Part shown: piece by piece, positions 1 to 64,000 of the stretch | Layout of the letters: every line of letters begins with the position of its first letter | Numbering within the stretch: the first letter of the stretch is position 1 | Assembly: GCA_009746045.1 (NCBI GenBank) | Contig: RPFO01000594.1 | Location: forward strand, 209,001 to 273,000 | DNA from: Mesostigma viride | Taxonomy: Eukaryota; Streptophyta; Mesostigmatophyceae; Mesostigmatales; Mesostigmataceae | Reading direction: 5' to 3' | DNA: 64,000 nt | Made by a program: the position numbers and the translations under genes | The notes under the pieces: model-generated | What the model was told of the DNA's origin: nothing | Database searches by the model: none | What the model saw: the letters and a program-made list of their open reading frames with translations, nothing else

Positions 1-452
1 GGGCGATTCGACTCGTTAAGACCGGAGGCCAAAAGTAGCTCGGAAACAGCCAGTAGTTACAGCAACTGCGTCAGGCTGCGAGGCAGCTATGGTAAGAAGG
101 TGCCAGGTACCCTACGGAGGGCAGGCATTGAAACTTGTTTGGAACGATCCTGGATTGTTGATATCAGGTCCCATACAAGAATGCTTGGTTCCGCCACAGG
201 ACGAATGGGGTATCAACGCTCAGCACTCTGCGAGGGTGCCATCCACCAGGACTCCTACGTGTGAGATGCCAGCATCAAGAGGTACCCCTGAGGGATGCCA
301 GGGCGAGACGGGGCACTAACAATCGCTTCGGCGTCCTTCAGGTGCTCTACAAGCGCGCCATGTGCTGCTGGTCATGGTCATAAGCGCACGTGCGCACGGA
401 GAACGGCCGCAAGCGTAAGCTCGCCATCAGGCCCAATTCTTGGGATGCTTAC

Positions 453-525
453 CCTCGGTCCCGACGACTGTGATGTCCAGCTGGTACTTGCCCGCGTCGT
501 CCCCCACATCATAGCCGTCCACCAC
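453..525 (-). CDS. Subtilase exon 7, 73-base exon
   Basis: The acceptor GACAG|GTG at 526 and donor GAGG|GTAAGC at 452 bound a short exon in the correct phase to complete the TYF|VVDGY strand of exon 6. No following exon was recognised in positions 1-450. Confidence 0.65.
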
Positions 526-3500
526 CTGTCACCCGCGAGAAGCGAGCACATCACATGCGCAAAGGAAGGTGCAAAGGGATGCACAAGAAGTAAAAAGTCC
601 CTTCTGAACTAAGGTACTGGGTTAATCGTTAATCAAGTACACGTATCCCCTATCGGGGGGGCACAGATCACCACCAAACACCTGTAACTGGGGAGGCTTG
701 TCAGCCCGATACGCTATTTACGAGTTAAAGCATGTGCATGGATGCAAGACCGACATCTGGCCCCGGCAGATGGCCGCCTCGTGCAGGAAAATGGGCGCCC
801 TGCTGCCAAAGGCATCCCGTGGTCAGCAGACAGCGGCCCGTTGTTAAACGGATGCCCTGTGCAGCCTACCTGGAGTCCACCAGTATCGATCTGGAGTCAG
901 TATGTGTGGCTGGCGGGCGGGCGGGCGGGCTGGCTGGCTGGCAAGCTGGCGGGTGGGCGGGCGGGCGGGCGGGCGGGCGGGCTGGCTGGCTGGCTGGCGG
1001 GCGGGCGGGCGGGCGGGCGGGCAGGCGGGCAGGCGGGCGGGCTGGCTGGCTGGCTGGCTGGCGGGCTGGCTGGTGGGCTGGCTGGCTGGCGGGCGGGCAT
1101 GCGGGCGGGCGGGCTGAGTCAGCCCTACTGGTGAGGGGCGAACCTCACTAGCGCGTTGCTCAACTCCTTACAGATGCAACGGATCAGCCGCTCGCCCCTC
1201 TCCATCGAATGCCAGGGCAATGGTGCCACGTGGTATGCTCCAAGGCTATGAAGCTTCGGGCGGAGGCTTTCGTCAGGCAACCTCTCCTTGGGCGTCCATA
1301 ACATGGGAATTCCCCCAAGGAATGGCACTAATAAGATGAAATAGGAATACTACTACTACTATGTACACAAGGGTGAATTAGACCCAAGTGCACATGGAAA
1401 TGCCTGAGCCCAAGGTTCAACCAGCTAGCCATCTAAACCACGAAGGAAGGGTGGGGACAAGCATGCCTTTCCCGAGGGGCTCCCACGTTACCTTGTCACT
1501 GGCTGCTGGCGACCGTGCGCGGGCCCGCGCGTGACAGCCCATGCGTAACAAGGCCACCCGGCATATGCGGGGCTATGCTGGAGCCTGCGTTAGTTACTGA
1601 CATGATCGTAGTATGACCTTTACTAGAAGCGCATGCCATGTTCATTACGTGTAACTATAGATAGTGGACTAATACTAGCGCAAATCATATTGACCCCTCC
1701 CCTCCCCTCCCCTCCCCTCCCCTCCCCTCCCCTCCCCTCCCCTCCCCTCCCCTCCCCTCCCCTCCCTCCCCTCCCCTCCCCTCCCTCCCCTCCCTCCCCT
1801 CCCCTCCCCTCCCCTCCCCTCCCCTCCCCTCCCCTCTCCCCATCCTCCCTTATCCTTACAATAGCCAGGCTGCATGTAAGAATTGCCATTAAGCCCTTAG
1901 GCCATCCTACGGAGGCATGTGTTTCGTCCTATTCCACGAGGATTGCAACCATGCCAATTGATTGTGAATTACGGAGGCACGTAGTTCGTTTTTTTTCATG
2001 TGCATGGGTCTCCACAGGCGAGGCAAGCACCACCGCACCACAAAGTAGGTGACGCCGGCCTGGACGTCGACGTCCAGCCGCGAGCGGTACAGCGGGCAGC
2101 CGTCGTCTCCCTCGTAATCATCCACACACTGGAGCAGCTCTGCGGTCAGGACTGTGACCGACGACAGCATCCGTGGATCCAGACGCGGAGAAAACAGGGC
2201 GCAGGGTGTTATTATGCCTCGCGATGGCCAACCCGTGCGTGAGAAGCCCAACATGAGAACTAGCGGGGCACTCACAGCGAGCTCACAGCATCCAGGGGAT
2301 TCCCACGTGGAAAAGGGTACGTCGCTCCAGGTAGGCAAAGCAAACATGGGCAAAAGGACAGGGATGCACTCGACAAACGGGCATGGGGGCATGCCTGGGG
2401 AAGAATGGCCGGTCGCGTGCACCTGTGAACGGTAGCAACACCGTCCCATTCCGCATGGACTCGCGCCAGCTCAAACATTCACCCTGGAGGCACAGGAGGC
2501 GATGCCCGCTCACATGTAACCATGGTCAAGGCCCTGCAGTGCCCGGTGCAAGCATTACGAGCTGTGCTACGGTTCCCGATGCAAGTTTCGATTCTTTTCT
2601 TTCACCTACGTACGCCCCACCTTACCGAAGCTCACGTGAAGGTGTGGGGTGGCATGGCAGCCGCCGCAGGACACCATGAGCTGGGAGGAAACCTGCACTA
2701 CCAACCAGGCTCCCCATGCGCTGACAGGGATTGCATCGGAGCAGCTGCAGCACATCAGTGCTCACCATTCGCCCGAGTCCCGCAGTCCGAGCAGTCGGTG
2801 CCCATGGCGCAGAAGTCGGTGAGCATGCCCGGACCCCCGTCGTCACACCAGGTATCGTCCGCGTCCTGGCAGTCGTCATCGCACTTGTCCGATGCCAGCA
2901 GGGGCCCTCGGTAGACCAGCAGGACGGTGTCGAACGAGGTGGCGTCATTGCAGGTGCTGATACGCAGCGTCACGTTAGAGAGGGGGGTCATCGCGTATGT
3001 GACGTCGGGTGTGGTGCTAATTTCGGCGGTGCATCCCGCCTTGTTGTCCCTGGCAGTTGAGAGTATGGTGGTGAACGGTTGGGGGCATTGCATTGAACGG
3101 TTCAGGAGATCACAGCGAACAGTTTTGGGCATGACAGTGAAGGCCTTGGGCCATTATGGTTAGCGGCTTGGGGCACTTTAGTGAACAGGTTGGGGGATTA
3201 CAGCAAACAGTTTGGGGCATGACAGTGAACGGCTTGGGGCATTATAGTGAACATTATAGTGAATGGCATCCCATTGAACGGTCTGTGTCATTGTCGGGAA
3301 TAGTTTGGGGCATACTACAGTGAAGTGTGAAGTTGATGAGGGAAACGCGGCATTAGGTGGAGGATCAAGTGACAAGATGCTCTGTACCACCGACACTTGA
3401 GCATGAAAGCAGCCAGTTCTGGATCAGTAAGATAGGGATTTAGCCCCTGTTTTGATATAGATATGGATTTGAATATGGATGTGGATTTTCTATATGGATG

Positions 3501-6500
3501 TGGATATATATGGATGCGGATATTGAGATTGGGAACGGGAACGGGAACGGGAACGGGAAGGAAAAGGGGAATGGGAATGGGGATGGGGATGGGGATGGGG
3601 ATGGGGATGGGGATGGGGATGGGGATGGTGATGGTGATGGTGATGGTGATGGGGATGGGGATGGGGATGGGGATGGGGATGGGGATGGGGATGGGGATGG
3701 GGATGGGGATGGGGATGGGGATGGGGATGGGGATGGGGATGGGGATGGGGATGGGGATGGGGATGGGGATGGGGATGGGGATGGGGATGGGAATGGGAAT
3801 GGGAATGGGAATGGGAATGGGAATGGGAATGGGAATGGGAATGGGAATGGGAATGGGAATGGGAATGGGAATGGGAGTTGGGATGGCAGTGGCAGTGCTA
3901 TTGGTATCGCTAATGTCGATGACAACAACAGCGACACAGGTCATGATGACGACAGCGACAACTGGCGTGTCAAACGATATCCATGGTGGAACTTGAGAGC
4001 GCCGCGTGCCACCCACATGTTGTTGTAGAACAGCGACGAATGCACGTAGTTGAAGGGAAGACCAGGGACCACGATGGGCCGTGCAAACCCCTGGCCACAG
4101 GACGCGCACGCGTCCGCGTCCCAGTTCTCCACCTCCACTGTGGCGCTCGCCCCGTCGAACTGGGCATCGCCGCTCGAGGCGGTGAACGTCAATTCTATCT
4201 CCTGCGGCGCGTCCAGCACGCCGTCCAGCGGGAAGACTGCCGTGAAGGACTGCGGCGTCTGCCAGGCGCCGACGGTGAACACGAGCGGGCCGCCCTGCAG
4301 GGTGACCTGGTCACTGGCGGCACTGGCGGCCCCGGTCACGGTAACAGTCGCGGTGGGTGCCGCCGTAAGCTCCACGTTGATCGTTGCGGTCTCGTTCTCG
4401 CTGATAATGAGCCAGCGTGGGGTCACGCTCAGGGGGGGGCGCGTGACGTGGCTGTTGAGGAATAGGTTGGGGGTGCCATCAGGGAGATTCTGCGCCAACC
4501 CTGTCACCGCCGAGTGGGATACGACGGCCTCCCAGACCTCCTCGGGCGTGGCGCCTGTGTGCTGGCTGAGGTATAGCGCGACCACCCCTGCCTGGGTTTA
4601 GGGTTTAGGGTTTAGGGTTTAGGGTTTAAGGCAGGCAGGCAGGTGGCCGCGCAAGGTAGGGATGTTGCCCCAGGTGCCACCGTGTGGCAGGAAAAGTGTG
4701 CAACAGGCGTTCATGAGGAAATGTGCGCAACCAGAGGGAGCAGGCGTTCATGAGGAAAAGTGCGCAACCAGAGGAAGCAGGCGTTCATGAGGAAAAGTGC
4801 GTAACCAGAGGAAGCAGGCGTTCATGAGGAAAAGTGCGCAACCAGAGGGAGCAGGCGTTCATGAGGAAAAGTGCGCAACCAGAGGAAGCAGGCGTTCATG
4901 GCGGTGAGCTGGCGTATCAGCAAAAGCCAGATAGGATGAGTGGTGTCGCCGGGGGAGGGGCAGCAGCAACAAGCGTGTGGTGTGGCGAGGCACGCTCACT
5001 GTAATGCGAGGTGTGCCAAGGGGGCGACGCTACATGACCCCTCATGCACGTGCGTGTGCGGGATGCGCAGGATAAGGGGCACCGATTGCAAGCGAGGGTG
5101 GGGAACTTGCGACACAACCCTGGCAGCCGATGAGTGTATGCACCTTATCCTGGCATCCGGCACGAGCAGAGCGAGACCGTCACAGAGACGCCGTGGCAGA
5201 GAGGCGCAGCACGAGCCATAGTAGTGCTCATAGTACCTTATAGTGACCAGAGCGAGTAGCGTATTGTGACCGATCACGATCACGTCGGCGCTCTGCTCGA
5301 CGGTGATGCTGACAAGGGCCCAAATGACAACCACCGCGCTGCACAGCAAGCTAGCACACGCCACCCGCCAACCGGGAGGTGCCGCATGCCTTTACCCGTT
5401 CTGAGCTCCACCCTTGACACACAAGGGCCACGTGACATACGTGCGTGCTCCGTGTGCTGGGTGGAGGTGCTCTGTGCGTGCGTTGGGTGGGCGCCGCTCG
5501 ATATGTATGGGCCACGGGAAATGCATGCGCCGCTCCCAACCCAGCTAGAGGGGAACTACCCCCACGCGCAAGCATGAATCCGCGTGAGAAGGATGGCAAG
5601 CAGCCAGCGGGTGCGGCCCCAAGCGCATGTGCGCCAGCGGAGCCTACCCAGAGATTCAGCGGGCAAGCGCCTTGGTGGCTGACCTGCAGAGGCTAACTTC
5701 CAGGCTGGCTAGAAAGCGGCTGGCCCGAGGCCGCCTCGCCCCTACCGGGGAGGCGTGCACACATTCCGATGCGACATCACGTGTGCGTGCAGCCAGCACA
5801 CGTCACGCAAACAATCCGACGTGCGGGCAGACAGCACCTACCACGTGGGCGGCTGCCATGGACGTGCCGCTCCGCGTCCCCGTGTGGTCGGTGACTTCGT
5901 CTGTGTATAGGTCGCTCGAGAGGATGTCGGCGCCAGGGGCCAGGATGTCCACGCACGTGCCCGCGTTCGAGTCGTGGGTGAACGCCATCTCCCTGACGGT
6001 GTAGGGCACGTGAGGGGCGAGCGCCACATGACGGTGTAGGGCGGCCCCACGGGGGGGTTCGACGGCAGCGGTGAGCGGCGAGGGATGCGGCCCCCTGCAA
6101 AGCTTAGTACTACTATATCGACAAGAATAACACCTTCTACTTACGAGAATTGCATCTTACGCTTCCAAGAACGACACCTTTTGCTTACAAGATCAACACC
6201 TTGTACTTACAAGAACGGCACCTTGTACTTACAAGAACGGCACCTTGTACTTACAAGAACGGCACCTTACACGTACAAGAACGGCACCTTACACTTACAA
6301 GAACGGCACCTTACACTTACAAGGACAGCACCTTGTACTTACGAGAACGGCGTCTTATTCTTACGAGAATAGCATAGCAGTATTGTATTTTCGAGAATAA
6401 TCACTACTATCTCACAAGAGGAATGTCTTATTCGTACAAGAGTGATGTCTTATTCTTACAAGAGTGATGTCTTATTCTCACAAGAGGAATGTCTCATTCT

Positions 6501-9500
6501 TACAAGAATGACATCCATCTGTTGCAAGTAGTGTGTGGGTGGGGGGGAACCCGGCAGGGTGTTGCTTCTGTGATCCCCTAACAGACATACAAAACATGGT
6601 CCTGGAAGTAAGATGGTGCGAGACAAGGATAGAAGCACATAGCATACTATATCTAACATAACGAAACGAGGATAGAAGCACACACTAGGACAAGCTGTCC
6701 CACCATCTTTGATGAAGTAAGGATCTGCATGCGCTGGGTTCCCGTGACTACAGAATCCCACGACTCTCTATACCTATCCGCCAGCCCGTGACCCGGTGGG
6801 CCGGCGAGACCGACCGATAAAGCCAGGCACGGTTGCGAGATATGCCGTGACCCAGGCTGATGCTCTCAGCCTTGAGCAACCCTATCATGAACCCAGGGTA
6901 TAAACCAACTTCCAATGCCACGCACAAAGGAAAAAAAAGTATAACCTTACAAAGCCGCGCACAATGTCAAAAATGTCTATGCATTCGGCGTTATACTCGC
7001 CAGAAGTGACCAGCTAGCTGTGCGTGCTTGGATGGGCGACCTCAGGGGCGTGACGTAGTCAACGCCGACTCTGGTAATACATAACACAGCACCCGGTGAG
7101 CTGGACAGTCCCACCAACAGAATTCCAGAAGGAACACTGTTGCCGCCCCGTTCATTTAGAGGTCGGGCGCACGCCCGAATGGGAACGTGCCTAAACCACG
7201 ATGCAATGGTACGAGTGCGGCTACAAGGATCGCAACTGAGTGAAGGGGCAGGGGACCCAAGTAGTCCGACCCGGACGACGACTCACCGGTCGACCGCGCC
7301 CACGTTGATGGCGTACCGGCTGGCCAGCCTACGGCACGCATCCACGTCGTCATTGCCCGCCGCCGTCACGACCGTCACGCCCGCCTCGACCAGCCGGCGC
7401 ACGGCCTCGTCGTACGCTGTCGAGTATTGGATGTCTATATCCCACGCGAGCGACAGGTTCACAACCGCCGGTTTCTGGTGGTTCGCCAGCACCCAGGCCA
7501 GCGCGGCCAAGACGTGGGCCAGGGTGGTGTAGCCAGAGCAGTCGAGCACGCGTAGCGAGAAGAGGTTGACCAGCTTGGCCACGCCGTAGGTGGTCCCCCC
7601 CATCGTCCCGGCGACGTGGGTGCCATGACCGTTGCAGTCGATGCCGTTGTACCCATCACCCACAAAGTCCATGCTGGAGGACGCAACCGCACGCGACCCG
7701 CCGTTCGCCGTCCTGCGAGGGGGGCACAAGAAGGAAGCCACGCTCACGCGTGATGAATGAGGGAACGTGCCGGTGGAGACCAGGGGGCCAAGGGGCAAGT
7801 GGCGAGCCAGAGCAAGAGCTTTGAGCCTCGGTAAGATGCTAGCGCCCACCACGGTGTGGAAGGCCAGGATGAGGACGTTTGCAGATAAACGGGTAACAAA
7901 GGGAAACAAAGGGAAACAAAGGGAAACAAAGGGAAACTAAGGGAAACAAAGGGAAACAAAGGGAAACAACAAAGGGATGAGAGGGAAGGGGTGCTAGGTA
8001 GTGGGGCGCGGAGGGTAGCTGAGTTCTCCATAACCCGGGTAGGGAGGAACCGTTCGCCAGAAATATTCATCACCGCCCTCGGCTGGTCGCATCTGTGCAC
8101 CGACGTACCGACAGTCTTACCTGTGGACCAATCCTCTGCGTCAAGAAATGGATCGAGAGCACTTTCTTAGCAGCGCGATACAGAATGAATATAATTACTC
8201 TTATCATTTCGTAGTAGTAGTTACTGTAGCAGCGCGATACAGAATGAATATAATTACTCTTATCATTTCGTAGTAGTAGTTACTGTAGCAGTGCGATACA
8301 GAATGAATATAAATACTCTTATCATTTCGTAGTAGTAGTTACTGTAGCAGCGCGATACAGAATGAATATAATTACTCTTATCATTTCGTAGTAGCAGTTA
8401 CTGTAGCAGTAGTTACCCGGCAGGGCTTGTGCCCTAGCCATGGTTGCTGCTGCCATGGCAGCTGCGCAGCTGTCGTCCGTAACACGACATGCTGCGGATG
8501 CGTAGCCTCTCACGTCACTGCGCTGACCCCTTCCTTTTTCCTTTTGCGGCACCTGGCAAGCGGCGAGGATGCTACAATACCCGTGGCGAGAGGCTAAGGG
8601 GATGCATCACCCATGGTCAATAAGTTTTACTATAATAAGTTTTACTATTAATGAATGGATCTTCTATGCTTACACAAAGGCTCTGGATAAGCAAGCTATA
8701 CCAGTACTACCATCCAACTACTTAGGATGTATCGAGAGCATGTTGTATATAGAGTAGGTTGTGTCGAGAGCAGGTCGTGTCGAGAGCAGGTCAGATCTAC
8801 AGCAGGTCAGATCTAGAGCAGGTTGTGTCGAGAGCAGGTTTTGTCGAGAGCAGGTTGTGTCGAGAGCAGGTTGTGTCGAGAGCAGGTCAGATCTAGAGTA
8901 GGTTGTGTCGAGAGCAGGTTGTGTCGAGAGCAGGTTGTGTTGAGAGTAGGTTGTGTCGAGAGCAGGTTGCGTCGAGAGCAGGTTGTGTCTAGAGCAGGTT
9001 GTGTCGAGAGCAGGTCAGATCTAGAGCAGGTTGTGTCGAGAGCAGGTTCTGCCAAGAGCAGGTTGTGTCGAGAGCAGGCTCTGTCTAGAGCAGGCTTGTA
9101 TTGGTAGCTGCGGGTTTGTATCGGTAGCTTGATCAAGCAAGTCATGATTTGCCCTCATATGGGGCCCATGGACCAGGAGCCCAAAACCAAACCAAGCCCA
9201 AAACCAAACCGATTCCCCCGACCCTGCGCTGCCACCCACCACCCGTGCAAGCACAGGCAGGCACTTTGCGCACCGATGCCTTGAAAAAAAAAAAACGCTG
9301 TCGCATCGTCAACCCCATGACTTGGCCCCCCCCCTGCAGTCTACCAGGCTTGTTGCGCCCACGCCCACGCCCACGCCCACGCCCACGCCCACGCCCACGC
9401 CCACGCCCACGCCCACGCCCACGCCCACGCCCACGCCCACGCCCACGCCCACGCCCACGCCCACGCCCACGCCCACGCCCACGCCCACGCCCACGCCCAC

Positions 9501-10819
9501 GCCCACGCAACTCTGTAGGCCTTACCAGTATGGTTTTTTTGGCTGCCTGTGGTACTTTTGGGGAGCATCCCCACTCACCGGAACTCGACGTGGTCCACCT
9601 GGATGCCCGTGTCGACAACGTACGCGTTCACGCCCTGCCCCGCCGCGTCCTCGTCGTAGCTGTACGCCCCGTCCTCGCTCGCGGGGCTGTCGATGCGGTC
9701 GAGACCCCACAGGGCCGCCTCCCCGATCGTCTGGCTGACGAGGCCGGCCGGGCGCATCTCGTGGTCCCGCTCCACGAAGCGCACGCGGCCCGCGTGCGCC
9801 CCCAGCAGGGACTCGAGGGCGGCCAGGGACATGGTGATCGCGAACCCTCGGAACATGGCGCCGCGCGACGGACCTTGAATCGGCAGGGCAGCCGCCTCCG
9901 CCCCTCCCGCTTCTGGCCCAAGTTCCGGTTCAGGCCCTAGTTCCGGTTCTGGCCCAAGTTCCGGTTCAGGCCCAAGTTCTTGTTCTGGTTCACGTTCGTG
10001 GGTAGGGGGGTGGGACCACGGGGACATGGTCCCTGAGACGCCCTCGGCGCGGTGCCCTTGCCTCGGTGGCCTCGCGAAGCCGCAGGCGTCCGCGTCTCGC
10101 GGGGGGGCGTACCCGTACCGGAACGTGCACCTCCCTGCGAATCGCCGCAGGGGGGCCTGGCCGGATGCCTCGGCGCACACGCCCTCGATCACGTCCTCCC
10201 CCACGTGGTCCTCCCATACCACAATCCACCGTTCCTCCTCCTCGTCACCGAGCAACCGGCGCGGGCCTGCACGAGACTCGCCGCTGGCCACGCCAGCGTC
10301 GCCCCTCACTACCCCGCGCCCCAGACACGGATCCCATGTCCGCTCCACGACACCTGGCGCCTCCCAAGCCCCAGTCGGCCTCACCTGGTGGCCAGGGGCG
10401 CCCTCTTCGATCGTGCCGTTTTGGGTCACGGCACGCCGCAGGCCGTAAACGGGGGCGAGGCTCGGCCCGAGAATGAGAGCGTCCCTGCCTTGCGGACGAG
10501 TAGCTTCTGGCAGCTCGGCGCCAGGCACATGCGGATGGACCCCATCGTCTCGTACAACGTTCTGGCCATTGCTGGTGTCCTCCCCTGGGCTTGTCTGACG
10601 GGCAGCCGGGCTCGCGATTATGAGAACGGACACCAGCACTGCGACCATAAGGTGGCCATAGAGCCTCCCTGGGTCAAGGCACATGCGCGAGCGCTTCTGG
10701 CACACGGTGTGGCCCAGGCTGCATGGATCTGGGAGACCGCCACTAAGGTTCGTGAGGGCCACCCCTCTCGACAGGGGGTCGGTTGGCCCGGACCTAGCAC
10801 CTGGCAAGCTGTCCATCAC
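453..10819 (-). CDS. Secreted subtilisin-like serine protease (S8), multi-exon
   Basis: Exons in order: 10819-9579, 7712-7287, 5992-5842, 4591-~4013, 3049-2766, 2139-2042 and 525-453. Intron phases agree at every junction except exon 4/5, where the boundary is unresolved: a donor at 4012 needs the AAG acceptor before 3039, while the acceptor at 3050 needs a different donor. The catalytic triad is Asp403 (VVDTGI), His443 ([10 protein letters not shown]) and Ser600 ([10 protein letters not shown]), with the oxyanion Asn in AAGND. A hydrophobic segment (residues 56-74) suggests secretion, and Met46 at 10684 would place it as a normal signal peptide, so the start is either 10819 or 10684. The order is prodomain, protease domain (about 370-650), Calx-beta-like domain (656-765), then a Cys-rich beta module. 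A stop codon was not found left of 453, so the end is probably outside the window. The family call is firm; the substrate is unknown. Confidence 0.88.
907..1115 (+). repeat. (GGCG/GGCT)n tetranucleotide array in subtilase intron 6
   Basis: Mixed GGCG and GGCT tetramers give open frames in several directions; these are artefacts of the repeat. Confidence 0.95.
1693..1836 (+). repeat. (CCCCT)n pentanucleotide array
   Basis: Nearly pure CCCCT pentamers with a few 4-base interruptions, within subtilase intron 6. Confidence 0.95.
2042..3049 (-). CDS. Subtilase exons 5-6: C-terminal Cys-rich beta module
   Basis: Exon 5 (3049-2766) encodes [21 protein letters not shown] followed by a Cys-rich segment of the form CDDDC-x8-CDDGG ... 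C[10 protein letters not shown]. Exon 6 (2139-2042) encodes [11 protein letters not shown] and ends at GVTYF. A 73-base exon at 525-453 adds [20 protein letters not shown]. Phases agree across both junctions (G|AG, then phase 0). The series resembles the beta-sandwich modules with ISTCGSSFDT-like signatures common in secreted algal proteins. A role in substrate or wall binding is inference. Confidence 0.65.
3060..3325 (+). repeat. Degenerate ~22-base tandem repeat
   Basis: Repeated variants of TTGGGGCATTATAGTGAACGG, strongly diverged, immediately upstream of subtilase exon 5 within its intron. Confidence 0.75.
3531..3875 (+). repeat. GGGAAC/GGGGAT/GGGAAT hexamer array
   Basis: Sequential blocks of GGGAAC, GGGGAT (interrupted by GGTGAT) and GGGAAT hexamers make up ~345 bases of subtilase intron 4. 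The G-rich strand is opposite to the gene. Confidence 0.95.
4013..4591 (-). CDS. Subtilase exon 4: end of peptidase plus Calx-beta-like domain
   Basis: The exon begins AGVVALYLS directly after a CAG acceptor that terminates a telomeric repeat. About 49 residues complete the peptidase fold (TPEEVWEAV helix). They are followed by about 110 residues with Calx-beta-like features: [20 protein letters not shown], a VTVTG strand, [12 protein letters not shown] and the closing strand ATVEVENWD. Then [15 protein letters not shown] opens the C-terminal beta module. The 3' boundary is tentative (donor at 4012 or further left). Confidence 0.75.
4594..4628 (+). repeat. Interstitial telomeric repeat (GGGTTTA)5
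   Basis: Five perfect 7-base units of the plant-type telomere sequence lie inside the third subtilase intron. On the gene strand they read as TAAACCC units whose last CCC is followed by AG, forming the intron's 3' splice site. Confidence 0.95.
4704..4900 (+). repeat. 37-base minisatellite, 5 copies
   Basis: Unit begins CAGGCGTTCATGAGGAAAAG; five nearly identical copies plus a 12-base partial, within subtilase intron 3. Confidence 0.95.
5842..5992 (-). CDS. Subtilase exon 3: catalytic Ser
   Basis: Fifty codons carry the CVDILAPG strand and [10 protein letters not shown] with Ser600. The acceptor TCAG|G at 5993 is preferred because spacing from GAVDR to CVDI then matches the proteinase K family residue for residue. 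The donor GTG|GTAGGT at 5841 is phase 0 and joins AHV to AGVVALYLS of exon 4, as expected for the helix carrying the nucleophile. Confidence 0.9.
6119..6510 (+). repeat. 22-base minisatellite, two related blocks
   Basis: About ten copies of a unit like CTTACAAGAACGGCACCTTG (6119-6370), then a related block with GTGATGTCTTATTC (6400-6510), in subtilase intron 2. Confidence 0.9.
7287..7712 (-). CDS. Subtilase exon 2: catalytic His and oxyanion Asn
   Basis: The acceptor CGCAG|G at 7713 restores the Arg codon split by exon 1. The exon encodes [10 protein letters not shown] with catalytic His443, the substrate-binding strand near VVNLSLAW, and AAGND with the oxyanion-hole Asn. It ends CG|GTGAGT at 7286, phase 2. 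Confidence 0.9.
7891..7972 (+). repeat. GGGAAACAAA decamer array
   Basis: Eight tandem decamers with single substitutions, in subtilase intron 1. Confidence 0.9.
8171..8409 (+). repeat. 59-base tandem repeat, 4 copies
   Basis: The unit starts CAGCGCGATACAGAATGAAT. Copies begin at 8171, 8230, 8289 and 8348 with only a few base changes. Confidence 0.95.
8753..9100 (+). repeat. 16-base minisatellite (~20 copies)
   Basis: Unit GTTGTGTCGAGAGCAG, with interspersed variants carrying CAGATCTAGAG; lies in subtilase intron 1. Confidence 0.95.
9356..9508 (+). repeat. (CCCACG)n hexamer array
   Basis: About 25 perfect units, 70 bases inside the intron from the exon 1 donor of the subtilase. Confidence 0.97.
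9579..10819 (-). CDS. Subtilase exon 1: signal, prodomain, catalytic Asp
   Basis: The exon carries the N-terminus, an I9-inhibitor-like prodomain beginning near [14 protein letters not shown] (residue 197), and the start of the peptidase domain with Asp403. The prodomain is interrupted by an acidic, proline-rich stretch with four EPELGP-type hexapeptide repeats (about residues 277-302). The donor is CG|GTGAGT at 9578, phase 2. I9 prodomains usually act as intramolecular chaperones and inhibitors that are cleaved off on maturation. The repeat insert is not a normal part of that fold. Confidence 0.8.
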
Positions 10820-13700
10820 TCAGGCCGGTGGCAAGGTGGCCACGTTTTCACCACAGTGGCAGCTGCTGTAGCTTCTGCGCCAGGCAACCTGTCTCCGTAA
10901 GAGGTTGCGGCTGCTGTATCTCCTGAGCCTGGTAACAGCTCTCAGCACGGGTTTCCGCTTGCGGGATTCACTGACAAGGGGTGCCTGGCATTGGCGTTCG
11001 CAAGGCTTTCAGTGTGCTGTCCAGCATACAGCAGGCGCGGCCCTGGAGGAGAGCACGGGCCATGCGAGCACAACGCCAGACGAGCCGTCAGTCACCGACA
11101 CCGGTAAGCTTTACGCGCCTATACCGGTAGTTGCGTTACGTTGGCAGCAAACGGAACTGTGTGCTCTCTTGCGGAGCTCATCCGTCAACGCACAAAGGCT
11201 AGTCGAACGCCACACTGGCGGATGTTCAGTTGACGTGCCTCCGTCCATCAGGTCAGACCGAAACGACAGGGAGTTGCGGGCAACGGGACGAAGAGGGCAG
11301 AAAGACAAAATGCGTCCCCGAGCTTGGAGTGCCCGTGATTTTAGAGTATTGGTTTTCTAAAATTGGAATCTGGGTGCGCTACTCTTTGAATGCGCCGCTC
11401 CATGCCGGAACATATGGCAACATTGGATTTCATGCCACTATACTCAATGTGGGCAAAAACAGGGCCGCGGGGCCGGCGGGCTTAGTGATAAGTGATGAAG
11501 CTAACTAGAGTCATGGGCCAGCCAGGTCAGAACTTCGTCGCTACATTAGGCTTAATATGCGTCCATCCATACGTACCACTTCACTGTAGACAGAGGATCC
11601 GGACGATAACGCGCTTGTACTATTCTTGAAGGCGCGCACGTCGGATCAATATCATGAGGAGCTCGCAAGGGTAGCGCTCAAGAGAGGCGCAAGACGTTCG
11701 GCCAGAAACGTAGGCCGCGCCGCAATTCAGGGCAGCCAAAAGTCGCCATTTAGGTAATCTCTCGGCCAATTTACCCAGACAAGTAGGCGCCACTTCTCAA
11801 TGCTGACGTTAATACCATGCATATGGGTTCCTGCCAATCAGTATCCGCATGTGCATAATCCCGTACTGCAGCGCGCATTTCACGCGTCCTCGCAACGAGG
11901 GACGCCGGTTCCGTCGTTAGCACGTGGCCGGTATAGTTGAATTGGTCGTGCTCGCATTTGACACCAGATGAGGCTGTAGAATACACTGCCGCATCGCACC
12001 TAGCCTAACCACCATATATTAATACCCTTGCGCGCCCTAAGCCTCAACCATCACGTGCATTTGCCATTAATTAATAATGGACGAGCACGCTAGCAATTTC
12101 AGATCGCCAGACAAAAACAACATATTTTGGTGCACGCACCGCGGGGCGCGGGGTTCCATTTCGATTTGTCGTGTCAGGTTCTGTCACTACGTGTGCGTTT
12201 AAAATAGGATTATTGACTGCCTATTCATTGGTGGTTCTAGATTCCCCCGTGTCGAGCGCGCAACTGCATTACTGCAGTAGCTCCCGACTATCCTCCGGTG
12301 GATTCCGGCCAATATAGAATCTCTGCAGCTAATCTGCGGCGTGGGAATCACCACCACCAACAACCGGGGCCCCGTGTGGATTACTGTCTACAGTACAGGC
12401 GGTGGATACTACCGATACTAAATATATCCGGCCCTCGGCCACTATAGATTCTCTGCTGCCCATGGGCGGCGTGGGACACAACAACCACAACAACAACAAC
12501 AGGCGGTGGAATCCAAGATGATGCGGACCTGAAAAAGACCGGGGAATGGCCGGAGATCCGCCACAGGAAGGGTCAGCGTAGAATATGGTTAGATCCTGGT
12601 TAGATACTTCTCTACCGAGGTCGGAATGTAGACTGTCAGACTTATTGCACCGCCGAATTACACGTGTACCAGGCGTGTACAGCTACCAGCTAAACGCCCG
12701 GTGGACGAGCTTGGCATTGCAGTTCCGCAGTTGTGATTTGTGAAGACCAATGGGCCCCATCTACATGGAAAGACCAATTATTGGCCCACCACGTTTTTGT
12801 GGGCCTTCACCCCCCCCAAGTTAATTAGTTCTTCACCACACCACGCTTTCAGGGTACAGTTTGCGCGGGCGCGCGGCAATCGGCGTGGCAGGACCGGGCC
12901 TCTTCGTGGAGCCCGAGCTTTCACCCATAGACCTAAATTTCTGCGCGCGAACTGTAGTGTAGGATACCAGCCACCAGCGACAACAAGGTTGTTTCAATAT
13001 TGCTTGACTCGTGGCTTACAACTGGGCAGATGTTCTCCAAACGGAAATGGCCTATCTATCGCAGCTAATGGGGTTATTATGTCATTAGGCAACAGGACGG
13101 GCCCGTGCCGTCATCTGCCTTTGTTTTCATTATGACGTACATGAGGCGACATTGGTATATCGACCTGACCAAGAAGCTGGCCTGACCTTTTCTCTTATGA
13201 TAGACCCGGTCATGCTTGTTGAGACTGCCTGGGAGATATTCGAAGGGAAAGCGACATAGGGATGGACACATATGGTTGATAGTCCTCGCCAGGAAAGGCT
13301 GAAAGAAGCTGCCGCCCTGTACCTGTCCTTTTGCTTCGCCGGCTCATGGAAGCATGGAAAGAAAAGCAAGAAGAGTAGCGGTGCCCAGAAGACCAGCAAC
13401 ACGGCCCTCGTGAATGCTTTGGTACTGGCGAAAGACCATGTGACGTCTACATCGCCAGATCGGCTTACCATCGGGGTCCAAATATGAGATGGATGCATGG
13501 GCTATTGTGGCAGCCGCAATTTTCCATCCTTCCGAGCAACCGGCTGCATTAAATGCTGTGAATGAAACCTTTGTGGTTCCGAGCGGTGCCGGCCGAGTGG
13601 GGCTGAGGAGATAAGGTGGGACCATGGTGAGGGACCTACAGCGGGCTGAGCACCCCCGAGGGGCCAGTGGGGCCGAGCAGTGCTAACGGGGCAAGTGGGG
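10820..13700. other. Gene-poor intergenic stretch
   Basis: No supported gene between the subtilase 5' end and the LINE fragment. A diverged ~120-base tandem pair is visible at 12310-12510 (both with TATAGANTCTCTGC and GCGGCGTGGGA), the second copy ending in CAACAACAACAAC. Confidence 0.6.
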
Positions 13701-13749
13701 AAGGCCGTGAGGGCCAAATGGGGGGCCGAGGGCCCAGTGGGGTCAGCGG

Positions 13750-14190
13750 GGTCAATGGGGGCCAAGGTCCCAGAGGGGTCACCCGGCCTCGTGAAACTCC
13801 ACGTCTCGGCCCCGTACGTAAGAACAGGGAGGAGTGAGGACAGGTATTGTTTCTCTAGCTTGCCCAAGGGCTTGCGCCACAGGGCCCGGTACTGACGTAA
13901 AGCGTGCCAGGCGAGGGAGATACGGTGGTCCACATGGGCCTCGCAGCTGGGGAGTAAGCTACCCATGCAGCATGCAACTTGACGCGGGCCTGACACAGGA
14001 CTCGAGAGCCATCGAGTAGAAAGAGGTCGGGCGGTGGCTGAGCATGAGCCCAATCGCCAGAGCAAGGGGACTGAGGCGCCTCAGTCCTCTTGCTGACCTC
14101 GAGCCCCACCACACGGGCCTCGATTCCTAGGCAGTCAAGCCACGTCTGCACGTGCTCAGTGTCCTCGAAGAGGGTGGTGTCGTTTTACTT
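13750..14190 (-). pseudogene. Decayed LINE-type reverse transcriptase fragment
   Basis: Two frames, broken by a frameshift, read in order: DTEHVQTWLDCLGIEARVV with GLEVSKRTE (resembling the GLxxNxxKTE box late in the palm of LINE reverse transcriptases), then VDHRISLAWHALRQYRALW, then KLEKQYLSSLLPVLTYGAET with TW. The last part is the classic LINE connection sequence before the C-terminal region. There is no endonuclease and no intact frame. The family is a non-LTR retrotransposon; the clade is uncertain. Confidence 0.7.
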
Positions 14191-15229
14191 ACTTACTTAT
14201 TTACTAATATGAGTGACCTGATCGATCTCCTCGAGGCCATTGGATGAGACACTATATATGAGATTTCGTCATATCACATGCATGCACTGTAGCTGCAGAC
14301 TCAGATCATTGGGGCTGGGGGCATTACTCTATAGATCACGTATGAGAGCTGTATGTCAATAAATAATTGCAGCATGCAAAAGCGTTAGGTCGCAGACATG
14401 TCTCATGACCCGGCACCATAGGACTGTGCATATGGACAGCAAGGCCAAGTGGGCTTAGGTCATAGAGGGATCGACAACGACCCCCCTAGCCAGTGGGGAA
14501 GCGCCCGCGTGATTGCAAATTAACGCGGGAAGCATGCTAGACAAGACGGCCCGGCTAGCCAGGGTCGAGGGCACCATAGGCATATAGAAATGGCTTGTTT
14601 TTGTAGTAGTAGATAGATTAGACCGACAAACGTAGGATTGCGTGTACGTACCCATCCATCCTTCCATGATCGACTCCCCAACGGGAGCACGAGTTTAATT
14701 AATTAACTGACAGCATGACCTGATGCACGCTCCTAACAAAGAAAGTTGGTATACCCCGTGACTCTCCCAACAGAGGCGCGTGAATGAATGAATTAATGAC
14801 CTGATGCCGATGCGCCTGGCAGACATGTCGCGCTCCTTATAATGTGGCATGAGCACATTCCAATTAGGCGAATATAAACAAGAATAACCAACGCAGAGTT
14901 GTTTTCCCACAATCACCGGGAGAGAAAGGGGCCCATCCCGATCCCGACGCCGTCAATGATCGTTTACAGCTGAATGTCATGAACCATGGCCGCTTGTACA
15001 TGAGCCTGGTTTACAAACAATTGGTTTACAAACAAGGTCCCGATGCAGTGCTAGCATGAGCCCAACCGTCAAAAGCGCTAAACGTGGACACTCATCACAG
15101 TCTCCTTGGTTCCCACGCGCTTCACCCTCTGGGACCGAAGCAATAGATCTCTCCTCAAAGGCTCTACGAGACAAGGTGTGGAGGACAAGTATGCCATGCG
15201 GGGACAAAATGGCCTGGCGGCATGTGCGA

Positions 15230-15381
15230 GGGGCTCGGCCCAGCACAGGTGGGTTCATCGCCAAACGACTCGGCCCAGCACGGTAGGGGTTTGTGTCCTA
15301 ATGACCCAGCCCAACGCGGTGGGGGATCATCTCCAGACGTCTCAGCCCAGCGAGGGCTGACTCAAACGAGCCGGGGCTGAC

Positions 15382-15410
<29 letters not shown>
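15230..15410 (+). repeat. Degenerate ~40-base repeats overlapping the ERV1 stop codon
   Basis: Four to five diverged units of the type CTCAGCCCAGCACAGG followed by GGTTCATCTCCA. The last unit is the end of ERV1 exon 9, including its stop codon; the others lie downstream. Confidence 0.75.
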
Positions 15411-27184
<11,774 letters not shown>

Positions 27185-27413
27185 CAGGCCCTCCCCCTGG
27201 ACCACGCAGGAGGCATCGCAGGATGCGATGATGAGGCATCCGTCAAATGGTGAAGCGAGACGGGGCCAGGCCACACACACAATGGGAAAGATGTAAAGGA
27301 AGCGGTGGAAAGGGGCCCACGGGGAAAGCCAGGGAGGAAGAAAGGGAGGAGAGGGAGACAGAAGGGGAAGGAGGGATGAAGAGAGGGATGAAGAAAGGGA
27401 GGACAAGGGGAAG

Positions 27414-27612
27414 GGAGGGAGGGAGGGAGGGAGGGAGGGAGGGAGGGAGGGAGGGAGGGAGGGAGGGAGGGGGGAGGGAGGGAGGGAGGGAGGGAGAGGA
27501 GGGAGGGAGGGAGGGAGGGAGGGAGGGAGGGAGGGAGGGAGGGAGGGAGGGAGGAGGGAGGGAGGGAGGGAGGGAGGGAGGGAGGGAGGGAGGGAGGGAC
27601 GGAGGGAGGGAG
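27414..27612 (+). repeat. (GGGA)n tetranucleotide array
   Basis: GGGA units with rare slips lie 230 bases upstream of the ERV1 start codon, in the ERV1/USP divergent region. Confidence 0.95.
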
Positions 27613-27745
27613 AAGGAGAAAGAGGAGAGGGAAGGAAAAAACAGGAAGGCGGGAAGGAAGCGGAGACGGGTGGGACGAACACGGTGTCAGCAGCAGCGGC
27701 AGGAGCAGGAGGGCATGTGGCAGCTGGCTTGTGGGTGCACGGTGA

Positions 27746-28148
27746 GTAGACGTTTGTGGGTGTTGGATGAGGAGAGGCGTGTGGGTGTTGGATGAGGAGA
27801 GGCGTGTGGGTGTTGGATGAGGAGAGGCGTGAGGGTGTTGGATGAGGAGAGGCGTGTGGGTGTTGGATGAGGAGAGGCGTGTGGGTGTTGGATGAGGAGA
27901 GGCGTGTGGGTGTTGGATGAGGAGAGGCGTGTGGGTGTTGGATGAGGAGAGGCGTGTGGGTGTTGGATGAGGAGAGGCGTGTGGGTGTTGGATGAGGAGA
28001 GGCTGGTGGATGTTCGATGAAGAGAGGCGTGTGGGTGTTCGATGAGGAGAGGCGTGTGGGTGTTGGATGAGGAGAGGCGTGTGGGTGTTGGATGAGGAGA
28101 GGCGTGTGGGTGTTGGATGAGGAGAGGCGTGTGGGTGTTGGATGAGGG
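27746..28148 (+). repeat. 25-base minisatellite, ~16 copies
   Basis: Unit GTGGGTGTTGGATGAGGAGA followed by GGCGT, highly homogeneous. Confidence 0.95.
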
Positions 28149-28240
28149 AGGAAGGTCTGGGGTCTCAAGGCTCTACTTTGGTCCAGGTTGTTCAGGACTC
28201 GCTCTCGCCAAGTCTGCCTCTCCCTCCCTCCCTTCCTCCC

Positions 28241-28241
28241 T

Positions 28242-28336
<95 letters not shown>

Positions 28337-28345
28337 TCTCTCCCT
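28241..28345 (+). repeat. (CT)n dinucleotide array
   Basis: About 50 CT units flanked by CCCT-rich sequence in the intergenic region upstream of ERV1. Confidence 0.95.
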
Positions 28346-30795
28346 CCCTTCCCGCCCCCCCCCCCCCTCCACGCATTTCTCAACCCCCCCGAACTCGTAT
28401 ACAAGGCATTTGTGCATTTGAACGGCACGAATTGCCCGCTGATGCGTCACAAGCGCATTTGTTGCATGGACGCACGTGTCACATGAGTGCAGGCACGCAC
28501 GGGTCGAACTGTGTGGCAACAAAGAAAGCGGATGCATAACGTGGCTACTTAGAGACGCAGGCAGAAAGGCGGGCGAGTTAAGGGACGCTATAAGTGGGCG
28601 CCACCCCCCAGGTCAGAAAAACACCACAGGCCGGGGCTCATGCTGAAGAAGTAGCAGCTATGCCACATTAGCATTAGCACAACCTAGAACTGGGCAAAGA
28701 AAGTGGTGGTTGTCGCGAGGCCTAGATGGGATCCTATAACTACTATGTTTCTCACGTGGACACTGTACTACGACGACATCCCCGCTCATGGCAAAACAGG
28801 TTCCCGGAATGACACACTAGGAGCCTCACAACCTTTCAATCATCCCGTCTTGCGCGCCATTACAAAGGAAACGCTACCCTAATAAATACATATCGGAGAC
28901 CCCAGGAGAGATGGGGATGCGGCACAAAGGACCAGGGGGGGTCCATTGCTAGGTGTCTAGCCCAGAGGCCACCATGAGTTGAGTATGGAGACGAGCCACG
29001 TGGCAAAGCTTCTCACATAAAGCAACGCTCGAACGCAATGCTTACAGAGTTTGCAACAGTGTAGACAGGCGATGGCGACCAACGCAGCGAGCCGCCGTGA
29101 CCCATTTCCGCACCACGCGCTTCCCTGTCGAATCGCTGCATGACCAGCGAAGCTGCGGCGTTTGTAACACCCGCCAGCCCGCCTTGATGCCCAGGCTGTC
29201 GCCGCATCCACGCCAAGCCGCAGCCACATCACAAGTCGCAAGTATGATGGAGGGCACGTCAGGGTCAGCAATGCTACACGATGAAACTCCGTGCGGTGAG
29301 GAGGCCGCAATCGGCATCGAAGGGTGCCAAGATGGCATGGTATCGTAATGATATCATTCTAGAAAGAGGGCATTCATCAATGCGAAAACTCCCTGTGCCA
29401 CCGCGCCGTCCTGATCCCTATGACCGAGCAAGGAAAACGCTCTAACCGCAACTTCGTAATCCTCACGCAGAAAATAACAGGCGTATTCGTCGTTGATGCT
29501 ATTACACAGCCTGCACAAATTGAAATGAATCATTTAACCTGTTACATATATACCTGCGGCATGCCAGCCATCTGTCTTTGAGGATGTCGACCAAACTATC
29601 GCTGCAGGTGTAGCCAGCAAAATCGCCGCGGATTGCCGTACGTAATGACCGCGTAATAACAAAAAAGACCAGCCTATTTGAAACGTCTTGGTGTAAATGC
29701 AAGGGCTTCCGGTTCCTCTGCACTAGCACGTATCCACGATTTTTCTTTACGTCTGTCTTCTCCCCTATGTCAGCCTTTTTCCGGCGGAGCAACAATTTAT
29801 TTCATGCTATCACCTTGCGCCTACCGATTTGGGTATTTATTTTGTCGCGTTATGGGCATATGGCGAGCCCCTCTGTTCGGACCTGACATGCCCGAATGGG
29901 CGTTCAAGCAGGTTCAAGCGTTCAAATGTGCCAAGACGTCGCAGCGAAGGACCGTGAGCGGATCTCGTACGGCGCTGCGCTCCAAACCACTACAGACACC
30001 CGACTTTAAGATTCCTAATGTTTGGTAAAGAGGGCCGTTTTAACATTTGAACCCCTTTGAAGTTCTAAGGTAGAGAGTGCATAGAGAGCTACTGCCTACT
30101 GAGCTAGAATGCAGTACATAGCATTTTAGTGATTTCACACAGAAGGGGTAGGAAACTGTTAACTGGCAAACTGCGAACTGAAGGGAAAATGGGCAGCTTC
30201 GGTTTACCCTTAGTCGGATCGCCCTTATCTTGAATCCGGAGATGAACATGCGAACTTGTACGGCGATATACAATTATCGGTTGTAGGAATTGTTGGATGG
30301 GAAGGACAGCGTCAACTCGTTTGACCAGTTGAGGTATGAACAACTGACAGTGAAAGCACCGTACATGAGCAGCAGAGATACTTTCCCTGAAGAGTGCTGA
30401 CTGCTGAGCTCTGCTGAGTCATGCCCATGTGCGGCGTGGGCAACAACAACAACAACAACAACAACAACTGCTGAGTGCTGAGTCAACATGAGCCCGGACT
30501 CCGGAGACGGGAGATTGGAACGCCAGTAGGTGCTAGCATTAGTTCTCTGTGGCAGGTCGATTGATGACGTCGGAAAAATCTTCGAGGTTTCCAATCCAGT
30601 CAGCGTTGAGCGTGCTGCCATGGCACGTAATGGCCCGCTACAGGCACCTGGGCGCGCGTGCATCTGTAATGACAAGGCGACCATTATCTTGTTTTCGAAT
30701 CAGCGACTGCGTATTGCGAACAGAAGCCGGAGCTACCGACTACCAAGTCTTTTTACGAACACCTTGGAGCCAGAAAGTCAGGAATTGGCTTAAAC
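28346..30795. other. Divergent intergenic region between ERV1 and USP
   Basis: No gene is supported. A GCGGCGTGGG followed by (CAA)n at 30430-30470 resembles the tail at 12460-12510. Promoters of both flanking genes should lie here, but no core element can be assigned with confidence. Confidence 0.5.
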
Positions 30796-33700
30796 ATGGC
30801 AACCCAGAGAACTGTTGTTGTCGCTGTCGATCATTCGGCGCAGGTACCACACCGCTCCTTCGTCCTCTCATCGTAGCCCCACAGCCTTTCTCGGCGAAGC
30901 AGTGCAGATGCCATCCTTCCGTCTCCGTGTTCAATTACTGCAATTATGATCGGAAAAGAAACATGTCTTGCGCGTCAGTGTACATCAGCAACTCATTCCG
31001 CTGCTGACTGCAATGCATTTCGGACAAACGTGTGCAATGGCCGATGGATACACGTGGCAATGCTGCCAAGAAACTTTATTACCGTTTCCCCTTTGCTATC
31101 CTTGGTCAAATTATACTGTCTTTTCTTGGAAGAATGTATTCAGCTTTCTCAACCGCAATTAGAAGCTACTCGTACTAAGCGTTCACGAATCGCTGTTGCA
31201 CTGCGTGAATCCGCGCTGTTGGGAGCAGGGACAGCACGCCTTTAACTGGGCGCTTGAGAATTTCCTGAAGAAAACGGACAAGTTGCTCCTCGTGCATGTA
31301 GAGCCGCCCTCGCAGGTGGACAACGTCTACTGGGACAACGGTGCGTGCCCCTGCCATATAACCGTTTTATGCCGCTGCCTACGTTGATGTTAGCGAACCC
31401 CTGCCCAATCCATGCCTTTCCTGTGCAGTTGCCCCGCGACTTGCATGCCCAGCGGCTGTTGGTTGTATGCAAGGATAACGAGCCCACACTGGGGGCCTGC
31501 AAGAATAACTAGCCCATTCTTTGGGGGGCGATGTAAAGGAGGGGCCATGTGGGCTTCACCTTCCAGCCCACCTCTTAGCCCATCGATTAGCCCATATTTC
31601 AGCCCATCATTTAGCTCATCAACTAGCCCATTGACTAGCCCATCCACTAGCCCAACTTTTCTCCCATGTTTCTGCCCCAGCTCTGGCTTGGTGCATCTCC
31701 TCATCAATTTTTGGCCGACATGTGCACCGGGCACGCCACGGCTGACGCCTTGCGACCATCAGCATGGCTCCCAAGGAAACAGTTTCGACTGCCACCGTTA
31801 GCTCTCGTTAAACCAAGTCCGGTGGCGGGGTAACGCCTTGCAACCGTCGCCATGACCCCCCAAGGAATACCTGCAACTGTCACCGTGGCATCACCACCCT
31901 GGCATGGCCGGTGTTATTACCACGGCATTGCCACCACAGCACAGCCAGTGTTTGGTATTTTCCCCTCGAGTAAGGTCCTTGGATCGTCGCGGTAGTGGTG
32001 GTGTTACCGTGACCCAATGTCCATAGCACCACCAAAACAATGCCAATGCCTGTCCGCAAGGTAAACCTGCGACCATCACCAACGGCGCCACGATTGGCAT
32101 ACCAGTGCCACCATTTGCATACCGGTGCACCCAGGGAGAGTGAGGCTGTATGTGGCGACGAGACGGCATGTGACAGTTGGTAGTGGGCGGTCGATGGCCG
32201 ACCAAGGGAGAGCAAGGCTGTACCGACAAGTCGAGAGCGGGGTGGTATGGGTCGACAAGGTGACGGGCGGCGGATGATGGCGACTTCTGGCGACAGTTGG
32301 TAGTGGGTAGTTGGCAGTTGGTATTTGGTACTCGGTAGCAGTCGGCCGCCGACAGTCGAGAAAGGACAGTCGGTGGAGGAAAGCTGTCCAACATGGTCGC
32401 AAGCCACCCCCCTCCACGAGCGAGACATGAACACCATGAAACGGGCTGCTCGCCGCCGTCGCATGGGTGGGCCCCGTTGCGGTCAACGGAGCATTCGTGC
32501 GGCCGTGGATTTATGAGTCGAAAGATATTTCGACGACGGCACGTGTCGATGGATCTCTTCTTCTTCCTGCCTAGCCTTGGCTAATGACGACCTGGTTGTG
32601 TTGTGTTATGCTGCCCCCTTGCAATTTGCCTATGCATCTGTGCTTGGTTTTGTTGTGTTATGCTGCCCCCTTGCAATTTGCCTATGCATCTGTGCTTGTT
32701 TTCCTTTCTTGTGCATCTGTGTTGTTGAGGCGACCCACGTATGCCCCCCCCCACACCCCACCCCCGGCCCCCGCGTCCCCCCTGGCTGCTCAGTGATCCT
32801 CGCGCCCACCCACAAAAATCTCTCCTTCTCCGCTTGTTCACCCGACTGGACACGTCACCCACTCATGCATGTCACCCATTCGACCGCCCAAGTCACCCGC
32901 ATGCGCGAATGTTACCTCAAAACTTGCATGGGTGGTCAAAAGAGCACTTGCAAGTAATCTGTTTTCCACCCAAGTCGTCTGTTTGCCCACAAGTTTACTA
33001 TCAATCATCATCCACAAGTTTACTATCAATCATCATCCACAACTTTACGATCCTTCATCATCCACAACTTTACTATCAATCATCATCCACAAGTTTACTA
33101 TCAATCATCATCCACAACTTTACGATCCTTCATCATCCACAACTTTACTATCAATCATCATCCACAACTTGAGGATCCTTCATAATCCTTTGATACCAAT
33201 CATTGTCTAGTCAAACCATCCCTCTATTTCAGTTGCTCAAACTGCCGTGCATTCAAACACTCAAATCACCACCCAATCAAACCACCCATGTACCTAAAAC
33301 CCAAAACTACTCTCGATCCGAATCATCACATCTATTCATCCTATGACATGTCATCACATCTATTCATCCACCCACATGTCGAAGCTACCTTTGTCCCAAA
33401 CCACCCGTCCACATAGGGCCACTTCACACATCGCCCATCACCCATCACCCGACTTAGCTATTATTACCAATTACCCTTATTTCATCACCCATCACCCATC
33501 ACCCGAATTAGCTATTATTACCAATTACCCTTATTTCATCACCCATCACCCATCACCCGAATTAGCTATTATTACCAATTACCCTTATTTCATCACCCAT
33601 CACCCATCACCCATCACCCCCCCCACACCACCACCAAACATACGTATGAGTGTGGGTCTCGCGGCATCGATGCTGCCTGCAATGCCTTGCACTTTGGCCG

Positions 33701-34014
33701 CCAGTGCTCGGAGCGGGTAAGCCGTCTGGACTTGAAACACAGATGCTGGGTTTAAACTTCATGCACCAGCTCAACGCGGTGGCTGGCTGGTCGGTCACGC
33801 ATCCGGCCCTGTGTCAAAAATGCTAGAATGTTTGCTGCAAAGTGCGAGCAACTAGCTGTTCCTTTTTGGTACATACGGGTCTGTCTACGTGTATGCTGGG
33901 CAATGGTGAACATGTAGTGTGGAAGGCTCTGTTCGCGTCTCTATCATAGAATATTTTCTATCTTTATCTAGATTGTCCACTATATTAGTATGAACATTAT
34001 TATTGTTGTTGTTG

Positions 34015-34067
<53 letters not shown>

Positions 34068-36966
34068 GATGCTTCCGCTTAAACTCCGCCTCATTCTGCT
34101 GTCCTGCTGTGCCTTAGTCGAGATGTTTGTAGGTTTGCACTTTGCCTCTCAGGAGAGTCCGCTATCACAGGCGTGCTAACTCATGAATGAAATTGTGCTG
34201 GCACGTTGATGTTGAACCACTGCTGTAGAAACTATTTGTAGGAGTTGAATCGCTGCTCCAGAAAGTGCTTGTAGGAGGTGCGTGAGGTTATCAAGCCAAG
34301 CGTTGGGAGCCGTTGCGTGGTTGCATTGGAATACGTTGCTGTGTAAACGCGTCCAGCCCTAGGACTATGCCGTCGGAACTCTTCCAATGAGGGGTGCCCT
34401 CGCAAAGCCAGCTAGCCCTCGAGGCCAAGGACACAGATGCCCGAGGCTATACTTGCTCCTGAGTTATTGGATAGTCCATCTTTCTGGATAGGTTCATCTT
34501 TGTTTTCTGGGCACGTATGGAACCACACACCGCGAGGCTTCAATGGAATGGGTCACACAGTTTTTCTAAATGATTGAGCCATTGTTCTCCCAAGAAATTA
34601 AAAGCTTCTTTGGCACCACTAGAACTGCCACGCCCTGCCCTGCCCAGCATGCACATGTCAGTGGTCCTCTTCTCCCCTTCGGTGGTCTTCTCCCCCCCTT
34701 AGTCTCTTCCCGCCCCGATCTCTCGTGCTTTATCTTCGCCCCTCTGCGCTTAGCAGACAACATGCCGGTGACTGTCCCCCCTTCTTACCCCTTCCCCCCC
34801 CCCTTTTGCTTGTGGGCATGATTCATGCCCCATCGACAACGTGTCGGTGAGCGTTTGGCTACCGGCGACGCACCATCGTACTCCCTGCTCGCCGCCCCCA
34901 CCTTGACGCATCCACTGCGCTTCCCCCCGACCCCCCCCCGGCAGTCAACGGTGACTGTTCCGCTACAATATATGTATATATAGATTCAGAATGATAAATT
35001 ATGGAGGTGAGCTCAGCATGCAACATAAGGAAAGCCCAATAGAGGAAGAGCCCAATAGAACCCAGTTTATTTTGTATTGGTTGATACAATATTTCCTTTA
35101 AGTCCCCAACTCGTTTTCCCGCTGCCCCCTTCACCCATCCCATTCCCACCCACCCACCCCCCAGCAGACAATGTGTCGGTGATCGTGCCCTTGGAGGTGC
35201 GCGAGCAGATCGAGGCGCAGACGCACCAAGCCGCGCTGGGGCTGGCCAACAAGCTGCTCGCGCAGGCGGAGAGCGCTGGGGTGGGTCGCTGCTGTAACAT
35301 TTTATCGGTTCTTCCTTGGCATGATTATTACTAGTGTGGCTATGATCCGTTTTGTCGGTTTCTTCTCGCCTCAACCCCAAAACGCTGCCAAGGCTGGCTT
35401 TGTGCGCTGTACATTCTACTTAAACTACTAGGTACTTACACCTTAGACTAGTGACTACTCATACCTTAGACTAGTAACTACTTATGCCTTAGTCTAGTGA
35501 CTACTTATATTTAAGTCTAGTAACTACTTCCACCTTAGACTACTAGCTACTCATACCTTTGACTACTAACCACTTACTTTAGACTACTAAAGATAAGTAC
35601 GGTTACCTGTATCTCTAAAAAGCCCTGTATCTGCCCTTGTCGCTGTGGCCCCCCCTTTCGCGAAATTCTCCTTCTTAAAAAAAAATGCGCTTGGAAGCCC
35701 ATGCCGTGTGTGTCTTGTCATGTACGGCTCCTCCCCGTTTTCCCCCTGGGTCGGTTTGGTCCTGCTCGCCCTTGCCCCCCAGATCACCACTGAGTCGGAC
35801 AGCCTGACTCCCACTCCCTCGTCCCTTAATTATTGTCGCTGTGCCATCACTGCTCGTGTTATCACGGCACCTTCACACTTCGCTGCCCCCCAGATTACCG
35901 CGGAGGCCGACATTGTGCGCGGCGACCCGCGCGACAAGGTCGTGGACCTGTGCGAGAGGCTGCACGCGTCCGCCCTCATCATTGGCTCGCGTGGGCTGGG
36001 GGCGCTCAAGCGGTGAGGGTGCTGGTTGTTTGCTGGCATTCGGTGAGGGAGCTGGTTGTTTGCTGGCATTCGGTGAGGGAGCTGGTTGTTTGCTGGCGTT
36101 TGCCTGCCAGCATTTCCTAGCGTTTGGCAGCACTGGCTGTCATTTGCCAGCATTTGCCAGAATACCCTGTAGCTTAAAGTATACCTTAACGTATATCTGG
36201 CTCTAGCCTCGCAAGGCATCATCCACTTTTGAAGTCGTTGGGTTCTGATATCAGCGCTGAGGCTTTTATTGGCGAATCTGCTCACTGTATAGGTAGATGG
36301 CTGCTGTATAAGACTATTTTTGTAATTGACAGGGCACCAACGGGGAATGGGGGACAGCCTTCGGATTTCGAAGCGGCACTTATTCCCCGATGTGGAGCCT
36401 TGTTACTCTTTGGGGGCACTTGTTCCGTAGTCATTATTGCCTCAATCAGTGAAGAGGTACATACTCGGGGAGCCATCGCGCCTTGAACAACACATATATG
36501 AACCACGGAGTTCATGTTTACTTGTCAAGTAGCATGGCCAGTGAGCTATCGTTTGGACATGTCCGTTGGACCAGCCCCAACCATTTTTAAGTGCAACAGG
36601 CATGACAATGATTGTATCAGCCCACCATGAGTGAGACAACCATTCTAGTCGCCCCAAGTTGGTATCGCCCTACAAAGGCCAGCCCGTGTCTACTGCATGC
36701 ATTCACAGCCTACTAACGCTGGCCCCACCCTCACATCCCACTAACTCAGCTTTCACTTCTGTTCCCCTCCCTCTGTTCTCTCCCCTTCCTCGTGGAACAC
36801 ACCCCTGGCCCCACAACACGTCCCTGTCCGCACGATGCATCCCTGGCCCATAATACGCAGCACCTTTGTGGGCTCGGTGAGTGACTACTGCGTCCACCAC
36901 TGCCACTGCCCGGTCATCATCGTCAAAATGCCGGAGTCCAGCAAGGCGGCAGATCACACCGAGTAA
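30796..36966 (+). CDS. Universal stress protein (UspA fold, ATP-binding type)
   Basis: Exons: 30796-30843, 31229-31340, 35165-35280, 35894-36012, 36861-36966. Phases agree throughout and give 166 codons plus TAA, a normal length for a single-domain USP. The N-terminus has the first beta strand and phosphate-loop Asp (RTVVVAVDHS), then HAFNWALENFL and LLLVHVEPP. The C-terminus has IIGSRGLGALKRTFVGSVSDY, which fits the G-x2-G-x9-G-S/T ATP-binding motif, and ends CPVIIVK before a short tail. USPs bind ATP and act, usually as dimers, in stress or signalling responses; the client here is unknown. The 3.8-kb second intron is filled with minisatellites. Exon 3 has a NAGNAG acceptor (35165 or 35168) that would add or omit one Ala. 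Confidence 0.92.
32597..32702 (+). repeat. 52-base tandem duplication
   Basis: Two nearly identical copies containing TTGTGTTATGCTGCCCCCTT, in USP intron 2. Confidence 0.9.
32985..33185 (+). repeat. 25-base minisatellite
   Basis: Units like ACAAGTTTACTATCAATCAT with CATCC, alternating with an ACAACTTTACGATCCTTCAT form. Confidence 0.93.
33440..33625 (+). repeat. 54-base tandem repeat, 3 copies
   Basis: Copies carry GAATTAGCTATTATTACCAA and (CATCACC)n; spacing is exactly 54 bases. Confidence 0.93.
34008..34067 (+). repeat. (TTG)n/(TTA)n trinucleotide array
   Basis: Short TTG block followed by ~15 TTA units in USP intron 2. Confidence 0.95.
35425..35590 (+). repeat. ~22-base degenerate repeat
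   Basis: Variants of CTTAGACTAGTAACTACTTA, in USP intron 3. Confidence 0.85.
36011..36100 (+). repeat. 30-base tandem repeat that includes a 5' splice site, 3 copies
   Basis: The unit CGGTGAGGGTGCTGGTTGTT plus TGCTGGCATT starts at the last two bases of USP exon 4 and repeats three times. This gives three successive CG|GTGAGG donors. Confidence 0.93.
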
Positions 36967-38451
36967 ATAACTGAAGGACAAACATTGTTAAAGTAAAGAA
37001 AAAAGAAGTGTCAAGACTTAAGAGAGGTAATTCGCGACATCGGAAAAGAGAAAGAGAAGGGGGTATAAGGAAAAGACATGTGCTTTTGCGTCGGCAGGCA
37101 GCAAGAATCCGCCCAGCCGACTTGCGTATTTGCCCAGTCGGCTTGCTAATGGCAAGCCCGGGCGGGGCCCAATCGGTGGTATGAGACAAAGCACAGTGGG
37201 CTGTTTAGTCAGCAACGCACGCTTCCTGTCCGATCAGGAGCACGCTCAAAAATCGGACTTCTCTCCGTGAGCCTGTTTTGAGGGGCCAGATGGCATCGTG
37301 CACGTGATGCTGAGCATTGCTGGAATGCAGCTGCCAGGGGGCAGAGTGGTCCTGAGATTTCAATGGCATTCTTGGGCGCTTGATCGATGTTAGAGATCAA
37401 GCCTTAACTGTGGAGATGGCTCCGTTGCTGAGCTCACATGGTGAAGTAGCAGCGGGCACACAAAGGGGAGCATTCGATAGCTCAGTTAGGAATCCCTCGC
37501 TACTTGGAAGCTTGGCTTGCTGAGTGCATAGACGGTTACTTCCGATTGTTGACTAGGCATTGCCGGGATACTGTCGGGAAAAACTTTTGGGGGGCTCATT
37601 GACATGCCCAGGGGCAGAAAGAAGCTGAATGAAAACAGTTACACCGCCATTGTGTGTTATACATTAATACATTAATACATTAATTAATTAATTAGTCACG
37701 CTCTTAAAAAAAGAAAAAACATTATAACATGACTCACTTGGGAGCTCATGTAGCACGTATTCCATTGCTGATGGGTGGGGGTGAGCGGGGCGCTGCGAAA
37801 AAGTTCTAACTAAGCTAACTCTAGTCTACCAAGATCCTAGCTACTCTACACGATCAGCAAAGCGCGCCCATTCCTCGACTGGGGGGTGGGGGCCTTGTCC
37901 ACAGGGGCTGGCGTGTGGGCCTGGACAATTGTCTGCCATCTCTTCTTGTCCTGCATGGTATGCAAGCTATATGGAGAGAGGGAGGAAATGCGGCGTTCAA
38001 ACTGAGCTGAGTGACGCACTTGGTGCCTCTTAATGAGTTCCACTTGAGCCTATATGTGGCCTGGAACTAAGTAGGACCTAGATAGCTTACACCATCCATT
38101 CCATCGACCCCTGTTCGCCTCCCACTGAGGACTAGTATGCTCACGTGACGCAGTCACGTGTCTATTAATTAATTGATTAGTTAATGTGGCCTGGGGACGA
38201 TGAGGCATGGCCAAATACTGCACATCCGTTACACTTTTGCTATGAAAAACTTATTGCATCCACAATTGGCTAGCCTCTAGCTCTATATTATTAGGCAGAA
38301 TTTAATTGCGCTGTGGCTTGCCTTGTAACTAAAAGGCAACGAGAGAAGTCGGTAGTCCCTGCCCCCAACGTACTTGCAGTGCATTATAATCAGGGGCGAA
38401 AAGTACCTACTCAAAAATTTTGCAACTACATATTTAAAATTAAATGAAATT

Positions 38452-38640
38452 GGAATTAACATGTCTCCGTTGGGAGTACATGTAGCACATATCCCTGAGA
38501 AGGGGCATATGGCTTTCAATACATGCTGGGCGCTAAGTATTCCTGCAAGGGTAGGCTACACGTCCTGCTCTGGGTGCATAAAGAGCACCGGCACCACCAT
38601 GATGTATCATACCTAAAAGGCCTGGCATAGGGTGGAAGGT
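38452..38640 (+). repeat. Dispersed repeat family B, copy 1
   Basis: Shares about 170 diverged bases with 41160-41345, including TGTAGCACATATCCCTGAGA and CTGCTCTGGGTGCA. No coding potential is visible. Confidence 0.8.
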
Positions 38641-38741
38641 TGTCATATGGCTAGGCTATGGCTAGGGGCCTGGGGCAGATGGCATCTCAGCAGAGAACAA
38701 CTCTTTGCATGGGCAAAGCATGACTAAATATTGCTATCAAG

Positions 38742-38838
38742 GAGACAACCAGCGCAGGCCAGAAATCGGGAGAATCCGGACCATGGTAGCTCGAGCCTGC
38801 CGTTATCTAGCTTGTCCGCGTGTTCGAGTCGTTCAGGA
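38742..38838 (-). repeat. Dispersed repeat family A, full copy
   Basis: The reverse complement matches 58705-58800 over about 95 bases with few changes (core ATAACGGCAGGCTCGAGCTA). The GGCAGGCTCGAGCT core resembles a Pol III B box. Confidence 0.85.
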
Positions 38839-39236
38839 TGATCGATGAATATATGAATGGTGACGGAAATGTGTAGCCTTGTGCATTGAAATTATGGCTG
38901 GCTTACGTGTAGAGCGACTAGATGACCTAGACGGTGGGGCCGGAAACAGCTTGCTTGATCAGGGCGTGTGTTTCGAGCCTCTGGCCAGGAGTGTCTAGCT
39001 ATATGCAGGCATCTGGCATGTGGGGCTCATCATACGGGCACACATGTACATGGCCGTGACTCCCCAACGGGAGCACAAGTCTAATTAATTAATTAATTAA
39101 TGTACATGGCTGAATAATGCTAATTCATCATCTGGTATGGGGCCCATAATCTGATCAGGCACTCCGCAAAGGTGAAAACCTTTGCGTTCAGTGCCGGGCC
39201 GCGGAAAACGCGGAAAACGCGATCCGTACAAATGAA

Positions 39237-39293
39237 TCCGACCGGAATCGAACTGGGGACCTCTCGCACCAATTTTGCTGACTATAGGACGGA
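39237..39293 (-). other. Truncated tRNA-like segment
   Basis: On the minus strand, a 7-base 5' arm (TCCGTCC) can pair with a 3' arm (GGTCGGA) with one mismatch. A TATAGTCAGC D-arm-like start and an AGTTCGATTCC TpsiC-like sequence lie between. Total length is 57 bases, so the anticodon arm is missing. It is best read as a tRNA relic or the head of a tRNA-derived SINE rather than a working tRNA. Confidence 0.4.
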
Positions 39294-41159
39294 CGTCTCC
39301 GGTTACCATGGCATCGCCAACTTACACCTACAGTCATCCGCAAAAGTTCTCCTGTCCGGGGAGTGATGCAAGCCTTTCGGATTTGGTACTAGATAAATCA
39401 CTCGAGATCTGTGTGTAGGAGTACTACACACGTGTCTGCACGCGAGACTTGTTCAGTCTCGCACCGTGAGACGGGCTGAACACGGCTGAATCCTTCTTTT
39501 AGAAGGGGGCGTAGCCGGTACTATCGAAATCACCCCCATAATATTCGTACATGTACAAGGTCACGTTGGCTAAAGCTAGGCCTTACTATTCTACACTACT
39601 ACTGCTATAGTCCCCTAGGCTGGTGGCTGAGGGTGCTGGGGCAGCGGGGGTCGCTTGCCAGCTAGGGCTTGTGGCCGACGTACGTACTATGGCTGCCCCT
39701 TTCCAGTACACCGGCTTCCCCGCAGACCGCAGACCGCAGACCGCGGAGCTGGAGGTATAGGTCGGCCATAACTCCCGTCACCGTTGTTGCTGCGCCAGCC
39801 TGGGGTCAAGTCGTCGTCCAACCTTGGTGTAGTGAGTCCTCTCGAGCCGCTTGTGGCGTCTGAGGAACGAAATCTTGTCCGGCGGGGTCTCAAAGATGAG
39901 CAGCAGCTAGCGGAGGCGGTCCCACCTTACCGGCTAGGCAGCTACCCCGCGAGCGGCGAAGGCGGTGGGCGGCTCCAGCTTGATCTCATGCACCTATGAG
40001 GCCCATGCGGCACCAAGGATTTCGTTCTCAAACGCCTGTACGTGCAAGCTTCGCGGAGTCCTCACCTTCCACCAGGTTGAAGTTCTTGACGATGACCTGA
40101 AGGCTGCGGTTGTCGAGCTCGGCCTCGTCGCGGAGCTAGGTCAAGGTTTTGCTGCTTGAGCTGTGCTGCATGCATGCGACAGCGGAGGTGTTGGAGGTGG
40201 TGTGGTGCATGCTTCAGCATGTCCGCCCAGGTCTGGGTGGGAGGAGCGCATCGTCGGCAGGGCCTGGCAGTGAGGTGCTGGCCGGCCAGTGGCCGGGCGG
40301 CAATGTCATTCGATCACCTTCTCCGGGCGGTGAGGCCTGCATGCGGTGTTTTGCAGGCCGGCACTCGATGGCGATGGCCGTCATTGTCCTGGAGGCGCTT
40401 GTCGAGGTCACAGAGCTGGGCGGTGATGGCGTCGGTGGAGGCAGTGGTGGCGGTGGAGGTGGAGGCGAGGAGGGTGGCCGGTGGCCGGCGGTGGAGATGG
40501 CGGGGAGCTCGGCAGCCGGCGTGCGGCCCACAGCTGCCACATCTGCAGCGAGGGGGGTCACATGCTGCATGCGCGATGGCTTCAGCTGATCGAAGGTGGA
40601 GGAGGAAGGTGGATTCGGTCTGAAGGGGGAGCGGGGACCCAGAGGTCTTCGGCAGAGCGCTGAAGGATGGAAAACAGTGCGGCGAGCTGAAGGGGAGGAC
40701 GGGGCCATGCGCAGCCGGGCAGGTGCATGGTCAGTTCACGGTGGGAATACCGGCCGTCAGCTCCATTACGTAGGCGCATGTTGGTGTAAAGGTGCTGGCA
40801 CGGGGCAAGGAGTGAGGCGTGCGACCCATAAAACACGAGCCCCAGTATCGTGATATATATTGGGGGCTGTTGAAAAAAGCCGCCCGCCTGTTGACGTCAA
40901 AGGTGGAAACTAACCTGTCTCGAGACATCAAAGTCGCGCTCAAACCAGCTAGGTTCGCCGGGGCGACTGCGCTTGGGCTCAGGCGATGCAGAGGGCGAGG
41001 CAAGCCCAGGAGGGACCTGGGCGACCACCAGTGCTCGACTAGTGTCACCGCTGCCTTCGGCCGGGCCTGAGGGCGAAGCTGCAGCCGGAGCTGCAGATGT
41101 ATTTTCAGGGCGCTTACCACATTAATTAATCTAGTGGCAACATGTACGTATTGAATTGA

Positions 41160-41345
41160 ATTGCATTGAATTGAACGTGTCTCCGATGGGAGTATATGTA
41201 GCACATATCCCTGAGAAGGGGTATTTGGCCTGTAATACACGTACTCTGGGCTACTTCCTGCAAGGGTAGCCGGGTGTAAACTACACCTGCTCTGGGTGCA
41301 CAAAGTGCACCTGCACACCACTATGGCTATCCTAGCACCTAGACC
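41160..41345 (+). repeat. Dispersed repeat family B, copy 2
   Basis: Second copy, same orientation as 38452-38640, preceded by an ATTGAATTGAATTG-like stretch. Possibly a non-autonomous mobile element. Confidence 0.8.
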
Positions 41346-42342
41346 CCCACCCATCACGCAAGGGAATTTGTGCTACATGATCTCCCACCGGAGTCAAGTC
41401 ATAATTTAATTTGATTTTTTAATGTGACACAGTTGCGAGTAGTATTCATAATTAATCGTTTTGAAATGCAGATGAAACGCCCAACTTTATTACATAAATA
41501 AATACAGACACCACTGCGACACAGGTGTCCCGCTACCACCGATATTGTCGAAGGCTAAGCCTTTTCTAAAGCCTGCTACACACAGGGTCTACCAGCTCTA
41601 CACGGACACATACCAACACAAAGATGGTTTTGTCACTTCAAACAAAGATGGTCACTCATTCCACCACATAAACGATGCCCACCTTAATGCAACCTGCCTG
41701 CCTGGGTAATACCTTGCCGTCCAACAGTTCGCTAAATACACAAAATCATGGGGACAATACCCTATGGTACAACACTGTATGCCAAGCACCAGCGCAGGGT
41801 GCCACTCTCAACAACACTCCAAGACAAGGCACTCGTCAAGCGCTGCACGTTGTCAAACGCCACGGGGGCACTTCTCAAGCATCACGGGGATGATTCTGGT
41901 GGCCTCATCACACACGATGCGTGTCAGCCAGCTGCTACAGCCCAGGGTCCAGGTTAATGACAGTTCGCCCAACCAGGGCTGACGATGCGTCAACCATAAA
42001 TCCAAACTTCACGAGGGTGTACCCCAGGAGCAATTTGGGGACGACTGCCGTAAAACCATGCGCATGCCGGCCGAATATTTCTGTTGCTTTCCGCAGTTCC
42101 AGTCCACAGTTTGACAAGCTCCAGCATTGTGTGCGATAGCTCGCCTGCGTGCATGGGGTGAGGCATCTTCAAAATTCCGACACCGTAGAAAGCCCCTCAC
42201 AAATCAGATGCAGGGCAATAGATAGCCCCACACCATGGAGGTAGAGATGAGGTAGATAGCCCCACACAATGGGAAAGGGCTATAGATACCCACACTACTC
42301 ACTAGGCTGAGGCTAAATCAGCCCCCCAGACGGCGGGTAATC

Positions 42343-45300
42343 TCAGATGCTGTACAGCGCGCCGCGCGACATGGCGTCAGGGTTGATGCCCTTCTTGTGG
42401 AAGAATTGTCGCATCGCCTTGCGGTTGATGATCAGTAAGTTGCTCGCCACCTGGCGCGCCTTGCCATCGGAGCCTCCCACGAGGGAGTCGCGCACGTACG
42501 GCATGAGCGGGAAGGGCAGGTCACACGTGCCCACGTTGTCGTCACTGTGGCACGCCGCGCTGCCAGGTGGCGTGACCACGCCGGCCGCCTCTGCATGGGG
42601 GAAGGAAGGGAACAAGCAAAGTTAAAATGGCAACCGGACAGAAAGGTGGCAGGTATGATGAGTGGCAGATGATTCTCGCTAACCTGACTGGACACTCACC
42701 CACCAGCGGATAGGACCCCGTGTCGGCGTGTCCCCCCCCTCTCGATATTCTTATATACCGATTCTTTGCGACCTATCGTTCAGGCCCTCACCCGCGAGCG
42801 CGGCCACGATTGGACCGTCCCTACCGAACAGTTCTCATCACGATTCTCATCAAGCAAGAAGCTGTTGGTCCTCACCTGCGAGCGCGGCCGAGATGGACCC
42901 CGGCCCGGCCGACTTGACTGCCACCAGTATGGCCTGCTGAGCGCCCTGCAGGTGCTCCAGCGCACTGCCCCGCGCCATCGGGTCGGCCTCGCGCTCCTGC
43001 GACGATGGATCAAGGGTGGCAGTACACAACCGTGGGCAAGGATTTTGGAGCATACACGCTAGGCAAATGGTCAGCGCCGCGATCCATCCTGCAACGATAG
43101 AATTACCAATTCAAGGCAGCCACCCATCAGAGACAAAGGAAAACACTTGGCGAGAAAAGGGGAAGGTCCGCGTCAAGCGCCTGGGAGGCTCCTGCGGCGA
43201 CAACATAAAAACCCATGATCGTGACAGATGGTGGTAATCAGGGGCAAGGAATAGACATCAGACATTAACAAGACCATACAGGATGGCCGTCTCACTCCTG
43301 CGAGGTCAGCGTCACGCTTTATAGGAATTATTTTTCTCACCTGATTGACCGACGGTCACCGATAGACAAGCGGATTAGACAACAGGCATTAACGACACAT
43401 GGGAATAGGGAACAGGGGGATAAAACAAAGGCATTCATTGACAAAAGGGGTTCAAGAACAACTACAGACGAGCAATAGGTGAATGATGAGAAGTAGAGTC
43501 AATACATGGCACGAACGGATCCGGAAGAGCAAACGAGTCATGATTGCGCTGCTGCAAGCGCTGTCAGAACAGAGGGCAGACTAACGACCAGAAAAGGGCA
43601 GTAGGCACAAGGCATGGAGCAACACTTCACAACGTTGAAAATGGCATTAGTGATCAACGAAGCAGCAGGGTAATCCGATGTAGACCCAGGTTTGCGTGGC
43701 GGGAATCGTCCTCATGACCTTTGGGGTACCTTTCGCGACTGTATAGGTCTCTTGATCTGGACGCATCCTAGATCAGTCCAACTCCGAAAAAACTCACCCA
43801 CGACTGCAGTTGTGGCATATACCTGTGCATCAAACCAAAGAATAGTGTCATAAATAGCCAAAGGTCTGCATGGAACTTTGGCACTCGAAACAGTTACATC
43901 AAAGAAATGGAAATGCGCGCGTAGACCGCTACCACCATCTATGTTGCAACAGTAGAATACCCTCAGCAGAGGCAATGCTCACCCACGTTCGCGTTGTACG
44001 GCTTCTCAAGGCCACTCCCTTTTGGGTTAGGGAGGTTGGGTCGTGAAAAAAATGTTTTCAAACACCACACCACACCGCCAAAAAATCTCTCGTCCAATGT
44101 CTCCCCCTCCCTCACTATCCAAACACCATCACTATTCATGCCCCTCCCGTGCGCTCACCTGCGTCGCGTTCTCAAACAACACCACGCCGTCAAAGATCCG
44201 CGCGTAGTTGGCAAAGTTGGCCGAGAACTGCCGGTGGGACGCCAGAAGCTGCCGCACGGGCACCCCCCGCCCGGTGACCAGCTGCCTCACGATCGCCCGC
44301 TCGACCGCCTCGCCGGCATCCACGGTGACTGCCACCATTTCGACCAAGTAGGCCCGCCGAAGGTCGGGCGTCGGGTCCTCCGTACGGTGGCGGGCGCTCG
44401 ACTTGGGGTAGTGCGCGCGCCGGACCTGTTGGTGGTTGTGATTGCCACGGGGTGGAAACGTGCGGCATTACAATGGGAGGTCGTGTTAGAGGTGGTCCTG
44501 GTGGGCATGTGGGGCTGGTTGTCTACTTGATATAGGGCTGGTGCGCGGGGCGGACCTGGAGGTGGAATGAATAGCATGATTACAGAATAAGGACACAGCA
44601 TGGAAAGACGGTAGCTACTAGCAAGTAGTGAGCAGTCAAGGGGGGGTAGTGCGGTCAACGCACCTGTGCTTGTTGCACGGTGTGTAACGATATATTACTA
44701 GTAGGGCCGCCAATGGTAGCACCATTGCTGCAAAAAAAAATTATTATCCTGAAGAAGGATGGGGGGGGGGCTGAGATAGGGCTGATAGGGGGTCGTAATC
44801 CTGAATGTAGCACTTTGCGAAATTGTGAGCATATGAAGCGGCCGTGGCGGTGGTAGAGGCAGTACTTGTTAGTCCACTGAGGGTAGGTTATTATTATCGT
44901 GTTAACATCCACCACTCCCACTCCCCACCCTACATTTACCCGTTCCCCTCCACCCACCTGCCGCGCCGCTGCCGTGGCCGCCTCGTCAATCTCCCAGTAG
45001 ACCTCGGTGCTGACACCCTCGGGGGACGTGACCACGCCGGGCCCCCGCTTGTACAGGTGCTTGGTGTCCTTGAGCATCGCGACCGTCTGCTCGATGTACG
45101 GCGCCCAGCTCATGGTGCCGTCGAGGACGATGTCGCGCCCGTGGTTGACCGCCACCACCAGCAGCTCCTGAGGGCAGGAAGGAGACGGAGGGGAGGAAGG
45201 CAAGGAACCAGACTCAGGATATGATTGCAAAAAATGGGTGGTTAACCACCACCACCGCGAGCTCCTGAGGGCGGGGATGGCCGATGACGGAAAACAAGCA

Positions 45301-45401
45301 GGGTGAAAAGGGCGAGGGGGAGGATTGAGTGGGGAAAGGGGAGGGGGGACTACCGGGAGATCCCAAATAGACAAAACTAGGGGGATACATGCACACCAAT
45401 A

Positions 45402-45439
<38 letters not shown>

Positions 45440-45909
45440 TGATTAGGAGAAACCAGGGGGGATACATGCACACCGAGACACAGCCCCGAAGGTTTCTCGC
45501 GGTCGACAAGGTGCTCTCAGCTACACGTATCCGATGTTTCGCTACATTTTCATCCTGCACATCCCTCTCCTGGGCGTGTACTCTTCCTCCCTGCCCTTTT
45601 AACTGGGTGAAAATAATTCACACAATCTGCAACGGGGCGCTCACCTGCGCCGCCACGAGTGACGCCTGGTGCACCTCTGGCCCCACCAAATTGGGTGGGT
45701 CCCCATCCTCAGCCCCATTCTCCTCCCCTGCCTTGCCGCTTCCCGCCGCCCCCATCCCCCCGGTGCCCTTGAGCTTGGTGACGTACTGCAGCTTCAACGC
45801 ATCGGGGTCGATCACCACCGCGTGGTCCCCGTACTGCTCCCAGAAGGGGGTCCCTGCGATCGCGTTGGCGACAGTGGACTTGCCCGCACCCATGCCGCCG
45901 CCCAGGAAG
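42343..45909 (-). CDS. Thioredoxin/kinase gene, exons 3-7: zeta-toxin-like kinase domain
   Basis: Exon 45909-45645 carries the P-loop ([10 protein letters not shown]) and [12 protein letters not shown]. Exon 45167-44958 carries [19 protein letters not shown]. Exon 44425-44159 carries [56 protein letters not shown] and [10 protein letters not shown], the usual zeta-family order of strand, arginine helix and lid. The last two exons add a C-terminal tail ending MSRGALYSI. In bacteria this fold phosphorylates UDP-sugar substrates. Eukaryotic relatives are mostly uncharacterised, so a toxin role is not implied. Confidence 0.8.
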
Positions 45910-48900
45910 CTGGCGGGGGGGGAGGAAGTGTGCGTTTCCGGTGGTGAGGGGCGGGGGGGAAGCAGGAGGCGGGGGGGAACACCACGCGATGGGAGAACAA
46001 AGACGGTAGGAAGCGCGTGGGGGGGTAGGAGGTGGCGGCACGCATTTGTGGTTGAGCGTCATTGGAGTGGCTGGTGGAATCCGTAAGTCAGCATAAACCC
46101 AGAGGAACGTTCAGGAGTAGTGTGTAGACCAATCGCTGTGGGAGTCCAAGGCATCCAGGTAGCCTCAAGAGTCCAAGCTCAGAATCCAAGCTCAGCGTGC
46201 TCAGGATAAACAAATAGGATGGAGTGATCGAATCTCCTCATCACGAAGCCATGAACGCCCAAAGAAACAAACTTCATCGAAGGAGCTTCAGTTCATCTGT
46301 CTTCTTCCTTTAACTCGAGAAGAAAATGAGTGGGATAAAAATGAGAGGGTGAGTGGGGTTGGTCACCATTAACTGGGGTGAACAGGGTTGGTCAACGTGG
46401 TTGCGATGATAAAAGAAAGTTGTGCGAGCCAAGACTGTGTCAGGTGCTGCTAAAGCCACTTCCCTTCTTCCCTTCAAAAAACATTATGCCGTTTGATTCT
46501 TTAAAGCACGGTAGTGCTAGAAACGCCACACGGTAAACCTTGACTTATGTGAAACATACAAAATACAAACCCATGCAAATATCATGTTCAACTCACAAGA
46601 TAACAAGCCGCTCAGAACTCACATACGTGATCGTGTGCGGCCTATGTAAAACTTGTGCGGCTTACGCAACACACAGAAAGCAAACCCATTTCACCTACGG
46701 GTATTCGACATACATGACCGTGTGCGGCTTATGCAACGAACAGAAAAACACTACTCATTTCACCTACGATGTTCGACATACATGACAGTGGGCGGCCTAT
46801 GTAACAGTTCATTTCACCTATAACAATCAACATACATTATCGTGGGGGGAAGCTCCCTGGGCGGCTTGCGCAGATGCGGCCCCGCGCCATCCCCTACCGC
46901 GATGATGGCCTCCCGCTCCGCCTCCTCCCACACTGAGTTGGCCACTGGGCCAAACAAGACCGCCGCAGAGGGGAAGTACTTGGCCCGCCGCAGAACACTG
47001 GGCTCCGACAACACCCCGCCCCCAGGCACGCCCCCCACCATGACCCCGCTCCCCGGCATGCCCGCCGCCACCCCGTTCTCGTTCCTGCTACTGCTCCCCG
47101 TCACGCCATCGCCGCCACCGCCACCGCCATCGCCATCGACGACACTGCGCCCATTGCTCGACCCGGCGACCGACGCGTCCAAGGGGGCGCTCCCCCCGGG
47201 GACCCTGCTGCCGGTGCGGGGACCGGTCACAGCGGTGGGCTCCACCCCGAGGCTGTCCGAGATGTTCATGAAGTGGCCCGCAGGCGGTGGGCCGCCGCTG
47301 CCATCGTCCGCCCCCGCGAGACCCCCCACCGCGTACAGCTCCCTCTCCCACGCCAGCACATCGTTCGCCCCCTTGCGTCCCGTCTTACCGGTGCCGCCGT
47401 CACTGCCCGGTCTGCCAGCCTTGTTATTGCCGCTCATGACCGCCCGTTGGAACGACTCCCCCGGGACGGCACCATCAAACGAGGACAAGGGCCAGTCGTC
47501 GGCATCGCTCTCGCCCGCAGGACTGTTCATGCCAGGTGCTGGGCTAGTCCTGCCCGATGCCCCCGGGTGCGGGGGCAGCACTCCCCCAGGATTGGCCGCA
47601 TCTCTCGCACTGCCAGCACGATTCGCATGCGAGAACGCTTGCGTGGCGTAGAGGGAGGAGGACGGGACCGCCTCCGCCTCCAAGGGGGGCTCGTCCTCGT
47701 CATACGCGCGCAGAGGGTACGCGGGCCGGCTGGCCAGTATGCCCATGCGCGGCGCGTCCGTCTCGTCCTCCACTTCGTGCGACGCCTCCCCTGGCCCCGT
47801 CTGGGGTTCCGGGAACGGTTCGTCCTGCGTGGATCTGGGACCACCCTGGGGCGTTCCCAGGGGCGTGGAAGAGGATGCACCCGTGGAGGATGCCGACTCA
47901 GAGGGCCGGGAGAAGAGGTTGAATAGACTGGAGTAGGAACTTGGGGAGTCAAACGCATGGGGTGGATGGCTCGCGGAGGAGCTCGTGGACCAGGGACTCG
48001 AGGAGGGAGCGACCGAGGAAGCGAGCGAGTTTGAAGACATTGAAGGAGCTGAAGAGGGCCGGGTGGCGGCCCAGCCGTGGGCCGACTCCGCCTGCGCATG
48101 GGTCAGCGCGTCGTGCACGAAACGGAGCAGGGAGGCCTCCTGGTATGCGCCGCTGCTGCCTCCCGCGTGAGGGTACTGGGCGAGCAGCCGCCCATGCCAG
48201 TAGAGCTGCAGCGTGGGGTATGCGCGCACGCCCTGCCGGCGGCAGAACTGGGCGGGGAGCTCCGACCCGTGCAGCCGTCCCACAATCACACGGGGGAGGG
48301 GAGGGAGGGGGGCGGGGTCTCGGCTGGCCCTGCCACCAGGGCTGCTGTCGCCGCCATCAGTATCGCTGCTAGTACTGTTGCTGTCACTGTTATTGCTGTC
48401 GCTGCTGACGTCACTGCTACTGCCATGTCCCCGGGGATCGGAGCCCAAGATTTCACGCCCCCCCCCCGCGCGGTTCATCCTGCCAATCGCAGATGTAATT
48501 GTGCCATCGCCCTGGTCGGCCTTGACAGCACCTCGACCCCGCCTGTCGCTATCATTCTCGTGAACATCATTATAATTATCATCACAGCTGCTGTTATCCG
48601 TCACGCCTTGGATTACCTTACTCGCACTGCCAGCCGTGAATCCCTCAGTCACCACCGCACTGCCCTCCGAACTACTCCCCTCCGAACTACTCCCCTCCGA
48701 ACTACTCCCCTCCAAACCGGACCCCTCCGCGGCCCCGCTATCGGCCCCAGCCGCCCCATCCGCTTCACCACTGCCAGCATACATGTCACCGCAGCTGGCG
48801 CACACGTCCTCCTCCCCTTTGTCGACATCACCTACCTTCCCCCCCTCCTTGACCTGCACTGCAGCGCCCTCATTCCCACGAGGACCCCCCCCGTCCTCGG

Positions 48901-51900
48901 CCATGGCCACATCCCCCCGAGCAAACACGAGCGCGAGACGCTGGAGGGTCGGCTCGAGCTCCGTGCACACCTGGCACCCGCGCGAGGCCCACATGACCAG
49001 CAGCGCCGCCGAGTCGGGGCCCGTGTCCAGGTGGGTCGCGCTGCTCGCCGCGAAATTGGCCGAGAATGACACGGGTGACACGGAACTTATTGCAGGAACG
49101 CCCGCGGTCGCAGGGAGGGCGGGATGGGAGGCGGATCCTGAGGGAGAGTCGGAGGAAGAAGCGACGACAGATGCCGCAGAACCGAGGGCGGGAAGAGAGG
49201 GGGCCGACGGGGGGGTTGGATGGGAGGCGGGATCCACAGACCATCCACCGAAACCCTGCGGACCTCCCTGGGCATTGCCAACCCCGCTGGCGCCCACAAC
49301 TGATAGCCCCTCCCGAGGGCCGTGCTTCTCCCGGTGGGACTTGCGCCGGTGGCGGTGACGGGAAGGGGAAGACGGCGCATCTTCGCCGACTGGGCTTGAT
49401 TCTCTGCCGGGCCCGCTGCTGACATGCCCCCTCGAAGGACACTCATCAACATGCTCACTGGAATGGTCATCGTCGTCAGAATCACTGCTCGAACTGGCAT
49501 CCGCCGCCAAACTGCCGTCGGCCGAGGATGGCGCCCCTCCGCCCAGCAACATCCCCCGCGACCCCCCACGCTCGCCCGCGGCTTCCCTCCCGTCGACCGG
49601 CCTCCCCTCCCCTTCCCTTACCTCGGAAGGCGACTCGGAGGGCGTCCCCCTTCCCCGCGCCTCCACCCCACGTTTCCCCCTCGACTCCACCGTGGGGAGC
49701 GCGGGCCAGAAGCCCTTCTTGACCACGCCCCCAGTGGGCGGCCCAGGGTCCTCCAGGGGTGCCGGCGGCGAGAGCGCGAGCGAGAGGAACGTGTCGACCG
49801 ACAGCTCCACGACGGGGGAGCGGGAGAGGTCGCGCCACACGCGCGCCCACTCGGAGCCCTTCTCGCTGATCGTTCCCAGCCGCATGTCCTTGCTGCGCAG
49901 CGCCCCCACCTCCGCCGTGCGCGCCCCCGATCGGCCGTCCTTGCTGGGCCCGCCGCGCTGCCTGCGCGGGCCGCTCCTCCCGCCACCCCCTCCACTGCTG
50001 CTGGTGCTGTTGTTACTGCTGACGATGGCCGTCCTGCTGAGGCCGCCAGGCGGTCCCAGCGGAGCCACCGCAAGGGCTCCATTCTCCGCGCCATCGCCGC
50101 CACTAACTACATCACCTCCTGCAGCCGCACCCGGTGGTGACGCCGCCACTGTCGGCCCCGAGGTGGACGCCGGCGTCGTCGGGTTTGACGGGACGGGCCT
50201 TCCGAAGGAAGCGGGAGAATTCCCCGCCACCATCGAAGATGCCGACGCGGATCCCAAGGCAAACTCCGCCCCCACCCCACCCCTCGCCTGACCACCCCCC
50301 TCCCCTGACGCGGTCGTGGCGGCATTTGCAAACATGCTCGCGAGGCCTGGCTCTGCTGCCTCGGTGCTACTGTACTCGTTGTCCATGCGCCCCCACTCAT
50401 CCGCGTCATCCGGTGGCAGCAGCAACGAGCCGCCGTCCCATCGTATTGGCAACACGACCACGCAATCCGCGTCGTAGTCATCCAGCTGACGCCTCCGCAT
50501 CACGTCTCCTGTGCCCTCCCCGCCCTCACCCCCACCCTCTGGGCGGATCTTCCTGGCACCCGTGATCCTGCTGCTCATCAACCCCCCGAGCGCGAGCGTG
50601 GTCGAGGACGCTAGCAGCTCCTGCCAGGGGGCCCGACCGGGGGCCTCTTTCGGGAAAGACTCCATGGCAGCATCTTCGTGGCGGCGGGCAGCATCCACGC
50701 CGAATACCCCAGAGGCCCCAACACTGTCTTCCCGGGCAAACTCCGCGGCACCATCTCTTACTGCAGAACTCCCAAGCACAGTCGGGTCGCCATGCATAAT
50801 GCTCGCGACGCCACCAGGACCCTGGGCTGGGGCTTGGGCTTCCAGGGACGTCAACCCCGGGTGCTTGCTGTCGGCCGCCGGTGCCCCATCCTCATCCTCC
50901 CCCGCGAGAGAGAGGCCCACCTCCAGCGTCGTGGACGACGGCGATGCGGGAACCAGAGAAATGCTGGCATCCAAGTGGCCAGAGGACGGCGCCAGCGACG
51001 CCAGCATGGGGCCAATGGCGGGCGCGACGGTGACGGATGAGAGAGATGGCAGTTGCACGCCTGCGCCAGTTGCCAATTGCGCACCCGCGCCAGTTGACAA
51101 TTGCGCGTCCGCGCCAGTTGACCGTTGCTGCATGCCTGCGTCGATGCCCTCTGCCTGGGCGGTGCTGCTCTGCCGGCCCTGGTCTGGTTCAGCTAGGGAG
51201 CGGGACCGCTTGCCGGTGCCGGCATGAATGAACGCCGACGTGGCGCCGTCCTCCGCCAGCACGTCGGCCGGCGAGAGGAAGGGGGAGCCTTGGAGGCCGT
51301 CTCCCTGGGACCTACTGGCGGCGGCCGCGTCGCTGCCTGCCTCGCTGGCCTCGCCCTCCCTCGCACCTGTGCCTGCTTCCCACGTTTGCTGAGATGGTGA
51401 CAACGACAACGATGAAGAAGAAGAAGAAGAAGAAGACGACTGCGATGGCATCGATCCTATGGGCCCTTGCCCTTGCGATTGCCCTTGCCCATCCCCCTGC
51501 CCATCAGCTTGCAGGAGCTCTGCCTCCACCCCTCCGGGCTGTCCTGGCTGCAATAGTGACGGCAGTAGCTGGGATGGCTCATTGCCACTCCAGGCCATGC
51601 TGCCCGCATTACCGCCCACAGCACTTGGTCCCCGCTCACCATTCCTCTCTTCATCACTCCCATCATTACTGTTGGAGGTGCTGGCATCATTATGGTTGCC
51701 ACCAAGTGCCGCTGCAACTGCGGCCGCTGCCCCAAGTTTATTCTTCTCTCCATCCCCCCCTCTCCCGCCCTCCTTGTCCTTAATCATATCCCCCTTTGCC
51801 TCTGCACCCCTGTTCATGTCCCTATTCATGCCCTTGCCCATGTCCCTACTCGTGGCTTTGCTGGCCTCCTTGCTGGCGTCCTTGCGAGGCTTTGGCGCGC

Positions 51901-54900
51901 CGTACTTCTTCCGGAGCGCGCTGACACGCGGCCGGTTGGACGCCAGCAGCGCGTCCACGTCGTCCCATCGCTCGAAGTACATGTGGTGGAGGCGTTCCAG
52001 GTGCCACACAAGCGTGTCCATGATCTGAGGATCCAGGGGGCCGTGAACAGCGAGGCGGAGAGGGGAAAGGAGAGCGAGGGGAGGAAGGGAGAGTGAGTGG
52101 GGGACGGGGAAGGGCGAGGGAAATTGGCAGAAAAAAGGGGGTCGTGGAAGATAGAATCCGCAGACATGTGCCACACTAGTGTGTGCATGGTCTGGCGCAA
52201 AGGGGAAGGGGGGCAGTTGGGTGGAACTCGGAGAGTCTGGCAGGAGAGAGGGAGAGTTAACAAGGAGAGAGGGAGAGTCAACGAGGAGAGAGGGAGAGTA
52301 AACGAGGAGAGAGGGAGAGTTAACAAGGAGAGAGGGAGAGTCAACACGGAAAAAGGGCGAGAAAGAAAGAAGGACAGGGAAGGTGAGGGGGAAGGGAAGG
52401 GGAAGGGGAAGGGGAAGGGGAAGGGGAAGGGGAAGGGGAAGGGGAAGGGGAAGGGGAAGGGGAAGGGGAAGGGGAAGGGGAAGGGGAAGGGGAAGGGAAG
52501 GGGAAGGGGAAGGGGAAGGGGAAGGGGAAGGGGAAGGGGAAGGGGAAGGGAAGGGGAAGGGGAAGGGAAGGGGAAGGGGAAGGGGAAGGGGAAGGGGAAG
52601 GGGAAGGGGAAGGGAAGGGAAGGGGAAGGGAAGGGGAAGGGGAAGGGGAAGGGGAAGGGGAAGGGGAAGGGGAAGGGGAAGGGGAAGGGGAAGGGGAAGG
52701 GGAAGGGGAAGGGGAAGGGAAGGGGAAGGGGAAGGGAAGGGGAAGGGGAAGGGGAAGGGGAAGGGGAAGGGGAAGGGAAGGGGAAGGGGAAGGGGAAGGG
52801 GAAGGGAAGGGGAAGGGGAAGGGGAAGGGAAGGGAAGGGGAAGGGGAAGGGGAAGGGGAAGGGGAAGGGGAAGGGAAGGGGAAGGGGAAGGGGAAGGGGA
52901 AGGGGAAGGGAAGGGGAAGGGGAAGGGGAAGGGGAAGGGGAAGGGGAAGGGGAAGGGGAAGGGGAAGGGGAAGGGGAAGGGGAAGGGGAAGGGGAAGGGG
53001 AAGGGGAAGGAAAGCGAGTGACATGGGAAAGCGGGTGGGAGAACGAGCACACAATGTGGGTGCAGGTCGAGGTTTCATTTGGGGAATCAGGATGGCAGCA
53101 GCAATCAACAAAATATCCGCTATTTAGATATTCGTGATATTGTAACATGTTAATGACAGCATGATTACAGACAACGTCTAGTATTGCAGTAGGTATCGTA
53201 GTGGTTATATACAAGTATTTATATAGTAGTTACAGACAACGCCTAGTACTAATAAACACTAGTAACTAGTAGTGAGCTCAAGCTGGCACCGCCAGCACAG
53301 CAGACGCACTGGTACACTCATAGTTCATACATGCGATTACCAAGATACAGGGGAACGCTGTCCCTGTCATAAACTACCACGCCTGGGAATGCGGGGGAGC
53401 TACCACAGTGATTGCTACCCTGTAGCACTGGTTTACCGCTAAAGATCAGGCATGGTGTGATGCGATGGCAGATTGGCATCCTTACTTGGCCACAGTGAAC
53501 GCTTACCATTGCAAAGCAAGCGTAAACATCCAAGGTTCATGCGCGATGCTTGTCTCATTACAAGGATCATGCACAAACCTAGACAAAATGTTCATGCACA
53601 AACCTAGACAAAATGTTCATGCACAAACCTAGACAAAATGATCATGCACAAACCTAGACAAAATGTTCATGAACAAACCTAGACAAAATGATCATGTACA
53701 AACCTAGACAAAATGTTCATGTACAAACCTAGACAAAATGATCATGCACAAACCTGGGGAAGGGGAAGGGGAAGGAAAGCGAGTGACATGGGAAAGCGGG
53801 TGGGAGAACGAGCACACAATGTGGGTGCAGGTCGAGGTTTCATTTGGGGAATCAGGATGGCAGCAGCAATCAACAAAATATCCGCTATTTAGATATTCGT
53901 GATATTGTAACATGTTAATGACAGCATGATTACAGACAACGTCTAGTATTGCAGTAGGTATCGTAGTGGTTATATACAAGTATTTATATAGTAGTTACAG
54001 ACAACGCCTAGTACTAATAAACACTAGTAACTAGTAGTGAGCTCAAGCTGGCACCGCCAGCACAGCAGACGCACTGGTACACTCATAGTTCATACATGCG
54101 ATTACCAAGATACAGGGGAACGCTGTCCCTGTCATAAACTACCACGCCTGGGAATGCGGGGGAGCTACCACAGTGATTGCTACCCTGTAGCACTGGTTTA
54201 CCGCTAAAGATCAGGCATGGTGTGATGCGATGGCAGATTGGCATCCTTACTTGGCCACAGTGAACGCTTACCATTGCAAAGCAAGCGTAAACATCCAAGG
54301 TTCATGCGCGATGCTTGTCTCATTACAAGGATCATGCACAAACCTAGACAAAATGTTCATGCACAAACCTAGACAAAATGTTCATGCACAAACCTAGACA
54401 AAATGATCATGCACAAACCTAGACAAAATGTTCATGCACAAACCTAGACAAAATGATCATGTACAAACCTAGACAAAATGTTCATGTACAAACCTAGACA
54501 AAATGATCATGCACAAACCTAGACAAAATGTTCATGTACAAACCTAGACAAAATGATCATGCACAAACCTAGACAAAATGATCATGCACAAACCTAGACA
54601 AAATGATCATGCACAAACCTAGACAAACCGTTCATGTACAAACCTAGACAAAATGTTCATGCACAAACCTAGACAAAATGTTCATGCACAAACCTAGACA
54701 TAATGTTCATGTACAAATCTCAAAAACACCTGAACCAGCCATCGGGAGTGACATAACGCCTGGATCAGAGAGCTCCCCTAGATGGAAAACGGGCTCGAAA
54801 AACCGATCGCAAAAATTGAAGGGAAAAAAGCCACCCCCAGTCCCACCTGGACGCTGAAATACCTGCAGGGTACATACGCTGACTACCCGCAGTACGATGG

Positions 54901-56706
54901 CTACCCGCAGTGCGCACGAAGACGCGATGGGATATCAAAGAGACAACCAGCGCAGGTCCGGAATAGTAACAAGAAGGTATGACTAGCTACTGTAGAGGAT
55001 ATGAGAGCTACTTTACAGTAACAACCACCCGCATAAAAAAATGAAATCCGAAAAGTGCCACGCACCTGGACGGTTATGTAATGCTGGCGACGCAACGGGT
55101 TCATCTCCCCTTCCCCCCCGACCCCGACCCCCTCGTCGCTCATGTCCATCCCCCCAAAGTCATCCACGCCCGCCCACCGCCCCACGTCGCGGCTCATGCG
55201 GCAGGCCAGGTGCTGCAGCAGCCACAGCATATGGCGGCGGTCTATCGCTGTGTCGAACCGGCACAGGTAGAGCAGGGCCAGGTCGCGGATGAGGGACTCT
55301 GGCAGCCGCGAGAGCCGCCCGTCCAGCGCGAAGTAGCACGCGACGTACTCGTCGAATGACGGCACGCCAGGTGGCGACACGGGGGCTTGCCAGGAACCGC
55401 CGCAGTTGGGAATTGTGTCGCTGACTTGCTCCAGGGGGGCAATGACGCCGCTGCCGCTGACTTGCTTTTCTGTGGGCCGACCGCCGCTGCCACTGCCAAT
55501 ACCTTGCGCTTGGTTGGACTCACTGAAGGTATCGCTAGCTGGCAGGGCAGCAGGGCCACGGCCACCATCGCTGCTACTACCGTTTTGAAAGGGAATCGGG
55601 CCTTTGGCATCATCGTTGCCACCCTCGGCGGAGACGACGGTATTTGCCCCAAAACTGCCAGCTGGCGTGCCATCATTGGCCACCTGAGGCGACGCCAAGT
55701 CCACCGTCGAACCGCTCCTGTCATGCCATATCTCGCCAGCTGCTATGCCGTCCTCTGCAGGCAACGGAGCCACGTGATAGGACGGCACGTCGCCGCTGTC
55801 CACGACCCCTTCATGGGACGCACGCGATGGCACAGCCCCCTCCCCTGCAGTCGCAAATCCATTCGTGGTGGCGACTGAGCCATTGGCTGTTGTAGGAGGG
55901 GCGCTTGCATGGTAGCCCAAGACCGGGGCTGCGCCCATGCTGCTGTCCGCTGCACCGTTGCTAGTATACACTGCGCCCACGCTGCTGGCCGCTGCGCCAT
56001 TGCTAATGTATGCTGCGCCCACGCTGCTGGCCGCTGCACCATTGCTAATGTATGTTGCGCCCGTGCTGCTGGCCGCTGCATCATTGCTAATGTACGCTGC
56101 GCCCGTGCTGCTGGCCGCTGCACCATTGCTAATGTATGCTGCGCCCCTGCTGCTGGCCGCTGCACCGCGCTTGCTGCCGTGGGGCCTGGGGAACTTGGAG
56201 GATGCCGGGGCGGCCCTGTCGTTGATACCTGTGCTGCCGCCGTCACTGCTCCCGCTCCCCCAGCTGGCATTCCTGGGGCCAGTGCTGCTACCGCCGTCAC
56301 TGCTCCTGCCACTGCTGCTGCCACCGCCACCGGTCCCATTGAGCTTGCCCGTGTGGGCACCCAGGAAACGGGCTTCGTTACGGGTGCCAGAAGTTTGGCT
56401 GTTCCTTGTTGTGGCCGGTTGGCCGGGGGGGCCTAGGCCATGGGTATCTCGCTCATTTCCAGGGGAATCAGGACGGAGTGTGGCATCCCAGCTCCTGCGG
56501 TCAGGACCCGCGGCATCCTGGACGCTGCGCATGCGGGAGAGCAGTTCTTCTTGCGACCGCCCCGCGTTGACCCCGTTCTTCCGCTGGCTTCCGCTCATGC
56601 TGGCGTCACTGCTGTGATCCGTGGAAGCGCTGCCGCCGCCGCCGCCGGCGCTGCTGCTGCTGCTGCTGCCGCATGGCCCCGGATGGTGTGAGGAGGGTGA
56701 TGACAT
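42343..56706 (-). CDS. Giant thioredoxin-fold / zeta-toxin-like P-loop kinase protein
   Basis: Exons: 56706-55066, 52024-46836, 45909-45645, 45167-44958, 44425-44159, 42996-42876, 42590-42343. Phases agree at all six junctions and predict about 2646 residues. The key join is AT|GTATGT at 46835 to CCAG|C at 45910, which creates a hydrophobic strand running into Walker A ([15 protein letters not shown], Lys2287). Residues about 1545-1860 form a split thioredoxin fold with C1564-Q-V-C1567 and the cis-Pro segment AYPT (P1817). The C-terminal ~370 residues match the zeta-toxin/PezT-like kinase pattern: Walker A, IDPDALK, a VHQAS helix, and GRDIVLDGT. Most of the remainder is Ser/Gly/Pro/Ala-rich and probably disordered. 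The start Met at 56706 is tentative; a possible upstream exon lies at 57624-57844. Substrate and pathway are unknown. Confidence 0.75.
45402..45440 (+). repeat. (AAT)n array between short direct repeats
   Basis: About 12 AAT units, flanked on both sides by GGGGGATACATGCACACC-type sequence (45381 and 45459). Confidence 0.9.
46836..52024 (-). CDS. Thioredoxin/kinase gene, 5.2-kb central exon with split thioredoxin fold
   Basis: The acceptor CCTCAG|ATC at 52025 follows a pyrimidine-rich tract. The first ~50 residues ([21 protein letters not shown]) look folded. Then come ~900 residues of low complexity (poly-Ser, GQGQ, TGAGAQL repeats) and a short conserved-looking block, [21 protein letters not shown]. 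The thioredoxin part follows: [18 protein letters not shown] (CxxC codons at 48965-48976), a ~200-residue Ser/Gly/Asp-rich insert, then VIVGRLHG and [14 protein letters not shown]. It ends [20 protein letters not shown] before the kinase. A 5-kb exon is striking among genes whose other exons are mostly 50-430 bases. Confidence 0.7.
52390..53015 (+). repeat. (GGGGAA)n hexamer array, ~620 bases
   Basis: GGGGAA units with scattered 5-base GGGAA slips occupy the intron just upstream of the central exon of the thioredoxin/kinase gene. The long Pro/Phe/Ser frames across it are not coding. Confidence 0.97.
52992..54521 (+). repeat. 765-base tandem duplication
   Basis: 52992-53756 and 53757-54521 are almost identical at a constant 765-base offset. 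Each runs from the tail of the GGGGAA array through unique sequence into a 25-base minisatellite. Confidence 0.93.
53565..54715 (+). repeat. 25-base minisatellite in both duplication copies
   Basis: Unit GTTCATGCACAAACCTAGAC followed by AAAAT; about 8 copies in the first and 15 or more in the second segment, with GATCATG and GTACAAA variants. Confidence 0.93.
55066..56706 (-). CDS. Thioredoxin/kinase gene, first supported exon
   Basis: The exon opens [15 protein letters not shown] and is Ser/Gly-rich. It contains a 14-residue tandem repeat (consensus [14 protein letters not shown], about five copies, encoded near 55932-56165). It ends in an ordered, probably helical segment: [49 protein letters not shown]. 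The donor CAG|GTGCGT at 55065 is phase 0 and joins to [17 protein letters not shown] of the next exon. I do not recognise the helical domain. Confidence 0.65.
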
Positions 56707-57623
56707 GGCGCACAACGCGGTGAGGCACATTGTCAACGCGGTGGGGCGCCAGGGGGACAGGAAGTAGGGAGCACATCGACAGCCTACGCCCAGGCCTAAT
56801 CCCATCAAAGCCATGACGACTAAGAACCCGATGAACCACAGCAGAAGCCACACAATCAGCCATGGTATAAGCCACCAGATATAAGCCACCAGATATAGGC
56901 CACCACACACGCCACGACATAAGCCACACAACAAGCCACGACATCAGCCACTAGATGTGGCACAATGTCAGCCGCTAGACGCGCCACCAAGGAAGCTGTT
57001 GCAAGGCAAGCACAATCCAAAACAAAGCGCAAAGCCCTAGTAGAAGAGGCCCGTACAGCCCGCGGATCAACAGGGGAACATGGTCGGGTTCGGTCGGGCA
57101 ACATGGTCCGGTTCGGTCGGGCAACATGGTCGGGTTCGGTCGGGCAGCATGGTAGGGTTAGGGAGGATGCCTGGTACGTCTGGCGGCCGGTAGCCCAGCA
57201 AATGCACCCACCCAACGGCCCATTTCGATTTAGATTCAAACGATCTCTAGTCCAAACTCTAAAGCGGATATAGCAGGTCGCTACGTCAGGGCCTCGCGAT
57301 GCCTCGTGAGAAGTTTCTATCCCAATTACACTTCGATATTATTTTACTCCGGTTGCGTCGTAGCCCAAACTTAGGCGGGACAGGCGCCGCAAACTTGGCA
57401 GCAAGGGGCCGTGGGGAACTGCATTGCCAACTTGCACAGTCAGTGAGCTGCACCTAAATATGACTGCATGGAGTGCCAAAAATTGATGATACGGCCCTAA
57501 GGCAAGATATTCAAGTGGGAAGTTCAGAACCATCACAGCGTTATCAACATCAGCAAACACAAGGTTTAGAGAAGACAAATATTGGTATACAGCGAAAAGC
57601 AGAGGCAAAAGGCATCACCATAC

Positions 57624-57844
57624 CTGTGCGGCAAGCTCCTGCAGGGGCCCGCCATACCCCCCTTGTCCTCGGCCCTGAGCGCCGGCGCATCCCCGGGGAA
57701 GGGTGCGTGAGAGATGCCAGAGGAATCAGGTCGCTGCCTGGGGGGCCGGTGGCCGGACCTCTCCGGCCCCTCCCAGCCGCACCGGCAGGCATGTCGCCTG
57801 CGCATGCTTGCATGAAATGCGCGCGAGTACCGGATGTCCTCCAT
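57624..57844 (-). CDS. Candidate 5' exon of the thioredoxin/kinase gene
   Basis: An open stretch begins [19 protein letters not shown] and ends CAC AG|GTATGG, a good donor in phase 2. It would fit the GGCAG|C acceptor at 56666 in the next exon, restoring a Ser codon. The competing model starts translation at Met 56706 with no upstream exon. The peptide has no recognisable domain, so this remains a candidate. Confidence 0.35.
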
Positions 57845-58121
57845 GGCAGGCTGTAGGGTTGGATCGGTGGGTGGGGTGGAATAGTGGGGGCTCAAGGAAA
57901 GGTGAGTAGGGGGGAGTAATTGGGGGTGAAGGAGTTGTGACCAGGGCGGGATAGTTGGGTTGAAGGAGCGGTGAGTAGGGGGGGGGGGCGAAGTTGGGTG
58001 GGTGAGAACGGGGACGAGGCGACACATGGAGGCGGGAAGTGGGGGGGTTGGGAGAAGGGTGAGGTCGGGAGGAGGGGCGGGGGGGGGGGGGGGGGGGAAG
58101 TGAGCTGAGCAAGGGCGCATA

Positions 58122-58366
58122 TGTGTGGGTGTGGGTGCGGGTGTGGGTGTGGGTGTGGGTGCGGGTGTGGGTGTGGGTGTGGGTGTGGGTGCGGGTGCGG
58201 GTGCGGGTGTGGGTGTGGGTATGGGTGTGGGTGTGGGTGTGGGTGTGGGTGTGGGTGTGGGTGTGGGTGTGGGTGTGGGTGTGGGTGTGGGTGTGGGTGT
58301 GGGTGTGGGTGTGGGTGTGGGTGTGGGTGTGGGTGTGGGTGTGGGTGTGGGTGTGGGTGTGGGCTG
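58122..58366 (+). repeat. (GGGTGT/GGGTGC)n hexamer array
   Basis: About 40 hexamers; GGGTGC variants cluster at the left end. Intergenic, between the divergent thioredoxin/kinase and SR genes. Confidence 0.97.
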
Positions 58367-58704
58367 ACATCGGTACCAGTAGATAGACTAGCACGCACAC
58401 ATGCCACCACGGTTATGAAAACTGGGATTCTGGGACATCTAGGCAGCCCCCCACCCCCACCCCCACCCCCACCCTCACCATCACCCCCTCCTTCCCAAGT
58501 CAAACAAAACTTCTATCTCCCAAACACGAAAGCAGACAAGGCAATGCTTCCATTGCCTTGAGACGTCATGCAACGGATCCGGCTCGTGCCTCCCACCCCA
58601 CCCAAGCATGACGGGGTCAGCCTCTTGTACCCATCCCAATGGGACATCGCCAGTAACCAGCTCACGATTGTAGCCTCGCCAGTAACCATTCCATTATAAG
58701 GTTG

Positions 58705-58800
58705 TACGACTCGAAAACGCGGTCAAGATAACGGCAGGCTCGAGCTACCATGGTCCGGATTCTCCCGATTTCTGGCCTGCGCTGGTTGTCTCCTTGATAA
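58705..58800 (+). repeat. Dispersed repeat family A, full copy
   Basis: See 38742-38838. Other diverged or partial copies lie at 16685-16760 (+, with AGGTTCGAACTC), 18183-18290 (-) and 54930-54962 (-). Confidence 0.85.
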
Positions 58801-60696
58801 GGTTAACCAGCTCGATGATAAGGTTCACCAGTAACCAGAGAGCTCATGATTTTAGGACTTGAACCCCAAGCACAGCGTCCAACAGTAATCCAACAAGGTG
58901 GTTGACGTGCAAGGCTATGGACCCCACCGTCTGCAGCATAGGGGAGGCAATACAGGGGAGGCCACCCACCCTCTGCTGCGCAGGGGAAGTAAGCCACCAA
59001 CTGCAATAATACAGGGGAAGTAATCCACCCTCTAGTATCGGGGGGGGGAGCAAGACCAGGGCGACAACGATAAAACCAGAATCCAACCACAATGTGGTTA
59101 CCATGCAGAGCGGTAGGAGAGTGGTTGAGCGGAGGCTAATGCAGAGCGGCAGGAGAGTGGTTCTACTGGGAATCGATTACATAAATTCCGTATTCGTCAC
59201 TTGGTATCCTGCGCCAATGATGAAGACAGGGATTTAATTGCCGCGTTGTTAATGTTCTATGCAGCTAGTGATGGTTGACGCCCCACGCCTCGCTGGCGCT
59301 GCTACAAGTGGACAACCCGGCCCTTCAGCGCGGCAGTTATGCATGCAGGCCTTCGAAGTCCAAGACGTCTAGAAATGCATACGCAATTGATAGCAAGAGA
59401 TGGCCGCCCTCCCAACAAATAAACCAATTCCAGTTTCAAATCGAGGGCTGATGACGTTCTTAGAAGCGGGCGATGGCCATTTGATTAGTACAACCAAAAC
59501 CATTACTCATCATACCTGGGATTGGCGGGACAAGCGCGCTCTGGACGCGCGAGATAACGCATTCTCCACTCCAGACAAGGACCCGGCTCTATCGCCATTG
59601 CTGGAGCGACAGCTGGTTACATCCCCAGCATCTTGCCGCTGACTACTAGAGTAGGCTTGGCTGGAATACCCATGCGAGCGGCTGGAGGATTTAGTTACCG
59701 CAGACTCAGCGGATAATCCCCCGAAGGGACGCCAAGCCTGGATACCGTAATCTAAATTCATATATTCAGCTGCGCGAACAAAGCGCTAGCTAGCACGCCC
59801 CTTACGCCATCGTGAAAGGCGGCACTGGCATGGGGCGCTGCCGCCTGTTAGAAAACCTCCCTCATAACGACTCCCGTGCTGTCTTCAAATTATATTTTAT
59901 TCACCGCCCAAGACTTCTGCATGGCGACGAACGCCCCTTCGGACATTGACGTGGTTGCACAACACCCGGCGGGGCGTCGGTTCGCGCTATAGAAATGCAC
60001 CAGCCTGTCACTTGTCAGTCCTTTGTGAAATTTTGGTCGTACAATCGGTCATTCTGCTCCGTATACACGCTTCCTTTGCCGTTGTTAGAATGATGCCAGC
60101 TGGCACTGATCCAGGCTGTACGATGCACACTTGCACAGGCCTGAGACCTTGCAGGACCTTGCACGGTTTTCGGGTTTGGCCCCAAATCCCAATAATGCTC
60201 TTAGGCCACAACTTGTAACTACATACTGTAGACGGACGCGACTGATTGCACCAGTGATTGGTGAGGATGTACGTGTACAAGAAGACGCGGTATCCCGGAG
60301 CTAGCTGATATGGTGGTACAACACCCATTTCCCCCGGAAATATGGTGGTACCGTGTTTTTAGGCCGGGCAAACATCATCAGAATCCAGGTGCAGCGAACT
60401 GAGGTCCGCGCGCGTCCAGCAGAAAGCACAAAGAGAAGCGTCACGAGAAGCCTCGGGAGTCGGGGCGCGGGCGCCACGCTGTTGTGCGAATCGAGTTGCG
60501 CATGGTCGAGTCCAGCGTCGACTTCCTAATTAAACCAAAAAAGCATTGAGTTACATTACGTGATCGGGGCATTGCACCCGGCGTTTGCGTTAATACGCCA
60601 TAAAAGTACAAGGAAGAAGCGTAGGCTTTTTTCCCTGGCTGCGGACATTGGTTACACCGCGCATTTCTACGTGATTGCTGCATTGGTTTTGCTAGG

Positions 60697-63600
60697 ATGG
60701 GATACCGTAGCAGAAGTCGGAGTTACAGCCCCCCGCGTGGAGGTGGGGGTGGATATGGAGGAGGTTACGGGGGTGGAGGAGGTGGTTCCCGCGGCGGGGG
60801 TGGAGGCGGAGGCCGTCGGAACTCGCCTCCTCAGAGCGGCCGCAGTCTGCTTGTTCGAAACCTCGGGCGCAATGTTCGGTAAGAGATCATATCGTTTGTG
60901 GCAGGTGCTCAAGCGCTCTTGGTCGAGACTGCAGTGCTGTTTCTAACCGTTATGATTGTCTGCACTTTGTTATGCAGAATGGAAGACCTGCGCTATTCGT
61001 TCGAGAAGTACGGCCCCGTGAAGGACATTTATCTTCCCAAGGACTACTACACGGGGTGAGGACTTGCATTCATTGAAGCCTAAATGTTCGCCTCGATTTG
61101 TTGTGGCTACTTTCGCAGTTGCGAGGTTTACCATTTAATTTCCCGTTGTTCTGTGTTGTGAATGTTTGTAACCTTTTGTAGTACATGTCATCCTGCTTTC
61201 GGACTTTTCGTGTATTAGGAACGGGCGGTGACGCCATTTCTGTAAAGTCGGTTGGGATTTTCTCCCCGCTGCCTGCGTGACAGTGGCTTACGGGCCCATG
61301 ACATGAGTGCTGCCCTGGTCTCCCTTGCATAGTATTGAAGAAGCTGCGGCGCAAAAAGTCACTGGACCGGCGGCCTATGTTTAAATGAAGCCGAGCCAAG
61401 AAAAGTCCAAGAAGTTTTGAAAGTGGGGTTGCAGTCAAGAGAATTCAAGCGGAGAGTCCGAATGAGCAGAAGACGAGAGAAGAAGCGAAGCCAAGTGAAG
61501 CCAGAGGCATGGGATCTTATCACTAGAGATGAAGAGCGGTTCGAAGTGAAGATATTTTTAGAGCCCAGGCTGGCAGAGGAGAAGAGATACGAAGCACAGT
61601 GGGTGGTTCTCTTGAAGACCAAGGTATGTTTGTTCATTATTACCAAGGACCTCTGATTGATGCACATTATTGGCACTTGGCGCCTAGCCATTGCATCACT
61701 CAAGCATGCGACTTACAGGGATAGTCCCTTTGCATAATAATTGCAACCGCTGTGGCGCCTCCTGCGCTTGATGCTCCTAAATCTCTTCTGATTGACGATT
61801 TGCATGAATCAAGCAACGTGCTTGCCAGTTGGATATGTTGAAGGGTTTTAAATTGTCACATTAAGGCTGCGAAGGTTTACCCTGGGTTCATGGCAGAGGA
61901 GATGTTTCATAGAGTGCTGGTTAAGGAACTCACCTGGTTTTATGGTTGACTGTGAAGCAATGGCTTGGCCATGTCAGTACCCTCATATCCTCCTTCAGCC
62001 GGCAGCATTATTAGCAAATGTCATTTTTTGATATACGTGTTAACTGGACGCGTTTTATTCTAGTGCCGCCGGCAGACTACATGCGACGTAGCTATTATTA
62101 TGTGTTCAGCAAAAAAAACAGCAGACCAGGTTCCTGCCCGCATTGCCTTGTGCCTGCGCCTCCCGCTCATCCATCTTGTGAGTGGGTAATGCTGCTAATG
62201 CACAGGCAAGCTTGGTCGAGCATGTATTTTTTGTTTGGATGCTTTCGGTGTCAGGCCGGGGCTGGTTGTGACACAGATACTATGCTGCTAGCTATAGCGT
62301 CGCTAAGCCTGCGCAGGTTGTCTTGATTGTCTTACTCACATGTGTTGCAGTACTGCCCCAAGTCTTTGCACCATTTATAACGAGAACAGTTTTCCATGAT
62401 TTACCTTTGGCTATTGCGGTAGCGGCAGCCAGCGGTGATTGCCAGCTTGGTGCTGGCGAAGCAAGGTTGTTGCCATGGTTGTAGGTTCAACATGTTCTCG
62501 TTTGTCGTGTAGCGGTTGAGAAGGGAGATGTCATGCAAACCATGGAGAATGCTCTCACAGAGACTTTGGGCGGCATCGTGAACAATAATATGATAATAAT
62601 AGTAATAACAATAGTAACTTTAATAATCATAACAATAACAATAATAATATGTATGTGCAATGAACATGGTACGCAGCGCGCGTACCATGTCGGAGGCGGT
62701 CGTCTCGTTGTTTCGTGTACGATATTTTTTTCCATCTTTGCTGACGCACGCGTATTCGTGGGTATGTGCCGGCCTCCCTCTTCTCCTCGCCCCCCGCCTC
62801 CCCCCTTTCCCGTACCCCCATTGCACCTGCCCTCTCTTTGGAACCCAGTGAGCTGCGTGGCTTTGGCTTCGTCCAGTATATCGACCCCGAGGCGGCAGCC
62901 GACGCGCAGTACAACCTCGATCGAACGGAGATTTGTGGGCGGGAGGTCACTGTGGTGAGTTTGTGGTTGGATTCGTACGCCGCTTGACTGACCACCGATG
63001 TTGGCGTCTCCATCTCGTGAGGAAAGGGAGGATGAATTTGCTGCATGGGCCGTCCTAATGCCTCGGTGCCTTCAGAGTTGTCTTGCCCACTTTAGCGCCC
63101 TCCGCGTTATTATCCACTCCTCACACGCACAGAGCGCACGCAACGCACACAACACGCACACGCGCTCACACACACACATATGCACATGTGCGTGCACACA
63201 CACACACACATGCATACACACACAAGACTCCGCGCGCGCATACACACACACACACACACACATAGCGCCCACGCATTCCACTTACCATGCTGGACACAAT
63301 ACCAGCACATCCCTACTCTCTCGATATTAATTGGTTTGATCTGGAACCCACAGTTTACTCTCGGCCACCCCCCTCCTGCTGGCCTTCTTCTCCCTCTTCG
63401 TCTCTTCCCCCCGCGTCCCCTCCCCCCTCCCTGGCTGCCCCTTTCTCCCTCTCGCGCGCTTTTCCTCTTCCACGTTTTCACTCTTACACGGACGTGCTCG
63501 CATGCACTTTTTGGCACATCTCGCCACACGCCTCCATCCCCCCCCCTCGCCACACCCCTCCCCCCCGCCCAAAACCCCCTCCCCACACTCATGGCCCCCC

Positions 63601-63744
63601 TGTCCCCCCCGCCTCTCCCACCTCAGGTGTTTGCGGAGGAGAGCCGCAAGACCCCTCAGGAGATGCGCAGCAAGGAGCGCAAGGCACCGCCGCCACGTGG
63701 ACGCACCGGATATCCCCCGCGCCGCTCGCCCTTCCGGGGAGGAC
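60697..63744 (+). CDS. SC35-like (SCL-type) SR splicing factor, 3' end outside window
   Basis: Exons: 60697-60878, 60978-61055, 62849-62954, 63627-63744, with consistent phases (2, 2, 0, 1). The protein begins MGYRSRSRSYSPPRGGGGG, then a Gly-rich linker. Then comes one RRM: RNP2 as LLVRNLGRNV, the loop YGPVKDIYLPKDYYTGELRG, RNP1 as RGFGFVQY, and REVTVVFAEESRKTPQEMRS. The DYYTGELRGFGFVQ and AEESRKTPQEMR segments are typical of plant SCL30/SCL33-type proteins, which act in spliceosome recruitment and splice-site choice in the nucleus. The fourth exon ends GYPPRRSPFRGG with a GTGAGT donor; the RS-rich tail must lie beyond 64000. A TTTTGCTAG|G just before the start codon may be the end of a 5'-UTR intron. 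Confidence 0.92.
63166..63265 (+). repeat. (CA)n-rich array
   Basis: Interrupted CA dinucleotides in SR-gene intron 3. Confidence 0.9.
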
Positions 63745-63892
63745 GTGAGTTTTATATTGGTTTGGATGGGTTTAGATTGATATTAGATGGAGTTTCAGAT
63801 TTGCTTAATAGGGTCTTGCACAACTTGGATATGTGGCGTGGGCTGGCTTGCCCGCGGCGCTTGCCCCTCCGCGGAGGACGTGAGTTTTATGT

Positions 63893-64000
63893 TGGTTTAG
63901 ATTGGTTTAGATTGGTTTAGATTGGTTTAGATTGGTTTAGATTGGTTTAGATTGGTTTAGATTGGTTTAGATTGGTTTAGATTGGTTTAGATTGGTTTAG
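63893..64000 (+). repeat. ATTGGTTTAG decamer array, cut by window edge
   Basis: At least ten perfect decamers run off the right end in SR-gene intron 4. Confidence 0.97.

Follow-up and report, generated by a model that had tools for sequence, protein, structure and literature searches.

Copies of exon edges in the introns of Mesostigma viride and the local duplications around them

Small tandem duplications from break repair have reportedly been described in rice by Vaughn and Bennetzen in 2014, and tandem genomic duplication is said to have been implicated in intron gain by Gao and Lynch in 2009 and by Hellsten in 2011. In the portions of the published accounts drawn on here, internal tandem repeats in human paralogues lie across boundaries between exon and intron and are associated with splice sites and altered gene structure (PMC2812944); Chlamydomonas and Volvox have an excess of tandem repeats in introns, more of it near intron ends (PMC3887541); among short (<100 bp) human insertions, the commonest are small tandem duplications made when DNA breaks are repaired by end joining (PMC8355091); and tandem genomic duplication is a route of intron gain (PMC3443670, PMC2891723). 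A preliminary description of a 64-kb stretch of DNA from the flagellate green alga Mesostigma viride (the window) held that no named mechanism predicts the copies of exon edges, here called echoes, that it saw in adjacent introns. This was too strong, since boundary tandem repeats, break-repair duplications and algal intron-end repeats all appear in the portions of the sources used (PMC2812944, PMC8355091, PMC3887541).

The Mesostigma echoes nevertheless differ from each of these systems. As in the human case, tandem repeats straddle an exon-intron boundary, but the human repeats are described in that portion of the source as variable, recent, placed in segmental duplications, half of them within coding exons, and altering transcripts (PMC2812944), whereas most Mesostigma copies are old, few-copy and intronic and occur at ~30% of the junctions examined. 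Chlamydomonas and Volvox likewise have green-lineage introns rich in tandem repeats, increasingly toward exon junctions, yet both are chlorophytes, unlike Mesostigma, and the part of that work used here maps repeats by position, leaving exon-edge copies with a splice site unmentioned (PMC3887541). End-joining duplications are also short and direct (PMC8355091), but they are directly adjacent, whereas many local copies in Mesostigma have a spacer and a repair pathway is putative here. Intron gain by tandem genomic duplication similarly places duplicated splice-site sequence beside exons; in Mesostigma, by contrast, existing introns appear to grow, and intron ends are dissimilar (0/47).

Exon-edge echoes in five genes and in the chaperonin genes

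The window models comprise five genes with 28 introns (27 complete and one cut by the window end) totaling 32834 nt, and all 55 junctions are in frame with GT-AG sites (Table 1). The gene 4 model and the annotated Mesostigma protein P0241 agree at 2631/2631 aligned residues, which makes its six introns consistent, at the protein level, with the public annotation; the annotated protein starts farther upstream than the window model. For the spliced proteins of genes 1, 2, 3, and 5, Pfam matches cover most of each profile, and many plant SCL30A/SCL33 proteins are among the matches listed for gene 5. The N-terminal exons of gene 2 are of low complexity and their models less certain.

Junction windows of 60 nt (40 exon and 20 intron) were aligned locally to the adjacent intron, with a score of at least 14 taken as an echo. 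A direct copy was found at 16/55 window junctions, in all five genes, two of them weak (gene 3 intron 2 donor and gene 4 intron 2 acceptor), compared with 0/55 against the reverse-complemented adjacent intron (highest score, 13), 15/1485 comparisons with other introns, and 4/312 exon-interior windows at the same threshold. Among the 16, one is a telomere-like array (gene 1 intron 3 acceptor) and another copies exon alone (gene 4 intron 5). Seven CCT chaperonin genes, chosen without regard to echoes, replicated the result with 24/80 junctions echoed. The distance from the junction to the best copy is 21-332 nt (one weak case at 1149 nt, one second copy at 411 nt). The copies share the orientation of the exon original, or master, occur at donors as well as acceptors, and in extended alignments reach 2-47 nt into the exon. 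These findings bear out the preliminary description, which placed copies at about ten junctions across the five genes, in the same orientation, at distances of tens to hundreds of bases and on both acceptor and donor sides. Exon-edge echoes in Mesostigma introns are real and replicated: of the exon ends examined, almost one in three is matched by a degraded copy of the same orientation in the neighboring intron, often together with its splice site. The echoes do not show the sharing of sequence between different introns expected of introner elements: junction windows matched other introns of the set in only 49/3005 comparisons at a score of at least 14 (68 introns compared).

Table 1 Gene models and individual echoes in the window
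Feature	Position	Strand	Details
Gene 1, subtilase	453..10705	-	In-frame model; Peptidase_S8 6-273 of 288 (Pfam); exons 9579-10705, 7287-7712, 5842-5992, 4017-4591, 2766-3049, 2039-2151, 453-525
Gene 2, Erv1/Alr-type protein	15386..27196	-	In-frame model; Evr1_Alr 1-92 of 93 at residues 357-448; exons 26948-27196, 26019-26201, 24192-24326, 22930-23361, 20948-21055, 19600-19647, 18556-18620, 17475-17552, 15386-15490
Gene 3, universal stress protein	30796..36966	+	In-frame model; Usp 3-141 of 141; exons 30796-30843, 31235-31340, 35168-35280, 35894-36012, 36861-36966
Gene 4, protein with zeta-toxin-type P-loop kinase domain	42343..56706	-	Pfam PF06414; exons 55066-56706, 46836-52024, 45645-45909, 44958-45167, 44159-44425, 42876-42996, 42343-42590
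Gene 5, SC35-like (SCL30A/33-type) SR splicing factor	60697..64000	+	In-frame model; RRM_1 1-69 of 70; exons 60697-60878, 60978-61055, 62849-62954, 63627-63744
Gene 1 intron 2, acceptor-side echo, AG lost	6015..6042	-	Score 16 vs 10 reversed; master 5976-6007
Gene 1 intron 3, acceptor match	4594-4631		Telomere-like tandem array ending short of exon
Gene 2 intron 5, donor-side echo	20856..20882	-	23/27; score 19; master 20941-20967
Gene 2 intron 6, donor-side echo	19445..19479	-	26/35; score 17 vs 12 reversed; master 19595-19629
Gene 3 intron 2, acceptor-side echo	34828..34854	+	24/28; score 18; master 35159-35186
Gene 3 intron 2, second acceptor-side echo of same junction	34752..34779	+	Ungapped vs 35163-35190, score 16
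Gene 3 intron 3, acceptor-side echo	35773..35801	+	24/29; score 19 vs 8 reversed; master 35884-35912
Gene 3 intron 4, 30-bp array, 2.9 copies	36011..36097	+	First unit = last 2 exon nt + donor
Gene 4 intron 1, acceptor-side echo	52165..52194	-	25/30; score 20 vs 13 reversed; master 51998-52027
Gene 4 intron 2, donor-side echo	46755..46795	-	Master 46809-46849; belongs to small local repeat family 46621-46809
Gene 4 intron 2, weak acceptor-side echo, mostly pyrimidine tract	46008..46034	-	Score 16; master 45904-45930
Gene 4 intron 3, master, acceptor + 27 exon nt	45141..45178	-	Model fits P0241
Gene 4 intron 3, acceptor-side echo	45238..45275	-	32/38; score 26 vs 11 reversed
Gene 4 intron 4, acceptor-side echo	44535..44565	-	25/31; score 19 vs 8 reversed; master 44405-44435
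Copy of exon end before gene 4 intron 5, exon only, without site	44054..44093	-	Score 17; master 44168-44205
Gene 4 intron 6, donor-side echo	42783..42827	-	37/46; score 23 vs 7 reversed; master 42867-42912
Gene 5 intron 4, master, last 29 exon nt + donor	63716..63750	+	
Gene 5 intron 4, donor-side echo	63851..63898	+	43/48 identical; score 38 vs 8 reversed; continues into (TTGGTTTAGA)n array

Local duplication throughout introns and intergenic DNA

How do so many exon edges come to be copied? The duplication process is not special to junctions. The excess that the preliminary description looked for at junctions holds against exon-interior windows and reversed introns, but intron-interior windows match as often or more: in the window 218/515 matched their own intron, or 61/319 outside tandem arrays, and 419/1063 intron-interior windows likewise had local copies. 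Outside arrays, the window contains 50 nonredundant local pairs, 12 across a splice junction, 33 wholly outside modeled exons, 4 within exons, and 1 across the end of a coding sequence. The recurrent local duplication proposed earlier is thus real and direct, but it is not confined to the exon-intron borders on which it was said to center; its proposed enlargement of introns stands, as direct local copies add sequence to them. Per 100 nt of shift, the window has 36-51 local direct pairs at shifts of 15-100 versus 0.4 at distant shifts, and local duplicates cover a mean of 17% (range, 2-43%) of 12 random 10-kb stretches versus 1.1% at a shift of about 5000.

Two near-identical genomic copies differ in their aligned blocks by 178 substitutions in 9589 sites and by 52 indels; tandem copies make up 5/16 indels of at least 6 nt, including one 43-bp unit and one TAAT repeat, none of them shown to span a junction. 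These tandem indels speak for a process that is still active. Spacers of ≤8 nt occur in 9/37 pairs at ≥97% identity and in 5/29 at 92-97%, and spaced pairs are present in every age class, so that "tandem" alone is inadequate for births. Residual intron-side similarity at simple two-copy tandem spacing was absent in most of 13 echoes (mean z, 0.47), with one at z 3.8.

The 48-bp minisatellite in CCT-gamma intron 5 is a young case that shows the origin of an echo. Its unit is the last 31 exon nt plus 17 intron nt, and nine intron copies of the exon end are spaced 48 bp apart; GTGAGC follows eight of them, and the sequence of the real donor, GTGCGT, follows the remaining one. Head-to-tail units across the exon-intron boundary are found in this intron and in gene 3 intron 4, these young cases only, and masking all arrays drops just 5/135 junctions, 3 of these for short-unit arrays.

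Junctions compared with intron interiors

Whether junctions are hit more than interiors depends on masking. With nothing masked, local copies cover 28/135 junctions versus 0.307 of the interior (ratio 0.67; 95% interval, 0.46-0.92); with short-unit arrays masked, 25/132 versus 0.207 (0.92; 0.59-1.36); and with every array masked, 24/130 versus 0.067 (2.76; 1.91-3.85). Counted per duplication event, window junctions show a 2.2-fold excess (9/54 versus a uniform expectation of 0.075) and CCT junctions a 3.8-fold excess (16/78 versus 0.054), the latter being 4.4-fold in protein-based and 3.5-fold in ab initio models.

The echoes look like mostly remnants of the short local duplications that fill Mesostigma introns, and neutral retention of those that straddle junctions is, in our judgment, probably the best explanation. 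Short direct duplications, which may stem from break repair or slippage, would continually reshape introns and intergenic DNA. The visible units, about 15-60 bp long, lie in tandem or are spaced, and some have been amplified into minisatellites. Should a unit straddle a junction by chance, its intron-side copy would be harmless while the exon-proximal site stays in use, and so be kept; a copy landing inside the exon would presumably be removed by selection. The intron copy would then drift neutrally, while the exon master, changing mainly at silent sites, could not be deleted. Because the master is constrained in this way, such pairs should outlast, as recognizable duplicates, those whose two copies are both intronic. 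This protection is probably behind a large share of the junction excess and may explain up to about 2-fold of it. The ratio of 0.92 favors neutral retention, total junction coverage not exceeding that of intron interiors.

The event-level excess speaks against uniform births, and uniform-birth simulations gave junction/interior ratios of about 0.2-1.1, raised little by exon constraint, well short of the 2.76 observed with all arrays masked. With a factor of 2 allowed for master protection, the CCT excess still has P = 0.008 (0.026 for protein-based and 0.083 for ab initio models), leaving a possible weak junction preference in this set. These results argue for a duplication process that favors exon-intron junctions, the view of the preliminary description; transcription- or splicing-linked structures, for example, might cause breaks there. 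So does the distribution of masked duplicates, which peak around donors (coverage 0.17-0.24 from -20 to +5, then 0.08-0.12 from +10 to +40) and at acceptors (0.12-0.13 between -10 and 0, then 0.00-0.02 between +15 and +30), though the drop sits where constraint ends, which counts in favor of neutral retention. Against this view, the excess among the youngest pairs (identity ≥0.88), where births should be clearest, is weak with all arrays masked (6/130 junctions; ratio 1.96; 0.67-5.26) and reversed with short-unit arrays masked (7/132; 0.40; 0.15-0.75); total coverage is not raised at junctions; and master protection may contribute as much as about 2-fold. Fifteen other stretches (12 random, 3 beside chaperonin copies) with unvalidated exon calls showed no clear junction excess at rising thresholds (6/135 versus 0.078, 5/92 versus 0.075, and 4/44 versus 0.071). 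We therefore regard preferential birth at junctions as unlikely, and slightly more doubtful still its fuller form, in which splicing or transcription would mark borders for breakage or slippage and introns would grow from their ends by copying the exon edge with its splice site.

The copies as splice sites

Mismatches and splice sites were examined in 19 junction-spanning echoes from the window and the first CCT set. The preliminary impression that echoes differ mostly by transitions fails: exon-side mismatches comprise 38 transitions and 37 transversions, a share (38/75) similar to that between the two near-identical genomic copies (95 transitions in 178 substitutions). GT or AG is kept in 15/19, and the echo site equals or exceeds the real one in strength in 7/19, so the decoy sites suggested earlier may well have been left behind. 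Could selection have kept them because they serve as splice sites, alternative or regulatory, or tune splicing as decoys? Besides these counts, the CCT-gamma intron 5 array is open in the exon's reading frame. However, mismatches fall at all three codon positions (18, 16, and 32; 9 unassigned), distances between real and echo sites are even modulo 3 (6, 6, and 7), 12/19 echo sites are weaker, and with 379/454 exon-side bases identical, ~13/19 dinucleotides would by simple arithmetic survive by chance. At every junction the public gene 4 protein, an annotation and not RNA data, corresponds to splicing at the exon-proximal site. Neither the mismatch pattern nor the reading frame of the 19 echoes gives any sign of selection for use; the pattern fits neutral drift, and we consider selective retention very improbable.

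That tandem duplication of exonic segments gave rise to the introns, leaving the echoes as traces of that event, is less credible again: this route of intron gain is documented in the portion of the literature used (PMC3443670), but 5' and 3' splice regions were alike in 0/47 introns at a score of at least 12 (mean, 6.98 versus 6.72 for unmatched pairs), a similarity that very old births could have lost. Least probable of all are decayed whole-exon tandem duplications (mutually exclusive exon pairs), for although some echoes read like an exon start, as in gene 3 introns 2 and 3, the copies enter the exon by 2 to 47 nt only and carry one of the two splice sites.

Under neutral retention, echoes would be directional fossils of intron growth: with the exon master almost unchanging, each would document the neutral change accumulated after it arose. 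The many decoy splice sites that they are predicted to leave may mislead gene finders and splice predictors into placing exon edges wrongly in genomes of this kind. If a near copy lies tens to hundreds of intron bases away from ~30% of junctions, Mesostigma offers a natural experiment on the choice of the exon-proximal site, and in CCT-gamma intron 5 nine extra donor copies stand as near-identical competitors for the spliceosome.

Gene models and echoes at splice junctions of the window

The window (bases 209001-273000 of its contig, in an assembly of 440 Mb) was modeled with five genes and 28 introns, every one in frame and with GT-AG sites. Total intron length is 32834 nt, with a mean near the 1141.9 bp published for Mesostigma in PMC6947507, a paper with 24,431 annotated genes that puts repeats at 30.1% of intron space. 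Near-complete Pfam domains (subtilase, Erv1/Alr, universal stress protein, and RRM) are present in the spliced proteins, and the gene 4 protein contains a zeta-toxin-type kinase domain. The gene 4 model is identical to an annotated public Mesostigma protein, P0241, at 2631/2631 aligned residues; the annotated protein, of 2788 residues, is 142 residues longer and has a different start. Together with Mesostigma viride proteins as the top two matches in a profile search with this genome's chaperonin exons, this assigns the window to the streptophyte flagellate Mesostigma viride or one of its strains. Identity with the public protein rules out a wrong exon-intron structure for gene 4, and near-complete domains spanning introns do so for genes 1, 2, 3, and 5, although in genes 1 and 2 they do not extend to the outer introns. 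Mesostigma was absent from the names among the 120 of 346 matches listed for the gene 5 protein, and Rfam at the gathering threshold gave zero matches within the 64-kb window.

Echoes are here diverged, same-orientation copies of an exon edge, often with its splice site, in the neighboring intron. When 60-base junction windows were aligned against the adjacent intron, 16 of the 55 junctions had an echo at a score of at least 14, compared with 0/55 for reversed introns, 15/1485 for other introns, and 4/312 for exon-interior windows. The proposal of the preliminary description that exon-edge copies recur in adjacent introns is thus borne out, against the exon-interior control as well as the other two. 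Individual echoes and other features of the loci are collected in the table.

Echoes and other features (coordinates are positions of the window unless a locus is named)
Feature	Position	Observation	Basis
Gene 5 intron 4 echo		43/48 bases matching	Alignment to adjacent intron
Gene 4 intron 3 echo		32/38 bases matching	Alignment to adjacent intron
Gene 3 intron 3 echo		24/29 bases matching	Alignment to adjacent intron
Gene 3 intron 2 copies	34752-35186	Two separate acceptor-side copies of one exon start; a third, weaker similarity lies upstream of about 34965	
Telomere-type (TTTAGGG)n repeat	4594-4628	CCCTAAA on the gene's strand; immediately at the gene 1 intron 3 acceptor	
Gene 2 coding-sequence end	15234-15263 / 15381-15410	Copied into the 3' flank; echo of a coding/noncoding border, no splice site	
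Gene 4 intron 1 direct duplication	53011-53566 and 53776-54331	Exact, 556 bp; 25-bp minisatellites beside each copy	
Gene 4 low-complexity coding exon	46836-52024	5189 nt, upstream of the zeta-toxin-type kinase domain	
CCT-gamma intron 5 array	L031 (G000:C1702:1281501-1288500), intron after local position 4512		

Replication in chaperonin genes

Since the window had been selected for visible echoes, CCT chaperonin genes elsewhere in the same genome were chosen to avoid that bias; they were found via Pfam PF00118, and seven of about eleven were used. The first set (CCT-beta, CCT-gamma, and CCT-eta; 20 introns) was modeled by spliced alignment to proteins (Mesostigma's own for two of the three genes), and spurious-looking terminal exons (two in CCT-beta, one in CCT-gamma, and two in CCT-eta) were dropped before counting. 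Identity to the Mesostigma proteins is 481/501 positions for CCT-beta and 381/394 for CCT-gamma, with split codons scored as misses, and this spliced alignment rules out a wrong structure for these two genes. The second set (four genes, 20 introns) came from a gene finder that, calibrated on the three known genes of the first set at a slightly stricter threshold, called 23 sites right and 3 wrong; neighboring exon calls were paired, at least one call in one locus (L030) was omitted, and some of these introns may contain a missed exon.

Echoes were found at 11/40 junctions of the first set and 13/40 of the second, with 0/40 and 1/40 for reversed introns and 8/760 and 26/760 for other introns, respectively. 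Pooled with the window, 40 of 135 junctions have an echo, against 1/135 for reversed introns, 49/3005 for other introns, and 8/433 for exon-interior windows, which the pooled count places slightly differently from the separate counts. Chance similarity or common splice motifs are ruled out by the reversed-intron and other-intron controls. Echoes are real, well above chance, and recur in every gene set examined. Their scale (about 30% of examined junctions) and the store of possible decoy sites that they represent merit specialist attention.

Local duplication and the question of a junction preference

The process had been described as centered on exon-intron borders. It extends beyond them, since intron interiors match their own intron too (419 of 1063 interior windows, over the window and the CCT genes) and 33 of the 50 non-redundant local direct pairs found in the window outside tandem arrays lie wholly outside modeled exons; 12 pairs span splice junctions, 4 lie within exons, and 1 is at a coding end. 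Across twelve random stretches, local duplicates cover a mean of 17% of the sequence versus 1.1% at a distant shift. Most probably, ordinary local duplication is at work and exon edges make it visible.

Does this duplication favor junctions? Junction coverage relative to intron interiors (68 introns) varies with the way arrays are counted. Without masking, 28/135 junctions are covered versus 0.307 of the interior (ratio 0.67); with short-unit arrays masked, the values are 25/132 versus 0.207 (ratio 0.92), and with all arrays masked, 24/130 versus 0.067 (ratio 2.76; 95%, 1.91-3.85). A count per event was judged the fairest, because, within an array, a junction can fall in no unit but the outermost and, within a pair, in no copy but the outer one. 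Counted this way, 9/54 junctions are spanned in the window versus 0.075 expected, and 16/78 in the CCT genes versus 0.054. The excess is present in both CCT subsets (protein-based, 8/38, ratio 4.4; ab initio, 8/40, ratio 3.5), which slightly lowers our confidence in ordinary local duplication as the best explanation. A protected exon copy should prolong the life of its pair; with a factor of 2 granted for such protection, the window is at expectation (9 versus 8.1) and the CCT genes show 16 versus 8.4 (P = 0.008). When uniform duplication was simulated, the junction/interior ratio came out at about 0.2-1.1, and aiming half of the duplications at the junction left 86% of junctions spanned, far above the data. 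The youngest pairs show no clear junction preference. No clear junction excess was seen in 15 other stretches with unvalidated exon calls (6/135 versus 0.078); all other loci, with unvalidated ab initio exon calls at a strict threshold, gave 6/52 versus 0.068. A modest junction preference is possible, though the window does not require it.

Among short insertions in the human genome, small tandem duplications are described as the commonest, and breaks can give rise to them (PMC8355091). Human paralogues are known in which tandem repeats at exon-intron boundaries change splicing (PMC2812944), and tandem repeats in Chlamydomonas and Volvox are denser toward intron ends (PMC3887541). Among the ranked results of the literature searched, from which most subscription papers are absent, none describes exon-edge copies for Mesostigma.

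Origin and fate of the copies

How does an exon edge come to be copied into its intron? At the start of CCT-gamma intron 5, nine intron copies of the exon end are spaced exactly 48 bp, each unit comprising 31 exon bases and 17 intron bases. GTGAGC follows eight copies and GTGCGT, the sequence of the real donor, follows one. The array stays open when read in frame with the exon, and the protein would gain 16-residue repeats if a later donor were used. Another array, of 30-bp units in gene 3 intron 4, begins 2 bases within the exon. Older echoes are few, eroded copies.

In aligned blocks, two near-identical copies of one region differ by 178 substitutions over 9589 sites and by 52 indels. Five of the 16 indels of at least 6 nt are tandem copies, one of them 43 bp; duplication of such size is therefore recent or ongoing. 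Another candidate near-identical pair, L036/L037, failed to align. Loci L026 and L027 (contigs C1641 and C887) are near-identical CCT-theta-like regions with about 2% substitutions and a 3.1-kb stretch in C1641 only; C1641 may come from an alternative haplotype or may have arisen by recent duplication.

A simple two-copy tandem duplication, with a unit equal to the echo distance, is disfavored for most echoes: residual similarity was sought in 13 of them, and little was found at the expected spacing. Local pairs of every age include spaced ones. Introns reportedly arise from tandem arrays (Zhuo et al. in 2007). Intron birth through tandem duplication was unsupported by our test; PMC3443670 and PMC2891723 regard the tandem duplication of exonic segments as one way in which introns are gained.

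The exon-side mismatches of 19 echoes fall at codon positions 1, 2, and 3 in 18, 16, and 32 cases (9 unassigned), a distribution expected with free drift of the intron copy and mainly silent change of the exon. Judged from sequence, the copy looks neutral and the master, the real exon edge, constrained. Transitions account for 38 of the 75 exon-side mismatches, which does not uphold the earlier statement that several copies differ mostly in this way. Distances from the real to the echo site are evenly spread modulo 3 (6, 6, and 7). GT or AG is retained in 15 of the 19 echoes versus about 13 expected from their identity by our own arithmetic, and 7 of the 19 echo sites equal or exceed the real site in score.
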